Assembly (NCBI GenBank): GCA_025163595.1
Contig: CP104100.1
Span: forward strand, 248,001-312,000
Length of the DNA stretch: 64,000 bases
Source: Phaeobacter sp. G2
GTDB lineage: Bacteria > Pseudomonadota > Alphaproteobacteria > Rhodobacterales > Rhodobacteraceae
Direction: 5' to 3'
The position numbers and the translations under genes are program-made. Below the pieces are notes generated by a model. That model searched no databases. It saw nothing but the letters and a program-made list of their open reading frames with translations, and had not been told where the DNA came from. This document shows, piece by piece, positions 1 to 64,000 of this stretch (position 1 is its first letter; every line of letters begins with the position of its first letter).

Positions 1-105
1 GGGGTCGAGCTGCTGTATCCAAGCTACCGCGAGGGGTTGCAGGCGGTGCTTGCAGCAGAAGATATGGAGCGCTTTGTGCCCCCTTCGGAGCCGCCAGCGT
101 TGTAG
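1..105 (+). CDS. C-terminal end of an unidentified protein (partial, left edge)
   Basis: An open frame runs from the window edge to a TAG at 103-105 and encodes about 34 residues ending in VPPSEPPAL. The gene begins outside the window and the tail holds no motif I recognise, so no function is assigned. The next start codon lies 3 bases after this stop, which suggests that the two genes are co-transcribed. Confidence 0.5.
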   Translation, partial: GVELLYPSYREGLQAVLAAEDMERFVPPSEPPAL

Positions 106-108
106 CAA

Positions 109-429
109 ATGGGGATTATGCATCTGTTCTTTGTGCTGCTGAATTTCAGAACACTTGGGCGGCTCGGTGCCCGGATCAACCGGAAGCATCCCAGCGTTTT
201 GGACCAGCTTTGGGAGCAACAACCATTTGCGAGAAAATTTGACGTTGTGTGTGGTTCCGCGGTGTTTTCCAAGCGGGCGGTGCTGTTGAATTTTGCAGTA
301 GTAAACCCAGAGAAACTGCCGGTCTATTTACTGGGAGACGATCAAATTGCGGAGCAGATACAAAAACTGAACGCGGGTAAGGCCGCGTCTATTTATCGGT
401 TTTTCTGCAAAATGTCTGGATACGACTAG
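109..429 (+). CDS. Small hypothetical protein (106 aa)
   Basis: The ATG at 109 follows the upstream stop by 3 bases, an operon-like spacing. A second in-frame ATG three codons later is an equally possible start. The 106-residue product has a short hydrophobic stretch near the N-terminus (LFFVLLNF) and a basic, mixed remainder ending FFCKMSGYD. It has no clear signal peptide or catalytic motif. The DNA looks less G+C-rich than the neighbouring dxs gene, which could reflect transfer. I do not recognise the family and infer coding only from the intact frame and spacing. Confidence 0.5.
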   Translation: MGIMHLFFVLLNFRTLGRLGARINRKHPSVLDQLWEQQPFARKFDVVCGSAVFSKRAVLLNFAVVNPEKLPVYLLGDDQIAEQIQKLNAGKAASIYRFFCKMSGYD

Positions 430-489
430 GCGAGGTGGTTCGGTCGAACCTGTCCATCAAGGCAAGTCCTGTCCTCGTGTTTTCCAATC

Positions 490-2418
490 TTACGCACGCT
501 TTTCCCCGATCTGGGCTACGCCTAGTACCTCCAACACCTTGGCTTCGATCTGCGGGGCGTTCATGGCGGCGGTCTCGTACATGTCTTTGGGGCTGGCTTG
601 GTCGATAAACGTATCGGGCAGCACCATGGAGCGGAATTTGAAGCCCGCGTCGAATACGCCCTCATCTGCCAGCAGCTGCGCCACATGGGAGCCAAAGCCG
701 CCTACGGCGCCCTCTTCAATGGTGATCAGCGCCTCGTGGTCGGCCACCAGATTCAGGATCATCTCACGGTCCAGCGGTTTAGCAAAACGGGCGTCGGCAA
801 TGGTTGGGGTGATGCCCTTGGCCGACAGGGCCTCAGCGGCCTTGCGGGTTTCGCCCAGACGGGTGCCAAAAGAGAGCAGCGCCACGCGTTTGCCCGTTTG
901 GATCATCCGGCCCTTGCCGATCTCCAGCAGTTGCGGCTCTTCCGGCATCTCGACACCTTCGCCCTCGCCACGGGGATAGCGAAAGGCGATGGGGCCCGCG
1001 TCATGGGCGGCGGCGGTATGGACCATATGCACCAGCTCTGCCTCGTCGGCGGCGGCCATCACCACCATACCGGGCAGGTTGGACATAAAACCGATGTCGA
1101 AGGAACCAGCATGGGTGGCACCATCTGCCCCCACCAGGCCAGCGCGGTCGATGGCAAAGCGCACGGGCAGGCGCTGGATGGCGACGTCATGCACCACCTG
1201 GTCATAGCCACGCTGCAAAAAGGTGGAATACATCGCACAAAACGGCTTCATCCCGCCGGCCGCCAGCGCGGCGGCAAAGGTGACGCCGTGCTGTTCGGCT
1301 ATGCCCACGTCAAAACAGCGTGACGGATAGCGTTCCGCCATCAGCGACAGGCCGGTGCCATCGGGCATGGCGGCCGTGACAGCGCAGATCTTGTCATCTT
1401 TGGCGGCAAGTTTCACCAGCTCATCGCCAAAGACACCCGTGTAGGAGGGCGCGTTAGAGGGGGCTTTTTTCTGCTCTCCGGTGACCATGTCAAATTTGGC
1501 GGTGGCATGGCCCTTGTCACGGGCTGTTTCAGCCGGGGCGTATCCCTTGCCCTTTTTGGTCAGCACGTGGATCAGGATCGGCCCGCGCGCGCGGGCCTTG
1601 ACGGTGCGCAGCACTGGCAGCAGCTGATCCAGATCGTGGCCATCAATAGGGCCGATGTAGGAAAAGCCGAGGGATTCAAACATGGTGCCGCCAACGGCCA
1701 TGCCTTTGAGCATGTCTTTGGCGCGTTTGGCGCCTTCGCGGAAGGGTTCCGGCAGCAGCGATGCGGCGCCCTTGGCCACGGCCTTCAGTTCCTGAAACGG
1801 TTCTTCGGCATAAAGCCGTGACAGATAGGAGGACAGCGCGCCAACTGGCGGTGCGATGCTCATCTCATTGTCGTTGAGGATGACGATCATGCGCTTGTCC
1901 AGATGACCAGCGTTGTTCATCGCCTCAAAGGCCATGCCGGCCGACATCGCGCCATCGCCGATCACCGCAATTGCTTCGCCCAGACCTTCGGGCACTACGC
2001 CGCCCAGATCGCGGGCCACCGAGAACCCCAGCGCCGCAGAGATCGAGGTGGAGCTATGGGCAGCGCCAAAGGGATCATAGGGAGATTCGGAGCGTTTGGT
2101 GAAACCCGACAGCCCGCCCTTGGTGCGCAGGGTGCGGATGCGGTCACGGCGTTCGGTCAGAATTTTATGGGGGTAGCTTTGATGCGAGACATCCCAGATC
2201 AGTTTATCCCGTGGGGTGTTGAACACCGCATGCAGCGCCACGGTGAGCTCTATCACGCCCAGCCCCGCACCCAGATGGCCGCCAGTGGTTGAGACCGCCG
2301 AAATGGTCTCTTGCCGCAGCTCATGGGCCAGCTGCACCAATTGTGCATCACTCAGCCCTTTCATATCCGCAGGGCGCGCGATCTGGTCCAGAAGCGGGGT
2401 AGAGGGCCGGTCAGACAT
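490..2418 (-). CDS. dxs: 1-deoxy-D-xylulose-5-phosphate synthase
   Basis: This 642-residue protein condenses pyruvate and glyceraldehyde 3-phosphate into DXP, the first step of the MEP isoprenoid pathway, in the cytoplasm. The thiamine-diphosphate motif GDGAMSAG is at residues 154-161, the early GGHLG histidine region is at 46-50, and the transketolase pyrimidine-binding part carries [12 protein letters not shown]. Length and full-span similarity match the DXS family. It is the last gene of the minus-strand run HDAC-xseB-ispA-dxs, 40 bases after ispA, so substrate supply and prenyl chain elongation are probably co-expressed. Confidence 0.97.
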
Positions 2419-2458
2419 GATGTTTCCTTGTGGCGGTCAGGGCAATCGGGCCCCGGTG

Positions 2459-3322
2459 TCAGCTGTCACGCGCAATAACGAAGCGGGCGGTCTGCTTCAA
2501 GGTTTCTCCGGCGACCCCATAGGGGGCTAGGGCGCTGCAGGCCTCGTCGACCAGATCCCGAGCGCGCTGTTTGGCAGGCTCCAGTCCTAAGAGCGAGACA
2601 AAGGTCGCCTTGCCGGCAGTGGCATCTTTGCGCAGGGCCTTGCCAACCTTTTCAGCGTCTCCTTCCACATCCAAGATGTCATCGGCAATCTGAAATGCAA
2701 GGCCAAGAGCGGTTGCATATTGCCACAGAGCGCGGGAATCGTCGCCGGCAATCACTGGTCCAACGGTGGCAGACCAGTTGATCAGGCAGCCGGTTTTGCG
2801 GTCCTGCAGGCGGGTGATCTGTTCCAGGGTCAAAGGGGTTGTGGCGGTTTCTGCATCAATATCCAGCATCTGCCCCAGCACCATGCCAGAGCGGCCAGCC
2901 GCACGGGCCAATAGCCGGATGAGCTCTAGCGCGTTGGGGCCGAATTTTGCATCGGCCAACAGATCAAAGGCCATGGTTTGCAGGGCATCGCCTGTCAGCA
3001 CCGCTGTTGCCTCGTCCCATTTTTTATGGACCGTCGGCAGGCCACGGCGCAGATCGTCGTCATCCATGCAGGGCAGATCATCATGCACCAGGGAGTAGGC
3101 GTGAATGCATTCAATCGCGACGGCCGCATCCAGGGCGGCCTCGGCATCAACGCCGTGCAGCCGCGCACTTTCCAGCGCCAGAAATCCGCGCAGCATCTTG
3201 CCGCCCATCACCGCATGCAGCATGGGCTGTCCCAAGGTGGACTGCACAGGAATAATCGCGCTCAAGCGGGCAGAGATCTCTTGTTGCGCCTGTTTCAGCG
3301 CCACGGTGAACGAGGCAGCCAT
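2459..3322 (-). CDS. ispA: Polyprenyl (farnesyl/geranyl) diphosphate synthase
   Basis: The 287-residue protein adds isopentenyl diphosphate to allylic diphosphates in the cytoplasm. The first aspartate-rich motif HDDLPCMDDDD and the second, ADDILD, that bind the Mg-diphosphate are both present. The start is placed at the ATG at 3322 (MAASFTVALKQ); the frame is open further upstream, but that extension would run into xseB, whose stop is only 4 bases away. It lies between xseB and dxs in one operon. Product chain length (C10, C15 or C20) cannot be told by eye. Confidence 0.94.
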   Translation of the reverse strand: MAASFTVALKQAQQEISARLSAIIPVQSTLGQPMLHAVMGGKMLRGFLALESARLHGVDAEAALDAAVAIECIHAYSLVHDDLPCMDDDDLRRGLPTVHKKWDEATAVLTGDALQTMAFDLLADAKFGPNALELIRLLARAAGRSGMVLGQMLDIDAETATTPLTLEQITRLQDRKTGCLINWSATVGPVIAGDDSRALWQYATALGLAFQIADDILDVEGDAEKVGKALRKDATAGKATFVSLLGLEPAKQRARDLVDEACSALAPYGVAGETLKQTARFVIARDS

Positions 3323-3326
3323 GCTG

Positions 3327-3578
3327 TTAGCCCGCGTCCAGAGCCTGGGTTGCAACCGGTGTGCCGCTGGCGTCCAGCGTCAGGGAGGCGACCTTCTCTT
3401 CGGCGCGCTTCAACTCATCTTCGCAGCGTTTCTTGAGCTTGGCACCCCGTTCATACAGCGCGATCGAGGCATCCAGTGCCACATCGCCACGTTCCAGTTG
3501 GCCAACCACAGTTTCCAGCTCGCGCATGGCCTGCTCAAAGCTCATCTCTTCTACGGAGGGGGCGGTGGGTTCAGTCAT
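3327..3578 (-). CDS. xseB: Exodeoxyribonuclease VII small subunit
   Basis: This acidic, mostly helical protein of 83 residues has the XseB core (SFEQAMRELETVVGQLERG, then LYERGAKLKKRCEDEL). In the family it associates in several copies with XseA to degrade single-stranded DNA. Its start overlaps the stop of the upstream HDAC-like gene by 4 bases, implying translational coupling, and ispA begins 4 bases after its stop. An xseB-ispA-dxs order is common in Proteobacteria, which supports the call; xseA is not in this window. Confidence 0.92.
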   Translation of the reverse strand: MTEPTAPSVEEMSFEQAMRELETVVGQLERGDVALDASIALYERGAKLKKRCEDELKRAEEKVASLTLDASGTPVATQALDAG

Positions 3579-4501
3579 GTCGCTGCCTTTATCAATTCTT
3601 CCACATGTGCGCGCGTGGCCTGCGCTAGGGCGTTCAGATCATATCCGCCTTCCAAAGTCGAGACGATACGACCCTGACACAGCTCCTCTGCCAGAGCGCA
3701 GAGTTTAGCCGTAAGCCAGGCAAAATCGGTCGTGCTCCAGTTCAGACTGGCCAGCGGATCATCGCGGTGGGCGTCAAAGCCGGCCGAAATGATTATCAGC
3801 TCTGGTTTAAAGGCGCGCAGCCGTGGAAAAGCCTGGCCTTCATAGGCGGCGCGCATTTCAGGGCCAGCAGAATCGGGTGCCAGTGGCATGTTGAGAATCT
3901 GGCCGTATGCGCCGTCTTCATCCACCCGCCCTGAACCGGGCCACAGCGGCATTTGTTGGCTAGTGATAAACAGGGCGCGGGGCTCATCCCACAATAGATC
4001 CTGGGTGCCGTTGCCGTGATGCACGTCAAAATCCACCACCGCGACTCGCTTCAGGCCGTGATGATCTAGGGCATGTTTGGCGGCCAGTGCAGCGTTCCCA
4101 AACAGGCAAAACCCCATGGCGGTCTCGGTTTCGGCATGGTGTCCCGGTGGGCGAATAGCAGCAAAGGCGTTTTGAACCTCGCCTGTCAGTACCAAATCCA
4201 CGGCGCGTACCGCAGCACCGGCGGCGCGAAAGGCCGCGTCTAGTGAACCGGGGGACAGGAAAGTATCGCCATCAATCTGTGCATAGCCTTCGATTGGGCG
4301 GGCGCTGCGCAGGGCGCGCAGATGATCCACAGGATGGATGCGCAGGACGTCATCCTCGGCCGCCATCGGCGCGGCAACACGTTTCAGATCCAGTGTTTCC
4401 AGCGCGTGTAGGACGTGTTCAAGGCGGGCCACCTGTTCGGGGTGCCCCTCTGGTGTGTCATGGCGCAGGCAATCAGCGTGGGTGATCAAAGCGGTTGTCA
4501 T
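3575..4501 (-). CDS. Histone deacetylase family protein (class II-like deacetylase)
   Basis: The 308-residue protein has the zinc-dependent deacetylase fold. RPPGHHAE carries the paired histidines, VDFDVHHGNGTQ carries the zinc-ligating Asp and His, and SAGFDAHRDDP carries the second Asp. Bacterial members act on acetylpolyamines, acetoin-related compounds or acetyl-lysine, and the substrate cannot be chosen from sequence. The start is put at 4501 (MTTALITHADC) because similarity begins there; the longer frame to 4552 is not supported. It is the first gene of the xseB-ispA-dxs operon. Confidence 0.9.
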   Translation of the reverse strand: MTTALITHADCLRHDTPEGHPEQVARLEHVLHALETLDLKRVAAPMAAEDDVLRIHPVDHLRALRSARPIEGYAQIDGDTFLSPGSLDAAFRAAGAAVRAVDLVLTGEVQNAFAAIRPPGHHAETETAMGFCLFGNAALAAKHALDHHGLKRVAVVDFDVHHGNGTQDLLWDEPRALFITSQQMPLWPGSGRVDEDGAYGQILNMPLAPDSAGPEMRAAYEGQAFPRLRAFKPELIIISAGFDAHRDDPLASLNWSTTDFAWLTAKLCALAEELCQGRIVSTLEGGYDLNALAQATRAHVEELIKAAT

Positions 4502-4611
4502 TTTGGCATGTTCCAGAGCGTCAGAGTGAACAACAGGGGCAGCATTGCCCACAGGGTGCCAGCAAAGGGATCAGTTAGAAAGGGCGAGTCTTTCGGAGCG
4601 ACGGTCCCTGA

Positions 4612-5313
4612 TCAATCAGGCGCAAGCATATAGCCGGCGCCGCGGACAGTTTGCAGGTATTGCGGCTGTTTTGGGTTCGGCTCGATCTTGCGGCGCAGCC
4701 GGGTGATCTGAACATCCACAGCGCGTTCCTGTGCCTGACCACGGTCCCGGCCCAGATCTTCGACCAGTTTGGCGCGGCTCACGGGGTCTCCGGGGCAGGC
4801 CGAAAAGATCTTCATCAGCTGGCTTTCGGTGCCGGTTAACCGCACCAGATCATTGCCCTGCCACATCTCTCCGCGTTCGATATCATAGCGGATGTCGCCA
4901 AGATGCAGCACCTTGGGGGCGCTGTCCTGCGCCGAGGTATCCGGCACCCGGCGCAGGATCGCATTGACCCGCAGCAGCAGTTCCTTGGGTTCAAAGGGTT
5001 TGGGCAGATAGTCATCCGCGCCGGCCTCAAATCCGGTGATGCGGTCCTCTGTCTCGCCCTTAGCGGTGAGCAGCAGGATTGGCGTGGTCATGGTTTCGCG
5101 CAGGGATTTGGTCAGCGAGATACCGTCCTCGCCCGGCATCATCACATCCATGATGATCAGATCAAAATCGAGCCCGGCCAAGATCCGGCGGGCATGGGCT
5201 GCGTCCCGTGCCGCAGAGACCAGAAAACCGGCCCGCACCAGAAATTTCTTCAGCAATCCGCGAATGCGTTCGTCATCGTCAACAATCAGTAGGTGCGAGT
5301 CAAAGGTGGTCAT
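4612..5313 (-). CDS. petR: OmpR-type response regulator, PetR-like
   Basis: The protein of 233 residues has a receiver domain (acidic VDDD at 11-14, phospho-acceptor Asp56 in IIMDVMMPG, Lys105 in PKPFEP) followed by a C-terminal winged helix ending GAGYMLAPD. Its 4-base overlap with an upstream MarR-family gene matches the petP-petR pair known from Rhodobacter capsulatus, where PetR is linked to cytochrome bc1 expression. No histidine kinase gene is adjacent. The assignment as PetR rests on this gene pairing and overall similarity; the receiver/winged-helix architecture is certain. Confidence 0.8.
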   Translation of the reverse strand: MTTFDSHLLIVDDDERIRGLLKKFLVRAGFLVSAARDAAHARRILAGLDFDLIIMDVMMPGEDGISLTKSLRETMTTPILLLTAKGETEDRITGFEAGADDYLPKPFEPKELLLRVNAILRRVPDTSAQDSAPKVLHLGDIRYDIERGEMWQGNDLVRLTGTESQLMKIFSACPGDPVSRAKLVEDLGRDRGQAQERAVDVQITRLRRKIEPNPKQPQYLQTVRGAGYMLAPD

Positions 5314-5846
5314 GATCCGGTTTCCCGCAGATTGATATAGGCCCGGCGCATATCTGCATCCATCATCGCCTCCAATACCTTCTTGAACCCCTGGACGGCC
5401 TCGGGCCCGGCATCCTTATAGGCGGCGCGCATGCGGGCGCGCTGGGCATCCGAAAGCTTGGCCTCCAGCTGTCTGCCTTCCTCGGTGAGGTGAAGATGGC
5501 GTTCGCGCTTGTCGGTGACCCCAACCCGGCTTTCGACCAACCCATCGCTGATCAGGGTGCGCAGAACCCGGTTGAGCGATTGTTTGGTGACGCCCAGGAT
5601 GGTCAGCATGTTGTTTACCGTGGTCCCGGGGGCGCGATTGATAAAGTGAATGGCGCGGTGATGGGCACGCCCATAAGACATCTGTGCCAGAATGCGGTCG
5701 GGATCGGCTGTAAAGCCGCGATAGGCAAAGAACATTGCCTCGATCCCCTGGCGCAATTGTTCATCGGTCAAAAACAACAGGCTTTCGCCGCCATAGCCCT
5801 GGCTGGATCGCCCCATTGACCGTCCGCTTGAGCTGCCTTCTGCCAT
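5310..5846 (-). CDS. petP: MarR-family transcriptional regulator, PetP-like
   Basis: The 178-residue protein has a MarR winged helix in its centre (VNNMLTILGVTKQSLNRVL recognition region, then a wing at RVGVTDKRERHLHLTEEGR). A Ser/Gly-rich N-terminal leader of about 20 residues precedes it. It is translationally coupled to the response regulator by a 4-base overlap, as petP is to petR in R. capsulatus. It faces ilvE across a 170-base region with repeats that could be its operator. The petABC operon lies about 13 kb away rather than directly downstream. Confidence 0.75.
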   Translation of the reverse strand: MAEGSSSGRSMGRSSQGYGGESLLFLTDEQLRQGIEAMFFAYRGFTADPDRILAQMSYGRAHHRAIHFINRAPGTTVNNMLTILGVTKQSLNRVLRTLISDGLVESRVGVTDKRERHLHLTEEGRQLEAKLSDAQRARMRAAYKDAGPEAVQGFKKVLEAMMDADMRRAYINLRETGS

Positions 5847-6016
5847 GGTGCGTTCCCTCTGCTCGCCGTGCGTCCCTGCCGGTCAGTTTATGTCAGCTAT
5901 ATTGACATTCCAAGAGTGAAGATGTATCGAATCGCAGCTTTGGCGCAACAATATGTCCACTTCGGTCATATTTGGCGCAACTTATGAAAATACAACTGCT
6001 TTGAGGAGGCTGTGGC
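5847..6016. promoter_or_regulatory. Divergent petP/ilvE control region with direct and inverted repeats
   Basis: The 11-base sequence TTTGGCGCAAC occurs twice in direct orientation, at 5939-5949 and 5971-5981, exactly 32 bases (about three helical turns) apart. Between them ATATG and CATAT form an inverted repeat around 5951-5970. A sigma-70-like promoter reading toward ilvE is TTGACA at 5902-5907, a 17-base spacer, and TATCGA at 5925-5930, which would place the repeats just downstream of the transcription start. TTGAGGAGG before the ilvE ATG is a strong ribosome-binding site. The bound regulator is unknown; autoregulation by PetP is a guess. Confidence 0.5.
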
Positions 6017-6883
6017 ATGGCTGGATATGATGATCGTGACGGCTTTATCTGGATGGACGGAGAGCTGGTCGACTGGCGAGATGCAAAGGTGCACGTCCTG
6101 ACCCATGCGATGCACTATGCGTCTTCGGTGTTTGAAGGTGAGCGCGCCTATAACGGCAAGATCTTCAAAAGCCGCGAACATTCCGAGCGGCTGATTGCCA
6201 GTGCTGAGGCGCTGGACATGCCGATGCCCTATTCGGTGGATGATATCGAAGCCGCCAAAGAAGAGACCCTCAAGGCCTCTGGGCTGCAGGACGCCTATGT
6301 GCGGGCTCTGGTCTGGCGCGGCTCTGGCGAAGACATGGGTGTTGCCTCGGCGCAGAATCCGGTGCGCATGGCCGTGGCAGTCTGGGGCTGGGGGGCCTAT
6401 TATGGCGATGCCAAGATGCAGGGCGCCAAACTGGACATTGCGGAATACAAGCGCCCCAGCCCTGAGACAATCCCGGTGCATGCCAAGGCGGCGGGTCTTT
6501 ATATGATCTGCACCATTTCCAAGCATAAGGCTGAGGCCAAAGGCTGTTCGGATGCCCTGTTCATGGATTATCGCGGCTATGTGGCTGAGGCGACCGGCGC
6601 CAATATCTTCTTTGTGAAGGACGGCGAAGTGCACACGCCGCTGGCAGATTGCTTTCTCAATGGGATTACCCGTCAGACCGTGATTGCGATGCTCAAGGAA
6701 AAAGGCATCACCGTGCATGAACGTCGCATCCTGCCCGAGGAGATGGAAGGGTTTGAACAGTGCTGGTTGACCGGCACCGCGGCTGAGGTCACCCCTGTTG
6801 GGGAAATCGGTCCCTACACATTCGAAGTCGGTGAGATGACGCGCGACATCGCTGCAGCTTATGAAGCGATGGTGCGTAGTTAA
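6017..6883 (+). CDS. ilvE: Branched-chain amino acid aminotransferase
   Basis: The 288-residue class IV PLP aminotransferase reversibly transfers amino groups between Leu/Ile/Val and 2-oxoglutarate. The N-terminal part has the ALHYASSVFEGERAY-like substrate-pocket region, and the middle carries VHAKAAGLY, with the lysine expected to bind PLP. VAEATGANIFFVKDGEVHTP and LNGITRQTVI are the class IV signatures. Length is usual. The start follows a strong GGAGG, and an intrinsic terminator follows the stop, so the gene is probably monocistronic. Confidence 0.95.
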   Translation: MAGYDDRDGFIWMDGELVDWRDAKVHVLTHAMHYASSVFEGERAYNGKIFKSREHSERLIASAEALDMPMPYSVDDIEAAKEETLKASGLQDAYVRALVWRGSGEDMGVASAQNPVRMAVAVWGWGAYYGDAKMQGAKLDIAEYKRPSPETIPVHAKAAGLYMICTISKHKAEAKGCSDALFMDYRGYVAEATGANIFFVKDGEVHTPLADCFLNGITRQTVIAMLKEKGITVHERRILPEEMEGFEQCWLTGTAAEVTPVGEIGPYTFEVGEMTRDIAAAYEAMVRS

Positions 6884-6907
6884 TCGCAGCTGCTGTTGTT
6901 AAAATGA

Positions 6908-6940
6908 AAAAGCGCGGAAGATACCTTCCGCGCTTTTACT
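6908..6940 (+). terminator. Rho-independent terminator after ilvE
   Basis: A perfect 13-base stem (AAAAGCGCGGAAG at 6908-6920 with CTTCCGCGCTTTT at 6925-6937) encloses a 4-base loop and ends in Ts. It lies 24 bases after the ilvE stop. Confidence 0.9.
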
Positions 6941-6978
6941 GTATGAGCATCTGGCGATGCGGTTGCCGCCTGTGGCTG

Positions 6979-7003
6979 CTTCATTTGGCCAAAAATATCC
7001 CGA
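6979..7003 (-). repeat. Intergenic repeat core (TATTTTTGGCCAAATGA family), copy 1
   Basis: Read on the minus strand this is GGATATTTTTGGCCAAATGA followed by AGCAG. The same core appears on the plus strand at 13531-13548, and a diverged form at 21541-21564. Unlike those copies, no G-rich GCT-loop hairpin precedes it. It lies between the convergent ilvE and ohr genes. Confidence 0.6.
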
Positions 7004-7036
7004 ACGCGCGGCAAGGACTCGCGCATTACTTCGGCC

Positions 7037-7465
7037 TTATTGAACTTCTGTTGTCACCTCGACGTTGCCCTGAATCGCGTTGGAATAGGGGCAAATTTTG
7101 TGACCTGCTTCGACGATGCGTTCGGCCTGGGCCGCGTCAAGCCCGGGCAGGGTCACCACAAGGGCGACACTCAGACCAAAACCACCCTCGGGTTTGGGGC
7201 CAATTCCCACATTTGCAGTGACCGAAACCTCGGCGGGAACCTTGGCCAGGCTTTCATCCTGCGTCGTGGCAAATTGCATGGCGCCAATGAAGCAGGCGGA
7301 ATATCCGGCGGCAAAAAGCTGCTCTGGATTGCTGCCTTTGCCGTCCCCGCCCAGGGCAGGTGGCGCCGCCAGAACCAGATCGAGACCAGATTCTGCAACT
7401 GTGGCGCGGCCATTGCGGCCTCCGGTGGCTGTGCCCTGGGCGGTATAAAGAGGGGAGATGCTCAT
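7037..7465 (-). CDS. ohr: Organic hydroperoxide resistance protein (Ohr)
   Basis: The 142-residue OsmC/Ohr-fold peroxidase reduces organic hydroperoxides, normally with lipoyl-dependent recycling. The two redox cysteines of the family are visible as Cys58 (AAGYSACFIGA) and Cys125 (HKICPYSNA), and the conserved Arg/Glu frame (TGGRNG, NPEQLF) is intact. It is divergent from an OhrR-type MarR regulator, with operator-like repeats in between, the standard arrangement for peroxide-induced ohr. It ends facing ilvE. Confidence 0.95.
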   Translation of the reverse strand: MSISPLYTAQGTATGGRNGRATVAESGLDLVLAAPPALGGDGKGSNPEQLFAAGYSACFIGAMQFATTQDESLAKVPAEVSVTANVGIGPKPEGGFGLSVALVVTLPGLDAAQAERIVEAGHKICPYSNAIQGNVEVTTEVQ

Positions 7466-7487
7466 GGTGGTGTCCTTGTTTTGATTT

Positions 7488-7574
7488 TAATCGTGTAAGA
7501 ATATATCGTGTACGATTTAAATAGGTCAGGCCGGGACCAGTGGCAAGGGGTTGCAGTTTGATCGTGTGCGATTT
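7488..7574. promoter_or_regulatory. OhrR operator-like repeats between ohr and ohrR
   Basis: Three copies of an ATCGTGT-based element lie here: ATCGTGTAAGAA at 7490-7501, ATCGTGTACGAT at 7505-7516 (near-palindromic) and ATCGTGTGCGAT at 7561-7572. The first two sit next to the ohr start and the third is 14 bases before the ohrR ATG. This arrangement would let one repressor control both genes. Binding by OhrR is inferred from the position and symmetry. Confidence 0.65.
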
Positions 7575-7585
7575 ACCTGTCAAGA

Positions 7586-8029
7586 ATGACGCACCGACCC
7601 CTTCACCTTGATGACCTGCTGTGCTTTGCGCTCTATTCCGCCAACAATGCCATGGGGCGGCTGTATCGGCCGCTGTTGTCGCAATATGGGCTGACCTATC
7701 CGCAGTATCTGGTGCTTGTCGCCCTGTGGGAGCAGGGCAGCCAGAAGGTGAATGATCTGGGCATCGCATTGAACCTGGAGTCAAATACGCTCACGCCTTT
7801 GTTGAAACGCATGGAGGCGGCCGACCTGATCACGCGTAAGCGAAATCCTGAGGATGAGCGCAGTGTGATTGTCTCATTGGCAGCTAAAGGTCTTGCCTTG
7901 CAGAACGAGGCGGCAACTATCTCGCGCTGTATTTTGGACGCGGCGGGGGATGATCTGGCTGACCTGATTTCGTTACGCGACAAGATCCAGGAGCTGGCAC
8001 TGCGGTTGAACGCAAAGAGCCAGGCCTAA
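7586..8029 (+). CDS. ohrR: MarR-family organic peroxide sensor (OhrR)
   Basis: The 147-residue MarR-fold protein carries the single N-terminal peroxide-sensing cysteine of OhrR at Cys13 (LDDLLCFALYSAN) and the aromatic cluster that follows it (LYRPLLSQYGLTYPQYLVL). The winged helix spans about residues 55-100 (LNLESNTLTPLLKRM, then KRNPEDERSVIV). It is divergent from ohr. Oxidation of Cys13 by lipid hydroperoxides is expected to release it from the operators at 7490-7572. Confidence 0.92.
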   Translation: MTHRPLHLDDLLCFALYSANNAMGRLYRPLLSQYGLTYPQYLVLVALWEQGSQKVNDLGIALNLESNTLTPLLKRMEAADLITRKRNPEDERSVIVSLAAKGLALQNEAATISRCILDAAGDDLADLISLRDKIQELALRLNAKSQA

Positions 8030-8086
8030 AAGAACGAAACCGGATCGTGGTTTAGGCGAAACCCGAGCCGGGAGGGCAGGGCGGGC

Positions 8087-9028
8087 TTACCCGCCTTTGG
8101 GGTCGGTCAGAGATTTGGCCTTGCCACGGACCAGGCCAAGGCGGCTTTCACGCCAAATCACCAGAATATTGCCCGCAATCACCAGGCTGGCCCCTGCCAG
8201 CATGACAAGCGTTGGCAATTCTGCAAACCAGACATAGCCGAGGACAATCGCAAACAGCATTGAGACATAGTCGTAGGGAGCCAGCATCGACGCAGGTGCA
8301 AAGCGGTAGGACGAGGTGATCAGGATTTGCGCCACGCCGCCGATAATCCCGGCGCTGATCAACAGGAGAAGCGTCGTCAGATCCGGCATGACCCAGCCAA
8401 ACGGCAGTGTCAGCAGAGACAGCAGGGATGCGGTGACGGAAAAGTAAAACACAATTGCGGCAGTTTGCTCTGTCATCACCATCCGGCGAATGTGAATTTG
8501 TACAAACCCACGCGCCACTGTGGCGCCAAGGATCAGCATGACCCCGACAAAGGCGGTGCTGGACATATCCATGCCGCTGGACAGCCGCGGATAGATCATG
8601 ATCAACACTCCGAGCAGGCCAATCCCAACAGCACTGATACGTACCAGGCGTATGCGCTCTCCCAGAAAGACGGCGGCCAGGATCAGGGTGAAGATCGGCG
8701 TCGCATAGCCAATGGCCGTGACCTCTGGCAGGGGCAACATGCCCAGCCCCATAAAGGTCATTGCCATCGCCGAGGTGCCAACCAGACCGCGCATCACATG
8801 CCCCATGGGGCGCGTGGTCTTGAGCCCGTGTTTCAGATCACCGCGCATGGACAGCCAGACAACAATGACAGGAATGGCAAAAAACGAACGAAAAAACACC
8901 GCTTCGCCGGCAGGAACCACATCGGACACCGACTTGATCACGGCAGAGAGGCCGGTAAACAGCCCAATGGCAGCAACCTTGAGGGCGATGGCAAGCAGAG
9001 GTCGATGCGATGTTAAGGATGTGGCCAT
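8087..9028 (-). CDS. EamA/DMT-superfamily transporter
   Basis: The roughly 313-residue membrane protein has about ten hydrophobic helices in two repeats, the EamA arrangement. Examples are AVFFRSFFAIPVIVVWL in the first half and GIIGGVAQILITSSYRFAP in the second. It probably exports a small metabolite across the inner membrane; the substrate is unknown. The start at 9028 (MATSLTSHRP) is preferred over 9064 because the extension is not family-like. It is divergent from the malonyl-CoA synthetase gene, with about 95 bases between them. Confidence 0.85.
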   Translation of the reverse strand: MATSLTSHRPLLAIALKVAAIGLFTGLSAVIKSVSDVVPAGEAVFFRSFFAIPVIVVWLSMRGDLKHGLKTTRPMGHVMRGLVGTSAMAMTFMGLGMLPLPEVTAIGYATPIFTLILAAVFLGERIRLVRISAVGIGLLGVLIMIYPRLSSGMDMSSTAFVGVMLILGATVARGFVQIHIRRMVMTEQTAAIVFYFSVTASLLSLLTLPFGWVMPDLTTLLLLISAGIIGGVAQILITSSYRFAPASMLAPYDYVSMLFAIVLGYVWFAELPTLVMLAGASLVIAGNILVIWRESRLGLVRGKAKSLTDPKGG

Positions 9029-9124
9029 GAGCAGGACCCTGAGCCCCTGCGACAAAAAGATCAATGGGTTGATTTCCCTATCAGCCCCGGCGCAGATTGC
9101 GCCAAAAGTTGAGGAGCCCTTTCA

Positions 9125-10630
9125 ATGTATGATGAAAACCATTTGATTTCACAGCTATATGCGGCCTGTGAAGGGCATGAAACCCGCAACTTTGCGACCT
9201 TTCCGGCCCGTGCCAGCGTCACGTTTGGAGAGCTGTTTGCCGGCGCTGAACGCACTGCGGCGGCCCTGGTGGCCATGGGCGTTCAGCCCGGCGACCGGGT
9301 GGCGGTGCAGGTTGAAAAAACCATCGAGGCAATCCAGCTCTATCTTGGAACAGTCATGGCGGGCGGGGTGTTTTTGCCGTTGAACACCGCCTACACAGTG
9401 CCGGAGGTGGCTTATTTCCTGGGCGATGCGACGCCTCGCGTGTTGGTCTGCGACCCGGCGCGGCGCGATGATATGGCAGAAATCGCGGGCGCGGCGCGGG
9501 TTGTGACGCTGGATGGCACGGGGCTGGGCACGCTGACAGATGCCGTGGTGGGCCGCGGGCGGTTTGAACCGGTGCCGCGCGGGCCAGATGATCTGGCGGC
9601 CATTCTGTATACTTCGGGAACCACCGGGCGCTCCAAGGGGGCGATGCTGAGCCACGATAACCTGGCCTCAAACTCGCTGACCCTGCGGGACTATTGGCAG
9701 TTCACCGACGCGGATGTGTTGATCCACGCCTTGCCGATTTTTCATACCCATGGGCTGTTTGTGGCCACCAATGTCGCGCTGTTTGCCGGTGCACGCGTGG
9801 TGTTTCTGTCTGGGTTCAACGCCGATCAGATCCTGGAGGCGATGCCGCAGGCGACGGCCCTTATGGGGGTGCCAACCTTCTACACCCGCCTGTTGCAGGA
9901 TCCGCGCCTGACACCGCAGCGGGCGGCGAATATGCGGTTGTTCATTTCTGGCTCGGCGCCGCTGCTGGTGGACACCCATGAGCAGTGGCAGGCCCGCACC
10001 GGGCATCGCATTCTGGAACGTTATGGGATGACCGAAACCAATATGAGCACTTCCAACCCCTATGAGGGTGAGCGTCGCGCCGGCACTGTGGGTTTTCCGC
10101 TACCCGGCGTTGAGGCCCGTATCATGGACCAGGGGCATGAGGTCGCCAGTGGTGAAACAGGCGTGCTGGAAGTGCGCGGGGCCAATGTGTTTCGGGGCTA
10201 TTGGCACATGCCCGAAAAGACCGCAGAAGAGCTGCAGGCAGATGGCTGGTTCATCACCGGTGACCTCGCCCGGCAAGATGCGGATGGCTATATCACCATT
10301 GTGGGGCGGCAAAAGGATCTGGTGATCACTGGCGGCTTTAACGTCTACCCCAAAGAGGTCGAAAGCCTGATCGACGATCTGCCCGGCGTGCTGGAAAGCG
10401 CCGTTATTGGCGTGGCTCATCCCGATTTTGGCGAGGCGGTGGTGGCCGTTGTCGTGCCCGAGGCCGACGCGAGCATCACTGCCGCAGCAATCGCCCAAGC
10501 GCTCTCTGTTCGGTTGGCCAAGTTCAAGCAGCCCAAACAGATCGTGCTGGTGTCTGAGCTGCCGCGCAATACCATGGGGAAGGTGCAGAAAAAGGCGCTG
10601 CGCGAGGATTACGCCGATTTGTACGCCTAA
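9125..10630 (+). CDS. matB: Malonyl-CoA synthetase
   Basis: The ANL-superfamily ligase of 501 residues activates malonate (or methylmalonate) to the CoA thioester through an adenylate. The P-loop-like YTSGTTGRSKGA is near residue 162, ERYGMTETNMST carries the aromatic/Thr adenine site, and the hinge region ITGDLARQDADGY and VITGGFNVYPKEVE are present. PRNTMGKVQKK holds the C-terminal catalytic lysine. The overall pattern fits MatB better than long-chain acyl-CoA ligases. No malonate transporter or decarboxylase gene is adjacent, although an AEC-family permease lies just downstream on the other strand. Confidence 0.85.
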   Translation: MYDENHLISQLYAACEGHETRNFATFPARASVTFGELFAGAERTAAALVAMGVQPGDRVAVQVEKTIEAIQLYLGTVMAGGVFLPLNTAYTVPEVAYFLGDATPRVLVCDPARRDDMAEIAGAARVVTLDGTGLGTLTDAVVGRGRFEPVPRGPDDLAAILYTSGTTGRSKGAMLSHDNLASNSLTLRDYWQFTDADVLIHALPIFHTHGLFVATNVALFAGARVVFLSGFNADQILEAMPQATALMGVPTFYTRLLQDPRLTPQRAANMRLFISGSAPLLVDTHEQWQARTGHRILERYGMTETNMSTSNPYEGERRAGTVGFPLPGVEARIMDQGHEVASGETGVLEVRGANVFRGYWHMPEKTAEELQADGWFITGDLARQDADGYITIVGRQKDLVITGGFNVYPKEVESLIDDLPGVLESAVIGVAHPDFGEAVVAVVVPEADASITAAAIAQALSVRLAKFKQPKQIVLVSELPRNTMGKVQKKALREDYADLYA

Positions 10631-10655
10631 TAGGGGGCGGTCAAGCGCCTGTCTG

Positions 10656-11600
10656 TCAGGTCAAAATCCACAACAAACCAGTTAGCGTAACAAAGGCGCA
10701 GCTGGTCCCGGTGAGCATGGCCAGACTGGCGGCGCCCTCCAACCCCTGGCGCTGGGCCAGGACGGTATAGATGCCAAACATCGGCATCGCCGCCGACAGG
10801 ATAACCGCGCTGTGCAGCGCGGGTGGCAGGGTGATCAGCCCCAGTGCCAACAGGACGGCAGCCACCAGCGCGACCAGGGCTGGATGCAACAGCAGTTTGG
10901 AGGCACTGATCTGCGCCGCAAGCGAGCGATTGCCATGCAGCGGCAGCCCGACAAGCGAGCCGCCTATGACGATCAGCGCAACAGCCCCAGCAGAGACAGC
11001 AAACATATCAATAGACCGCATAAGGGGGCCGGGCAGCGCTATACCAAAGATCGACACCACCAGCCCCAGGGCGAGACCGATAAGCATGGGCATTTTGGCC
11101 AGATCCAGCAGGATACGCCGCAGTCGTGGCAGCAACGGCTGGTCAACGCCTTTGCCTGCCAGCTCCACCAAAATCAGGCAGACCGGGACCAACAGCAGAT
11201 TTTCCACCAGCAGGTTCAGCGCCAGAATGATCCCGGCCTGGTCAGGAAAGGCCAGTAGCATGATCGGATAGCCGACAAAGGCATTGTTGGGGCAGGTGGA
11301 GCCCATGACCCCCAGGGCGCGGCGTTTGGGGTCGGTGCCGCGCAGCGTGAACAACAGATAGGACAGCACCACCGTTGCCAGCCCGCCAAGGGCATAGACC
11401 ACGACATATCCGGGTTGAAAAACCTCCACCGGGCTGCGTGCCGCCACTGCGGAAAAGATCAAGGCAGGCAGGGCGATATTCAGCACATAGCGGCCTAGTA
11501 CGCGCATATCGCCCGGGCTGAACCAACCTTTCCAGACCACCAGATAGCCCAGTGCCAGGGCGGCGTAGATGGGAAAGGTGATGGCGAGAATGTCGATCAT
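10656..11600 (-). CDS. AEC-family (auxin efflux carrier-like) transporter
   Basis: The 314-residue inner-membrane protein has about ten hydrophobic segments and the AEC features: an N-terminal [19 protein letters not shown] helix, a central CPNNAFVGYPI motif, and a second repeat beginning near GLALGLVVSIFGI. Members move organic acids such as malonate or malate, or act as efflux carriers. It overlaps the HD-domain gene by 4 bases and ends facing matB, so a role in dicarboxylate movement is plausible but unproven. Confidence 0.86.
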   Translation of the reverse strand: MIDILAITFPIYAALALGYLVVWKGWFSPGDMRVLGRYVLNIALPALIFSAVAARSPVEVFQPGYVVVYALGGLATVVLSYLLFTLRGTDPKRRALGVMGSTCPNNAFVGYPIMLLAFPDQAGIILALNLLVENLLLVPVCLILVELAGKGVDQPLLPRLRRILLDLAKMPMLIGLALGLVVSIFGIALPGPLMRSIDMFAVSAGAVALIVIGGSLVGLPLHGNRSLAAQISASKLLLHPALVALVAAVLLALGLITLPPALHSAVILSAAMPMFGIYTVLAQRQGLEGAASLAMLTGTSCAFVTLTGLLWILT

Positions 11601-12283
11601 TTCAGCAGCGCCGCCCAGTGGTCTGGCAGCTCGGTGTCCATTTCCTTGGCCAGTTGCCGCAGATAGGCCAGCATCAGCCGCGCGCGTTTGCGGGCGATCT
11701 TGCGGCCCTTGTCGGTGGCCATATCACCGGGAAGTTTCAAAAGTTTCAGATGCCAATGATCAATCGACCAGATCTGATCATCCAACGGCCGGTTGGCGGC
11801 AAAGGGATCATCAGGATCACAGAGCGGCCGGTCAATTGTCCCCGCCACCATAAAGGTGCGCGCGATGCCAACAGCGCCCAAGGCATCCAGCCGGTCCGCA
11901 TCGCGCAGGATCAGAGCTTCCAGACTGTTGGCGGGCAAGCCGGCGGAAAAGCTATGGGCTTCGATCACGTGTTGCGCGGCGATGATTTCATCGGCGTTAT
12001 AGCCCAAATCCCGCAGAATAGGCTCTGATTTTTCCGCCGACAGCTTTGAGGCCGTCTCGCGCTGGGGGTGATCCTTTGGCAGGTTGACCAGATCATGCAG
12101 GTAGGCCCCGGCGATCAGTATCCGCAGGTTGGCCCGGTTTGGGGATTTTTCGTTTTCGTCACGGGCAATCCGCTGCGCATTGGCCCAGACCCGATCAAGA
12201 TGAGCGATGTCATGGGCCGGATCCTGCGCCATCTGCACCTCTGAGATGCGGCGGAGCTGGATCTGCAGCTGGGTCAGGCTCAT
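11597..12283 (-). CDS. HD-domain phosphohydrolase
   Basis: The 228-residue cytoplasmic protein has the HD metal-binding pattern: His in [11 protein letters not shown], the HD pair in GAYLHDLVN, His in [10 protein letters not shown] and Asp in [11 protein letters not shown]. It resembles the YedJ-like group of uncharacterised HD hydrolases, so a nucleotide or phosphate-ester substrate is likely but unknown. It overlaps aroC upstream and the AEC gene downstream by 4 bases each, which makes a tightly coupled three-gene operon. Confidence 0.86.
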
Positions 12284-13386
12284 GCGCCGATATGGCCCTG
12301 GTTGCTGCCAATCTGGCCGCGATGCAGCAGCAGATGGTCCAGGATCACACAGGCCATCATTGCCTCGGCCACCGGCACGGCGCGGATGCCAACACAGGGA
12401 TCATGGCGGCCCTTGGTGATCACCTCGGCGGCGGTGCCATCCTTGCGGATCGACTGGCGTGGCGTCAGGATCGAAGAGGTCGGTTTGACGGCAAAGCGTA
12501 CCACAACATCCTGGCCGGTAGAGATCCCCCCCAGAATGCCACCTGCATGGTTGGAGGAATAGACCGGCTGACCATCGTTGCCCATGAAGATTTCATCGGC
12601 GTTTTGCGAGCCCTTCAGACGGGCGGCATTCATGCCTTCGCCAATCTCCACCGCTTTGACGGCGTTGATCGACATCATGGCGGCTGCCAGATCGGTGTCG
12701 AGCTTACTATAGACCGGCGCGCCGATACCGGCGGGCACTCCACGGGCGACCACTTCGACCACGGCGCCAACGGAATCATGGGCCTTGCGCAAGCCCTGGA
12801 GGTAATCCTCCCAGTCCTGCACCGCACCGGCATCGGGGATCCAGAAATCATTCTGGCCGATCGCCTCCCAGTCAAAGCGGGAGCGGTCGATCTCCATCCC
12901 CCCCATCTGGGTCATGTAGCCGGTGATCTGCAGATCCGGGACCAGCGCCTTGATGGCTTCACGTGCGACGCCACCCGCAGCTACGCGCGCTGCAGTTTCG
13001 CGGGCCGAGGAGCGGCCACCGCCGCGATAGTCGCGATTGCCGTATTTCTGGAAATAGGTGATGTCGGCATGGCCGGGGCGGAAGGTATGGGCGATATCGC
13101 CATAGTCCTTGGAGCGCTGATCGGTGTTTTCGATCATCAGCTGGATTGGCGTGCCGGTGCTTTTGCCGTCGAAGACGCCGGACAGGATCTTCACCGCGTC
13201 GGGTTCGTTGCGCTGGGTGGTGTTCTTGTTCTGGCCGGGGCGGCGTCGGTCCAGCCATTGCTGGAGCATCTCAGGGTCCAGCGGAACATTTGGTGGGCAG
13301 CCGTCCACGGTTGCCCCCAGCGCCGGTCCGTGGCTTTCGCCCCAGGTGGTGACGCGGAAAAGATGGCCAAAGCTGTTCATCGACAT
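12280..13386 (-). CDS. aroC: Chorismate synthase
   Basis: The 368-residue enzyme converts EPSP to chorismate using reduced FMN, the last shikimate-pathway step. The start is placed at 13386 ([20 protein letters not shown]), where the family signature begins; an 18-codon upstream extension is unlikely. [37 protein letters not shown] (both with FMN-site histidine and arginine residues) and [17 protein letters not shown] are present. It is the first gene of the operon with the HD hydrolase and AEC transporter. Confidence 0.96.
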
Positions 13387-13491
13387 GTGCTGGGATCTCC
13401 TTTGCGCGTTGTGCTTAGCGAGGCGCGGCCCGTGGCTCAAGGGGTATTGCGGTTCGATGTCCTCAGCGTGCCATTAAGAAGAGAGGCCAGA

Positions 13492-13552
13492 GGGGGCGCT
13501 GCCCCCGCCGCTGTTGGTGGCTGCCTAGATATATTTTTGGCCAAATGAGGCC
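13492..13552 (+). repeat. Intergenic repeat (TATTTTTGGCCAAATGA family), copy 2
   Basis: A GGGGGC-GCT-GCCCCC hairpin at 13492-13506 is followed 24 bases later by ATATTTTTGGCCAAATGA at 13531-13548. The combination of a G-rich hairpin with a GCT loop and then the AT-rich core also occurs at 21502-21564, and the core alone (inverted) at 6979-7003. It lies between the divergent aroC and the thi operon, upstream of the TPP riboswitch. Confidence 0.65.
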
Positions 13553-13639
13553 GGGGCTGGGTGTGTCACGTCGGGCAGTGAAACTCCTAGCACGGCGCAG
13601 GGTTGGGCTTGCCTTTAAGGCGGTGGAGACCTAGGACAG

Positions 13640-13730
13640 AGGGCACCTCGGGGTGCTTGGGAGATCCAGGCTGAGAACAGACCCGTTGAACCTGAACCGG
13701 CTAGAACCGGCGGAGGGAAGGTTTCGGAGT
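13640..13730 (+). promoter_or_regulatory. TPP (THI-box) riboswitch
   Basis: The conserved blocks occur in order: CTCGGGGTGC at 13647-13656, CTGAGA at 13671-13676, ACCCGTTGAACCTGA at 13681-13695, and the CCGG-CTAGAA-CCGG stem at 13697-13710 followed by CGGAGGGAAGG. It ends about 40 bases before the thiB start, beside a GGAG-TTG-CTCC hairpin (13727-13737) that could be part of the expression platform. Thiamine diphosphate binding is expected to switch off the thiBPQ uptake operon. The outer stem boundaries are approximate. Confidence 0.93.
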
Positions 13731-13767
13731 TGCTCCACCCTTGCCCGATGCCGCAAAGGAGGATGCC

Positions 13768-14748
13768 ATGAAGTATTCTGTTTTTGCAGCAGCACTATTG
13801 GGAGCGTCAGCTGCATATGCTGATACGCCCGAGCTGACTGTCTATACCTATGACAGCTTTGTCTCCGACTGGGGCCCTGGTCCTGCGGTGGAACAAGCCT
13901 TTGAGGCCCAGTGTGATTGTGATCTGAAACTGGTTGCTGCCGGCGATGGCGCGGCACTGCTGGCGCGGGTCAAACTGGAGGGTGCGCGCTCGGACGCGGA
14001 TGTGGTGTTGGGGTTGGACACCAACCTGACGGCGGCTGCGGCGGCAACCGGGCTGTTTGCCGAACACGGTGTGACAGCGGATTACAGCCTGCCCCTGGCC
14101 TGGGAAGACGCAACCTTTGCCCCCTATGATTGGGGCTATTTTGCCTTTGTGCACAACGCAGATGCGGTGTCCGTACCGACGAATTTCAAGGCGCTGGGCG
14201 CCAGTGACATGAAAATCGTCATTCAGGATCCGCGCTCATCAACGCCCGGGTTGGGCCTGCTGATGTGGGTCAAGGCGGCCTATGGCGACGACGCTCCGGC
14301 GATCTGGGCCGATCTGGCGGACAATGTGGTGACAGTGACCAAAGGTTGGTCCGAGGCCTACGGGCTGTTTCTGGATGGAGAGGCCGACATGGTGCTCTCG
14401 TATACCACCTCGCCGGCCTATCATCTGATTGCCGAAGAAGACGCCACAAAAGCTGCTGCCGCCTTTGATGAGGGCCATTACATGCAGGTTGAAGTTGCTG
14501 GCGTTTTGGCGGCCAGCGACCAGCCAGAGCTGGCGCGTGACTTTATGCAGTTCATGGTCTCTGAGGGGTTTCAGTCAGTGATCCCCACCACCAACTGGAT
14601 GTATCCATCGGTAACCCCAGCGAGCGGCCTGCCTGAGGGGTTTGAGACCCTGATTACCCCGGTCAAATCTCTGCTTTTGCCAGCGGATGAGGCCGCAGCG
14701 CTGCGCGACGGTGCATTGGGCGAATGGCTCGACGCGCTGAGCCAATAA
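13768..14748 (+). CDS. thiB: Thiamine ABC transporter substrate-binding protein
   Basis: The protein of 326 residues begins with a signal peptide (MKYSVFAAALLGASAAYA, cleavage near DTPELTV) and has the periplasmic binding-protein fold of the TbpA/ThiB family (TVYTYDSFVSDWGPGP at the mature N-terminus). The ATG at 13768 is chosen because AAAGGAGG sits just upstream; a TTG start at 13741 is unlikely. It binds thiamine or its phosphates in the periplasm for ThiPQ. A TPP riboswitch precedes it, and thiP overlaps its end by 25 bases. Confidence 0.94.
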   Translation: MKYSVFAAALLGASAAYADTPELTVYTYDSFVSDWGPGPAVEQAFEAQCDCDLKLVAAGDGAALLARVKLEGARSDADVVLGLDTNLTAAAAATGLFAEHGVTADYSLPLAWEDATFAPYDWGYFAFVHNADAVSVPTNFKALGASDMKIVIQDPRSSTPGLGLLMWVKAAYGDDAPAIWADLADNVVTVTKGWSEAYGLFLDGEADMVLSYTTSPAYHLIAEEDATKAAAAFDEGHYMQVEVAGVLAASDQPELARDFMQFMVSEGFQSVIPTTNWMYPSVTPASGLPEGFETLITPVKSLLLPADEAAALRDGALGEWLDALSQ

Positions 14749-16280
14749 GCGCGCTTCCCGGTGCTGGCGCGGCCCTGTTTGTGGCCGCGCTGATCCTGGG
14801 GACGCTTGCGGCGGTGGCATTGCGCGCCGAGACCGGTCGCGGATTTGCCGCCAGTGATTGGGCGGCGTTGCGGTTTACCCTGACCCAGGCGATATTGTCG
14901 GCAGTCACAAGCGTTGGTCTGGCGATTGGCCTGGCGCGGGCTCTGGCGCGGCGGCGGTTCTTTGGCCGCAGCGCATTGATCACGCTGCTGGGGGCGCCGT
15001 TTATTCTGCCGGTGATCGTGGCCATCCTGGGATTGCTGAGCGTTTTTGGCCGGGCGGGCTGGATCAGCCAGCTGTTGATGTTCTTTGGGCTGGAGCCCTT
15101 GCAGATCTATGGGCTGCATGGGGTGGTCTTGGCACATGTGTTTTTCAACTTGCCGCTGGCGACACGGTTGATTTTGCAGGGCTGGCAGGAGATCCCGGCG
15201 GAACGGTTTCGTCTGGCGGCGCAGCTGAACGCCGGCCCGCGTGCCATGTGGCAGCTGCTGGAAGCGCCGATGCTGCGGCGGGTGGTGCCCGGTGCCCTGG
15301 CGGTGGTGTTTGCCATTTGCCTGTCGAGCTTTGCCGTGGCGCTGACGCTGGGCGGTGGCCCGCGGGCCACCACGATCGAGCTGGCCATCTATCAGGCCTT
15401 TCGGTTTGATTTTGATCTTGGTCGGGCGGCGCTGTTGTCGGCACTGCAACTGGTGCTGACCGGGGGGGCTGCTTTTGTGGCGCTGCGGGTGGCTGACAAT
15501 GATGGTGCCGGCGCTGGGCTGGACCGGGTGCTGCGGCGCTGGGATGGAGATGCCCCTCTGGCGCGAGGCCTGGATGCAGCCTGGATTGTTGGTGCGGCGC
15601 TGTTTTTGATCCTGCCCTTGTCGGCGGTTGTTGTCTCTGGGGTCTCTGGTTTGTTGCTGCTGAACGCCGGGGTTTGGATGGCGGCGCTGACCTCGGTGCT
15701 GGTAGCTGGCCTCAGTACCCTGGTGTTGCTGTTATTGGCACTGCCGATGGCGGCGGCGGTGGCGATGGGGCGCAGCACATTGATTGAGGTCGCGGGCATT
15801 TTGGGGCTGGCGGCCTCGCCCCTGGTTATTGGTACGGGGTTGTTCATCGTGATCTACCCTGTTGCTGATCCCTTTGCCCTGGCATTGCCGGTGACGGCGC
15901 TGGTCAATGCGGTGATGGCACTGCCCTTTGCCCTGCGTATTCTGGTGCCGCAGGCCCGCGAGGTGATGATGCGCTATGGTCGGCTAGCGCTGTCGTTGGA
16001 TATGGCAGGCGGGCCGTTTTTGTGGCGGGTGTTCCTGCCACGGATGCGGGCGCAGATTGGTTTTGCCGCCGGGCTGGCAGCGGCGCTGTCGATGGGGGAT
16101 CTGGGCGTTATCACCCTGTTTGCCGACCCCGAGGTGGCCACCCTGCCGTTGCAGGTCTACCGCCTGATGGGAGCCTATCAGATGCAGGCGGCAGCCGGGG
16201 CAGCGCTGTTGTTGCTCTTGTTGTCGATGGGCGCATTTTGGATACTGGATCGTGGAGGCCGCTGGCATGCTGAGGCTTGA
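14724..16280 (+). CDS. thiP: Thiamine ABC transporter permease
   Basis: The 518-residue inner-membrane protein contains two tandem permease halves with about twelve helices in total. Each half has an EAA-like cytoplasmic loop, ERFRLAAQLNAGP in the first and YGRLALSLDMAGGP in the second, the usual ThiP layout. The start overlaps thiB by 25 bases and its end overlaps thiQ by 14 bases, so translation is coupled. It forms the channel for thiamine delivered by ThiB. Confidence 0.93.
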   Translation: MARRAEPISALPGAGAALFVAALILGTLAAVALRAETGRGFAASDWAALRFTLTQAILSAVTSVGLAIGLARALARRRFFGRSALITLLGAPFILPVIVAILGLLSVFGRAGWISQLLMFFGLEPLQIYGLHGVVLAHVFFNLPLATRLILQGWQEIPAERFRLAAQLNAGPRAMWQLLEAPMLRRVVPGALAVVFAICLSSFAVALTLGGGPRATTIELAIYQAFRFDFDLGRAALLSALQLVLTGGAAFVALRVADNDGAGAGLDRVLRRWDGDAPLARGLDAAWIVGAALFLILPLSAVVVSGVSGLLLLNAGVWMAALTSVLVAGLSTLVLLLLALPMAAAVAMGRSTLIEVAGILGLAASPLVIGTGLFIVIYPVADPFALALPVTALVNAVMALPFALRILVPQAREVMMRYGRLALSLDMAGGPFLWRVFLPRMRAQIGFAAGLAAALSMGDLGVITLFADPEVATLPLQVYRLMGAYQMQAAAGAALLLLLLSMGAFWILDRGGRWHAEA

Positions 16281-16959
16281 AAGCTGTGAAATAGCAAATG
16301 GCGCCTTCATCCTGCGGGCGGATCTTGAGGTCAACAAGGGGGCAAAGCTGGCCATTATCGGCCCCTCGGGGGCGGGGAAATCCACCCTGATTGAGGCGAT
16401 TGCCGGGTTTTTACCGCTGCCTCAGGGGCGTATTCTTTGGCAGGGCGAGGATCTGACGAATTTGCCACCAGGGCAGCGCCCGGTGGCGATGCTGTTTCAG
16501 GATGGCAACCTGTTTCCCCATCTTACCGTTGCGCAGAACGCAGGCCTGGGGCTGCGGGCCAATCTGCGCCTGTCCAGTGCAGAACACGCCCAGGTGCAGA
16601 ATGCGTTGAGCCGCGTTGGGCTGGCGGATCTGGCGGCACGCAAACCGGCGGCCCTGTCCGGTGGCCAACAAAGCCGGGTGGCTCTGGCGCGGGTTTTGCT
16701 GCAGCGGCGCGATATCTTGCTGCTGGATGAACCCTTTGCCGCCCTTGGGCCTGCCTTGAAGGACGAAATGCTGGATCTGGTGGCGGAAATTGCCGATGAG
16801 ACCGGCGCCACGGTGCTGATGGTCAGCCATGACCCCAAAGACGCCCGCCGCATCGCCGAACAGGTGGTTCTGGTGGCCGAGGGGGAAGCGCAGCCTCCAC
16901 AGGCCACGGCGGCGCTGCTGGATAATCCGCCCCCGGCGCTGAAGACCTATCTGGGCTAG
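16267..16959 (+). CDS. thiQ: Thiamine ABC transporter ATP-binding protein
   Basis: The 230-residue ATPase has Walker A GPSGAGKST, signature LSGGQQSRVALAR, Walker B ILLLDEPFAALG and the switch His in VSHDPKDARRIAEQ. The length is short, as is normal for ThiQ. The ATG at 16267 (MLRLESCEIANG) is preferred to the GTG at 16252 on family alignment. It energises thiamine uptake through ThiP, and the whole operon is under the TPP riboswitch. Confidence 0.94.
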   Translation: MLRLESCEIANGAFILRADLEVNKGAKLAIIGPSGAGKSTLIEAIAGFLPLPQGRILWQGEDLTNLPPGQRPVAMLFQDGNLFPHLTVAQNAGLGLRANLRLSSAEHAQVQNALSRVGLADLAARKPAALSGGQQSRVALARVLLQRRDILLLDEPFAALGPALKDEMLDLVAEIADETGATVLMVSHDPKDARRIAEQVVLVAEGEAQPPQATAALLDNPPPALKTYLG

Positions 16960-17016
16960 GGGCAGGCAAGTGGACCAAGCGTAGGCCCACTGCCGTTCGC
17001 AGGATCAGGTTCGATA

Positions 17017-17457
17017 TCAGGCGACAACGGCCAGAGTTTGGCGCGATTTGGCGAGCATCAGCGCCGCCTGGGCAGCTTCGCGGCCCTTGTCGACAAAATG
17101 CGCCTGATAGATGGCGTTGTGGTGATCGGTTTCCTGATACTGATGCGGCGTCAATGAGACCGACAGCACTGGCACGCCAGTATCCAGGCCCACACGCATC
17201 AATCCGTCAACCACGGATTGGGCAACAAAATCATGGCGGTAAATGCCGCCGTCTACCACAAAAGCGGCGCAAGCGATGGCCGTGTAGCGGCCTGTTTTGG
17301 CCAGATCCTGAGCCATCAGCGGCATCTCAAACGCGCCGGGCACGTCAAAAACATCAACCTGTTCGGCGGGGATAAGTTGGGTGAAGCCAAGCAAGGCCTG
17401 ATCTACGATATCGGCATGCCATTGTGCCTTGATAAAGGCGTAGCGGGTGTGTGTCAT
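17017..17457 (-). CDS. ribH: 6,7-dimethyl-8-ribityllumazine synthase, RibH2 type
   Basis: The 146-residue enzyme condenses 5-amino-6-ribitylamino-uracil with 3,4-dihydroxy-2-butanone 4-phosphate in riboflavin synthesis. DVPGAFEMPLMAQDLAKTGRY is the substrate-loop region and ACAAFVVDGGIYRHDFVAQSV holds the conserved His. The sequence resembles the decameric type II lumazine synthases of Brucella and rhizobia more than the icosahedral type I. AGGAGAT precedes the ATG. It stands alone under an FMN riboswitch, and no other rib gene is near; ribA is about 40 kb away. Confidence 0.88.
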   Translation of the reverse strand: MTHTRYAFIKAQWHADIVDQALLGFTQLIPAEQVDVFDVPGAFEMPLMAQDLAKTGRYTAIACAAFVVDGGIYRHDFVAQSVVDGLMRVGLDTGVPVLSVSLTPHQYQETDHHNAIYQAHFVDKGREAAQAALMLAKSRQTLAVVA

Positions 17458-17546
17458 TGGTATCTCCTATAGGTTTGACACGTCACCCAAGGCGATAACG
17501 AACGGCATGGGCGCACCTGGCCATAGCCAAAAGCACTCCTGTCGCA

Positions 17547-17747
17547 CGTTCTCTTCCATCCGGACTATGACCGTCGGCTCTGGAATCACACCAGATCTGC
17601 TGACACTTTTGCCCATGTTCCACAATTTATCCAAAAACCGGTTCCCACTTTTTGGATCGTGGAGACGACAAAAGCCGCTCGCGGGCTCGCAAAAGGAAAC
17701 TCCCTTGCATACCGCCGGTGGGGAATTTCGCCCCGCCCTGAGAACAG
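17547..17747 (-). promoter_or_regulatory. FMN (RFN) riboswitch upstream of ribH
   Basis: On the minus strand the RFN blocks appear in order: GTTCTCAGGGCGGGG at the 5' end (17733-17747), GAAATTCCCCACCGGCGGT, GAGCCCGCGAGC, then AGATCTGGTGTGATTCCAGA, GCCGACGGTCATAGTCCGGA and a closing GAGAAC. The element is about 200 bases long because an insert of roughly 70 bases lies between the GCGAGC block and the GCAGATC block; it includes a CCAAAAA/TTTTTGG stem. It ends about 90 bases before the ribH start and should shut expression down when FMN is plentiful. Confidence 0.93.
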
Positions 17748-17898
17748 CGCGACATTGCCAAGAAGTTGCACGGTGCGCAAGATGTGAAGCACAGATATGA
17801 CGTAGGGCGACTTGCAATGCGCGCACAGCCTTTGTGCGTGCGGGCTTTCCATTTGACACCAAACAGCTAGGCTGCGGCCAATCGACAAGGAGAGCGCG

Positions 17899-18501
17899 AT
17901 GAAACTGCATTATGCCCCGACTTCCCCTTTCGTTCGCAAGGTGATGGTCCTGCTGCACGAGACGGGGACCCTGGACAGTGTGGAAATACACAATGTTGCA
18001 ACCACGCCCTATGCCCCCAGTTCAGATGTCCAGGCCAGCAATCCGCTGGCAAAAATCCCGGCGTTGGAACGCGATGACGGGCCGGCGCTGTATGACAGCC
18101 GGGTGATTTGTGAATACCTTGATGCACGCGCCGAGGCTGGGCTATATGCGGCGCGCTGGGATAGCAAAGTCCTAGAAGCCACTGCCGATGGCATGATGGA
18201 TGCCGCCGTTCTGATGACCTATGAAAAGCGCCTGCGCCCCGAGGCACAGCAATACCCCGAGTGGATCCAGGCCCAGCTGGGCAAAGTTCTGGGAGCCTGT
18301 GCGGCGCTCAATGCGCGCTGGATGAGCCACCTGCAGGGGCCTTTGGATATGGGGCAAATCGCAGTGGGCTGTGCGCTTTCTTACCTGGATTTCAGGCATC
18401 CCGACGCCGGTTGGCGGGTTGGAAGCGAGACTCTGGCAGATTGGTTCAAGGATTTCGAATCGCGGCCTTCCATGCAGGCGACGCGGCCGCCTGAGGGTTA
18501 A
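17899..18501 (+). CDS. Glutathione S-transferase family protein
   Basis: The 200-residue protein has a thioredoxin-like N-terminal domain (MKLHYAPTSPFVRKVMVLLHETG, with Ser9 in the position of the usual catalytic Ser), the KIPALERDDGPALYDSRVICEYLD glutathione-binding stretch, and an all-helical C-terminal domain. AAGGAGAG precedes the ATG. The substrate is unknown and no neighbour indicates a role. The gene lies between the FMN riboswitch and petA. Confidence 0.88.
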   Translation: MKLHYAPTSPFVRKVMVLLHETGTLDSVEIHNVATTPYAPSSDVQASNPLAKIPALERDDGPALYDSRVICEYLDARAEAGLYAARWDSKVLEATADGMMDAAVLMTYEKRLRPEAQQYPEWIQAQLGKVLGACAALNARWMSHLQGPLDMGQIAVGCALSYLDFRHPDAGWRVGSETLADWFKDFESRPSMQATRPPEG

Positions 18502-18708
18502 TTCTTTCTTTAAAATGCAGGGGCTGAGGCAGGTCTGCTGTGGCTTTGAGAGCGCCGTTTGAAAGAAACTTCAAACTGGAGTGCCCTGTGCGGCTTTGAC
18601 CGCTGGACGAAAGCGCCTCACCCAGCTATGACCCGCCTGAGTCACCGCGTTTATCGTGGTGCATGCGCATGTTTGCCCTAAACGGGCGCTGGAAATGGAG
18701 AAAACCTC

Positions 18709-19269
18709 GTGTCCCACGCAGAAGACAACGAAGGAACCCGGAGAGATTTCCTCTACTACGCCACTGCCGGCGCCGGGGCAGTGACTGCGGGTGCCGCTGT
18801 ATGGCCCCTGGTCAATCAGATGAACCCCTCGGCTGACGTCAAAGCTTTGTCCTCGATTCTCGTGGATGTCAGCGGTGTAGAAGTTGGAACGCAAATTAGT
18901 GTGATGTTCTTGGGGAAACCCGTGTTCATCCGTCGTCGTACCCAGGCTGAGATCGACGAAGGCCGCGCGGTTGATGTTGCGGGCCTGATCGATACCGCTT
19001 CGGAAAACCCCAACAAGCCTGGCACCGATGCTGCGGACCAAAACCGCACCATGGATGAAAACGGCGAGTGGCTGGTGATGATGGGTGTCTGCACCCACCT
19101 CGGCTGTGTGCCGCTGGGCGATGGTTCGGGCGATTTCAACGGTTGGTTCTGCCCCTGTCACGGGTCGCACTACGACACCGCTGGCCGGATCCGCAAAGGC
19201 CCCGCGCCCCAGAACCTGCACGTGCCCGTCGCTGAGTTCACCGACGCAACAACCATCAAGCTGGGATAA
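18709..19269 (+). CDS. petA: Ubiquinol-cytochrome c reductase Rieske iron-sulfur subunit
   Basis: The 186-residue subunit carries the 2Fe-2S cluster of the bc1 complex. The N-terminus has a twin-arginine motif ([15 protein letters not shown]) in front of a single membrane anchor. The cluster ligands are in CTHLGC and CPCHGS. The GTG start at 18709 is chosen because ATGGAG sits at the right distance and the family begins with [17 protein letters not shown] sequence. petB follows 12 bases after the stop. The 207 bases upstream presumably hold the promoter, but I see no clear match to a consensus. Confidence 0.96.
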
Positions 19270-19281
19270 GGAGACTAACAT

Positions 19282-20613
19282 ATGTCCGGTATTCCGCACG
19301 ACCATTACGAGCCGAAGACAGGCGCAGAAAAGTGGCTGCATAGCCGCCTGCCCATCGTCGGTCTGATCTACGACACCATCATGATCCCTACCCCCAAAAA
19401 CCTGAACTGGTGGTGGATCTGGGGCATTGTTCTGGCCTTTTGCCTGGTGATGCAAATTGTCACCGGTATCGTCCTGGTGATGCACTACACCCCGCATGCC
19501 GACATGGCTTTTGCCAGCGTTGAGCACATCATGCGCGACGTGAATGGCGGCTATATGCTGCGCTATCTGCACGCAAACGGCGCCTCGCTGTTCTTTGTGG
19601 CGGTCTACATCCACATCTTCCGCGGTCTCTTCTACGGTTCTTACAAGGCCCCACGTGAGATCACCTGGATCATCGGCATGATCATCTACCTGTTGATGAT
19701 GGCCACCGGGTTCATGGGCTATGTTTTGCCCTGGGGTCAGATGTCCTTCTGGGGCGCGACCGTGATCACCGGCCTGTTTGGCGCTATTCCTTTTGTGGGT
19801 GAAGCACTGCAGACATTCCTGCTGGGCGGACCTGCGGTGGACAACGCCACCCTGAACCGCTTCTTCTCGCTGCACTATCTGCTGCCTTTTGTTATTGCGG
19901 CGCTGGTTGTGGTCCATATTTGGGCCTTCCACACCACCGGCAACAACAACCCAACCGGTGTTGATGTGCGCAAGGGCTCGAAAGAGGAAGTTAAAAAAGA
20001 CACCCTGCCGTTCTGGCCCTATTTTGTGATCAAGGATTTCCTCGGTCTGGCCGTGGTTCTGGTGATCTTCTGGGCCATCGTCGGCTTTATGCCAAACTAC
20101 CTGGGCCACCCCGATAACTACATCGAGGCAAACCCACTGGTGACGCCGTCGCATATCGTTCCTGAATGGTACTTCCTGCCGTTCTACGCGATCCTGCGGG
20201 CCTTCACCTCGGAAGTCTGGGTTGTTCAGATTGCATCCTTTGTGACGGGTGGCATTGTCGACGCCAAGTTCTTTGGGGTTCTGGCGATGTTTGGCGCGAT
20301 CGCCGTGATGGCGCTGGTGCCTTGGCTGGATACCAGCCGGGTGCGGTCGGGTCGCTATCGTCCGATGTTCAAATGGTGGTTCTATCTGCTGATCTTTGAC
20401 TTCTTTGCCCTGATGTGGCTGGGCGCGATGCCGGCGGAAGAGCCCTATGCATCGTTCTCGCTGATCGCATCGGCCTATTGGTTCGGTTACTTCCTGGTGA
20501 TCCTGCCGATCCTGGGTGTCATCGAGAAGCCATTGGCAGAGCCTGCTACAATCGAAGAAGATTTCGACGCTCACTATGGCGAGAAATCTGACGCAGCCAC
20601 TCCTGCCGAGTAA
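19282..20613 (+). CDS. petB: Cytochrome b subunit of the bc1 complex
   Basis: The 443-residue polytopic subunit has eight membrane helices and four haem-b ligand histidines: two in the second helix region ([19 protein letters not shown]) and two in the fourth ([21 protein letters not shown]). The quinol-site motif [13 protein letters not shown] is present. It is part of petABC, with 12 bases to petA and 17 bases to petC. It oxidises ubiquinol and drives proton translocation across the inner membrane. Confidence 0.97.
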
Positions 20614-20630
20614 GAGAAGGACAGCTACCA

Positions 20631-21422
20631 ATGTTGAAGAAACTCGCAATCGGTGCCGCCTTCGCTCTGGCCCTTGCTCCTGTCGCATCCCATGCGGCAG
20701 GTGGCAGCGGCCACGTCGAGGACTTTCAGTTCTCGTTTGAGGGACCATTTGGCGCCTATGATCAAAATCAGCTGCAGCGCGGCTTGCAGATCTACACCGA
20801 AGTCTGCGCTGCCTGTCACGGGCTGAAGTTCGTACCCCTGCGCACCCTTGCTGACGAGGGTGGTCCTGCACTGCCTGCTGATCAGGTCCGTGCCTATGCG
20901 GCTGAGAACTTTACCGTCTATGACCCGGAACTGGACGAGGATGTCCCTGCCAAGCCGGTAGATCACTTCCCTGCCAATACCGCCGCCGGTGCCCCTGACC
21001 TGAGCCTGATGGCCAAGGCACGCGCCGGTTTCCACGGCCCCTATGGGTCCGGTATGAACCAGCTGTTCAAAGGCATCGGTGGCGCGGAATACATCGCCTC
21101 CTTGCTGGACGGCTATACCGGTGAGGAAAAGGAAGAGGCAGGCACCCTGTTTTATGAGAACACCGCCTTCCCAGGTGGCTGGATCTCGATGGCGCCGCCG
21201 CTGTCGGATGAGCAGGTTGAATTTGCCGATGGCCATGACAACACTGTGCATCACATGGCGCAGGATGTTGCGGCGTTCCTGATGTGGACCGCCGAGCCCA
21301 AGATGATGGCCCGCAAGCAAAGCGGTTTTGTTGGGGTGCTGATCCTGACCGTTCTGTCGGTTCTGCTTTATCTGACCAACAAACAGCTCTGGGCACCGCA
21401 CAAGGGTAAAAAATCCGCCTGA
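20631..21422 (+). CDS. petC: Cytochrome c1 subunit of the bc1 complex
   Basis: The 263-residue precursor has a Sec signal peptide ([22 protein letters not shown]), a single haem c site in [11 protein letters not shown], and a C-terminal anchor helix ([19 protein letters not shown]) followed by a positive tail. This is the normal cytochrome c1 design, with the haem domain in the periplasm. It ends the petABC operon and is followed by a strong terminator. Confidence 0.97.
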
Positions 21423-21448
21423 TAGGCTGATTTCACCTGACATAAAAC

Positions 21449-21483
21449 GGCCCCTGCAAGTCACCTTGCGGGGGCCTTTTTGT
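21449..21483 (+). terminator. Rho-independent terminator after petC
   Basis: A 12-base stem (GGCCCCTGCAAG at 21449-21460 with CTTGCGGGGGCC at 21465-21476, one G-T pair) is followed by TTTTTGTTTG. It lies 26 bases after the petC stop. Confidence 0.9.
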
Positions 21484-21501
21484 TTGATCAGGCGGGATGC
21501 A

Positions 21502-21566
21502 GGGGCGCTGCCCCTCTGGGCGTGAACGCCCATTCACCCCGAGGTATTTAGTGCAAGATGAAAGGT
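21502..21566 (+). repeat. Intergenic repeat (TATTTTTGGCCAAATGA family), copy 3
   Basis: A GGGGC-GCT-GCCCC hairpin (21502-21514) is followed by a second hairpin TGGGCG-TGAA-CGCCCA (21517-21532), then CCCCGAGGTATTTAGTGCAAGATGAAAG, of which the core differs from copies 1 and 2. It lies between the convergent petC and mtaB genes. Confidence 0.55.
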
Positions 21567-21573
21567 GGGGGGC

Positions 21574-22830
21574 TCAGGCGGTGAGATGGGTATCGTTGAT
21601 ACCGAGGATGTGGGTGGAGACGATTTTGCCTTCGCTCTGAGGTTTGGAGAATTTCACTTCGGTGAACTGTTCGGTCCGACCCATATGGGGGTTTTCCATC
21701 AAGACCTGATGGGTTTTGCCGATCTGGGTGGCGAGGTGTTTCTGGACTTGGGCGTCACCAGCTGCGCGCAGTCTGGCGGCGCGTTGCTTGATGGTGTTGC
21801 CGTTGATTTGTTTGGGGATCTTGGCCGCAGGCGTGCCCTCTCGTTTTGAATAGGGAAAGACGTGCAGCCATGTGAGATGACAGTCTTCGACCAGCGCCAG
21901 TGAGTTTTCAAAATGCGCTTCGGTTTCGGTGGGAAAGCCGGCGATAATATCGGCGCCAAAGGTCATATCGGGGCGCAGGCGCCGGGCCTCTTCGCAGAAC
22001 CGGATGGCGTCGTCGCGCAGGTGGCGCCGGGCCATACGTTTGAGAATCATGTCGTCGCCATGTTGCAGCGACAGATGCAGATGCGGCATCAGACGCGGCT
22101 CCGTGGCGATGGCCTGCATCAGGTTGTCATCCACTTCGATCGAATCAATGGAGGAAATGCGCAGGCGCGGCAGGTCCGGCACCAGTTTGAGGATCCGCAT
22201 CACCAGATCGCCCAGTTTTGGCTGCGCAGGCAGATCGGCGCCCCAGCTGGTGAGGTCAACGCCGGTCAGCACCACTTCGTTATAGCCCTTGTCCACAAGC
22301 CGCTTGATCTGGTCCACCACCACCCCGGCGGGCACGGATCGCGAATTGCCCCGGCCATAGGGGATAATGCAGAAGGTACAGCGGTGGTCACAGCCATTTT
22401 GCACCTGCACATAGGCGCGGCTGCGGGTGCCAAAGCCGTCGATCAGGTGGCCGGCGGTTTCGGTTACCGACATGATGTCATCGACCTGGACCTTTTCCGT
22501 CTCGCCGATGAAATTGGCGGCCATGCCATGCCATGTTTCTGGCTGCATTTTTTCGGTATTGCCCAGAACGGTATCGACCTCTGACATCTGTGCAAAGGTT
22601 TCGGGTTCGGTCTGGGCCGCGCAGCCGGTGACCACGATGCGGGCCTCTGGGTTGTCCCGGCGCAGGCGGCGAATTTCCTGGCGGGATTTGCGCACCGCCT
22701 CTGCGGTGACGGCGCAGGTATTCACCACCACCAGATTTTCCAGGCCAGCGGCCTGAGACAGCTCTTTCATTGCTTCGGTCTCATAGGCGTTGAGACGGCA
22801 GCCGAGTGTGGTGAACTTTGGCGCTGACAT
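21574..22830 (-). CDS. mtaB: tRNA t6A37 methylthiotransferase (MtaB)
   Basis: The 418-residue radical-SAM methylthiotransferase converts t6A37 to ms2t6A in tRNAs reading ANN codons. The N-terminal MTTase domain starts with FTTLGCRLNAYE, and other cluster cysteines lie in VVNTCAVT and VTGCAAQ. The radical-SAM triad is CDHRCTFC. The start at 22830 is preferred because it falls one base after the dapF stop; the longer frame would overlap dapF. The short TRAM-like tail and NTCAVTAEA pattern favour MtaB over MiaB. Confidence 0.9.
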   Translation of the reverse strand: MSAPKFTTLGCRLNAYETEAMKELSQAAGLENLVVVNTCAVTAEAVRKSRQEIRRLRRDNPEARIVVTGCAAQTEPETFAQMSEVDTVLGNTEKMQPETWHGMAANFIGETEKVQVDDIMSVTETAGHLIDGFGTRSRAYVQVQNGCDHRCTFCIIPYGRGNSRSVPAGVVVDQIKRLVDKGYNEVVLTGVDLTSWGADLPAQPKLGDLVMRILKLVPDLPRLRISSIDSIEVDDNLMQAIATEPRLMPHLHLSLQHGDDMILKRMARRHLRDDAIRFCEEARRLRPDMTFGADIIAGFPTETEAHFENSLALVEDCHLTWLHVFPYSKREGTPAAKIPKQINGNTIKQRAARLRAAGDAQVQKHLATQIGKTHQVLMENPHMGRTEQFTEVKFSKPQSEGKIVSTHILGINDTHLTA

Positions 22831-22831
22831 G

Positions 22832-23671
22832 TCAGAGACTTTCGAGAAAAGCGGCGGTGAAACTGCCGGTGAAGACATGCATGGTCGGTCCGGTCATCCA
22901 GACGCCATCGTCGCGCCAGTCGATCCAGAGTGTGCCACCGTCCAGATCAATCTGGACCTTGCGCCCGGTCAGGCCGCGTCGGGCGGCGGCCACGGCGGTT
23001 GCGCAGGAGGAAGAGCCAGAGGCCAGGGTAACGCCCACACCGCGTTCCCAGACGCGCATGCGGATGTGATTGGGGCCAACAAGATGGGCGACCTGCACAT
23101 TGGTGCGCTGGGGGTAAAGCGGGTGATGTTCGTATCTGGGGCCAAACTCTGAGAGCGGGATGAGATCGGCATCTTCGACAAAGAAGGTGCAATGGGGGTT
23201 GCCCATACCGGTGGCGGTTGGGGCGCCCTCGATGGGCAACTCCAGGGTGTCGGTTTCTTCCCGCAAAGGAATGTCGCGCCAGTCCAGCTGCGGTTGCCCC
23301 ATGTTGACCGAGGTGAGCCCGTTGCCGACGTCGCAGGCGAATAGATCGCCGCGATCAGTGGTGAGGTGCAGATCGGTCTTGCCGCTTTCCTGCATCAGGT
23401 GGCGGGCAATGCAGCGGGTGGCATTGCCACAGGCCGCTGAGGTGGAGCCATCGGCGTTGTAAAAGGTGAGATGCGCGTCCCCCTTTCCCTGTTCAATCAG
23501 CGCCAACTGATCAAAGCCAACGCCAAATTGACGATGGGCGATTCCCCGCGCCAGGGCGGGGGTGATTTCCAATCGATTGCTCCGCGCGTCAACAACAACA
23601 AAGTCGTTGCCCAGCCCGTGCATCTTCATGAAGGGAAAAAGGGGTTCTGAATACATGCTCATATCGGCCAT
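22832..23671 (-). CDS. dapF: Diaminopimelate epimerase
   Basis: The approximately 279-residue enzyme interconverts LL- and meso-diaminopimelate for lysine and peptidoglycan synthesis. The two catalytic cysteines are in ACGNATRC and GSSSCATAV, and the N-terminus has FMKMHGLGNDFVVVD. Three closely spaced ATGs (23671, 23662, 23656) are possible starts; none has a strong Shine-Dalgarno sequence, and the frame upstream to 23806 is not family-like. mtaB begins one base after the stop, so the two are co-translated. Confidence 0.94.
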   Translation of the reverse strand: MADMSMYSEPLFPFMKMHGLGNDFVVVDARSNRLEITPALARGIAHRQFGVGFDQLALIEQGKGDAHLTFYNADGSTSAACGNATRCIARHLMQESGKTDLHLTTDRGDLFACDVGNGLTSVNMGQPQLDWRDIPLREETDTLELPIEGAPTATGMGNPHCTFFVEDADLIPLSEFGPRYEHHPLYPQRTNVQVAHLVGPNHIRMRVWERGVGVTLASGSSSCATAVAAARRGLTGRKVQIDLDGGTLWIDWRDDGVWMTGPTMHVFTGSFTAAFLESL

Positions 23672-23857
23672 ATAGACCTGTGGTGAAAATGAATCCAGTC
23701 TGTGACGCATAAAGTTCAAAAAAGGGCTTGACCCGTTCCCCCGCGAACCGTAGATAGCCGCCAATCGGAACGGCAAGAACGACACGGACTGGCCGGACGA
23801 TAGCAAATTAAGCGCTTGATCCTCTTGGATAAATCACTTAGACCGCGACTATAAAGT

Positions 23858-23933
23858 GGGCCGTTAGCTCAGCTGGTAGAGCAACTGACTTTTAATCAGT
23901 AGGTCGATGGTTCGAACCCATCACGGCTCACCA
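23858..23933 (+). tRNA. tRNA-Lys (anticodon TTT)
   Basis: The cloverleaf is complete: acceptor GGGCCGT with ACGGCTC (one G-T pair), D arm AGCTCAGCTGGTAGAGC, anticodon arm CTGACTTTTAATCAG with anticodon TTT, and T arm with GGTTCGAACCC. The CCA end is encoded at 23931-23933. It is 76 bases long, and a terminator follows within 8 bases. Confidence 0.97.
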
Positions 23934-23940
23934 CTTTATC

Positions 23941-23978
23941 AAAGCCTTAGGCGGAAACGCCTGAGGCTTTCTCTTTTT
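23941..23978 (+). terminator. Rho-independent terminator after tRNA-Lys
   Basis: A 13-base stem with one G-T pair (AAAGCCTTAGGCG at 23941-23953 with CGCCTGAGGCTTT at 23958-23970) and a GAAA loop is followed by a T-rich run. Confidence 0.85.
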
Positions 23979-24145
23979 CAGCACGGTGCAGCAGAGCGTC
24001 TCATGGGAATCCGGGGTGGGGTTGTACAGGGTACAAACTTCTGAGTTTTCACGATTGACCAACAGTGGAAGCGTGATTTGTCAGGCTCAAAAATACCACC
24101 AATGGATTAGAATAGGCACGACTGGTAAGAGCACAGCAAGGGAGA

Positions 24146-24172
24146 CGAAAAGCCCTACACACGGGCTTTTCG
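24146..24172. terminator. Hairpin between tRNA-Lys and the binding-protein gene
   Basis: A perfect 10-base inverted repeat (CGAAAAGCCC at 24146-24155 with GGGCTTTTCG at 24163-24172) encloses a 7-base loop. It lies 24 bases after the stop of the minus-strand binding-protein gene and probably ends its transcript, though the T-run is short. The stretch 23979-24145 otherwise shows nothing I can name. Confidence 0.5.
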
Positions 24173-24196
24173 CATCTTAAAATAACAAGGCGCGGC

Positions 24197-24910
24197 TTAG
24201 AATGCGGCGTTGAACTGGTCCCGCAATGCGCGGCCTGCGTCTGAGTTTTCAAAGCAGATATGAAGCCCATGTTCCGCCAATGGGACGGGGTTGAACTCCA
24301 GTCGTTCAGCAAGCGCGGGCATATCGGCGAGCAGGTGGGCCATGACTTCGCGGTCGATCACAGCAGCATCGATGCGACCAGCGGCAACCTTTTTGAGGTT
24401 TGCGTCATCGGCGGTCACTTCCTGGGTTTGGACTTCCCCATTGGCGACCATGGCGTCGAAACGGGCCTCGTTCAGATAGCCGGACACCACACCAATGGTG
24501 TAGCTGGTCAGGTCGGCGTGGTCAGACCAGGTGATTGGCGCGTCGATCCGCTGGGCAAAGCCAACCGGGCTGGTGCCAAAGGATTTGGAATACAGGCAGC
24601 GATCGCCACCTTTGTCAGCATCATCCGCTTCGGAGTAATATTCTGGATAGACGCCAAGCCACGCCGGGTCTTTGGCGGCCAGGTTCACCGCACGGTTCCA
24701 GGGGAAGACCTGCACGGTGGTTTCGATGCCGGCGCCTTGCAGAATTTCGATAACCCGGTCGGTGCTGGTCCCAGATCCATCGGAATTCACATAGGGCGGC
24801 CATTCCAGGGTGGTGAGTTGCACAGGCTCCGCCATTGTTTTTGACGCCATGAGGGACGCAGTACACACAACCGCTGCCGCGAGGGTCAGGGTTTTACCAA
24901 TTAACTTCAT
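24197..24910 (-). CDS. Periplasmic solute-binding protein (family 3-like), orphan
   Basis: The 237-residue protein has a signal peptide (MKLIGKTLTLAAAVVCTASLMASKTMA) and a two-domain binding fold like amino-acid-type SBPs: TLEWPPYVNSDGSGTSTDRVIEIL at the mature N-terminus, then TSYTIGVVSGYLNEARFD and AVIDREVMAHLL. The start at 24910 is chosen so that the signal peptide comes first. No permease or ATPase gene is adjacent, so it may serve a transporter elsewhere or act as a sensor-type protein. The ligand is unknown. Confidence 0.8.
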   Translation of the reverse strand: MKLIGKTLTLAAAVVCTASLMASKTMAEPVQLTTLEWPPYVNSDGSGTSTDRVIEILQGAGIETTVQVFPWNRAVNLAAKDPAWLGVYPEYYSEADDADKGGDRCLYSKSFGTSPVGFAQRIDAPITWSDHADLTSYTIGVVSGYLNEARFDAMVANGEVQTQEVTADDANLKKVAAGRIDAAVIDREVMAHLLADMPALAERLEFNPVPLAEHGLHICFENSDAGRALRDQFNAAF

Positions 24911-25035
24911 ACGTATCTCCGCGATTTGTCGCCCTGTGTGGGCATTCATTTCGGGAGAAACGCTATAGGGTTTCCCTGAATTTCTGGTGAATCCCTTGGT
25001 GGAGTGTCTTTGGGGCAGGCTTCATTGGCTGCGTC

Positions 25036-25644
25036 TTATGGTGGACCAAGCGGGAGATTGAACTGTGCTTTGCGCGCGGTGCCACTGATCGCATCAAAGC
25101 TCTTGCCCAACCGGTCTTCCGCCAGCAGGACCACCTGCGCCGCGGCGCGGGCATCTTCCCCGGCGTCGTGGTGTTGAAACGAAAGCCCCAGTTCCCTTTT
25201 TAGGTTGCCCAGCCCGTGCCCACCGTTGCCTTTGAACTCAGGCCAGGCCCGGCGGGCAATCTTGACGCTGTCGCTCCAGCTTAGATCTGCATTGGGCAGG
25301 CGATAGGCACGGCAAGCTGCGCTGATGGCCCGGCTGTCAAAGCTGCTGTGCTGCACCAGGTGATGTAGTTCTAACAGCGGCTTCAGCAGTTCCCATGCCT
25401 TTGGAAAGCAGGGGGCCTGGGCGACAGTTGCTGCATCAATGCCGTGTAATTCGGTGTTGAAGGCGGCAAAGCTTTGCTCGGGGTTTACATAGGTTGTGTA
25501 GGTTTCGATGTGGCTGTCGGCACGCACACAGGCAATGCCGATCTGGCAGATGCTGGCGCTGTCACGGCTGGCGGTTTCCACATCCAGCGCGATGAACCGA
25601 AAGGGGCCTGCTGGCAGGGTTGTGGCGGCTGAATAACCCGTCAT
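25036..25644 (-). CDS. DEDD-family 3'-5' exonuclease (DNA polymerase III epsilon-like)
   Basis: The 202-residue protein has the RNase T/epsilon exonuclease fold: ExoI FIALDVETAS with the metal-binding Asp and Glu, ExoII around LVQHSSFDSRAI, and ExoIII HHDAGEDARAAAQVV, the DEDDh pattern. It is shorter than DnaQ and lacks a clear polymerase-binding tail. It probably trims single-stranded DNA or RNA ends. Starts at 25659 or 25644 are both possible, with no strong Shine-Dalgarno; the frame runs to 26214 but that upstream portion is not family-like. Confidence 0.78.
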   Translation of the reverse strand: MTGYSAATTLPAGPFRFIALDVETASRDSASICQIGIACVRADSHIETYTTYVNPEQSFAAFNTELHGIDAATVAQAPCFPKAWELLKPLLELHHLVQHSSFDSRAISAACRAYRLPNADLSWSDSVKIARRAWPEFKGNGGHGLGNLKRELGLSFQHHDAGEDARAAAQVVLLAEDRLGKSFDAISGTARKAQFNLPLGPP

Positions 25645-25658
25645 CTTATTCGGCCCCA

Positions 25659-25829
25659 TCAATGCCAAAACGATAGGCACGCAGTGACAGCAGAGGGCGG
25701 CACTGTTGGTGCAGCGCCACGCTGTCGCTGCTGTCGCCCTATGGCGACCCCGTGGAAGCCTTGTTCCCACAAAGTTCTGAGAGCCATATCGACAAGGGTA
25801 GGCCGGTAAGAGGATTCGGCGCGGGGCAT
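25659..25829 (-). pseudogene. TetR-family N-terminal remnant
   Basis: An open frame begins MPRAESSYRPTLVDMALRTL and continues WEQGFHGVAIG, which looks like the start of a TetR-type helix-turn-helix domain. The likeness then stops and the frame ends after 56 residues, with no ligand-binding domain. I read it as a truncated or frameshifted regulator beside the exonuclease gene. A chance frame is possible. Confidence 0.35.
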
Positions 25830-26090
25830 TTTGATCCTTGTGTTGGAATGATCGGTCCGCTGGCGGCATCGCACCCTGTTTCCAGGGTTGATGAGTTGCC
25901 CGATGATGAGGCGCTCTGGTGACAAAAAGAAACTCACCACCGTTCATGGCGATCCAAGGCTGGCAGGTCAAGCTGTAGGGGCACGACAGTCCAATCCATG
26001 CCAAAATTGCATGAATTGGGCTGATAATCTCATTGGAATTCATGTCTGGTTTGCCTGATAACTGGGACGAAACAGACAAAGGGATAGCCA
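25830..26090. other. Intergenic region before the E1 fusion gene
   Basis: The region between the TetR-like remnant and 26091 holds no gene I can support. It should contain the promoter of the plus-strand dehydrogenase operon, but no clear -35/-10 pair stands out. AAAGGGATAG at about 26078 serves as the ribosome-binding site of the next gene. Confidence 0.4.
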
Positions 26091-28280
26091 ATGGACCGCG
26101 CTCAGATCGTGCATCAAAACTTCCTGGATCGGGTTGCCTCCGGCGCCCTGCCGCAGGGCGCGGCGCCAGCGGCGGGGCTGGCACCTGAGCAGGCGGTGGG
26201 GATCTACCGGGCACAGGTGCTGAGCCGGGCGTTGGATATTACCAGCCGGGCGATGCAAAAGGCGGGCCAGGGGTTTTATACCATCGGCTCTTCCGGGCAT
26301 GAGGGCATGGCGGCGGTTGCCCGTGCGCTGCGCCCCGATGATATGGCGTTTCTGCATTACCGCGATGCCGCCTTTCAGATTTCCCGCGCCGATCAAGTGC
26401 CGGGGCAACGTATTGCCTGGGATATGCTTCTGTCCTTTGCCTGCTCATCTGAGGACCCAACCTCGGGCGGGCGGCATAAGGTGCTGGGGTCCAAGGCGCT
26501 GATGATCCCGCCGCAGACCTCGACCATCGCCAGCCACCTGCCCAAGGCGGTAGGTGCTGCCTATTCCATCGGTGCTGCCAAACGCCATGCGCCCGAACAT
26601 CAGCTCATGCGCGACGACAGCATTGTCATGTGTTCTTTTGGCGATGCTTCTGCCAATCACTCCACCGCGCAGGGGGCGATCAATACGGCCGGCTGGACCT
26701 CGGTGCAGTCAACGCCGCTGCCGCTGTTGTTTGTCTGTGAGGACAACGGCATCGGCATTTCGACCAAGACACCCCAGGGCTGGATCGAGACCTCGATGCG
26801 CGCCCGCCCCGGCATCAAATACTTCAAGGCGGACGGGCTGGACATCTACGCGGCCCATGCGGTGGCACAAGAGGCCGCCGATTATGTGCGCCGCCGCAAG
26901 AAACCCGCCTTTTTGCATCTGGGCACTGTGCGGCTCTACGGTCATGCCGGCGCGGATGTGCCAACGACCTATTTGCCCAAATCCGAGGTCGAGGCAGACG
27001 AGGCCAATGATCCGCTGCTGCATTCGGTGCGCCTGTTGGACCAGGCCGGCGCCTTGCCCCGGGCAGAGGCGCTGAAGATCTACACCGAGACCTGTGCCCG
27101 GGTGGAACGTATCCGCGCCGAGGTGGTGACACGTCCGCATCTGCAAAGCGGTGCCGATGTTGCGGCCAGCCTGATCCCGCCCACCCGCGCCTGCGCTGCC
27201 AGCAATGGACCCAGCGCAGCGGACCGCGCCACTGCCTTTGGCGGTGACATGCGGGCTATGTCCGAGCCGCAGCCGATGTCACGGCTGATCAACTGGGCGC
27301 TGACCGATCTGATGCTGGCGCATAGCGAGATCGTCATGATGGGCGAAGACGTGGGCCGTAAGGGCGGCGTTTACGGTGTTACCCAAAAGCTGCACCAGCG
27401 CTTTGGCCGGGACAGGATGATTGATACGCTGCTGGATGAGCAGTCGATTTTGGGACTGGCCATTGGCATGGGGCACAATGGTTTTGTGCCGATGCCGGAA
27501 ATTCAGTTCCTGGCCTATCTGCACAATGCCGAAGACCAGCTGCGCGGCGAGGCTGCAACCCTGCCGTTTTTCTCTAACGGTCAATTCAGCAACCCGATGG
27601 TGCTGCGCATTGCGGGCCTGGGCTATCAAAAGGGTTTTGGTGGCCATTTCCACAATGACAACTCATTGGCGGTGTTGCGCGACATTCCGGGGATCGTGAT
27701 TGCCTGCCCTTCGGATGGGGCAGAGGCGGCGATGATGCTGCGCGAATCCGTTCGACTGGCGCGTGAAGAACAGCGGGTGGTGGTTTTTGTCGAACCAATC
27801 GCGCTCTACCCGATGCGGGACCTGCACGCGGCCAAGGATGGCGGCTGGATGCGGACCTACCCAGCCCCTGATCAAAGCATCGCTTTGGGTGAGGTGGGGC
27901 AGCATGGGGCGGGGACGGATCTTGCCATCGTGACCTATGGAAATGGGCGCTATCTGTCGACCCAGGCCCAGGCCGAGCTGGAGGCGCGGGGTATAAAGAC
28001 CCGCATTGTTGATCTGCGCTGGCTGGCGCCACTGCCGGCAGAGGCGCTGCTGCAAGCGACCAAGAGCTGCAAACATGTGCTGATTGTCGATGAATGCCGC
28101 ACCACTGGCAGCCAATCCGAGGCGCTGATGGCACTGTTTACGGAGGCCAGCGACCGCCCTGCCGCGCGCATCGCCGCCGAGGATTGCTTCATCGCCACCG
28201 GCCCGGCCTATGCCGCAACGCTGCCCTCAAAAGACAGCATTCTTGCCGCAGCCCTGGACCTGGTAGGAGCAAAACCATGA
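26091..28280 (+). CDS. Fused alpha/beta E1 component of a 2-oxoacid dehydrogenase
   Basis: The 729-residue protein joins both halves of a thiamine-diphosphate E1 in one chain. The alpha half, residues about 1-370, has GSSGHEGM and the TPP motif FGDASANHSTAQG (GD at 184-185) ending in DNG at 218-220. The beta half, about 390-729, has VMMGEDVGRKGGVYGVT with the catalytic Glu, and a C-terminal transketolase-like domain (TYGNGRYLSTQAQAELEARG). The family decarboxylates 2-oxo acids and acylates a lipoyl carrier. No E2 or E3 gene is adjacent. It overlaps the next gene by 4 bases. Confidence 0.88.
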   Translation: MDRAQIVHQNFLDRVASGALPQGAAPAAGLAPEQAVGIYRAQVLSRALDITSRAMQKAGQGFYTIGSSGHEGMAAVARALRPDDMAFLHYRDAAFQISRADQVPGQRIAWDMLLSFACSSEDPTSGGRHKVLGSKALMIPPQTSTIASHLPKAVGAAYSIGAAKRHAPEHQLMRDDSIVMCSFGDASANHSTAQGAINTAGWTSVQSTPLPLLFVCEDNGIGISTKTPQGWIETSMRARPGIKYFKADGLDIYAAHAVAQEAADYVRRRKKPAFLHLGTVRLYGHAGADVPTTYLPKSEVEADEANDPLLHSVRLLDQAGALPRAEALKIYTETCARVERIRAEVVTRPHLQSGADVAASLIPPTRACAASNGPSAADRATAFGGDMRAMSEPQPMSRLINWALTDLMLAHSEIVMMGEDVGRKGGVYGVTQKLHQRFGRDRMIDTLLDEQSILGLAIGMGHNGFVPMPEIQFLAYLHNAEDQLRGEAATLPFFSNGQFSNPMVLRIAGLGYQKGFGGHFHNDNSLAVLRDIPGIVIACPSDGAEAAMMLRESVRLAREEQRVVVFVEPIALYPMRDLHAAKDGGWMRTYPAPDQSIALGEVGQHGAGTDLAIVTYGNGRYLSTQAQAELEARGIKTRIVDLRWLAPLPAEALLQATKSCKHVLIVDECRTTGSQSEALMALFTEASDRPAARIAAEDCFIATGPAYAATLPSKDSILAAALDLVGAKP

Positions 28281-29320
28281 CCCGCACCGCCGTTCTGATC
28301 TGCCCCGGCCGGGGCACCTATAACAAGCCCGAGCTGGGCTATCTGCACCGCCATCACGCTGATAAGGCGGCGCTGTTTGCGGGCTTTGACGCGGCGCGGG
28401 CTGCATTGGGCCAGGAAGAGGTCACCGCTTTGGATGGGGCAACGCGGTTTTCGGTAGGGAAATACTCGCGCGGGGATATTGCCTCGCCGCTGATCTATGC
28501 CAGCGCTTTGGCGGATGCGCAGTCACTGGCGGAGGATATCGAGGTGGTTGCGGTCACTGGCAACTCCATGGGCTGGTATATCGCGCTGGCCGCTGCCGGG
28601 GCGCTGTCAGCGCAGGATGGGTCTGAGTTGGTGAACACCATGGGGACCTTGATGCAGGAGCATCTGATTGGCGGACAGCTGGTCTATCCCTTTACCGGTG
28701 ATGACTGGCGCCCAGATCTGCAGCGCAAGGCAGAGCTTTTGGCGCTGGTGGCGCAGATCAACGGCCGCAGCGGGCATGTTCTGGCGCTGTCGATTGATCT
28801 GGGGGGGATGCTGGTGCTGGCCGGAGATGACGCTGGCCTGGCTGCCTTTGAGGCTGCGGTGCCGCAAATCGCAGATCGTTTCCCCATGCGGCTGGCCAAC
28901 CACGCCGGATTTCACACAGCGCTACAGGCGCCGGTGGCTGCTGAGGGGCGCAAACGCCTGGATGGCGCCATGCTGACGCAGCCCGCAGTGCCGCTGGTGG
29001 ATGGGCGCGGGGCAATCTGGCAGCCGGGGTCTACTGATCTGGCCAGTCTTTGGGACTATACCCTGGGGCATCAGGTGGTGGAGAGCTATGATTTCACCCG
29101 CGCAGTGCAGATCGCAGCGCAGGAATATGCGCCGGATCTGTTTATCGTCACCGGCCCTGGCACCACGCTGGGTGGGGCTGTGGCGCAATCGCTGGTGCAT
29201 CAGGATTGGCGGGGTATGACGGACAAGGCGGCGTTCAAGGCGCGGCAGGCAGAAGAGCCGCTGTTGATCTCCATGGGGGATGATAGTCAACGATCTGTGG
29301 CGACTGCTCCTGCTTCGTAG
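28277..29320 (+). CDS. ACP S-malonyltransferase-like acyltransferase
   Basis: The 347-residue protein resembles FabD-type acyltransferases. The N-terminal CPGRGTYNKPELG stands where GQGSQ is usual, and GNSMGW is a variant of the GHSLGE nucleophile elbow with its Ser retained. NHAGFHTALQAP keeps the catalytic His. The Ser-His pair is intact but the flanking motifs are unusual, so the acyl group may not be malonyl. It is translationally coupled to the fused E1, which suggests that acyl transfer follows 2-oxoacid decarboxylation in one pathway. The frame is open upstream to 28094, but the ATG at 28277 is chosen. Confidence 0.7.
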   Translation: MTRTAVLICPGRGTYNKPELGYLHRHHADKAALFAGFDAARAALGQEEVTALDGATRFSVGKYSRGDIASPLIYASALADAQSLAEDIEVVAVTGNSMGWYIALAAAGALSAQDGSELVNTMGTLMQEHLIGGQLVYPFTGDDWRPDLQRKAELLALVAQINGRSGHVLALSIDLGGMLVLAGDDAGLAAFEAAVPQIADRFPMRLANHAGFHTALQAPVAAEGRKRLDGAMLTQPAVPLVDGRGAIWQPGSTDLASLWDYTLGHQVVESYDFTRAVQIAAQEYAPDLFIVTGPGTTLGGAVAQSLVHQDWRGMTDKAAFKARQAEEPLLISMGDDSQRSVATAPAS

Positions 29321-29394
29321 GTAGGCTGTGGCTGCTGTCTGGTTTGAGATGGTCAAACCAGTCGGATCAGGTAAGCGGACAGCCTGACAGGCAA

Positions 29395-29490
29395 GGGGGG
29401 GGCTCCCGCGCGCCGGGCCTGTTTTACTGACGCAAAACCACCCGGCCCTTGGGCCCGGCGCCGCCCGTTCCGGGCGGCGCGCCAGCACCT
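29395..29490 (+). repeat. GC-rich palindromic intergenic element, copy A
   Basis: The element begins with eight Gs and CTCCCGC (29395-29409), includes TTGGGCCCGGCGCCG (29449-29463), and ends with a hairpin whose arms are CGCCGCCCG (29459-29467) and CGGGCGGCG (29471-29479). The same order of parts occurs near 60815, near 62968 and, inverted, near 63224, with different stem sequences. It lies between the convergent acyltransferase and cyclase genes. A separate CTGGTTTGA/TCAAACCAG hairpin precedes it at 29339-29361. Confidence 0.75.
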
Positions 29491-29546
29491 GCGGCAGGCG
29501 GTGCGCCTTGTGATCCCGTCTATTTTGGGCAACTTCAATTGCGCAG

Positions 29547-31235
29547 CTATTTGATGACTTTGGCGGGAACGGGCGGTGGGCCACCTGGTTCGGGCTGGGG
29601 CTTACGGTCTGGCGCGGTGAGGAAGGGCGCGAGAGCGTAGCTTTCGACTGGTTGGCTGACATTGTGCAGGCTCAAGGCGCCGAGAGGTGTGGCGTTTTGG
29701 CAGGAGCCTGGCAGCGAGTTCTGGCTGACCACGATCTGATGGCCCAGCGTCTTGCCATAGTCGCCAAGGCGGGCCGCGATATTGGCAGCCTGGCCAATGA
29801 CGGTGAAATCCAGCCGCTCCCGCGAGCCGACATTGCCATAGGTCACGGTGCCATAGGCAATACCGCTGGCACATTTGAGTTCAGGCAAGTCATGCTCGGC
29901 TGCGACCTCCGCCAGAGCCGGGACAATACTGCGGGCGGACTTCAGCGCCTGGGCACGGGCCTGATCTGCATCCTGCCCGCTCTCCTCGCCGGCGGGAAAC
30001 ACTGCCAGAACCGCGTCGCCGATGAATTTCAGCACCTCGCCGCCATTGTCATGCACGATGGTGGAGGCGGTGTCGAAAAACGCATTCAGCAGCTTGATAT
30101 AGTCATGCCGTCCCAGCTGCTCCTCCAGCAGGGTCGAGCCACGCAGATCGCAGAACATGATGGCGGCGTCGATCTCATCGCCTTCGCCGCGGCGGATCTT
30201 GCCGCCCAAAACCCGTTCACCGGTGCGTTTGCCCACATAGGTTTCCAGCAGGGATTGGGCGTTTTCGCGCTGCATGAAGACCTCATAGTAACGGGCCACC
30301 ACGGCGGAACATTCAAAGATCAGACCCAGATTGGCGGTAGAGAACCCATTCGGGTGATCCGAGGCCACGGTGAGCACATTGATTCGCCCATCCGAGAAGG
30401 GCAGCGGCATGGCGACATAATCCGTTGCCCCGGCGGCGCGCAGATCGCTGAGGATGGGGAAGGCATCGTCGCTGTCTTCGGTGTCGATGCGATGGCGCAC
30501 ACCCCCCAGACCTTTGGAGACATGGCGCAGCGGACTGGCATTATAAGAGGGGTGCTCGTAGATTTCATAGCTGGGCGCGTAGGTCGTCACCTCATCTGTG
30601 GCCTTCTGCCAGATGAAGTTTTTCCCCGCGATTTGTGGGTGCAAGGACCAGGCCAGTACCGATAGGCGCGACAGGTTCACGCCTTGCTCAAGCAGCTTTT
30701 CAGCAAAGGCCTTGGTAAACTCTGCTGGGGTGGGTAAAAAGGCAGCCTCACGCAGCAGCCAGTCGACCAGCGGACCGGAGATATTGCCATATTCAGGTGG
30801 CGCAATCTGATTCGAGCCAAGGTCGATCAGGGTGTCAGGATCAGAGACGAAGCCCACATGGCCTGCGATCTGCGAGGCCTCTGGCAGGGTGTTCTCATAG
30901 ATCCAGACGGCGTTGTCGACGCGACCATCCTCTAGTTTCAGGTCATGGTAGCAGGCGGTGCCTTTGAAGGGGCAGAAGGTCTGCAGACCAACTTTGTTGG
31001 AGAGATCCACCACGAGATCATCGCGCGGAATGTAGATGGTTGGCTGTACCCGGGTTTCATACATCACCCGCGCGCGGGTGCTTTTGGCCAAAAGGCAACC
31101 ACCGCGCCGCACCTGAACCTCGCCGCGCAGGGGCTCGACCAGAATGCCATAGCCATGATTTTGCGGGCCGCGATTCTGTGGCCCGGTACTGTTGGGGCCG
31201 GCACTGTTGGGGGGAGGCGGAACATGTGCGTTCAT
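29547..31235 (-). CDS. DUF427-class III nucleotidyl cyclase fusion protein
   Basis: The 562-residue protein starts with a Pro/Asn-rich leader (1-28). A DUF427-like domain (about 31-125; AKSTRARVMYETRVQPTIYI, FCPFKGTACYHD) is followed by a middle region (about 150-330) that I cannot name. The class III cyclase domain (about 350-520) has metal Asp363 in FCDLRGST, Asp407 in FIGDAV, purine-site Lys403 and a Thr in DFTVIG, a set favouring ATP. Transition-state Asn and Arg are in AANIAARL. No membrane segment is seen, so it should be cytoplasmic. The tail is Pro-rich. Confidence 0.85.
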   Translation of the reverse strand: MNAHVPPPPNSAGPNSTGPQNRGPQNHGYGILVEPLRGEVQVRRGGCLLAKSTRARVMYETRVQPTIYIPRDDLVVDLSNKVGLQTFCPFKGTACYHDLKLEDGRVDNAVWIYENTLPEASQIAGHVGFVSDPDTLIDLGSNQIAPPEYGNISGPLVDWLLREAAFLPTPAEFTKAFAEKLLEQGVNLSRLSVLAWSLHPQIAGKNFIWQKATDEVTTYAPSYEIYEHPSYNASPLRHVSKGLGGVRHRIDTEDSDDAFPILSDLRAAGATDYVAMPLPFSDGRINVLTVASDHPNGFSTANLGLIFECSAVVARYYEVFMQRENAQSLLETYVGKRTGERVLGGKIRRGEGDEIDAAIMFCDLRGSTLLEEQLGRHDYIKLLNAFFDTASTIVHDNGGEVLKFIGDAVLAVFPAGEESGQDADQARAQALKSARSIVPALAEVAAEHDLPELKCASGIAYGTVTYGNVGSRERLDFTVIGQAANIAARLGDYGKTLGHQIVVSQNSLPGSCQNATPLGALSLHNVSQPVESYALAPFLTAPDRKPQPEPGGPPPVPAKVIK

Positions 31236-31471
31236 TCGGGGCGATCCTCTTGTCCCCCCGACGTCCGAGAGGCCTGTTGAGCCCCGGACGCAACGAGAGA
31301 CACCCCAGGGCGCCTCCCACAGGGAGGCAGCCCTATATGTGGGGCTTTGGAGGTGAATATCCAGTGGCTGGAAGGATCATCTGTGCACAGGGGATGTGTT
31401 TTGCTGCCAAATCCACCCCGGCTCGCCAAGTTGTGACCAGCACTTGGCGCGCCCAGACACAGGCAGGCAGG
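31236..31471. promoter_or_regulatory. Region upstream of the cyclase fusion, with two inverted repeats
   Basis: Two perfect inverted repeats lie here: GCCTCCC-ACA-GGGAGGC at 31312-31328 and CGCCAAGT (31424-31431) with ACTTGGCG (31442-31449) around a 10-base spacer. They sit after the transmembrane winged-helix gene and before the cyclase gene on the minus strand. Neither is followed by a clear T-run, so operator or attenuator roles are as likely as termination. Confidence 0.4.
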
Positions 31472-32173
31472 TCAGACCATGCGGATGACGTCCTTGCTGA
31501 TCGCCAAGACATAGCCGCGTTTGGCAATGTTTTTGACCAGAAGTTCGCTCACCATCTGGTTGCCCAGAGTGTCGCGCAGCCGCTTGATCCGGGTGGCACC
31601 GGCGGCCTCTTCGCAATCGCTGCTGTGCTTGCCGGAAATCACCGCCTCGATCTCGGCGCCTGACAGCACGTCATCATCCATCCGGGCCTCGGCCAGGGCA
31701 GAGAGTGTCTCCATCGCGGCGGCGGTCAGTTTGAACCCCATGTTGTTGAGGTAGACAGTGTGTTCCTCGCGACTGATCAACAGCTCGGTCACCTGAATAC
31801 CCGATCGTTCGATCTGGGCCATGCGGCGGTTGAGCAGCAAGAGCATTGCCAGCACCACCAGAGCGACAATCATCATGGCGGTGGCAAAGACCAAGAGCAC
31901 AAAAATCACCACCCGGTAGCTGGCCAGGGTATCGGCAAAGGCGGTGCCGGATTGGGCCAGGATCTCCAGCAGTTTGATTTCGGCCTGGGCGGTCAGGTCG
32001 TTTTCGACAAAGAGCTGTTCCACCCGTGCGTTAAAGGCATTGGCATCGGGCAGCGCCAGCAAAAGCACCGTGCCGGTGATGGCCAACAGGGCGGCGATCA
32101 GGGCGATGCCAAAGGCGATGATACGGCTGCCTGCTGTGCGGGCCTCAGAAACGGAGAAAATAGGATCCGGCAT
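31472..32173 (-). CDS. Membrane-anchored winged-helix protein (two N-terminal TM helices)
   Basis: The 233-residue protein has hydrophobic helices at about 16-41 (IIAFGIALIAALLAITGTVL) and 87-113 (VVIFVLLVFATAMMIVALVV), separated by an extracytoplasmic loop of about 45 residues. The C-terminal part, about 135-225, looks like an OmpR-type winged helix (KLTAAAMETLSALAEAR, ATRIKRLRDTLGNQMV, KRGYVLAI). DNA binding at the C-terminus reverses the ToxR/CadC layout. AAGGAAGG precedes the ATG. The start overlaps the small secreted-protein gene by 29 bases. Confidence 0.7.
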   Translation of the reverse strand: MPDPIFSVSEARTAGSRIIAFGIALIAALLAITGTVLLLALPDANAFNARVEQLFVENDLTAQAEIKLLEILAQSGTAFADTLASYRVVIFVLLVFATAMMIVALVVLAMLLLLNRRMAQIERSGIQVTELLISREEHTVYLNNMGFKLTAAAMETLSALAEARMDDDVLSGAEIEAVISGKHSSDCEEAAGATRIKRLRDTLGNQMVSELLVKNIAKRGYVLAISKDVIRMV

Positions 32174-32438
32174 TGGCCTTCCTTTGTTGCAGGCCTTCGG
32201 GACCAAAGATCGCCATCACATTCAACAGGGTCCAGCCGGAGGCCGCAAGGCGGGACTGGATTTCCCCCTGCGCGGCGGCCTTGTTGCAGGCGCCCCGGAT
32301 CTGGATCACCCCGTAATGCAATTTCAGCGGGTTGTTCTGCTTGGCCTTGTAATCGGCATAGCAATCGGCGGCCTGTGCGGGCGCAATCTGCGCCAACAAA
32401 GCAAAGCATATCAGCGGTATGGCAAGGGCGTGTTTCAT
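32145..32438 (-). CDS. Small secreted protein of unknown function (97 aa)
   Basis: The ATG at 32438 opens with a signal peptide (MKHALAIPLICFALLAQIAPAQA). The mature part of about 74 residues has two cysteines (DCYADYKAKQ, RGACNKAAAQ) that could form a disulfide, and it ends GSYFLRF. The longer frame to 32675 lacks a sensible N-terminus. Similar small proteins occur in related genera but I know no function. It overlaps the membrane winged-helix gene by 29 bases, so the two are probably co-expressed. Confidence 0.7.
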   Translation of the reverse strand: MKHALAIPLICFALLAQIAPAQAADCYADYKAKQNNPLKLHYGVIQIRGACNKAAAQGEIQSRLAASGWTLLNVMAIFGPEGLQQRKANAGSYFLRF

Positions 32439-32689
32439 CTGCACACCCTGCCCTGAAAGCTGGATGAAATTCAATAACAACAGCCGTTTGTCCCATCGGT
32501 TATTCGATATCATGGCGCTGTTATTGCCTGTCTGAGCGGTGTTGGCCGAGTGTGAGGGTGCAGATTTTAATCCCGCCAACATCCCTGCCATTACCCCTGC
32601 CGACATCACGGCAGACATGGCTGAAACACAGCGGGTTGCCGCCCTATCAGGCGGCGCAACCAGACAGTAACACAATAGGAACCAATCCG

Positions 32690-33166
32690 ATGACCCAGAG
32701 CACTCAGCCTAAACAACACCGTAAATTCATCGCCGTCATTCTGGCCGCAGCACTGGCCATCACCGGGGCCTCCTCGGGGCCTGCGCGGGCCGGGGATGAC
32801 TTTGGAAAGGTGGTCGCAGGACTGGCGGTTTTGGGCATCCTGGGCGCGGCAATTCACGATCACAACACGCGGGACCACCGCCGTGGGACTGTGACCCGGC
32901 CGCATCGCCCAAATCCAACGCCGCATCCCCGTCCGCTGCCGCCGCGCTTTGGTCGCTATGATCTGCCGGCACAATGCGTGAAGTATTTTCCCAACTTCCG
33001 AAATGGCAAAACCCTGGTGGCGCGCGGTTGCCTGCAACGCAACTACAATCAGGTCCGTTCCCTGCCGCAAAGCTGCAAGGTGACCTTCTGGAACGGTCGG
33101 AAAAATCGCACCGCTTACAAGCCCCGGTGTCTGAACAAGCATGGCTACCGCCTGGTCAATCGCTAA
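32690..33166 (+). CDS. Secreted basic protein of unknown function (158 aa)
   Basis: The product has a signal peptide or N-terminal anchor (KFIAVILAAALAITGASSGPARA), then a small hydrophobic stretch (VVAGLAVLGILGAAI), a His/Arg/Pro-rich linker (HRPNPTPHPRPLPPRFG), and a C-terminal domain with four cysteines (PAQCVKYF, RGCLQRNY, QSCKVTF, PRCLNKHGY). AATAGGA precedes the ATG at 32690. It is divergent from the minus-strand trio ending in the cyclase fusion. The cysteine pattern suggests an oxidised periplasmic domain; the function is unknown. Confidence 0.68.
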   Translation: MTQSTQPKQHRKFIAVILAAALAITGASSGPARAGDDFGKVVAGLAVLGILGAAIHDHNTRDHRRGTVTRPHRPNPTPHPRPLPPRFGRYDLPAQCVKYFPNFRNGKTLVARGCLQRNYNQVRSLPQSCKVTFWNGRKNRTAYKPRCLNKHGYRLVNR

Positions 33167-33214
33167 GGGGCACGCTGAAAAGTGACCCAAGTGCAACACG
33201 TCGAGCAGACTTGA

Positions 33215-33238
33215 GGGGGCCTTGGCCCCCTTCTTTTT
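33215..33238 (+). terminator. Rho-independent terminator after the secreted-protein gene
   Basis: A 7-base GGGGGCC/GGCCCCC stem with a TT loop (33215-33230) is followed by TTCTTTTT. It ends the transcript of the gene at 32690. Confidence 0.85.
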
Positions 33239-33305
33239 GTGCCTCACAGCGGGTGGCTTGCGCCGAGAGCTTGCAAAACGGGATGATTTTGGGTCTGACA
33301 GGGAC

Positions 33306-33923
33306 ATGGAACAGCCAGACAACAGCCTAGAGATCGCCGCCCATGAAAAGGGCTATTTGAGGATTGCCGGAGTCGATGAGGTGGGCCGGGGGCCGCTTGC
33401 CGGACCCGTCACGGCGGCGGCCGTGGTCCTGGATCTGGCGCAGCTGCCTGAAGGGCTGAATGATTCCAAAAAGCTGAGCGCAAAAAAACGTGCCGCCCTC
33501 GCCGCAGAGATCTGGGCCAGTGCCGAGGTTTCCCTCGCAGAGGCCAGCGTTGAAGAGATTGATTCCATTAATATTCTCCGCGCCTCGCATCTGGCGATGG
33601 AGCGCGCGGTGGCGGCCTTGGACCCGCCCCCGGATTACCTGCTGATTGACGGCAATATGATCCCCCGCGACCTGACAATTGAGTCGGAAGCAGTGGTCAA
33701 AGGAGATGGCAAATCAGTCTCGATTGCAGCCGCCTCGATCGTGGCAAAAGAGGCACGCGATTTGCTCATGGTGGATTTGGCGCAACAGTTTCCAGGATAT
33801 GGATGGGAGCGCAACGCCGGATATCCTTCAAAGCAACACCGGGAGGCCTTGGTCGAATTGGGGGTGACACCACATCATCGGCGCTCATTCAAACCTGTAC
33901 ACAAGATATTGTATCAAGAGTGA
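33306..33923 (+). CDS. rnhB: Ribonuclease HII
   Basis: The 205-residue enzyme cleaves the RNA strand of RNA-DNA hybrids and single ribonucleotides in DNA. The catalytic acids are visible in [14 protein letters not shown] (Asp, Glu) and YLLIDGN (Asp), and [12 protein letters not shown] and KQHREAL are typical of RnhB. The ATG at 33306 is chosen on family length; the frame to 33222 includes the upstream terminator region. ccrM follows about 110 bases downstream. Confidence 0.95.
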
Positions 33924-35138
<1,215 letters not shown>

Positions 35139-35235
35139 CCCGCCCGACTGTTTTCAAACTTATCCAAGTTAACCACCGGTCCCCGAGCCTGCGTCACCCA
35201 ATGTGGCGCGGCCTGAACATGGGGACCGCACCTTG

Positions 35236-35260
35236 CCCCGCCTGTTAGGCGGGGTTTTTT
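35236..35260 (+). terminator. Rho-independent terminator after ccrM
   Basis: A 7-base CCCCGCC/GGCGGGG stem with a TGTTA loop (35236-35254) is followed by six Ts. It ends the ccrM transcript. Confidence 0.88.
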
Positions 35261-35335
35261 CGTGTTGCCTGCCAGCTGGAGGATGTATGTTGCCGAGGGA
35301 CTGCCTATCTAGGGCACAGAAATAGGGATTTCCTG

Positions 35336-36724
35336 ATGACTGACTCTGCTCTGATTCCGCCCAAGTCCAGATTGAATGATTTGTATCGGGTGACAGAGGT
35401 CGAAGACACTCCAGAGACGCAATATGTCTTGGCGGCGCTGGAAAACCACAAGCGTGAAGGCTTGGAACTGGCGGTGAAAGCGCGCTGGATTGCGATGACG
35501 ATCTTTGCGATTTTTGTCGTCTCAGTGCACCCGCATTTTGAAGTCGCCTATCACATCGGCATCATGGCGCTGCTGTGCCTGAATGGCTGGTTTATCCAGC
35601 GTGTCGGGCGTGTTGGGCGGTCGCGCCTGGAGCTGTTCCTGATCTTTGTTGATTTGTTTTTGATGACCCTGGGGATGATCGGGCCGAACCCGTTGAGCGT
35701 CGATGCGATGCCGCTTGCGATGCAGTACAGGTTAGACAATTTCATCTACTTCTTTGTGATCTTGGCCGTTGGCACCATGGCCTATTCCTGGCGTACGGTG
35801 ATTGCCATTGGGGTCTGGACCTTTGTGATGTGGCTGGGGGCGACGGCCCTGTCATGGTGGTTTTCCACGCCTGCTCCGGGGCTTACGGAGGCGGCGATTG
35901 ATGCTTTTGGCGCTGATTCCGATTTGTTACAATTCCTGGACCCCAACAGCTATGTTCCCCAGTTGCGCATACAGGAGGTCATTGTCTTTCTCATCGTTGC
36001 AATCACACTGGGGATATCGGCGCGCCGGACCAATACCTTGCTGTTGAATAACGCCGGGCTTGAACGTGAACGCGCCAACCTGTCGCGCTACTTTTCACCC
36101 AATGTGGTGGAGCAGCTGTCGCAAAACGATGAACCTTTGAAGCAGGTGAAGATCCAGAGTGTTGCGGTACTGTTCATCGATATCATCGGCTTTACGCGGC
36201 TTGCCGCCGGGCGGGATCCGCACCAGGTCATTGCCCTGCTGCGCGGGTTTCATGGCCGGATGGAGCGCGAGGTTTTTCGCCATAACGGCACGCTTGATAA
36301 ATATCTAGGCGATGGGTTGATGGCGACCTTTGGCACCCCTACCGCCGGAGAACGCGACGCGAGCAATGCCTTGGAATGTGCCTTGGCAATGCAAGAGGCC
36401 CTGGCGATCTGGAACCGGGAACGCCGCCGCATGGGCGAGCCGGAAATCCAAGCCGGGATTGGTATCCATTTTGGCGAAACCTTGCTGGGGGATATCGGGG
36501 CTAACCGTCTGGAATATGCGGTGATCGGGACAGCGGTGAATGTTGCAGCCCGGCTGGAAGAGATGACCCGGAGGCTAAAGACGCCAATTGTCATGAGCGA
36601 TGCCCTGCGGCTGCAAGCTCAGCTGGAACATCCCAACTCTGAGATAACCCAGGGCTTTGAATGCCACCCAGAGCAAGAAGTGCGCGGTCTGGATGAGACG
36701 ATGAAGGTTTGGGCAAAGCGCTAA
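35336..36724 (+). CDS. Membrane adenylate/guanylate cyclase, class III
   Basis: The 462-residue protein has about six N-terminal hydrophobic helices (residues about 45-225; AMTIFAIFVVSV, LFLIFVDLFLMTLGMIG, VIVFLIVAITLGI). A short linker (RERANLSRYFSPNVVEQL) leads to a C-terminal cyclase domain from about 270. The metal Asp residues are in FIDIIGFT and YLGDGLMA, with a purine-site Lys in TLDKYLGD and Asn/Arg in VNVAARLEEM. The position usually held by Thr or Asp before VIG is Ala (EYAVIG), so base choice is uncertain. It seems to be transcribed alone. Confidence 0.87.
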   Translation: MTDSALIPPKSRLNDLYRVTEVEDTPETQYVLAALENHKREGLELAVKARWIAMTIFAIFVVSVHPHFEVAYHIGIMALLCLNGWFIQRVGRVGRSRLELFLIFVDLFLMTLGMIGPNPLSVDAMPLAMQYRLDNFIYFFVILAVGTMAYSWRTVIAIGVWTFVMWLGATALSWWFSTPAPGLTEAAIDAFGADSDLLQFLDPNSYVPQLRIQEVIVFLIVAITLGISARRTNTLLLNNAGLERERANLSRYFSPNVVEQLSQNDEPLKQVKIQSVAVLFIDIIGFTRLAAGRDPHQVIALLRGFHGRMEREVFRHNGTLDKYLGDGLMATFGTPTAGERDASNALECALAMQEALAIWNRERRRMGEPEIQAGIGIHFGETLLGDIGANRLEYAVIGTAVNVAARLEEMTRRLKTPIVMSDALRLQAQLEHPNSEITQGFECHPEQEVRGLDETMKVWAKR

Positions 36725-36779
36725 TTGACTTGCAGCCATGGGGTGCGCAGTAAGTTAATGTAATACCGCAACTGAGAAA

Positions 36780-37003
36780 CCCCATGTGTCTAATTGGCTG
36801 CTTTCACGGCGCCAATGAAAATTCCCTTGGTTGTGTGAGTGGTGTTAAGCTTTTTTAAGGGTTGCATGCGTCAGTATGCCATTGTTGCAGTGCAGCAAGG
36901 GAGTTGTCTGTCCAAACTCACTTCCGACCTGTGCCTCATTGAGACCCTTGCCAAGGGTCTTTTAAAGAACACTGACCCTTGGGCCGGTCAGTGTTCTTTT
37001 TCC
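36780..37003 (+). ncRNA. Candidate small RNA ending in two tandem terminators
   Basis: The 330 bases between the cyclase and alkB hold no credible protein gene but contain two intrinsic terminators. The first has an 8-base stem AGACCCTT/AAGGGTCT (36942-36960) and a T-run. The second has a 13-base stem AAGAACACTGACC/GGTCAGTGTTCTT (36965-36998) and a T-run. The cyclase stop is more than 200 bases upstream, so a short transcript may end here. The 5' end is a guess. Both could instead be a long 3' UTR of the cyclase, and the second could also serve alkB. Confidence 0.35.
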
Positions 37004-37012
37004 GTTTCAGAC

Positions 37013-37036
37013 CCTGGCACCCTGGCACCCTGGCAG
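37013..37036 (+). repeat. Three-copy 8-base tandem repeat (CCTGGCAC)
   Basis: CCTGGCAC occurs at 37013-37020 and 37021-37028, and CCTGGCAG at 37029-37036, just after the alkB stop on the minus strand. It is a short low-complexity tract with no assigned role. Confidence 0.7.
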
Positions 37037-37053
37037 GATGAAGGGGTTTTCTC

Positions 37054-38193
37054 CTAGGCGCGCGGCATGGGGGTTTTGGCCTTGTTGTAGCTGCTCCAGT
37101 CGGTGATTTCGGGGTAATACATCTGACGCCAGCGCCGTACCCTTGGGTTCATCACCCGGCGCCACAGGGGTGGGATCATTGCCGCCACCGTCATCACCGG
37201 ATAGCCATAGGGCAGTTGCGGTGCATCCGAGGGGGTATAGTTCTGCAACAAGGGAAACCGCCGATCCGGCCGGTAGTGGTGATCCGAGTGGCGTTGCAGG
37301 TTGATCAGCAGCCAGTTTGAGGCCTTATGAGCGGCATTCCATGAGTGATGCGGGCGGACATGTTCGTATTTCCCCTCACCCAGGTGTTTGCGGGTCAGCC
37401 CGTAATGCTCCACGTAGTTGACCAGCTCCAGCTGCCAGATGGCAACGCCGGCCTGCACCAGGAACAGTACCAGACCGGTTACACCGCCAAGCAGCAGCGC
37501 CAGAATCAGCATGGTGATCTGCAGCCCCCAGTAGCGGAAGAATGGGTTCTTGGCATGGGTCCAGGGCAGGTTCTTTTTGGCGAGCTTTTCACGTTCAGCC
37601 CGGAAGGCGGACTGCCAGCATTGCCGCAATACACGCGGGTAAAACCGGTGAAAGCCCTCGTTATAGCGGGCAGTGACGGGATCGCGGGGGGTGCCGACAT
37701 AGCGGTGATGCACCAAAAGATGCTCTGAGCGGAAATGCGAATACAGCACCATGGCCAGCAACAGATCAGCCAGGCTGCGCTCCAGTCGGTTGCGCTGATG
37801 CATCAGCTCGTGGCTGTAGTTGATGCCGATGGTTCCGGTGACCACACCGACGCCAAAAAACACCCCGAACTTTTCCAGTCCAGACAGATGGCCGGCATCG
37901 CTGACATACCAGATCAGGCCAAACAGGGTGAGAAACTGAAGCGGCACCCAGGCGGTGGTCAGGCTGCGATACCAGACCAGATCCTCCTCCGGTGTTGCCG
38001 GGTCTGCATTTTCAAGGTTGAGCCCTAAAACGCCATCCAGCACCGCAAACAGATACCAGGTCACCAGCGGCGGCAGCAGAATGATCCAGCCGCCAAACAG
38101 GGCGGCGGCCCAGATCAGCGGCAACAGCAAAAAGGAGAGCCAGAAGGGCAGGGCGGATTGCCAGCGCGGCAGAATATCAGCGGCGATCATCAA
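37054..38193 (-). CDS. alkB: Alkane 1-monooxygenase (AlkB-type, membrane diiron)
   Basis: The 379-residue inner-membrane protein has several hydrophobic helices and the histidine clusters of the fatty-acid-desaturase/AlkB superfamily: NYSHELMHQR, EHLLVHHRYVGTP, NYVEHYGLTRKH and LQRHSDHHYRPD. The last two are diagnostic of alkane hydroxylases. It should oxidise terminal methyl groups of medium-chain alkanes or related compounds, with electrons from a rubredoxin that is not encoded nearby. Substrate length is not readable. It stands alone between the candidate sRNA region and mutY. Confidence 0.88.
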   Translation of the reverse strand: MMIAADILPRWQSALPFWLSFLLLPLIWAAALFGGWIILLPPLVTWYLFAVLDGVLGLNLENADPATPEEDLVWYRSLTTAWVPLQFLTLFGLIWYVSDAGHLSGLEKFGVFFGVGVVTGTIGINYSHELMHQRNRLERSLADLLLAMVLYSHFRSEHLLVHHRYVGTPRDPVTARYNEGFHRFYPRVLRQCWQSAFRAEREKLAKKNLPWTHAKNPFFRYWGLQITMLILALLLGGVTGLVLFLVQAGVAIWQLELVNYVEHYGLTRKHLGEGKYEHVRPHHSWNAAHKASNWLLINLQRHSDHHYRPDRRFPLLQNYTPSDAPQLPYGYPVMTVAAMIPPLWRRVMNPRVRRWRQMYYPEITDWSSYNKAKTPMPRA

Positions 38194-38320
38194 TCAGTCT
38201 CCAAAATCAGTGGCCTAAATCAGGCCTTGTGAGATGGGCTGAGCCTAGGCCCGTTTTATGCGAAACCCAAGGGGGCTGAGCAGCGACCAAAGGAGACAGG
38301 GTGCAGGGCTCTGCCTTGCC

Positions 38321-39424
38321 TTACCGGTCTTTGCCCGGATTGAAATCCGATCCGGCCCACAGATCAAATACCTTGCGCATCACTGTCGGCAGATCCTGGG
38401 GGCGAAAGTCATGCCGCGACAGCAGCTCCTGCCCCGGCAATAGGTTATGTCCCGTGGGCAGCTCTGCCAGCTTGACCTGCAGGATCAGGTGGAAATGAGT
38501 GAAGGTATGGCGCACTTCGCCACCCAGATCCTGCCACTCCGCCGCAAAGGGCGGGCGCGGTGCTGGGGCCGCGTTCCACTCCGATCCGGGCCAGCCCAGC
38601 ATGCCCCCCAACAGCCCCTTGTCGGGACGGCGCTCCAACAGCCAGGCGCCATCGGCACTGCGGGCCAGATAGGCCACACCCAGCCGCGTTGGCTTGGGCT
38701 GCTTCGGGGTCTTCTTTGGCAGCTCGGGGGCGGTTCCGGCAACCCGGGCCAGGCACGGGCTGCGCCAGGGGCAAATGCCGCAGGCAGGATTTTTAGGGGT
38801 GCAGATGGTGGCGCCCAGATCCATCACCGCCTGGGCATAATCGCCGGGACGCAGGGGCGGCGTCAGGAGGCCGGCCTGCTCTTTTAGCACCGGTTTCACC
38901 GCAGGCAGTGGATCATGGATGTCATGCAGCCGTGCCATCACCCGCTCCACATTGCCGTCGAGCACCGTTTCGGCACGATCAAAAGCGATCGAGGCTATGG
39001 CGGCGGCCGTATAGGGGCCAATGCCAGGCAGTTTCAGCAGCGCCTCATAGCTGTCAGGAAAGCAGCCATCCCGATCCTGTGCGACCACGCGGGCGCATTT
39101 CAGCAGGTTGCGGGCACGCGCGTAATAGCCAAGGCCGGCCCATTCGGCCATCACCTGGGCGTCCTCAGCAGCGGCGAGATCCTGCACGCTTGGCCAGCGC
39201 TGGGTAAAGCGTTGAAAATACTCCGTGACGGCGGCAACCGTGGTCTGCTGCAGCATCACTTCGGAGAGCCAGACCCGATAGGGATCGGGGCGCTGGCCAC
39301 GGGCGCGATCCGCCGGAGTGACCCGCCAGGGCATCGCACGGGCGTTGTGGTCGTACCAGGTCAGCAACTGCTGGTTCAGGGCAGAGCTGTCCTCCACTTC
39401 TGGGGTTTTGTCCAAATCACGCAT
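38321..39424 (-). CDS. mutY: A/G-specific adenine glycosylase
   Basis: The 367-residue enzyme removes adenine mispaired with 8-oxoG. The catalytic Glu is in WLSEVMLQQTTV, the helix-hairpin-helix is LLKLPGIGPYTAAAIASIAF followed by the catalytic Asp in VLDGNVERV, and the 4Fe-4S ligands are the spaced cysteines of TICTPKNPACGICPWRSPC. A C-terminal Nudix-like domain follows (LLERRPDKGLLGGMLGWP), which recognises 8-oxoG. It is divergent from dciA with 84 bases between. Confidence 0.95.
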   Translation of the reverse strand: MRDLDKTPEVEDSSALNQQLLTWYDHNARAMPWRVTPADRARGQRPDPYRVWLSEVMLQQTTVAAVTEYFQRFTQRWPSVQDLAAAEDAQVMAEWAGLGYYARARNLLKCARVVAQDRDGCFPDSYEALLKLPGIGPYTAAAIASIAFDRAETVLDGNVERVMARLHDIHDPLPAVKPVLKEQAGLLTPPLRPGDYAQAVMDLGATICTPKNPACGICPWRSPCLARVAGTAPELPKKTPKQPKPTRLGVAYLARSADGAWLLERRPDKGLLGGMLGWPGSEWNAAPAPRPPFAAEWQDLGGEVRHTFTHFHLILQVKLAELPTGHNLLPGQELLSRHDFRPQDLPTVMRKVFDLWAGSDFNPGKDR

Positions 39425-39508
39425 TCTTTACCCCTTGCTATCGTTGTTTTGATGACCACGTTACAACGACCCTTTACAATAGGGGGACCAGTCACGCAAA
39501 ACCAGATT

Positions 39509-40036
39509 ATGGCATTCAGACGCAGTACAACACGCGGGTTCTCCCGCACCTCCCGGCTCCTGTCGGATCAGATTCGCAAGGCAGGCGAAAGCCGCGGCTT
39601 TGCGGTGTCGCGTCTGCTCACCCATTGGGAGGAGATTGCCGGGGCTGATATTGCGGCGATTGCCCGGCCAGTCAAGGTTGGCTATGGGCGCAGTTCCTTT
39701 GGCGCCACCCTGACGGTGCTGACCAATGGCGCCAATGCGCCAATGCTGGAAATGCAAAAGGAACGGCTGCGGGAAAAGGTGAACGCGGTCTACGGCTACA
39801 ATGCCATCTCCAAGGTTTGGATCACCCAGACCGCCCCTACCGGGTTTTCCGATGGCCAGGTTGAATTCACACATGCCCCCAAGGTGCAAAAGCTGGCGCC
39901 GGTTGATCCCCAGGATCAGGCCGAGGCCGCCCAGGCTGCCAAAGGGGTCGAAAACGACGATCTGCGCGCCGCGCTAGAACGATTGGGGCGCAATGTGCTG
40001 ACAAAAAAGAAAACTGAACGAAAGAGGTATGAATGA
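39509..40036 (+). CDS. dciA: DUF721 protein, DciA-like helicase operator
   Basis: The 175-residue protein has the DUF721 domain in its N-terminal two thirds (RGFAVSRLLTHWEEIAGADIA, ANAPMLEMQKERLREKVNAVYG). DciA proteins load or regulate DnaB in bacteria that lack DnaC. The start at 39509 (MAFRRSTTRGFSRTSRLL) is favoured over 39452 because family similarity begins there. The C-terminal third is charged and probably flexible. Its stop overlaps the dsbA-like start by 4 bases. Confidence 0.85.
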   Translation: MAFRRSTTRGFSRTSRLLSDQIRKAGESRGFAVSRLLTHWEEIAGADIAAIARPVKVGYGRSSFGATLTVLTNGANAPMLEMQKERLREKVNAVYGYNAISKVWITQTAPTGFSDGQVEFTHAPKVQKLAPVDPQDQAEAAQAAKGVENDDLRAALERLGRNVLTKKKTERKRYE

Positions 40037-40704
40037 CCCGTCTTATGTCTGGTGTTTTTGCTGCGGTGGCGCTTGCTGCCGGGGCCTATGCGGTCAACGG
40101 CTACAACAGCCAAACCCGCCTGCCCGATCTTCCCCTGGTGGGGGCTGCCTCTGCACAAGAGGCCGAGGTTGACACCTCGACCATCACCGAAATGGTCATC
40201 GGTGCCGAAGATGCTCCCGTCACCCTGATCGAATATGCGTCCTACACCTGCATTCACTGCGCCAATTTCCACAAGGGCGTCTATCCGCAGCTGAAGGAAA
40301 ACTACATCGACACCGGCAAGGTCAAACTGATCTACCGCGAGGTCTATTTTGATCGCTACGGTCTCTGGGCGTCGATGATTGCGCGCTGCGGTGGGCCTGA
40401 AAAATTCTTTGGCATCAGCGATCTGATCTATAAAGGCCAGTCCGATTGGACCCGCGCAGGTGGTGCAACTGAGGTCATCGATGCGCTGCGTAAAATTGGC
40501 GGTATTGCCGGGCTGGATAAAGACAGGGTTGAGGCCTGCCTGCAGGATGGCACCAAGGCACAGACACTGGTGGCCTGGTATCAGGAAAACGCGACGGCGG
40601 ATGGTGTGGAATCGACCCCCTCTTTTGTCCTGAACGGCACCAAGGTCGCCAATCAGTCCTATGAGCAGTTCAAGGCCCTGATCGACGCCGAGCTGGAAGA
40701 CTAA
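40033..40704 (+). CDS. DsbA-family thiol-disulfide oxidoreductase
   Basis: The 223-residue protein has an N-terminal hydrophobic signal or anchor (MSGVFAAVALAAGAYAV) and a thioredoxin-fold domain with CIHC at residues 73-76, a helical insertion, and the cis-Pro loop STPSFVLNGTKV. It resembles the DsbA/DsbG-like proteins of alphaproteobacteria that oxidise or isomerise periplasmic disulfides. The start overlaps dciA by 4 bases, and a terminator follows. A partner DsbB is not in the window. Confidence 0.88.
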   Translation: MTRLMSGVFAAVALAAGAYAVNGYNSQTRLPDLPLVGAASAQEAEVDTSTITEMVIGAEDAPVTLIEYASYTCIHCANFHKGVYPQLKENYIDTGKVKLIYREVYFDRYGLWASMIARCGGPEKFFGISDLIYKGQSDWTRAGGATEVIDALRKIGGIAGLDKDRVEACLQDGTKAQTLVAWYQENATADGVESTPSFVLNGTKVANQSYEQFKALIDAELED

Positions 40705-40730
40705 AGCGCTTTTATCAAAGTGACTATGCC

Positions 40731-40763
40731 AAAGCCCGGGGGAAACCTCGGGCTTTGTTTTTT
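40731..40763 (+). terminator. Rho-independent terminator after the DsbA-family gene
   Basis: An 8-base AAAGCCCG/CGGGCTTT stem, extended by three pairs including a G-T, encloses a GAAA loop (40731-40756) and is followed by GTTTTTT. Confidence 0.87.
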
Positions 40764-40794
40764 AGTGCTGTAGGGTGGTATCCTTGGCAACCCG

Positions 40795-41793
40795 CTAAGG
40801 CGCCGGGGCAATTGCCTTGAGCTGATCCATCAGCGCCTGATCATTGGCGATCTTCAGTCGCACCGGCAGGGTGATCACCTTATGGCGGAAACTTGGGGGC
40901 AGGCGCACTGCGTCTTTTTCTGTGGTGACCAGCTGAGCGCCGCGCATCTTGGAGTCGGCCTCCAACCGGGTCATCAACGCGGTGGACAGCGGCTGGTGAT
41001 CATCCAGCGCCTCGGCGTGGATGATCCGAGCGCCAAGGCCGCGCAGGGTATCAAAAAATTTTTGCGGATGACCAATGCCCGCAAAGGCAAGAACCGGTGT
41101 GTCCTTCCAGGGCATCCCCGTCTGCAGCGGCTCCAGCGCGGCCTGGACATGGGGCAGGTCTTGCAGGCTGGGCGACCACTGAGCGGCAAAGCGCGCTTGG
41201 GCGGCTGCATCACCGATGGAAAGCAGCAGATCCGCCCGGCGCAGGCCAGGCTGCACGGGCTCGCGTAGGGGGCCGGCGGGCAGGCAGCTACCATTGCCAA
41301 AGCCGCGGGTGGCATCCGCCACCACAATCGACAGATCCTTGATCACACTCGGGTTTTGAAACCCGTCGTCCAGCACAATAACCGTGGCGCCCGCCGCCTC
41401 GGCGGCTTTGGCCCCTGCGGCGCGGTCGCGGGACACCCAGACCTCACCAAAAGCAGCCAGCAGCAAGGGCTCGTCGCCGCACTCCTGTGCCCGGTGGGTG
41501 CTGGGGTCAACTGCCACCGGTCCCTGCAAGGTGCCACCATAGCCGCGTGTGATCACATGTGGATCATGACCCAGGGCCCGCAGTGTCTCCAGCAGCCAGA
41601 TCACGGTGGGCGTTTTGCCAGTGCCGCCGGCGTTGAGATTGCCGACACAGATCACCGGTACGCGGGCCTGGTACCCAGGCCGGCGCAGTCGTCTGGCGGT
41701 GGCGGCGGCGTAGACCCAGCCCAGTGGCGCCAAAACCAGGCGACGCAGATCAAAGGCTTGCGGGGGTTTGTTCCAGAACTCAGGAGGTCGCAT
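40795..41793 (-). CDS. lpxK: Tetraacyldisaccharide 4'-kinase
   Basis: The 332-residue kinase phosphorylates the lipid A precursor at the 4' position on the cytoplasmic face of the inner membrane. Its P-loop is [15 protein letters not shown] near residue 50, followed by the DDGFQNP motif and family markers such as [14 protein letters not shown]. An N-terminal amphipathic helix ([16 protein letters not shown]) anchors it. It overlaps the kdtA-like gene by 14 bases, so the two are co-transcribed for LPS core and lipid A assembly. Confidence 0.95.
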
Positions 41794-42964
41794 CTTGGTC
41801 CTCGCGCAGGTCCAGGATGTCCTGAACTCTGTCTATCAGCTGATCGGTCATTTCTGCGCCTTCGGTCACTGCGGTCCAGCCGGCCAGTGCCCGTTTGGCC
41901 GCCATGTCCGGCGCGGAGAGATGAATCACCATCTTGGCCAGTGCCTGGGCGGTTTTGACCTGCTGCGTCGCCTTGAGCGGTGCAAGCTGGTCATAAATTA
42001 CCCTGTGATGGCCGGTGCCCGGCCCGTGCAGAACAACCGATCCCAAAGCCAGCGCATCCAGTGGGTTTTGCCCCGGCATATCCTGAATCAGGCTAGAGGC
42101 GAGCAGGGTAATCGGGGCGAGCCGGTACCAAAGCCCCAGGTGGGCGCTGTCTGTGATCAGGATTTGGGTGTAGTCGTTGAGCTCTTCCCCGGCGTCCCAA
42201 TCGGCGCATTGCAGACCACTGGCCTGCACTAGGTTTCGGGCGCGGGCGCGGCACTCGGGGTTGTCCAGGGCGATAACCAACAGCATCCGATGCAGCAGTC
42301 GCAGCGCGGTGCGATGTGCGTCCAGTAGGGCGGGCAGTTCCTCCAGCTGTGCGCGGGCCGCCAGCCAGACGGGGCGACTGCCAAGATCCTGTTGCAGGGT
42401 GCTCAGCGCCTCCTGATCGCAGCCCGGCGGCACGGTGGAAAGCCGCAGGCGACTGGTCAGCAGGACCTGCTCTGGTGACATCTGTCCGCCGCGTAGCAAT
42501 TGGCTTTGTACGGATTTTGAAGGGGTGAAAACCGCATCAAAGGTGCTAAAAATGCGATGGCGCTGATCTGGTAGCCAGCGCAGCTTGCGGGCGGGCATTT
42601 CGCTGTCCAGAATATCCACCAACAGCGCAGAGCCTCCCTGCTCGCGCAGCTGGCGCAACAGCCCCCGGCGCAGGTCGCCGCCGGCCCAGAGGCACAGATC
42701 GGGACGCCAGTGGCTGAGAAAGGCCTTGGCCTCGCTGGTTTGGTCACCTGGTAGCGGTCCGAGCATAAAATCACAGCCGTCAACCCCGGGCACCGCGCCC
42801 ATTTCGGCTTCCCAGGTGGCCAGGACCACCAGATCCGGGCGCATGGCCTTGAGCCGCTGACCAATGTCACAAAGTGCCAGAAAGCGCTCAATGCTGGTGG
42901 CATGCACCCACAGAATTTCTCCCGCAGGTCGGGCAGGTGCGGCGAATGTTTGCGGCTCTGTCAT
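41780..42964 (-). CDS. KdtA/WaaA-like glycosyltransferase (GT30 fold), divergent
   Basis: The 394-residue protein has both Rossmann-like halves of Kdo transferases: [71 protein letters not shown] and [17 protein letters not shown]. It lacks the usual N-terminal membrane anchor. Two family motifs are altered: the SVGE segment reads SIER at 24-27, and ESELWP is replaced by AGGDLR at 96-101. The acids in those motifs are catalytic in characterised WaaA. It lies between lpxK and cysQ, so it may act on LPS or be an inactive paralogue. Confidence 0.75.
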
Positions 42965-43004
42965 TGTTGCCCAGTCATATCTGCTGCGAGGAGGCCATTA
43001 CCGG

Positions 43005-43811
43005 TCATTGCCCTGCAATGCCGGGACCTTTTGGGTCCAGGGCCTGCAGCAGTTCAAGATGCGTTGCAGGGGTTGCGGCGACAACCCCGTCCAACAGGGG
43101 CGTTGGATTGTTGAACAGCAAAGGTTTGTTCAACCGGTCGCTGATCACCCCCCCGGCTTCGCGCAGGATGAGATCACCAGCGGCAATATCCCATTCCCAG
43201 CTGCGCCGCAGGGTCAGCATGGCGCTATAGCCACCATCCGCCACCCGGGCCAGCCGATAGGCCAGCGATGGGCGATAACTGCGGTGAAAGGCGGGTGCGG
43301 CGCCTCCCAGCCAGTGCTGCGATGCTAGGTTTGGCTTGGCGGTGAGCACCTTTGTGGTATTCAGCGCCGCAGGCGCCGCCACACGGATGGGGGCGCCATT
43401 GCAAAAGGCGCCGCCGCCCTTGGCAGCGGTATAGAGCAAATCCCGTTGCGGCAGATAGATCACCGCCGCAGTGATCTCACCACGATCTGCCACCGCCAGG
43501 GAATGCGCCCAGGTGGCAGAGCCTTCGGCAAAGCTGCGGGTGCCATCAATAGGATCAATGATGAAAACCCGGTCTTTGCTCAGCCGGGCGGCGCTGTCCT
43601 CGCTTTCCTCAGACAGCCAGCCGTAGTCAGGCCGCGCCTGTGGCAGCATGGTTTCGAGCATGGCATTGACCGCCAGATCGGCCTCTGTAACCGGGCCCTG
43701 GCCGTCGGGTTTTTCCCAACGCTGCGCGGTGGGTCCAGAGTATTTGAGCGCGATTTCACCCGCGGCCCTGGCGGCCTGGATCAGGAGCGTGAGGTCTTCA
43801 GCTGCCGGCAA
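43005..43811 (-). CDS. cysQ: 3'(2'),5'-bisphosphate nucleotidase (CysQ-like)
   Basis: The 268-residue metal-dependent phosphatase of the inositol-monophosphatase superfamily has the metal-binding motifs LSEES and FIIDPIDGTRSF, and WEWDIAAGDLILREAGG near the C-terminus. CysQ members hydrolyse 3'-phosphoadenosine phosphates; a generic inositol phosphatase is the alternative. It overlaps the pmbA gene by 14 bases. Confidence 0.85.
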   Translation of the reverse strand: MPAAEDLTLLIQAARAAGEIALKYSGPTAQRWEKPDGQGPVTEADLAVNAMLETMLPQARPDYGWLSEESEDSAARLSKDRVFIIDPIDGTRSFAEGSATWAHSLAVADRGEITAAVIYLPQRDLLYTAAKGGGAFCNGAPIRVAAPAALNTTKVLTAKPNLASQHWLGGAAPAFHRSYRPSLAYRLARVADGGYSAMLTLRRSWEWDIAAGDLILREAGGVISDRLNKPLLFNNPTPLLDGVVAATPATHLELLQALDPKGPGIAGQ

Positions 43812-45150
43812 GGGTCATTCCTTCGACCATGAGCGAGGGCACCACCCGCGACAGGTAGCTGCGGGCGTCATTTGCCGGGGTAAGTGTTTTCAGCATGTCC
43901 CGCAGATTGCCCGCGATGGTGCATTCATTCACCGGATAGGCGATTTCGCCGTTCTCGACCCAATAGCCCGAGGCCCCACGTGAATAATCGCCGGTATTGG
44001 GATTGATGGTCGAGCCAATGAGCGATGTCACCAGCAGACCGGTGCCCATGCCTGCGATCAGCTGCTCGCGGCTGTGCTGGCCAGGGGTCAGCGCGATGTT
44101 CCAGTTCGACGGTGACGGAACAGAGCCAACACCCCGTGCCGCATTGCCGGTGCTTTGCAGGCCCAGTTTACGGGCCGAGGCCAGATCCAGGGTCCAGCCG
44201 GTCAGGACACCATCCTGAATGATGGCGCGTTGCTGGGTGGGCAGGCCTTCACCGTCAAAGGGGCGCGACCCGGAAATCCGGGCGCGATGCGGGTCCTCGA
44301 TGACGGACAGTGTTTCTGGCAGGATCTGTTCGCCCACCGCGCCCTGCAACCAGGAGGATCCACGGGCGATGGCGGCGCCATTGGCGGCGGAGAGCAGATG
44401 GCCAATCAGCGAAGACGAGACCCGTTCGTCAAACAAGACCGGGTAGCTGCCGGTCTTTGGCCGACGGGCGTTGAGCCGCGCTACGGCGCGCTCACCTGCG
44501 AGGCGGCCAATGTCTGTCGCGCTGCGCAGGTCGTTCTGAAAAGTGCGGGAATCGCCATCATAGTCGCGCTCCATCCCGGCGCCGGTTCCGGCAATCCCGG
44601 TGCAGGACAGCGACCGGCCGGTGCGCTGGTAGCCGCCGGCAAAACCATTGGAGGTGGCCAGATAGATGCTGTGGTGCCCATAGCTGGCCCCTGCTGCCTG
44701 CACCTGGCTGATGCCCTCAATGGCGGCGCAGGCGGCTTCGGCTGCCAGCGCATCCTGTTGCAGGGCTTCTGGTGCGGGCTCGGCGCTGGGATCGCACAGC
44801 TCCAGCGCGTCCAGATCCCAGTTCTGGGCCAGCTGATCGGCGCTGGCCAGACCGCTATAGGGATCCTCGGGGGCCTCGCGGGCCATGGCCACGGCGCGTT
44901 CGGCCATGGCGGTGAGGGTTTCCGGGCGACTGTCAGAGGAGGACACCTGCGCCTGACGCTGACCTACAAAGACCCGCAGCCCCAAGTCAGTGCCTTCTGA
45001 GCGTTCTGCATGCTCCAGTTTGCCTTCGCGCACCTCGATGCTGAGAGAGCGGCCCTCGGTGGCCATGGCATCGACGGCATCTGCGCCGGCACGTTTGGCG
45101 GCGTCAATCAGGGCGTGGCAAAGCGCTTGGGGAGACTGGGTCATGGGCAC
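43798..45150 (-). CDS. pmbA: PmbA/TldD-family metallopeptidase
   Basis: The 450-residue protein has the TldD/PmbA fold: DLGLRVFVGQRQAQVSSSD near the N-terminus, then YPVLFDERVSSSLIGHLLSAANG, and NPNTGDYSRGASGYWVENGEI near the end. PmbA works with TldD as a heteromeric peptidase; no TldD gene is present in this window. It lacks the HExxxH zinc motif, which is expected on the TldD partner only. It lies at the start of the pmbA-cysQ-kdtA-lpxK run. Confidence 0.9.
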   Translation of the reverse strand: MPMTQSPQALCHALIDAAKRAGADAVDAMATEGRSLSIEVREGKLEHAERSEGTDLGLRVFVGQRQAQVSSSDSRPETLTAMAERAVAMAREAPEDPYSGLASADQLAQNWDLDALELCDPSAEPAPEALQQDALAAEAACAAIEGISQVQAAGASYGHHSIYLATSNGFAGGYQRTGRSLSCTGIAGTGAGMERDYDGDSRTFQNDLRSATDIGRLAGERAVARLNARRPKTGSYPVLFDERVSSSLIGHLLSAANGAAIARGSSWLQGAVGEQILPETLSVIEDPHRARISGSRPFDGEGLPTQQRAIIQDGVLTGWTLDLASARKLGLQSTGNAARGVGSVPSPSNWNIALTPGQHSREQLIAGMGTGLLVTSLIGSTINPNTGDYSRGASGYWVENGEIAYPVNECTIAGNLRDMLKTLTPANDARSYLSRVVPSLMVEGMTLAGS

Positions 45151-45212
45151 CTACTGAATTTGGATTGCAACAAGAGCTAGCCAGACCGGCGTGCTGCCGC
45201 AAGGGTGTGGCA

Positions 45213-45240
45213 CAAAAAAGGGCCGCGCGGGGCGGCCCTG
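45213..45240 (-). terminator. Rho-independent terminator after the DUF2125 gene
   Basis: Read on the minus strand, a GGGCCGCC/GGCGGCCC-type hairpin with a GC-rich loop (about 45219-45239) is followed by six Ts (AAAAAA on the plus strand at 45213-45218). It lies just after the stop of the gene at 45268. Confidence 0.8.
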
Positions 45241-45267
45241 ATTGCCTATTTTTTGCCGAACAGGCGC

Positions 45268-46788
45268 TTATTTGATGCGCTGACCATTGGCGAGGATCTG
45301 ACCATCCTCGGAGACCTTGATTTCCGATGTCAGGGTGTCTTCACCTTCGCCGGGAACGCCAAACATGCCCATCATCATCCGCGCGCCCATGGCATCGCTG
45401 TCGCTGACCAGTCCCATTTTGATCAGGTTGTCGATCAGGCCATTGGCCCCTTCCAACTTGATATTGGCGGTGCCATCGGGGGCAGGCATACCATCAAAGG
45501 TCACCAGGTCTTCGTTGTTGAAGGTAAAATCACCGGTGCCGGTCAGCTTGGCGCCAGCGGCGGTTACCAGCAGTTGCTTGATGGTGACGGCGTTGAATTC
45601 ACCCGGTTTTTGAGCGCCACGTTCCATGGCTTTCATCGATTCTGGGTCGAACATGTCAAACAGCAGTTTGCCCTTGCCGGCCAGATCCAGCACAATTGTT
45701 GCCGGATCATGTGGCAGGGTGCCGGTGGGATCAACCATGCCCCACAGCATGTCAGGAACCGCAAAATCACGCAGGGTGATGCCAAGGCCAAAATCCTGCT
45801 CTTCGTCAGACTGGCTTACTGGCATCAACAGTTTGAAGCCGGCTTCCGCCATGGTGAGTGCCAGCGGGAAGGGGATTTCCGACCCGGAGACATCTACCGA
45901 GATATCTTTCTGACCAACGTCATAGGACAAACCGTCCTTGCTCATGGTGACGCCAAAATCGCCGCCCGCAGAGGTGCTTTGCATGTCAAAGCTGTCAGAT
46001 CCGGTCACCGAAATGGCACTATTGCCGCCGGTATAGGCGAGCTTTGCATCAATGCTCAGACCCGCCTTGATCAGGTCAGCCATCTCAGGGCTGTCCAGAC
46101 CGGATGGAATGGTGCTGACGGCCGTGCCTGTGATGTCGCTCATGCTGCCTGTGATGGTGCCGGCGTCGTCGGAATCCGGGTCTTGGAAAGCGATGTCATA
46201 GGCCAGTTTTGCCATCGACTGGGTTTGAGTATAGCTACGCTGACCATCAATCTGCATCACAGTCTTGGCGACCATATCGTTGATCACCACGGAGGCTTTC
46301 AGGGCATCCGCAGGCATCTCTTTGCCGTCGCCGATGATTTGGCCCAGTGTCAGGCTGGCCTGACCAATCGCATAGTCATAGGTCATAGCAGAGGTATCAC
46401 CCGAGACCACCATTGGGCTGCCGTCATGGGAATACAGGATCTCAGCCGAGAATTTTTCGCCGTCATCTTCCCCGGCAAAGGTCATCGGGAAATCTTTGGG
46501 CAGCATCACATTGACTGTGCCATCACCATTCTCGACAAACTGGATCTCGGGCATGGTCACGCCGCCGGTGCCGTCCTGTTCGGGCATCGGCATTGTCATC
46601 GAGATATCGCTGACGGTGAGCACATTGCCGGACTGGCTTTCGGTGCCGGTCACGGTGTAGCCCGTGCCTGTCATATAGGCTTTCCAGTCCGACCAGACAT
46701 CCTGGGCGCTGACGTCAGCAAATGCGCCTTGGGCGGAGATAATCAAAACCGCAGCAGCGCCCGTGCCGCGCGCGAGGGAAACTGTCAT
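45268..46788 (-). CDS. DUF2125 domain-containing periplasmic protein
   Basis: The 506-residue protein has a signal peptide (MTVSLARGTGAAAVLIISAQGAFA) and a long beta-rich acidic repeat-like body (VTGTESQSGNVLTVSDISM, VVINDMVAKTVMQIDGQR), the DUF2125 type found in alphaproteobacteria. The function is unknown; an envelope role is likely from the export signal. AAAGG precedes the ATG at 46788, which is chosen over the frame start at 46857 because it gives a clean signal peptide. A terminator follows the stop. Confidence 0.82.
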   Translation of the reverse strand: MTVSLARGTGAAAVLIISAQGAFADVSAQDVWSDWKAYMTGTGYTVTGTESQSGNVLTVSDISMTMPMPEQDGTGGVTMPEIQFVENGDGTVNVMLPKDFPMTFAGEDDGEKFSAEILYSHDGSPMVVSGDTSAMTYDYAIGQASLTLGQIIGDGKEMPADALKASVVINDMVAKTVMQIDGQRSYTQTQSMAKLAYDIAFQDPDSDDAGTITGSMSDITGTAVSTIPSGLDSPEMADLIKAGLSIDAKLAYTGGNSAISVTGSDSFDMQSTSAGGDFGVTMSKDGLSYDVGQKDISVDVSGSEIPFPLALTMAEAGFKLLMPVSQSDEEQDFGLGITLRDFAVPDMLWGMVDPTGTLPHDPATIVLDLAGKGKLLFDMFDPESMKAMERGAQKPGEFNAVTIKQLLVTAAGAKLTGTGDFTFNNEDLVTFDGMPAPDGTANIKLEGANGLIDNLIKMGLVSDSDAMGARMMMGMFGVPGEGEDTLTSEIKVSEDGQILANGQRIK

Positions 46789-46930
46789 AGGATAACCTTT
46801 CTGCATATAAGCAAATACAATGGCCCATATGGTCAACTGCATGTCTTTACCCGTCAAGGTGCCAAGGGCTGGACCGTTCCCCCTAAGCAGTTTACCACAT
46901 TTGGAATTAGAGGACTTGGAGATTTAGCTG

Positions 46931-47680
46931 ATGGATATCAAGGGCAAAACAGTTGTCATCACCGGTGCCAGCCGTGGCATCGGGGCGGATGCGGCGCGCG
47001 TTTTTGCGCAGGCAGGTGCCAATCTGGCCTTGCTGGCAAGGAGCACCGATAGTCTGGCAGCCCTCGCTGAGGAGCTCGGCGGAAACACGCTGGCCTTTGC
47101 CTGTGATGTCTCTGAACCCGCAGCGGTTGCAGCCGCACTGCAAAAGGTACATGCGGATTTTGGCAGCATTGACGTCTTGATCAACAACGCTGGCATCATC
47201 GATCCGATCGCCCGAATCGAAGATGCTGACCCGGCGGCCTGGGGCCAATTGATGGATATCAACATCAAGGGCGTTTTTAACGGCATCCATGCGGCCTTGC
47301 CGTTGATGAAATCGGGGAATGGCGGCACCATCATCAATATCGGCTCCGGTGCGGCCTATAGTGCGCTCGAAGGCTGGAGCGCCTATTGCACCTCAAAGGC
47401 GGGTGTTTTGATGTTGACCAAGGCCCTGCATCTGGAGGAGGCCAGCAACGGTATTCGCGTACTCAGCCTGTCGCCCGGAACCGTGGCCACCGAGATGCAG
47501 CGCAAGATCAAGGCCAGTGGGATTAACGCAGTTAGCCAGCTTGACTGGAATGACCATGTGCCAGCGGAATGGCCCGCCAAGACCCTGCTGTGGATGTGCA
47601 GCTCGGATGCGGATGAATTTCTCGGCGATGAGGTCTCATTGCGTCTCGACCTGATCCGTCGCCGGGTGGGCCTGCTATGA
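46931..47680 (+). CDS. Short-chain dehydrogenase/reductase (SDR)
   Basis: The 249-residue classical SDR has the TGASRGIG NAD(P)-binding motif near residue 12, the NNAG motif, the catalytic Ser in INIGSGAAYSA and YCTSK (Tyr and Lys). Its C-terminal part is specific to itself, so the substrate is unknown. It overlaps the following crotonase-fold gene by 4 bases (ATGA), which suggests a shared pathway. The ATG follows a weak GGAGAT. Confidence 0.92.
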   Translation: MDIKGKTVVITGASRGIGADAARVFAQAGANLALLARSTDSLAALAEELGGNTLAFACDVSEPAAVAAALQKVHADFGSIDVLINNAGIIDPIARIEDADPAAWGQLMDINIKGVFNGIHAALPLMKSGNGGTIINIGSGAAYSALEGWSAYCTSKAGVLMLTKALHLEEASNGIRVLSLSPGTVATEMQRKIKASGINAVSQLDWNDHVPAEWPAKTLLWMCSSDADEFLGDEVSLRLDLIRRRVGLL

Positions 47681-48291
47681 TCAATCTTGATATATCCGAG
47701 GCGGGGCTTTGGACCGTCACCATTAACCGGCCGGAAAAGGCCAATTCGCTGACCTCAGATATGCTGGAAGAGCTTGTCGATATCGCGACCAGGGCGCAGG
47801 CGGCGCGCGGGTTGATTCTTACCGGCGCTGGCAAGGTCTTTAGCGCAGGTGCCGATCTGGACGAGGCCCGCGCCGGGCTGGCGACCTCCACCGTTTGGGA
47901 ACGCCTCTCGGCGGCGCTGGCGGCGGTTCCCTGTCTCAAGATCGCGGCGCTGAACGGCACCCTGGCGGGGGGCGCCAATGGCATGGCGCTGGCCTGCGAT
48001 ATCCGTCTGGCGGTGCCTGGGGCAAAGGTCTTTTATCCGGTGATGAAGCTCGGCTATCTGCCCCAGCCTTCGGATGCCGGGCGCATGGCTGCGCTGATCG
48101 GTCCGGCCCGCACCAAGATGGTTCTGGCTGCTGGACAAAAGATCGAGGCGCCAGAGGCCTGCGCCTGGGGGTTGGTGGATCGGCTGGTCGAGCCAGAGGA
48201 TCTGATGGCACAGGCGCAGGCCTTGCTGGCGGATTCGCTGGCGGCCAAGCCTGAAATCGCCACGGGTATCCTGGAGATGTGCCAAAGCTAA
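47677..48291 (+). CDS. Crotonase-fold (enoyl-CoA hydratase/isomerase family) protein lacking both catalytic Glu
   Basis: The 204-residue protein has the crotonase fold: WTVTINRPEKANSL, GAGKVFSAGADLDEA, and IAALNGTLAGGANGMALACD with the oxyanion-hole Gly. It is about 50 residues shorter than usual at the C-terminus. The two hydratase glutamates (E144 and E164 in the rat enzyme) align with Gly102 and Val122, so it should not hydrate enoyl-CoA. It may be a thioesterase, isomerase or decarboxylase, or a non-enzymatic CoA-binding partner for the SDR, with which it is coupled. Confidence 0.82.
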   Translation: MINLDISEAGLWTVTINRPEKANSLTSDMLEELVDIATRAQAARGLILTGAGKVFSAGADLDEARAGLATSTVWERLSAALAAVPCLKIAALNGTLAGGANGMALACDIRLAVPGAKVFYPVMKLGYLPQPSDAGRMAALIGPARTKMVLAAGQKIEAPEACAWGLVDRLVEPEDLMAQAQALLADSLAAKPEIATGILEMCQS

Positions 48292-48393
48292 AGGACCGCT
48301 GCGCGGGCCTCGTCTTTTGTATGGTCCTTCGTTAGGTGCGCAGGCAGAGAGCCCTCCTGAAATCAGGAGGCCAATAGCGGGAAAGAGGCCGGG

Positions 48394-49590
48394 ATGGATC
48401 AGGAACGGGTATGGGATGCGGTGGTGATCGGTGGCGGGCCTGCGGGGCTGATGGCTGCCGGTGAGCTTGCAGTCCAGGGCCATAGGGTGCTGCTGGTTGA
48501 GGCCAAGCCCTCATTGGGGCGCAAATTCCTGATGGCGGGGAAATCCGGGCTGAACCTGACCAAGGATGAGCCCCTAGCGCAGCTGTTGCCGCATTTTGGC
48601 GCTGCCGCTGCATCCTTGGCGCCGATCATTGCGGCGTTTGACGCTGCCGCCATTCAGGACTGGGCGCGGGGCTTGGGTCAGCCCCTGTTCACAGGCTCCA
48701 CCGGTCGGGTCTTCCCTGAAAAAATGAAAGCCTCGCCGCTGTTGCGCGCCTGGTTGGGTGAGCTGGATAAACTGGGCGTGACCCAGCAGACCCGCTGGCG
48801 CTGGACCGGTTGGCAGGGGGCTGATCTGTGTTTTGACACCCCTGACGGGGCGCAGCAGGTCAAAACGCGCTGCACGGTGCTGGCGCTGGGCGGCGCCAGC
48901 TGGGCGCGGCTGGGCGCGGACGGGAGCTGGAGCGAAATTCTTGCGGCGCAGGGGGTTGGCCTGGAGCCATTCAGACCGGCCAATGCGGGCCTACTGGTCG
49001 ATTGGTCTGCGCACATGCAGGGGCAGTACGGCCAGCCAGTGAAAGGCGTGAAATGGCAGGCAGGCAGCAGCGCGTCGCGCGGTGAGGCGGTGATCTCGGC
49101 GCGTGGGTTGGAGGGCGGCGGGATCTATACCGTCAGCGCTGCGGTACGCGATGGCGCGGATCTGCGCGTGGATTTGCTGCCGGATCTATCCGCTGCAGAA
49201 ATCACCAAGCGCCTGTCGCGCCCCCGTGGCAAGGCCAGCCTGGCCAATCATCTGCGCCGCAGCTTGAAACTGGGGGCAGCCCGCACCGCCCTGTTGCAGG
49301 AATTTGGCCGCCCGCTGCCGCAGGATCCAGCCAGTTTGGCGAAGCTGATCAAGGCGCTGCCGGTGAACCATGCGGGCCTGCGTCCCATGGATGAGGCAAT
49401 CTCCACCGCTGGCGGGCTCAGTTGGGCAGAGCTGACGCCGGATCTGATGCTGGCCAAACGCCCCGGTACATTTTGCGCCGGAGAGATGCTGGATTGGGAG
49501 GCCCCCACCGGCGGCTATCTGTTGACGGGCTGTTTTGCCACTGGCCGTTGGGCTGGCCAGGGCGCCGCGCGCTATCTCGCGGCCCAGTAA
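48394..49590 (+). CDS. FAD-dependent oxidoreductase, HI0933/TIGR03862 type
   Basis: The 398-residue flavoprotein has the FAD-binding motif VVIGGGPAGLMAAGEL near residue 10, LGRKFLMAGKSGLNLTKDE, and the C-terminal EMLDWEAPTGGYLLTGCFATG dinucleotide motif. These are typical of the uncharacterised HI0933-like flavoprotein family; no substrate is known. A CCTCCTGA-AA-TCAGGAGG hairpin lies at 48353-48370, about 24 bases upstream of the ATG, and could affect translation. Confidence 0.88.
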   Translation: MDQERVWDAVVIGGGPAGLMAAGELAVQGHRVLLVEAKPSLGRKFLMAGKSGLNLTKDEPLAQLLPHFGAAAASLAPIIAAFDAAAIQDWARGLGQPLFTGSTGRVFPEKMKASPLLRAWLGELDKLGVTQQTRWRWTGWQGADLCFDTPDGAQQVKTRCTVLALGGASWARLGADGSWSEILAAQGVGLEPFRPANAGLLVDWSAHMQGQYGQPVKGVKWQAGSSASRGEAVISARGLEGGGIYTVSAAVRDGADLRVDLLPDLSAAEITKRLSRPRGKASLANHLRRSLKLGAARTALLQEFGRPLPQDPASLAKLIKALPVNHAGLRPMDEAISTAGGLSWAELTPDLMLAKRPGTFCAGEMLDWEAPTGGYLLTGCFATGRWAGQGAARYLAAQ

Positions 49591-49635
49591 CAGGCCCAGT
49601 CGCAACTGGGTCGGCACGACTGGGCCGGGGGGCGG

Positions 49636-50229
49636 CTATGTCTTGGTGAGGGCCGCAACCCGCTGATGCGCCGCCCGCCCACGCATGGCCTTGCCGTAGT
49701 CCAGCATCGCTTGGCTATCCACTGGAAACTTGGCGCCAAAGGCCCAGCTCAGGCAATGGGTCAGAACGATATCCGCCAGGGTGAAGTGTTCCCCCATGAC
49801 AAAGGGGCCTTTGATCAACGGCGCGATTCGGTTGAGGTTGCGATTGAATTCCCACATCAAGCTGGGTTTCACATCAGCCACGCGCTGGTCCTTGGGCAGG
49901 GCAAAGCTGTGCCGCGCGGCGGTCCACAACACCGCGTCCAGCTCATCCAGAAACCGCTGGGTCATGGCATCTTGCTGGGCCCGCGCCAGCGTACCGGCCG
50001 GCGCTGTGAGGCCCCCGTGTTTGTCCGCCAGATAGGTGATGATCGCGGTGGAATCGGTCAGCACCGCGTCCCCCTCAATCAGGGCAGGCACCTTGCCCGA
50101 GTCCGTTACTTCCAGGATCTCGGGGCTTTGTGGCAGGGCCGGGATCAGCTCATAGGGCTGGCCCAGTTCTTCCAGGGCCCACAGCACCCGAAAGCTGCGT
50201 GTCATAGGTGCGCCGACAACTGTATACAT
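49636..50229 (-). CDS. Glutathione S-transferase family protein
   Basis: The 197-residue protein has a thioredoxin-like N-terminal domain (MYTVVGAPMTRSFRVLWALEEL), KVPALIEGDAVLTDSTAIITYLAD for glutathione binding, and a helical C-terminal domain. The substrate is unknown. It is not coupled to a neighbour; holA ends 93 bases further on. Confidence 0.88.
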   Translation of the reverse strand: MYTVVGAPMTRSFRVLWALEELGQPYELIPALPQSPEILEVTDSGKVPALIEGDAVLTDSTAIITYLADKHGGLTAPAGTLARAQQDAMTQRFLDELDAVLWTAARHSFALPKDQRVADVKPSLMWEFNRNLNRIAPLIKGPFVMGEHFTLADIVLTHCLSWAFGAKFPVDSQAMLDYGKAMRGRAAHQRVAALTKT

Positions 50230-50322
50230 GATGGTCTCTCCCTCTTGGACGTTGGCGCCAAGATGAAGCCTGGGGGCGAGAGGTCAAGGCTGGAAAGGAC
50301 ATGTGACGCAGCGCGTACAGCC

Positions 50323-51351
50323 TTAGCGGGCGCGGCCCAGCATCGACAGCCGGATCAGCGCACGTTCCATCAGCGCCAGGGCCGGCGCGGTTTGCCCGGC
50401 TGAGCGCAGCATAAGGTCGGTGTCTGTCAGGATTGTCAGGCCCCGTTGCAACCGATCGGCGCCCCAGTTTTGCGCCTGGCGCAACACCCTGTCGCGGCGC
50501 TTGCCATAGAGCGGCGGCCGTAAGCGGCCAATACCCTGCGCCGGACCGCCGGGATCGGCGGCAACAGTGTAAAGCGTGCGAAAATGCCGGGTGGCGCCAA
50601 TACACAGTGTTACTGCATTGGTGCCTTGCGACTGTAATCTACTGATCAAGGGGCCAATTTCGGCGGTGCGCCCCTCGGCCACCACGTTGAGCACATCATC
50701 CAAGGCCGCCTCGGTGGACTGTGGTGCCACCGCCTGGATATCCTCCAGTGACAAAGGCGCAGTGTCGCCGTGTTTATAAAGCGACAGCTTATCGATCATC
50801 CGGGAGAAATCCCCGGGGCCAATGTCATTGGCAATATCGGTCAGCGCCAGCATGCTGTCATTTGGCACATCGCGGATCTGCGCCGCCCCCAGGATACGCT
50901 CAATCTCAGCCCGCGAGGGGGGATCGTCATAGATACCGGTGGCATAGGCATTTGAGTGGCTTTCAAACCCCTTGCGCAGCTTTGAGGTGGCTTTGAGCTG
51001 GCCGGCGGTGACGATAATCTGCGCGTCTCCCGGCTGCCATTCTTCGAGTGCGGCCAGGATCGCCGGGGCAGCGGTGTCGTTGGCCTCTTCCACAAAAACG
51101 GCGCGGGCGCCGGGGAAAAAGCCGACCGCCTTGACCGCATCCAACAACTGCGCGGGGTCTTTGCGCAGCTCGCTGCCCGGCATCCGGGCAAGGCGCATTT
51201 CTTCATCTGCGCCAGGCCCCAGCAGGGCCGCGAGCATCTGCTGGCGCTTTAGCGCTACCCGCATGGCATCGGCACCATAGATCAGCAGCCCGGTCTTGGA
51301 GGGATCCGGGCGTTGGCAATAGGCGTCGGTGTCACGCGGCGAAAGCTTCAT
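50323..51351 (-). CDS. holA: DNA polymerase III delta subunit
   Basis: The 342-residue clamp-loader subunit has the HolA-type N-terminus ([21 protein letters not shown], then LLIYGADAMRVALKRQQ), the FEEAND-like part FVEEANDTAAP, and a C-terminal helical collar domain (YGKRRDRVLRQAQNW). It opens the sliding clamp as part of the gamma complex. The start overlaps the lptE gene by 4 bases, the usual leuS-lptE-holA order of alphaproteobacteria. Confidence 0.93.
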   Translation of the reverse strand: MKLSPRDTDAYCQRPDPSKTGLLIYGADAMRVALKRQQMLAALLGPGADEEMRLARMPGSELRKDPAQLLDAVKAVGFFPGARAVFVEEANDTAAPAILAALEEWQPGDAQIIVTAGQLKATSKLRKGFESHSNAYATGIYDDPPSRAEIERILGAAQIRDVPNDSMLALTDIANDIGPGDFSRMIDKLSLYKHGDTAPLSLEDIQAVAPQSTEAALDDVLNVVAEGRTAEIGPLISRLQSQGTNAVTLCIGATRHFRTLYTVAADPGGPAQGIGRLRPPLYGKRRDRVLRQAQNWGADRLQRGLTILTDTDLMLRSAGQTAPALALMERALIRLSMLGRAR

Positions 51352-51872
51352 TCGGCGGCTGTGGGGGCCAGATCCGCTGAGGCCAGCAGGCGGGCAGAGA
51401 TCTGATCCGCCAGAATGCGCATCAGGCGCTTATAGGCGTCGCGCTCCCCGGCAAGGGTTTCAACGGTTGAGCCAGTGGCAGAATAGCCGGTGAAGTTGGT
51501 CTCACTGCCGCTGGCCACCACCACCCCATCCGATTTTCGCGTCAGGCTGTAGCCCGCAGCGCCGATGATCGAATAGCGGGTGATCGAGTTGTCAGCGGTG
51601 ATCGCCTGGCCGTCGGTTCTGGTGGTCAGGGTCAGGTCAAGTTGGTAGGCGCCACTGCTGGCGCGTCCCAGACGCTGTTCCAGATCCCGCACCAGGAAAT
51701 AGGCATTCTTGTCGCCAGTCGAATCGGGCAGGTCAGGAAAGGTGATTTCCACCTCCCCATAAAGCGCATCCCCGGTGCCCCCCGGTGCATGCACCGGGGT
51801 AAAGCCACAGGCACTGACCACCACAGAGGCGGCCAGCGTTAAGATCAGCAAAGACTGTTTAAGCAACGACAT
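51348..51872 (-). CDS. lptE: LPS-assembly lipoprotein LptE
   Basis: The 174-residue protein has a lipoprotein signal ([24 protein letters not shown]) with lipobox SAC and Cys22 as the expected lipidation site. The remainder matches LptE ([32 protein letters not shown]). It acts at the outer membrane with LptD for LPS export. The start at 51872 follows the lipoprotein signal; the upstream extension to 51920 lies inside leuS. It overlaps leuS by 14 bases. Confidence 0.9.
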
Positions 51873-54426
51873 TGACGATACGACCCGGCACCACGATGAC
51901 CTTTTTCGGGGCGCCGCCATTCAGCGCCTTTTGTACAGCTTCGTGTGCCAGGGCGATTTTTTCAACCTCTGCTTTGTCGAGATCAGCCGCCACGGTGATT
52001 TCCCCACGGCGTTTGCCATTGATCTGGATCGGCAGGGTGACGCTGGCCTCGACCAGCATCGCCTCATCCGCAACCGGCCAGGGCGCTGTGGTGACCAGAC
52101 CGGCCCCGCCCTGGTGAGCCCAGATGTCTTCGGCAAGGTGCGGCACCATGGGGGACATCAGCTGCGCCAGCACCATGATGGCCTGTTTCTGTGCCGCTTG
52201 CCCCGCCTTCGATTTGGCCAGGGTATTGGTGAAGCCATAAAGCCGCGCGATGGAGGCGTTAAAGCCAAAGCTTTCAATGCCCAGGGTCACGTCACGGATG
52301 GTTTTATGCATCTCACGCAGCAGGTCTTCGTCGCCTTGGCCCGCTGTTCCGGGCTCCATCGCGGCAATCTTGTCGCAGAGATTCCAGACCCGGTTGAGGT
52401 GCTTGTAGGAGGCCTCGGCGCCGGAGGCGGTCCATTCCACGTCCCGTTCGGGGGGCGAATCGGAAAGGACAAACCAACGCGCAGTGTCGGCGCCGTAGGA
52501 GGAGATGATCGACAGCGGATCGACGACGTTGTTCTTAGACTTCGACATCTTGGCCGACGGGATGATTTTCACCTCGGCGCCGCTCTCTTTCAGGAAGGCG
52601 CCACCGTCGCGCAGCTCCACCTCTTCGGGGTAGTGGTAGACCGGCCGGCCATTGGCTCCCGTGCTTTGATAGATCGCATGGGTCACCATGCCCTGGGTGA
52701 ACAGCGCGTCAAAGGGCTCTTCGCAGCCATCCGGCAGGTGGCCGCAGATCTTCATCGCGCGGGAAAAGAACCGGGCATAAAGCAGGTGCAGAATCGCATG
52801 TTCGACGCCGCCGATATACTGATCCACATTCATCCAGTATTCGGCCTCGGGCAGAATCGTGGGTGTTTTGGCATGTGGCGCGGTGAAACGGGAGAAATAC
52901 CAGGAGGAGTCCACAAAGGTGTCCATGGTATCGGTTTCGCGCCGGGCCGGTTTGCCACAGGCGGGGCAGGCACAATCGCGCCAGCTGGGGTGACGATCCA
53001 GCGGGTTGCCCGGCACCGAGAAATCAATCGCCTTGCCGTCTTCGTCATAGGGCAGGGCGATGGGCAGGTTTTCTTTCTTTTCCGGTACCACGCCGCAATC
53101 GGCGCAATGCACTACGGGAATCGGGCAGCCCCAATAGCGCTGACGCGACAGGCCCCAGTCGCGCAGGCGGTATTTGGTGACGCCCTCGCCCCAACCGGCC
53201 TTTTCGGCAAAATCAACGGTGGTGTTGATGGCTTCTTCGCCGGTGGCCTCGGTGAGACCGGCAAAATGATCAACCCAGCGGACTTTTTCCGATTTCGCAG
53301 GCACCAAGGCCTCGTTTGCAACCGGTGTTGCGTCTTCCAATGTGAAGAAGGCGTTTTTCACCGGCAGGTCGTATTTGCGGCAGAAATCCAGGTCGCGCTG
53401 GTCATGTGCTGGGCAGGCAAAGATGGCGCCGGTGCCGTAATCCATCAGGATGAAATTGGCGATCCAGACCGGCAGTTCCCAGTCCGGGTTCAGCGGATGT
53501 TTCACCCGGATGCCGGTGTCGTAGCCCAGCTTTTCCGCGGTCTCGATGGCCTCTTCGGTGGTGCCGCCCTTGCGGCATTGTGCAACAAATTCAGCTACTT
53601 CAGCGGACTTCGCTTCGAGCTCTTTGGCAATGGGGTGATCGGGTGAGATACCGACAAAGGAAGCGCCCATCAGGGTGTCGGGGCGAGTGGTGTAGACGTC
53701 AATCGGGTCACCGCCTTCTGTGCGCTCAAAGCCAAACTGCAGACCGCGGGATTTTCCGATCCAGTTCTCCTGCATCAGGCGCACCTTGGCGGGCCAGTTG
53801 TCCAGCCCGTCCAGCGCCGAGAGCAGCTCTTCGGAATAGTCAGAGATCTTGAAGAACCACTGGGTCAGCTCGCGCCGTTCCACAAGCGCGCCCGAACGCC
53901 AGCCACGGCCGCCTTCGACCTGTTCGTTGGCCAGAACGGTCATATCAACCGGATCCCAGTTCACCACAGCGTTTTTGCGGTAGACCAACCCCTTGTCGAG
54001 GAAATCCAGGAACAGTGCCTGTTGCTGGCCGTAGTAATCTTCGTCACAGGTGGCAAATTCACGCGACCAGTCGAGCGACAGGCCCAGGGGCTTCATCTGC
54101 TCTTTCATCGCGTCGATATTGGCGTAGGTCCAGTCCTTGGGGTGGCCACCGCTGGCCATTGCAGCGTTTTCTGCGGGCATGCCAAAGGCATCCCAGCCCA
54201 TTGGGTGCAATACGTTATGTCCGGTGGACATCTTGTAGCGCGCCACCACGTCGCCCATGGTGTAGTTGCGCACATGACCCATGTGCAGCTTCCCCGATGG
54301 GTAGGGGAACATCTCGAGCACATAGTATTTCTCTTTGCCAGGTATGCGTTTGGCCTCAAAAATACCGGCCTCATCCCAGGCCTTTTGCCATTTTTCTTCG
54401 ATTTTGGTGGCAGCGTAGCGCGACAT
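51859..54426 (-). CDS. leuS: Leucyl-tRNA synthetase
   Basis: The 855-residue class I synthetase has the HIGH-type HMGH in [14 protein letters not shown], the KMSKS in [14 protein letters not shown], an inserted editing (CP1) domain and a C-terminal anticodon-binding region ending with [13 protein letters not shown]. The start at 54426 ([21 protein letters not shown]) has AAGGACC upstream and is family-typical; the long frame to 54639 is not. It is followed by lptE and holA. Confidence 0.97.
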
Positions 54427-54523
54427 CACGACAGGTCCTTTAAGAATGAAAACGCCGGGTGGTGACCCGGCGCATGTAATACTGTTGTTTTGATCTCTGT
54501 TCCAGAGCCGTCGTCGCGGCCTG

Positions 54524-55018
54524 TCAGAGGTTCTTGTCAGCGATGCGCAACTGGCGGGCGCGTGACAGGATTGCGTCCTCGACGGCGCGGGTGGTCGATG
54601 CGCTGACAGGGCGGCCGCCCTTTGCCTGCAGCGAGACATTCAGTGATCGCGCGTCCAGGGCCGGGTCTTTGATGTGAACCGTGGCGCGATAGGAGCGGCC
54701 GCTGCCAGGAGGTGTGCCATAGCCGGTTACGATGACGCCGGTGAAGGGGTCAACCGATTGCACTGGCAGGAATTCCAGCACATCCAGGGTGGCATTCCAC
54801 AGGTAGCGGTTCACCTGGACCTTCTGATCCGGCGTGCCGCCGAACAGATCCCAGATCGATGACTTGCTGCTTTGGGCAGTATCAATGTCATTGTTGAACT
54901 CTTGGGGGGCTGTCCCACGGGGACCGGTTCTGTCAGAGCGCCCGCCACAGGCTGCTAATCCAAGGCACACAACTCCGATAAGAGTTGTCTTTACTATCTT
55001 ATGCAGTGTCATCGTCAC
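54524..55018 (-). CDS. DUF3576 lipoprotein
   Basis: The 164-residue protein has a lipoprotein signal with lipobox AAC (LGLAACGG) and the DUF3576 body ([62 protein letters not shown]). The function is unknown; it is conserved in alphaproteobacteria and presumably sits in the outer or inner membrane. ATGs at 55018 or 55012 are both possible starts. leuS starts about 100 bases after its stop, with a GCCGGGT/ACCCGGC hairpin in between (about 54450-54470). Confidence 0.85.
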
Positions 55019-55405
55019 TCCCGGCGCCAGTATCTTGCCGCACTCCTACCGTATCGACGGGTTGCGGAGCAAGGGGTTTAGCGATCTGCGCCAGCTTCCA
55101 GCGAATCGTGTGGGCGGACAGTTATATATGGGGCACAGCGAATTACGGGCAGTCTGGTTATCATGGGAGCTGCGCGGATTGTTGTTGATTAACGCGCTGC
55201 ACAGAGAGCAAATCAGGCGGATTCAGAGGGGTAAGAGCCGGGGCAGGCTCGAGACTGTGGCAAAGCTGCACCATCCGAAAGAGCAATGCTGGCTGGCAGT
55301 TGGGCCGCTCTTGCCAAAACGGGGGTGAAAAAGCGAAACCCCTTGTCATACCCACACCGGATTCCCCGGTTTGGGCATCAGAATTGAAAACCGAGGGAAA
55401 AATCG
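55019..55405. promoter_or_regulatory. Region between the DUF3576 gene and the porin gene
   Basis: This stretch contains no gene that I support. It must hold the porin promoter and 5' leader. The porin is expected to be strongly expressed, but no unambiguous -35/-10 pair can be named. GAGGGAAAAATCG immediately before the ATG contains the likely ribosome-binding site. Confidence 0.4.
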
Positions 55406-56518
55406 ATGAAAAAGGTTCTCTTCGCGACTACCGCGCTGATCGCCACTGCCGGCATGGCAGCTGCTGACGTCCGTCTGTCCGGTTACGGCCGCTTTGGTCT
55501 GGACTACAACTCCGCCAACGAGCGTGTTGCTGGCGTTTCCGAAACCAACATCACCAGCCGTCTGCGTCTGCAGGTCGACATGTCCACCGAATCTGACGGC
55601 GGCATTGGCTTCAACGCTCGCGTTCGTATGCAGTCCGAAAGCCGTGACGGCAACCCAGGTCAAAGTGCTCCTGGTGGCGACAATGGCTTCAACGGCGCAC
55701 GTTTTGGCGTGACCTACGGCGGCCTGGCTGTCAACGTTGGCAACATCATCGGTGCTGTTGAAAACGCACCTGGTCTGTATGTAACTGGCGCTCGTTCCGC
55801 TGGTACAGGCATCGACGGCCAAGGCTTCCACTCGCTGGCCATCAAATCTTCTAGCTTCTCCGCTGCTTCCATCGCAGCCGGTACAGCTGGTTCCGTTGGC
55901 ACTGGCTTTAACTGGGATGCATATTCCTCCGACGGCATGGGCGCAAACGGCATCGAAGCTCTGTACTCGGTTGGTGGTTTCACTGGCCACATCTCCTACA
56001 GCCAGCGTAACGGTGGTCTCGTTCTGGGTGAAGCAAACGGCGAACAGCGCACCGCAGTCATGGTGACATACTCGTTCTCCGATTACTATGTCACCGCTGC
56101 TTACCAAGCTGCTGACAACACTGCCACCTACACAACTTCCGGCGGTGTCGTTATCGACGCAAACGATGGCCTGTACTTCATCGCTGCTGGTGGTGACTTC
56201 GGTCAGTTCGGTGCAAAAATCGCTTACGGTTCCACCGACGTTGCTGACTCCGTTACCCTGGAAGGTAGCATGGACATCGGCGCAGCTTCCAACCTGGTTC
56301 TCTGGGTGAACAACTCCGACGTTGACGCAGCTCTGCTGGCTGATACCACCGTTACCGGTGCAACCACTGTTGGTGCAAACGCTCGCGCAACCGACGGCAC
56401 CTCCTTCGGCATCAACTACCAGTACGACCTGGGTGGCGGCGCTACCTTTGTTGCTGGCTATGTTGACGAAGCAGACGACGACAACTCGTTCCAGGCTGGT
56501 GTATACTTCAGCTTCTAA
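55406..56518 (+). CDS. Outer-membrane porin
   Basis: The 370-residue precursor has a signal peptide (MKKVLFATTALIATAGMAAA) and then alternating hydrophobic and polar residues typical of a beta-barrel (DVRLSGYGRFGLDYN at the start, FQAGVYFSF with a terminal Phe at the end). These match the Rhodobacter porin type (Gram-negative porin). Codon choice favours C/T-ending codons more strongly than in neighbours, consistent with high expression. It should admit small hydrophilic solutes through the outer membrane. A terminator follows. Confidence 0.95.
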   Translation: MKKVLFATTALIATAGMAAADVRLSGYGRFGLDYNSANERVAGVSETNITSRLRLQVDMSTESDGGIGFNARVRMQSESRDGNPGQSAPGGDNGFNGARFGVTYGGLAVNVGNIIGAVENAPGLYVTGARSAGTGIDGQGFHSLAIKSSSFSAASIAAGTAGSVGTGFNWDAYSSDGMGANGIEALYSVGGFTGHISYSQRNGGLVLGEANGEQRTAVMVTYSFSDYYVTAAYQAADNTATYTTSGGVVIDANDGLYFIAAGGDFGQFGAKIAYGSTDVADSVTLEGSMDIGAASNLVLWVNNSDVDAALLADTTVTGATTVGANARATDGTSFGINYQYDLGGGATFVAGYVDEADDDNSFQAGVYFSF

Positions 56519-56545
56519 GCTGAACTTACGCTTAGCGTGAATTGG

Positions 56546-56576
56546 GGGCGGGCTCTTAACAGAGCTCGCCCTTTTC
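56546..56576 (+). terminator. Rho-independent terminator after the porin gene
   Basis: An 11-base stem with one G-T pair (GGGCGGGCTCT at 56546-56556 with AGAGCTCGCCC at 56561-56571) is followed by TTTT. It lies 28 bases after the porin stop. Confidence 0.85.
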
Positions 56577-56639
56577 GTTTGGCTCTTAACATTTGCCGCC
56601 AAACAGTGTTGTTCTGGCGTCAAAACCGGAGGACGCTAA

Positions 56640-57302
56640 ATGTCGCTGCAAGAAATAAAAAACCGTATCACCGCGGCAGAGGTTGCTGCAGATCGTCCCG
56701 CAGGATCGGTGACGCTGATTGCGGTGTCCAAGGTCCAGCCAAATACACGGGTGGCAGCGGTGCTAGACGAAGGTCAGCGCTGCTTTGGTGAAAACCGGGT
56801 GCAAGAGGCCCTGGGCAAATGGCCAGATTTTTCCCAAACCTATAGCGGGCTGGATCTGCATCTGATTGGCCCCTTGCAAAGCAACAAGGCGCGTCAGGCG
56901 ATGGAGCTGTTCAACGCCATTCATACGCTGGATCGCCCAAAGCTGGCCAAAAGTATCGCACGGCTGGCGCAGGAGCTGGGCCACTGCCCTGATCTGTTCA
57001 TTCAGGTCAATACCGGAGCCGAACCACAAAAGGCAGGCATCCTGCCGGAGGAGGCCGATGCCTTTGTCGCCGAGTGCCGTGGGCTGGATCTACCGGTCAA
57101 AGGCCTGATGTGTATCCCGCCGGTAGATGAGGCCGCAGCCGATCATTTCACCCAGCTGGCAGAAATTGCCGCCCGCAATGGGCTGGCGGGGCTGTCCATG
57201 GGAATGAGCGGCGATTTCGAGCAGGCCATCGCCCATGGGGCAACCCATGTGCGGGTTGGCTCAGCCATCTTTGGCGCCCGCGCTTATGATACGCAAGCCT
57301 GA
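56640..57302 (+). CDS. YggS/ProSC-family PLP homeostasis protein
   Basis: The 220-residue protein has the TIM-barrel PLP-binding fold of YggS, with the PLP lysine in LIAVSKVQPNT and HLIGPLQSNKARQAMEL, MGMSGDFEQAIAHGATHVRVGSAIFG near the end. It helps control free pyridoxal phosphate and amino-acid homeostasis. GGAGGAC precedes the ATG. Its stop faces the L,D-transpeptidase gene 6 bases away. Confidence 0.93.
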   Translation: MSLQEIKNRITAAEVAADRPAGSVTLIAVSKVQPNTRVAAVLDEGQRCFGENRVQEALGKWPDFSQTYSGLDLHLIGPLQSNKARQAMELFNAIHTLDRPKLAKSIARLAQELGHCPDLFIQVNTGAEPQKAGILPEEADAFVAECRGLDLPVKGLMCIPPVDEAAADHFTQLAEIAARNGLAGLSMGMSGDFEQAIAHGATHVRVGSAIFGARAYDTQA

Positions 57303-57308
57303 CCGAGC

Positions 57309-57830
57309 CTAAGCCAGATCTGGGACAATCACCCGGCTGCCCGGCTCTACGCGGGCGGCCAACCACTGTAGATCACGCCGATCAAAGGCGATGCAGCCCT
57401 CGGTCGGATATCCCGGACGGCGCCATTGGTGGATAAATATGGCAGAGCCCTTGCCGGGGGTGGCATTGGGCCAGTTCCAATCCAGTATCAGCACCAGATC
57501 ATACAAAGGGTCGGCCCGGCGCAGGTGCTCGTGGCTGAATCCATAAGGCGCTGTGATCAGGGTGTTGTAGTGGCTGTCGTGACTGTCATCCGACCACAGA
57601 TCACCGGGGCCAATCGGCCGGGCCCAGGCATTTGGTCTGGCCATGCGGTCCGGGCGGTACAGCATCCCGACAATGTGGTGCAGCCCGGTTGGCGTGGCCC
57701 CGTCGCCTTCGCGCTTGTTGCGCGAGATGCCGCCCTTGCCGATGCTGCAGGGCAACAGCCGTCCGGCAAAGCGCAGACCGCGCTTGGTCAGCACCAGATC
57801 GGCTGCAGAATAGGGCGGTGTGGTGGTCAC
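57309..57830 (-). CDS. L,D-transpeptidase family protein (YkuD domain)
   Basis: The 173-residue protein contains a YkuD catalytic motif: His134 in FIHQWRRPG and Cys146 in TEGCIAFD, with the variant TEGC instead of SHGC. No signal peptide is clear, so the protein may start elsewhere or be a cytoplasmic relative. The family crosslinks peptidoglycan or attaches proteins to it. Its start overlaps ribA by 4 bases. Confidence 0.8.
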   Translation of the reverse strand: MTTTPPYSAADLVLTKRGLRFAGRLLPCSIGKGGISRNKREGDGATPTGLHHIVGMLYRPDRMARPNAWARPIGPGDLWSDDSHDSHYNTLITAPYGFSHEHLRRADPLYDLVLILDWNWPNATPGKGSAIFIHQWRRPGYPTEGCIAFDRRDLQWLAARVEPGSRVIVPDLA

Positions 57831-58915
57831 AACATGTGACCCGATTTGGCGGCCTTGGTGGCCAGATACTGCGCGTTGAAGGCATTTTCGCCAACTTTAA
57901 GCGCCACCCGCTCGGTGACCTTGATGCCGGTTTTTTCCATCATCGCGATCTTGTTTGGGTTGTTGGTCAACAGACGCACCTGGGAAAACCCCAGCTCATT
58001 CAGAATGGCAGAGCCAAGGCGGAAATCGCGTTCGTCATCTTCAAAGCCCAGGCGATGGTTGGCTTCCACCGTGTCAAACCCTTGATCTTGCAGGGAATAG
58101 GCGCGCATCTTGTTGGCCAGACCAATGCCGCGCCCCTCTTGATTGAGGTAAAGCAACACGCCGCTGCCCGTCGCCCCCATCTGCGCCAGCGCCGCGTTGA
58201 GCTGCGGGCCGCAGTCGCATTTCAGCGATCCCAGAACATCGCCAGTGAAACAGGCCGAATGCAGCCGTGCCAGAACTGGCTGGTGTCGGTCAGGCCGGCC
58301 CACTTCGATGGCGTAGTGTTCTTCGGCGCCATCTTCGGGGCGAAACACATGCAGCCGACCAGCCTCGGCAGCCTGCATCGGCAGGCGGGCGGCAGCGACG
58401 GCATGCAGCGGCGAGCTTTGGCTCATCAGCGGTTCAGCGGCAGCCTGCGGCAACAGGGTGAGCCCATGGCTGACGGCAAACTGCGCGCCACTCTCCAGCG
58501 GCACCAACAATGCAGCGGGCAGCAGCCGCGCCGATTTCACTAGAGCAATGGCCAGACGGTGCAGGGTGGCGGAGCCCTCACGGGCGCTGACCAGGGGGCC
58601 TTTCATCGGCGCCTTCAGATCATCCGCGGGATCTGCCAGCGCCTGGATCCAGCCCAGATCTGCTGCCTCTGGCAGGTGGATGCGGGCGGTATCGCCATCA
58701 TAGGCGCGGGCCTTCAGGGTCTCGGCGCGGCGTGCGGTCAGGGCCAGGGTGGCCTCTCCCAGCGCCTGCATTTCGGTCAAGCGGTCCTGTGACAGGCTCT
58801 CGGCGGCGATCGCTAGGGCGGCTTGCCCCTCCTCAATCAGGACGACTGGCAGCCCCATGCGCAGATCTACCCGCGCGCGGGCCAAGAGTTCGATCATGGT
58901 GGGCATCAGGCTCAT
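57827..58915 (-). CDS. ribA: GTP cyclohydrolase II with a degenerate RibB-like N-terminal region
   Basis: The 362-residue protein converts GTP to 2,5-diamino-6-ribosylamino-pyrimidinone phosphate, the first riboflavin step. Zinc ligands Cys222, Cys233 and Cys235 (ACFTGDVLGSLKCDCGPQL), the YLNQEGRGIGLANKMRAY catalytic segment and RLLTNNPNKI are intact from about residue 185 on. The first 150 residues resemble DHBP synthase (RibB), but the DDExREnEGDL acid motif is missing (VVLIEEGQAALAIAAE). The start at 58915 (MSLMPTMIEL) is preferred; 58906 and 58897 are alternatives. Confidence 0.9.
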   Translation of the reverse strand: MSLMPTMIELLARARVDLRMGLPVVLIEEGQAALAIAAESLSQDRLTEMQALGEATLALTARRAETLKARAYDGDTARIHLPEAADLGWIQALADPADDLKAPMKGPLVSAREGSATLHRLAIALVKSARLLPAALLVPLESGAQFAVSHGLTLLPQAAAEPLMSQSSPLHAVAAARLPMQAAEAGRLHVFRPEDGAEEHYAIEVGRPDRHQPVLARLHSACFTGDVLGSLKCDCGPQLNAALAQMGATGSGVLLYLNQEGRGIGLANKMRAYSLQDQGFDTVEANHRLGFEDDERDFRLGSAILNELGFSQVRLLTNNPNKIAMMEKTGIKVTERVALKVGENAFNAQYLATKAAKSGHML

Positions 58916-59101
58916 GCGGCAAATCCAGCATTGGGTGACATAAATACCGGCCTTTCCTAGGCTCAATTTCAACAGAAGTGAAATAATTCCTTTGCTACGG
59001 ACACGACGGCGTGAATGTTTTGCAGCATATCTTGTCCTTTGCAGGGGGGAGGCGCATCTGTCAGTCACGCAAACAGGATCTAGAGGCGGGAGACCAGAAC
59101 C

Positions 59102-59788
59102 ATGGCGCAACTGAAGAAAATTCTACTGGTGGATGATGACGAGGATCTGCGCGAGGCTCTGAGTGAACAGCTGATTATGACCGAGGACTTTGATGTCTTT
59201 GAGGCCGAAAATGGCCAAGGCGCCATGGAGCGCGTGAAAGAGGCGCTGTATGATCTGGTGATCCTGGATGTGGGCTTGCCCGACACCGATGGTCGTGAGC
59301 TGTGCCGCCTGATGCGCAAGCAAGGCGTCAAGGCGCCGATCCTGATGCTGACAGGCCATGACAGCGATTCAGACACCATTCTGGGACTGGATGCCGGTGC
59401 CAATGACTATGTCTCGAAACCTTTCAAATTTCCGGTGCTATTGGCGCGTATCCGCGCCCAATTGCGCCAGCATGAACAATCCGAAGATGCGGTTTTTGTG
59501 CTTGGGCCCTATACGTTCAAGCCGGCGATGAAGATGTTGCTGACCGAGGATGAGCGCAAGATCCGGCTGACCGAGAAAGAGACCAATATCCTGAAATTCC
59601 TCTATCGCTCCACCGATGGGGTGGTGGCGCGGGATGTGCTGCTGCATGAGGTCTGGGGCTATAACGCCGGTGTCACCACGCATACCTTGGAAACCCATAT
59701 CTATCGGCTGCGCCAAAAGATCGAACCGGATCCCTCCAATGCCCGTATCCTGGTAACGGAATCCGGTGGCTATCGTCTGATCAGCTAG
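59102..59788 (+). CDS. cenR: OmpR-type response regulator, CenR-like
   Basis: The 228-residue regulator has a receiver domain with Asp56 (VILDVGLPDTDG) and Lys in SKPFKFPVL, and a winged helix ending ILVTESGGYRLIS. The linker LLARIRAQLRQHEQSEDAVFVLGPYTFKP and the C-terminal THTLETHIYRLRQKIEPDP closely resemble CenR of Caulobacter and Rhodobacter, an essential envelope regulator. No kinase gene is adjacent, as is common for cenR. It is divergent from ribA and is followed by a terminator. Function is by resemblance. Confidence 0.75.
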   Translation: MAQLKKILLVDDDEDLREALSEQLIMTEDFDVFEAENGQGAMERVKEALYDLVILDVGLPDTDGRELCRLMRKQGVKAPILMLTGHDSDSDTILGLDAGANDYVSKPFKFPVLLARIRAQLRQHEQSEDAVFVLGPYTFKPAMKMLLTEDERKIRLTEKETNILKFLYRSTDGVVARDVLLHEVWGYNAGVTTHTLETHIYRLRQKIEPDPSNARILVTESGGYRLIS

Positions 59789-59853
59789 CGCCTGTCTTTT
59801 TTCCCTCATCCCGCGCATGTCCGGGTTATGATGTGCACCTCCCTGTTGGACTG

Positions 59854-59882
59854 GGCCGGGCTTTATGCCCGGCCTTTTTTTT
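59854..59882 (+). terminator. Rho-independent terminator after the CenR-like gene
   Basis: An 8-base GGCCGGGC/GCCCGGCC stem (59854-59874) with a TTTAT loop is followed by eight Ts. Confidence 0.92.
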
Positions 59883-60011
59883 GCGGCTTTTGGCTCTGTG
59901 CGTCCCCCAGGGGGGGCAAACTGGATTTCATAAAATCCCGTCTCTGCTCTCTTCTCCGGTTAGCAGCACTGTGATAGCGAGTGGCATACCCCTGCCAATC
60001 GGAGCATCTAC

Positions 60012-60800
60012 ATGGCTTTTTCCCTTGCGACCTGGAACATTAACTCTGTCCGCCTGCGCGAAGAGCTGGTGCAAAAACTTTTGCGCGAGGAAGGCCCGGA
60101 TGTGCTGTGTCTGCAGGAGTGTAAAAGCCCGGTGGACAAGATCCCGACACAGGGTTTTGCCGATTTGGGCTACCCCTATATGGTTGCACGTGGGCAGAAG
60201 GGATATAACGGCGTCGCCATTTTATCGCGCTTGCCCATCGTGGAAGCCGGGGCTGAGGATTTTGCCAATCTCGGCCATGCGCGCCATATCGCGGGGCGGC
60301 TGGAAAATGGCGTGACCGTGCATAATTTCTATGTGCCTGCAGGCGGGGACAAGCCTGACCGGGAAGTGAATGAGAAATTTGGTCAGAAGCTGGATTACCT
60401 GAGCGAGATGCGGGACTGGTTTAAGGCGGAGAAGCCTGAAAAATCCATTTTGGTTGGCGATCTCAATATCGCGCCGCGCGAAGATGACGTCTGGGACCAC
60501 AAGAAAATGCTGAAGATCGTCAGCCACACGCCGGTGGAGGTGGATCTGCTGGCAGAGGTGCAGGAGGCAGGAGGCTGGGCCGATGTGACCCGCGCGGATA
60601 TTCCTGAGGGGCTGCTGTATAGCTGGTGGAGCTACCGGGCCAAGGATTGGGACGCGGCTGACAAAGGGCGCCGTTTGGATCACGTCTGGGCCACCGGGGA
60701 CATTCGTCAGGCAGCGCATTCCAGCCGGGTTCTGCGCGCCGCCCGGGGCTGGGAAAAACCCAGTGACCACGCGCCGGTTTTTGCCACCTTTGATCTGTAA
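60012..60800 (+). CDS. xth: Exodeoxyribonuclease III (AP endonuclease)
   Basis: The 262-residue enzyme of the endonuclease/exonuclease/phosphatase fold repairs abasic sites and 3' blocks. Catalytic residues are visible in LCLQECKSP (Glu36), LVGDLNIAP, RLDHVWATGD and SDHAPVF. The start MAFSLATWNINSVRLR is family-typical. A GC-rich palindromic element follows the stop by 14 bases and may shape the end of its transcript. Confidence 0.94.
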   Translation: MAFSLATWNINSVRLREELVQKLLREEGPDVLCLQECKSPVDKIPTQGFADLGYPYMVARGQKGYNGVAILSRLPIVEAGAEDFANLGHARHIAGRLENGVTVHNFYVPAGGDKPDREVNEKFGQKLDYLSEMRDWFKAEKPEKSILVGDLNIAPREDDVWDHKKMLKIVSHTPVEVDLLAEVQEAGGWADVTRADIPEGLLYSWWSYRAKDWDAADKGRRLDHVWATGDIRQAAHSSRVLRAARGWEKPSDHAPVFATFDL

Positions 60801-60814
60801 CATTCTTGAGGAAC

Positions 60815-60900
60815 GGGGGGGGCTCCCGCCCGTCGTTTGGGCATCACAGATGCCCGCCTCCCGTTGGGCCCGGCGCCGCGCCAGGGCGCGGCGCGGGTGC
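60815..60900 (+). repeat. GC-rich palindromic intergenic element, copy B
   Basis: Eight Gs and CTCCCGC (60815-60829) are identical to copy A over 15 bases. GGGCATCACAGATGCCC forms an inner hairpin, TTGGGCCCGGCGCCGC follows at 60864-60879, and a terminal hairpin has arms GCGCCGCGCC (60873-60882) and GGCGCGGCGC (60885-60894). It lies between xth and the thioredoxin gene, which read the same way. Confidence 0.75.
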
Positions 60901-61040
60901 GCTGTGTTGAGGTCGGACACCAAGCGTCTTAGGCTGGCGAGAAATGACAGTGGGACCAGGGCGGAGAGAACTCCACTCTTGGTTTCTGTGTTCCAGCGCT
61001 CCATATAGGGGCCAAGCTTCAAACGGAGAAGATTGAGACA

Positions 61041-61973
61041 ATGGATATTATTGGCGGAGCGGGCACCGCAGCCCCCGCAGGTGATGTAATCAAGGACGTC
61101 GGTGAGGCGACCTTTATGCAGGATGTGATCGAGGCCTCGATGCAGGCGCCGGTCATCGTTGATTTCTGGGCGCCCTGGTGTGGTCCTTGCAAGACGCTTG
61201 GACCCGCCTTGGAGGCGGTTGTGACCAAGGCCAAGGGCGCGGTCACCATGGCCAAGGTAAATGTCGATGAAAACCAGCGCCTGGCCCAGGCTTTGTCGCA
61301 GCAGGGGTTGCCGCTGCAATCGATCCCAACTGTGGTTGCCTTTGTGGAAGGGCGCCCCATTGATATGTTTCAGGGCAATGTGCCGCCGAGCGAAATCGAA
61401 GCCTTTGTCAACAAGGCTATCGAGGCGGGTGGTGGCAGTGCTGACGGTGGCCTGAGCGAAGCCCTGGACGTTGCCGAGCAAATGCTGGCAGATGGTGACG
61501 TCGCGGATGCGGCGCAGACCTTTGCAGCAATTATTGGCGAAGATGACAAAAGCGCCGCGGCCTATGGTGGTCTGGCGCGGGCGCATATCGCGCTGGAAGA
61601 TCTGGACCAGGCCGAAGCGGTTCTGAATGGCGCCCCGGCAGAGATTGCCGATGCTGCCGAGATCGAGGCGGCGCGGGCGCAGATCGAACTCGCGCGACAG
61701 GCGGAAAACGCCGGCCCCGTTGCCGAACTGGCAGCCAAAGTTGAGGCCAGCCCAGAGGATCTGGACGCGCGCTTTGAATTGGCGCAGGCGCTGCATGCCG
61801 CGGGCGATGCCGAGGCGGCGGTGACTGAGCTGCTGGAGCTGTTCCGCCGTGATCGTGAGTGGAACGACGGCGCTGCCAAGGCGCAGCTTTTCACTATCTT
61901 TGACGCGCTGCAGCCCAATGATCCGGTGGTTTTGAACGGTCGCCGCAAGCTGAGCTCATTGATATTTGCCTAA
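61041..61973 (+). CDS. Thioredoxin-domain/TPR protein (CnoX/YbbN-like)
   Basis: The 310-residue protein has an N-terminal thioredoxin domain with WCGPC at 46-50 and a C-terminal helical, tetratricopeptide-like region (residues about 130-290) with Ala-rich repeats. YbbN/CnoX members are chaperone-redoxins that hold oxidised proteins for GroEL or DnaK; the WCGPC here suggests that redox activity is retained. The family is cytoplasmic. The next gene starts 27 bases after its stop. Confidence 0.9.
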   Translation: MDIIGGAGTAAPAGDVIKDVGEATFMQDVIEASMQAPVIVDFWAPWCGPCKTLGPALEAVVTKAKGAVTMAKVNVDENQRLAQALSQQGLPLQSIPTVVAFVEGRPIDMFQGNVPPSEIEAFVNKAIEAGGGSADGGLSEALDVAEQMLADGDVADAAQTFAAIIGEDDKSAAAYGGLARAHIALEDLDQAEAVLNGAPAEIADAAEIEAARAQIELARQAENAGPVAELAAKVEASPEDLDARFELAQALHAAGDAEAAVTELLELFRRDREWNDGAAKAQLFTIFDALQPNDPVVLNGRRKLSSLIFA

Positions 61974-62000
61974 TTGGGTCTCTGCCCTACAGTAATAGCC

Positions 62001-62645
62001 ATGATGCATATCGCAGATCTGCCGGACACTATTGCTGTCTTTCCACTGCCCCGGGCGATTTTATTGCCCCGGGCCCGCCTGCCGTTGCATATCTTTGAAC
62101 CGCGCTATTTGCAGATGTTCGAAGATGCGCTGAAGACCCCGGAGCGCCTGATTGGCATGATCCAGCCCTGCGCAGGCTCTGGGGATGCTGAGGCGCTGCA
62201 GGCCATTGGCTGCGCTGGCCGGGTGACGCAGTTCTCCGAGACCGAAGATGGCCGCTACATGGTCACCCTGTCGGGCCTGTCCAGGTTTCGTATTCTGGGT
62301 GAAGTCAGCGGCTTTAGCCCCTACCGGCGCTGTGACGTCAGCTGGACCGGGTTTGACCGCGATCTTGGCACTGCTGCTGAGACGGATACCGAGTTTGACC
62401 GTGCCGGTTTTCTGGCTTTGCTGGAACGGCTCTTTGTGGCCCAGGGGCTGTCAACGGATTGGGATTCTCTGAAAGAGGCCGAAGATGAGCTGCTGATCAA
62501 CTCCCTGTCGATGTTGTTGGAGTTCGAGCCAGAAGACAAACAGGCCTTGCTAGAGGCGCCTTGCCTTGCCACAAGGCGAAAAACTCTGGTGACATTGATC
62601 GAGTTTTCCCTAAGGGGCGGCGCAGATGAGGATATCTTGCAATGA
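62001..62645 (+). CDS. Lon N-terminal-domain (LON substrate-binding) protein
   Basis: The 214-residue protein consists of a Lon-N (PUA-like) domain: [32 protein letters not shown], then [25 protein letters not shown]. It has no ATPase or protease part. Such stand-alone proteins are common in alphaproteobacteria and their role is unclear. ATG at 62001 or 62004 may start it; the frame to 61974 gives no better N-terminus. It overlaps the Trm112 gene by 4 bases. Confidence 0.88.
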
Positions 62646-62830
62646 GTGATACAAAACCGGTGACCTTTGATCGCCGCATGTTGGAGGCTTTGGTGTGTCC
62701 ACAAACCCAAGGCACTCTGGAGTATGACGCTGAGGCGCAGGAATTGCTGTCCAGAGCGGCCAATCTGGCCTTTCCAATCCGCAATGGCATTCCGGTTATG
62801 CTGGCGGATGAAGCCCGCGCCATTGAGTAG
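62642..62830 (+). CDS. Trm112 family protein
   Basis: The 62-residue protein has the short Trm112/YcaR fold: [19 protein letters not shown] and [21 protein letters not shown]. Eukaryotic Trm112 activates methyltransferases; bacterial members are little known. Only one cysteine of the usual zinc site is present, so metal binding is doubtful. It is coupled to the Lon-N gene. Confidence 0.88.
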
Positions 62831-62967
62831 GCCTACAGCAGCTCTTTCCTGTTGTTCTCGGCTAGATCGCTCTGGTCGTTCTGTTCTGGGATGAGTTCTG
62901 TCGTTTGAAAACTGCCTTGGTTCAGGTTGTAGCAAACGCGGCTGTTGCATGGTTTAGCAGAAAAAAA

Positions 62968-63055
62968 GGGGGGGCTTCCGCGCCCGCAGGTGCCCCTTTG
63001 GGGCGCCTTGGCGGCCTTGGGCCCGGGCTGTGCTTACGCACAGCGAGCGCGCAGT
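62968..63055 (+). repeat. GC-rich palindromic intergenic element, copy C
   Basis: GGGGGGGCTTCCGC (62968-62981) opens the element, with a GGTGCCCC/GGGGCGCC inner hairpin, TTGGGCCCGGG at 63017-63027, and a GCTGTGC/GCACAGC terminal hairpin (63027-63044). It differs from copies A and B in sequence but keeps their order of parts. It lies in the 410 bases between the Trm112 gene and the hydroxylase gene, which otherwise contain no gene I can support. Confidence 0.7.
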
Positions 63056-63129
63056 TTGGACCGTTGAGGCTTTTGACGATCTATCGGCGGTGGTGTCGGC
63101 GGTCAGGGTGGCTTTTAGCAATACCTGTA

Positions 63130-63224
63130 ATACCCGCGATGCCGCGCCTTGCCGTTAGGCAAGGCGCTGGGCCCAACCAGATCGCAACACCGCAGGTGTT
63201 GACGCAATGGGCGGGAGCCCCCCC
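63130..63224 (-). repeat. GC-rich palindromic intergenic element, copy D (inverted)
   Basis: Read on the minus strand from 63224: GGGGGGGCTCCCGCCC, a CACCTGCGGTG hairpin, TTGGGCCCAGCGCC, and a terminal hairpin with arms GCGCCTTGCC (63144-63153) and GGCAAGGCGC (63158-63167). It is in inverted orientation relative to copy C, so the two form a head-to-head pair spanning 62968-63224. Confidence 0.7.
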
Positions 63225-63240
63225 TTGCCGGGGCGGGACG

Positions 63241-64000
63241 TCAAATGGCTTCACCTTTGAGCAGACGCGGCAAATCACCGGTCAGCCCGGCAGCCTCGCG
63301 CATGAAACCACGTCTCAGACCGGGCAGGCTGTTAACCAGCCCCATCCCCAGATCCCGGCCAAGGCGCAGCAGTGGGTTGTCATTGGAAAACAGTTTGTTG
63401 ACCATATCCGTGCCGGCAACAAGCGTGGCTGTATCAAAGCGGCGCCACTGCTGATAGCGGTCCAGCACCAGCGAGGATCCGGCATCTTCGCCACGCCGCC
63501 GGGCCTCGGTCAGCACCTCCGCCAGGGCACCAACATCGCGTAGCCCTGCGTTCAATCCCTGCCCGGCAATGGGGTGCATGCCATGGGCCGCATCGCCAAT
63601 CAGCGCCATCCGGGCGCCAGTAAAACTATTGGCGATGGTCAGGTTCAGCGGATAGGTAAAGCGTTTGCCTGCCAGGGAAATCTCGCCGAGGAAATTGCCA
63701 AATCGCGGCTTTAGCGCGGTGATATAATCGCTGTCATCCAGCCCCTGGATCGCCTCGGCCATCTCGGTCTTTTCGCTCCAGACAATCGAAGAGCGATTGC
63801 CCGGCAGCGGTAAGACCGCCAGTGGGCCGGGTTCCATAAAGAACTGATGGGCAATGCCGTGGTGCGGCTTTTCGTGATCAATGGCGCAGACCAGTGCGGT
63901 CTGGCCGTAGTCCCAGCCTGTACGCTTGATCCCGGCGCGCGCGGCGGTGCCGCTTTTGCGCCCATCCGCCCCCACCAGAATGCCGCCGCGCAGGGTGTCA
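63241..64000 (-). CDS. UbiH/Coq6-type FAD-dependent hydroxylase (C-terminal part, cut by right edge)
   Basis: The 253 visible residues are the C-terminal two thirds of a flavin monooxygenase of the UbiH/UbiF/VisC/COQ6 family. The second FAD motif MALIGDAAHGMHPIAGQGLNAGLRD is intact. The frame stays open to the window edge (upstream residues DTLRGGILVGADGRKSGTA), so the N-terminus and first FAD motif are missing. Members hydroxylate the ubiquinone ring at the inner membrane. Confidence 0.9.
   Translation of the reverse strand, partial: DTLRGGILVGADGRKSGTAARAGIKRTGWDYGQTALVCAIDHEKPHHGIAHQFFMEPGPLAVLPLPGNRSSIVWSEKTEMAEAIQGLDDSDYITALKPRFGNFLGEISLAGKRFTYPLNLTIANSFTGARMALIGDAAHGMHPIAGQGLNAGLRDVGALAEVLTEARRRGEDAGSSLVLDRYQQWRRFDTATLVAGTDMVNKLFSNDNPLLRLGRDLGMGLVNSLPGLRRGFMREAAGLTGDLPRLLKGEAI

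Follow-up and report, generated by a model that had tools for sequence, protein, structure and literature searches.

GTAG REP/BIME elements of E. coli (TnpA-REP/RAYT) are dispersed imperfect palindromes that lie outside genes, at gene ends and often as facing pairs, with one strand folded (parts of PMC8266576 and PMC3733652). CGTC-tagged REPs of Alphaproteobacteria have a convergent or 3'-end location, paired units and no known dedicated transposase (PMC3733652, in part). Rhizobium-specific intergenic mosaic elements (RIMEs) occur repeatedly between genes of Alphaproteobacteria and are conserved both in sequence and in secondary structure (part of PMC2573895), and the integron attC site is a single folded strand forming an imperfect hairpin with a variable inner part (part of PMC8266576). 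All these features recur, or appear to recur, in an element found in a window of 64,000 nucleotides of the Phaeobacter sp. G2 genome (contig CP104100.1; window position equals contig position minus 248000).

The element measures about 84 bp and has two hairpins, whereas a GTAG REP is a single palindrome of 20-40 bp; very variable inner stems and the boxes GCTCCCGC and TTGGG set it further apart. The AA-GC mismatch described for the stem of the E. coli REP in part of PMC8266576 has its counterpart in an AA/GC mismatch of the folded strand. CGTC REPs, as given in parts of PMC3733652, have an unpaired CGTC end tag, a stem of 8-9 bp, a loop of 4-5 bases and a CCA tail; the present architecture is larger, and no more than 5 of the 74 copies in this genome had CGTC or GTAG at an end, neither being recurrent. 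GTAG occurred in the end windows of 2 of the 74 at most, and CGTC inside many inner hairpins, where it belongs to the paired part. No Y1 transposase (PF01797) was detected in the G2 genome; among 34 other carriers five had one, in one case a fragment. RIMEs have two large palindromes; they were compared by description alone, and the present family was found solely in Rhodobacteraceae. The attC R' box has the consensus GTTRRRY, which the right box GTTGGGC of the present element fits. In 9 of 33 copies, however, the first base of this box and the base paired to it change together, the former to C, and the left arm is not a complementary R'' box (RYYYAAC): between the CCCGC left arm and TTGGG a G.T and a C.T were kept in all 33 strict copies, the motif itself requiring them. 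Cassette genes, an attC feature, were not seen between copies.

Copies in the window and in related genomes

The first-pass annotation had described four copies of a palindromic intergenic element with a constant order of parts, and a sequence check found all four at their positions with the same order in each. Copy 1 (29394..29482, plus strand, as matched by a covariance model) occupies a gap between convergent genes. It starts with the G-run and CTCCCGC (29395-29409), followed by the inner hairpin, the TTGGGCCC box (29449-29456) and the terminal hairpin (29458-29480), all on the plus strand. Copy 2 (60814..60896, plus) lies between an exonuclease III-like and a thioredoxin-like gene, both on the plus strand. 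Copies 3 (62966..63048, plus) and 4 (63142..63226, minus), likewise model matches, are the left and right halves of a facing pair, flanked by a Trm112p-like gene (plus) and a FAD-binding-domain gene (minus). Two regions, copy 1 and the facing pair, are thus between convergent genes as first described, and copy 2 is between co-directional ones. The terminal stems quoted for the four copies differ and do pair with their own partner arms; for copy 2 a listing of longest stems picked a longer chance stem, the quoted one being present as well. The inner pairing region turned out to be an imperfect hairpin with conserved mismatches, and the G-run varied among 39 further copies, as did the CC after TTGGG. 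An obligatory outer helix between these two segments was discarded, several copies having TTGGGGG or TTGGGCA, or no G-run.

A strict combined motif occurred 35 times in the genome, against 0 for the reversed-motif control, and the covariance model (84 positions, two hairpins) gave 74 matches at E<=0.1, 65 of them below 1e-3. The four copies are therefore members of a dispersed family. Single boxes did not exceed chance: the first, with 2 mismatches, matched 7 times (shuffle mean 10.4) and the second 43 times (shuffle mean 36.4). The terminal hairpin is not a separate repeat, since all 21 consensus matches (20 hairpins, of which one was matched on either strand) fell inside model matches. All 13 close pairs, as read from the list of model matches, face each other.

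The element was present in 10 of 10 same-genus genomes tested and in 24 of 295 Rhodobacteraceae genomes, G2 included, the latter an undercount because 15 candidates were scored per genome (15 instead of 74 in G2); 380 other alphaproteobacterial genomes had none. The host family consists mostly of marine bacteria. Of the 224 copies gathered, one was not parsed. Copies are retained at orthologous sites: an ortholog of copy 2 precedes the next gene in 11 of the 12 genomes of the genus, and the pair of copies 3 and 4 is present in 9 of 12, both members being absent in the other 3. The window copies had no Rfam match at gathering score, and sub-threshold matches were confined to five copy loci (best E 0.0052, a CRISPR repeat model). 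That no named family corresponds to the element holds for Rfam at gathering scores and for the literature searched, no further; Roseobacter, Ruegeria, Rhodobacter and Dinoroseobacter are absent from the main text of PMC3733652. A search for dif found 0 sites, and a GANTC methylation site lay inside the element in only 2 of 185 copies.

Covariation and the folded strand

Single-sequence RNA folding gave z values of -0.11, -0.18, -2.24 and -2.68 for the four copies, two of which are unexceptional, so that the case for structure rests on comparison. In an alignment of 33 of the 35 strict copies (those at contig positions 432703 and 2006838, with atypical terminal hairpins, were excluded), 100 cells were changed on both sides of a pair versus 38.8 in shuffles, and 0 of 500 shuffles reached this value. 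The same both-side covariation was observed at three orthologous sites. The count of further pair types was not above that of shuffles, either in the 33 copies (207 of 500 shuffles) or at two of the three orthologous sites (63 and 349). Alignment A2 used 9 of 11 sequences, without the same-species G321 and without G007 (internal duplication), and A3 and A4 used 8 of 9 each, without G321. Selection on structure, as first suggested from the changing but paired stems, is supported by these data; the opposite outcome, just four copies and no covariation, did not occur. Chance similarity from base composition was ruled out by the reversed-motif control together with shuffled and slid covariation controls.

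The two strands are not equivalent. Among 208 distinct inner modules, several of them cut at an internal TTGGG and kept in the counts, isolated inner-stem mismatches were A.C in 51 cases and G.T in 5 (29 and 5 for 127 cluster representatives, 21 and 1 in other genera), an imbalance which points to the strand opposite the G-run as the folded one. This minus strand also folded better in 183 of the 208 modules. GNNA tetraloops were found on it in 51 of 80 terminal and 39 of 69 inner tetraloops, compared with 0 and 1 on the plus strand; in other genera 6 of 19 terminal tetraloops were GNNA. Little asymmetry was seen in the terminal hairpins alone (A.C 9, G.T 5, equal mean energies), inner triloops had no GNA asymmetry (16 versus 15), and folding of whole elements as DNA favoured the minus strand in 1 of the 4 window copies. 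The mismatch on the folded strand corresponds to TT on the plus strand in 38 of 39 non-strict copies and to GC in 72 of 74, strict copies having both by motif and the model that found the 39 having been built from strict copies. An automatic minus-strand model, R2, had a structure of 12 pairs, and no result was drawn from it. Where both neighbouring genes are on the plus strand, making the folded strand antisense to each of them, A.C mismatches numbered 9 and G.T 1, and the minus strand was the more stable in 27 of 30 modules (plus strand in 1); with both neighbours on the minus strand the numbers were 3 and 2. The folded strand thus seems to be the one opposite the G-run even between two genes to which it is antisense.

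An RNA read from the minus strand would also be consistent with G.U pairs and a strand preference, which counts against a single-stranded DNA reading. A family of independent small RNAs transcribed from that strand would account for the covariation with wobble pairs on it. We consider this very improbable, since no conserved promoter-like sequence was found outside the element (information below 0.3 bit from the third base outside the terminal hairpin onwards), Rfam gave no match at gathering score and the loops are mostly GNYA: the third base was C or T in 44 of 51 terminal GNNA loops, which are thus not of the RNA type GNRA. The element might also be bound, as a duplex or cruciform, by gyrase or by an architectural protein; supercoils between convergent genes would thereby be relieved, a role that has been proposed for REP/BIME. 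The convergent location and the facing pairs, one of which (contig 4129509/4129574) shares a single terminal hairpin, agree with such a role, which is nevertheless unlikely because strand-specific wobble pairs and loops, and stem sequences that change freely, would be left unexplained.

Gene ends, replication forks and hairpin exchange

In the G2 genome, 46 of 60 element-bearing gaps were convergent versus 18% expected (genes called with an in-house codon-score script, no standard gene finder; 3 of 74 copies overlapping a called ORF left out). Mobility genes as neighbours were rejected as far as 10 tested proteins go, none of them a transposase. The convergent location would suit an RNA 3'-end device, in which transcribed hairpins terminate transcription or block 3' exonucleases and facing pairs serve both convergent transcripts; so would copy 2, which starts 13 nt past the stop of the exonuclease III-like gene and keeps its place in 11 of 12 genomes, and the covariation itself, typical of structured RNA. 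In tandem contexts, however, orientation was random with respect to transcription (7 versus 6 G2 copies, 24 versus 22 elsewhere), and the folding strand does not change where both genes have it as their antisense strand. Nor did a T-run, the feature of an intrinsic terminator right after its GC hairpin, follow the terminal hairpin in the plus direction: T amounted to 8-34% at the first ten positions (185 of 223 copies, terminal stem of 6 or more). In the minus direction, past the C-run, the first 3-4 positions alone were T-rich (A 55, 51, 44 and 36% on the plus strand). A SorX match in the window is followed by a classical hairpin with T8, so ordinary terminators exist there. We regard an RNA 3'-end role as rather doubtful and as less likely than a single-stranded DNA hairpin. 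Between the two possibilities of the first-pass annotation, REP-like or RNA element, the former is favoured because tandem orientation is independent of transcription and the strand preference is kept where neither neighbour has the folded strand as its sense strand.

Orientation followed the replication fork: 38 of 46 single G2 copies were oriented with it, including 27 of 33 in convergent context. In MED193 the indication was weak, 15 of 16 copies being concordant with the best two arcs, a result equalled by 227 of 5000 shuffles. Inner hairpins were swapped between sites while the terminal hairpin was unchanged. Changing but paired stems, one strand that seems to be the folding one and swapped hairpins at gene ends make this look like a new family built in the manner of REPs. 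We put at about one half the probability that it is a new REP-like dispersed DNA family of about 84 bp, so far of Rhodobacteraceae, with two hairpins acting as folded single-stranded DNA, as suggested by sequence comparison.

In this REP-like family the form under selection would be the folded single strand opposite the G-run, with a GC-rich hairpin whose loop is often GNNA, then GGSCCAA, a long hairpin with the AA/GC mismatch at its base, and GGGAGCCCCCC. Hairpins may be spread and homogenised by a putative strand-specific single-stranded DNA activity of the TnpA-REP kind or by template exchange at forks, and copies may stay in place because gene ends benefit from a compact boundary formed by a hairpin or, failing that, are not harmed by it. 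Tentatively, a REP-type system with no resident transposase could be envisaged. Chromosomal sites would there trade inner hairpin cassettes at forks, in the form of folded single-stranded DNA; the direction of the fork would determine orientation, and the copies retained at convergent gene ends would serve as boundaries at the level of DNA.

The present family bears on two unsettled questions, the spread of REP-like repeats and the reasons for their persistence. Its folded strand is indicated by sequence alone, and orthologous sites with and without copies, swaps with constant flanks and an orientation that follows the fork all exist here. With the culturable carriers Phaeobacter, Leisingera and Tritonibacter, spread, homogenisation and effects on neighbouring genes are directly testable.

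The element in the window and in the genome

The four copies of a palindromic element placed by the first-pass annotation were all found in the window sequence, at 29394-29482, 60814-60896 and 62966-63048 on the plus strand (G-run first) and at 63142-63226 on the minus strand, the last two as a facing pair. As claimed there, the order of parts was the same in all of them, namely G-run, CTCCCGC, inner hairpin, TTGGG box and terminal hairpin. Taken alone with up to two mismatches, the single boxes showed no excess over chance in the window. The strict motif, two boxes at set spacing (GGGGGCTYCCGC-18..46-TTGGGCC), gave 35 matches genome-wide and none when reversed. A covariance model trained on 33 of these 35 copies recovered 74 copies in the Phaeobacter sp. 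G2 genome at E ≤ 0.1 (65 with E < 1e-3) and also matched relatives. In the 39 model copies outside the strict motif, CTCCCGC, TTGGG and a GC-rich hairpin 3' of TTGGG were constant; the G-run and the CC after TTGGG varied. In 8 of the 13 facing pairs the G-run was missing from one member and intact, or mostly so, in its partner (for example at contig positions 98043/98254 and 1896704/1896836).

In PMC8266576 the form of Escherichia coli REP that is recognised is one folded strand bearing an AA-GC mismatch and a GTAG tag, and PMC3733652 places REPs mainly between co-directional and convergent genes, in pairs. The element resembles E. coli REP in having AA opposite GC on its folded strand, but it is longer and the GTAG and CGTC end tags do not recur. 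Since, in addition, no PF01797 was found in the genome, we named it REP-like and not REP.

The strict motif was present in all 10 same-genus genomes searched (8 to 36 copies each) and in 18 of 295 Rhodobacteraceae genomes, Phaeobacter sp. G2 included. The model at E ≤ 1e-5, in a search that undercounts copies per genome, matched 24 of the 295. No match was obtained in 380 alphaproteobacterial genomes outside this family or in a partly overlapping phylum sample of 284. A named-genome scan yielded at least 119 loci; among the matches listed were Rhodobacteraceae, one "Alphaproteobacteria bacterium" record and two loci labelled Nocardioides marinus. The contigs of the latter (L113 and L170, strain DP1N28-1) carried matched flanking proteins 76-84% identical to those of Phaeobacter sp. 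G2, and their label probably reflects mislabelling or contamination. Three stretches of viral contigs matched the element, and the copy at 60814-60896 was matched by five plasmid records from Ruegeria, Leisingera and Tritonibacter.

Paired stem changes and the folding strand

In the 33 training copies 79.8% of cells were paired, compared with 68.7% after shuffling and at most 42.2% after sliding. Both sides had changed in 100 cells versus 38.8 in shuffles, and the covariation score of 0.272 (0.101 shuffled) was reached by none of 500 shuffles. The number of further pair types was no higher than in shuffles. The basal pair of the inner hairpin flips, being C-G in 22 and G-C in 9 of the 33 copies, and the position next to it held a C.C mismatch in 26.

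Among 12 genus genomes, the gap between the exonuclease III-like and thioredoxin-like genes contained the element in 11, and the Trm112p-FAD gap contained the facing pair in 9, both members being missing in the other 3. In three orthologous alignments 7, 5 and 5 pairs had changed on both sides, against at most 2 in slid versions; 0, 0 and 8 of 500 shuffles, respectively, reached these values. The selection on structure proposed in the first-pass annotation was therefore upheld by paired stem changes exceeding the controls, both within the genome and between orthologs. At the exonuclease III-thioredoxin gap, genome G007 had a short internal tandem duplication of the right arm, and G001, the one genome without a full element, retained a G-rich, TTGCGC-like remnant, perhaps left by an internal deletion. 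In G006, both members of the Trm112p-FAD pair had a single terminal hairpin in common. Comparison of the Phaeobacter sp. G2 copy 16893 on contig C6 with locus L208 showed a terminal hairpin loop of TGG for one strain and of CCA for the other, which looks like an inversion of the loop within its perfect arms.

Isolated mismatches in the apical stem of 208 distinct inner modules, written G-run first, were A.C 51, C.T 30, A.G 13, A.A 10, C.C 6, G.T 5, T.T 3 and G.G 1. On the opposite strand, a plus-strand A.C reads as G.T or G.U. The surplus of A.C over G.T persisted among 127 cluster representatives (29 versus 5), among other genera taken separately (21 versus 1) and between ++ genes (9 versus 1), with none between -- genes (3 versus 2). 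Under RNA parameters the minus strand gave the better fold for 183 of 208 inner modules, and DNA parameters favoured it for 114 of 127 cores. Structural selection has a strand preference, also visible in the loops: d(cGNNAg) is a stable DNA tetraloop class, and of 80 terminal tetraloops 51 were c(GNNA)g on the minus strand and none on the plus strand, with C or T as third base in 44 of the 51. For 69 inner tetraloops, GNNA counts were 39 on minus and 1 on plus. Other results speak against the preference: neither mismatches (9 versus 5) nor energies differed much between the strands of terminal hairpins, inner triloops showed no asymmetry (16 versus 15), and in other genera only 6 of 19 terminal tetraloops were GNNA. 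Whole-element DNA folding favoured the minus strand in only one of the four window copies.

Placement and orientation

Of 71 copies clear of called ORFs, 56 lay between convergent genes, 7 between ++, 6 between -- and 2 between divergent genes. By region, 46 of 60 were convergent, compared with 34 of 189 intergenic regions of at least 100 nt in 464 kb (p = 6e-23); loci elsewhere were 82 convergent, 24 ++, 22 --, 3 divergent and 19 undecided. This convergent placement fits, and is best accounted for by, a role of the element as RNA, which leaves the strand and orientation data unexplained.

All 13 close pairs (within 400 nt, 26 members) were facing. By GC skew, the origin lies at about 0.17-0.19 Mb and the terminus at about 2.55-2.65 Mb, and 38 of 46 single copies were oriented with the fork (p = 9e-6). 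Concordance by context was 27/33 convergent, 5/6 ++ and 4/5 --, so that orientation is set by the fork rather than by the direction of the genes. Alternatively, hairpins may be unstable on the lagging-strand template, the better-folding strand being kept off it for that reason. Action as single-stranded DNA would be the reading that we propose for the element. Copies per 0.4 Mb of distance from the origin numbered 25, 18, 16, 6 and 7 outward; density peaked near the origin, and about 0.8 Mb around the terminus (2.16-2.95 Mb) had no model match.

Past the terminal hairpin, 20 of 185 copies (among them L016, L021, L024 and L062) carried a second repeated motif, GCTGAGA and then a GGCAG..CTGCC hairpin; a tighter pattern of it had no match in the window. 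Its reverse complement gives a hairpin, TCTCAGC and then often a T-rich stretch, and may serve the opposing gene as terminator. Rfam matches in the window were the SorX small RNA (59808-59880, plus), after which comes a classical T8 hairpin, an FMN riboswitch (17544-17749, minus) and a TPP riboswitch (13639-13735, plus). A gene called by a codon-score script (29547-31235, minus) encodes a predicted protein with DUF427 (NTP_transf_9) and guanylate cyclase domains.

Retention and hairpin swapping

Among the element-bearing loci fetched, partners with one or more flanking genes in common (identity of 40% or above) existed for 48 of the 74 copies, the sole partner being a same-species assembly for 3 of them; partners included Leisingera, Tritonibacter and Falsiruegeria. 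Most orthologous copies had diverged gradually. At the 1840002 site, the copies of Phaeobacter sp. G2 and of the relatives MED193 and EL27 agreed in their terminal hairpin, but their inner hairpins were unrelated. The inner hairpin of EL27 recurred identically elsewhere, at a site of a second species where the terminal hairpin differs. Copies 308814 and 460533 had identical inner hairpins; in genome G008 the same changed base was present in two copies, of which the first was matched as an ortholog through its flanks and the second through its order. Copies 424247 and 3934411 were near-identical across the whole element, with unrelated flanks. The element is thus retained at its sites, its inner hairpins are swapped, and in Phaeobacter sp. 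G2 it is oriented with the replication fork.
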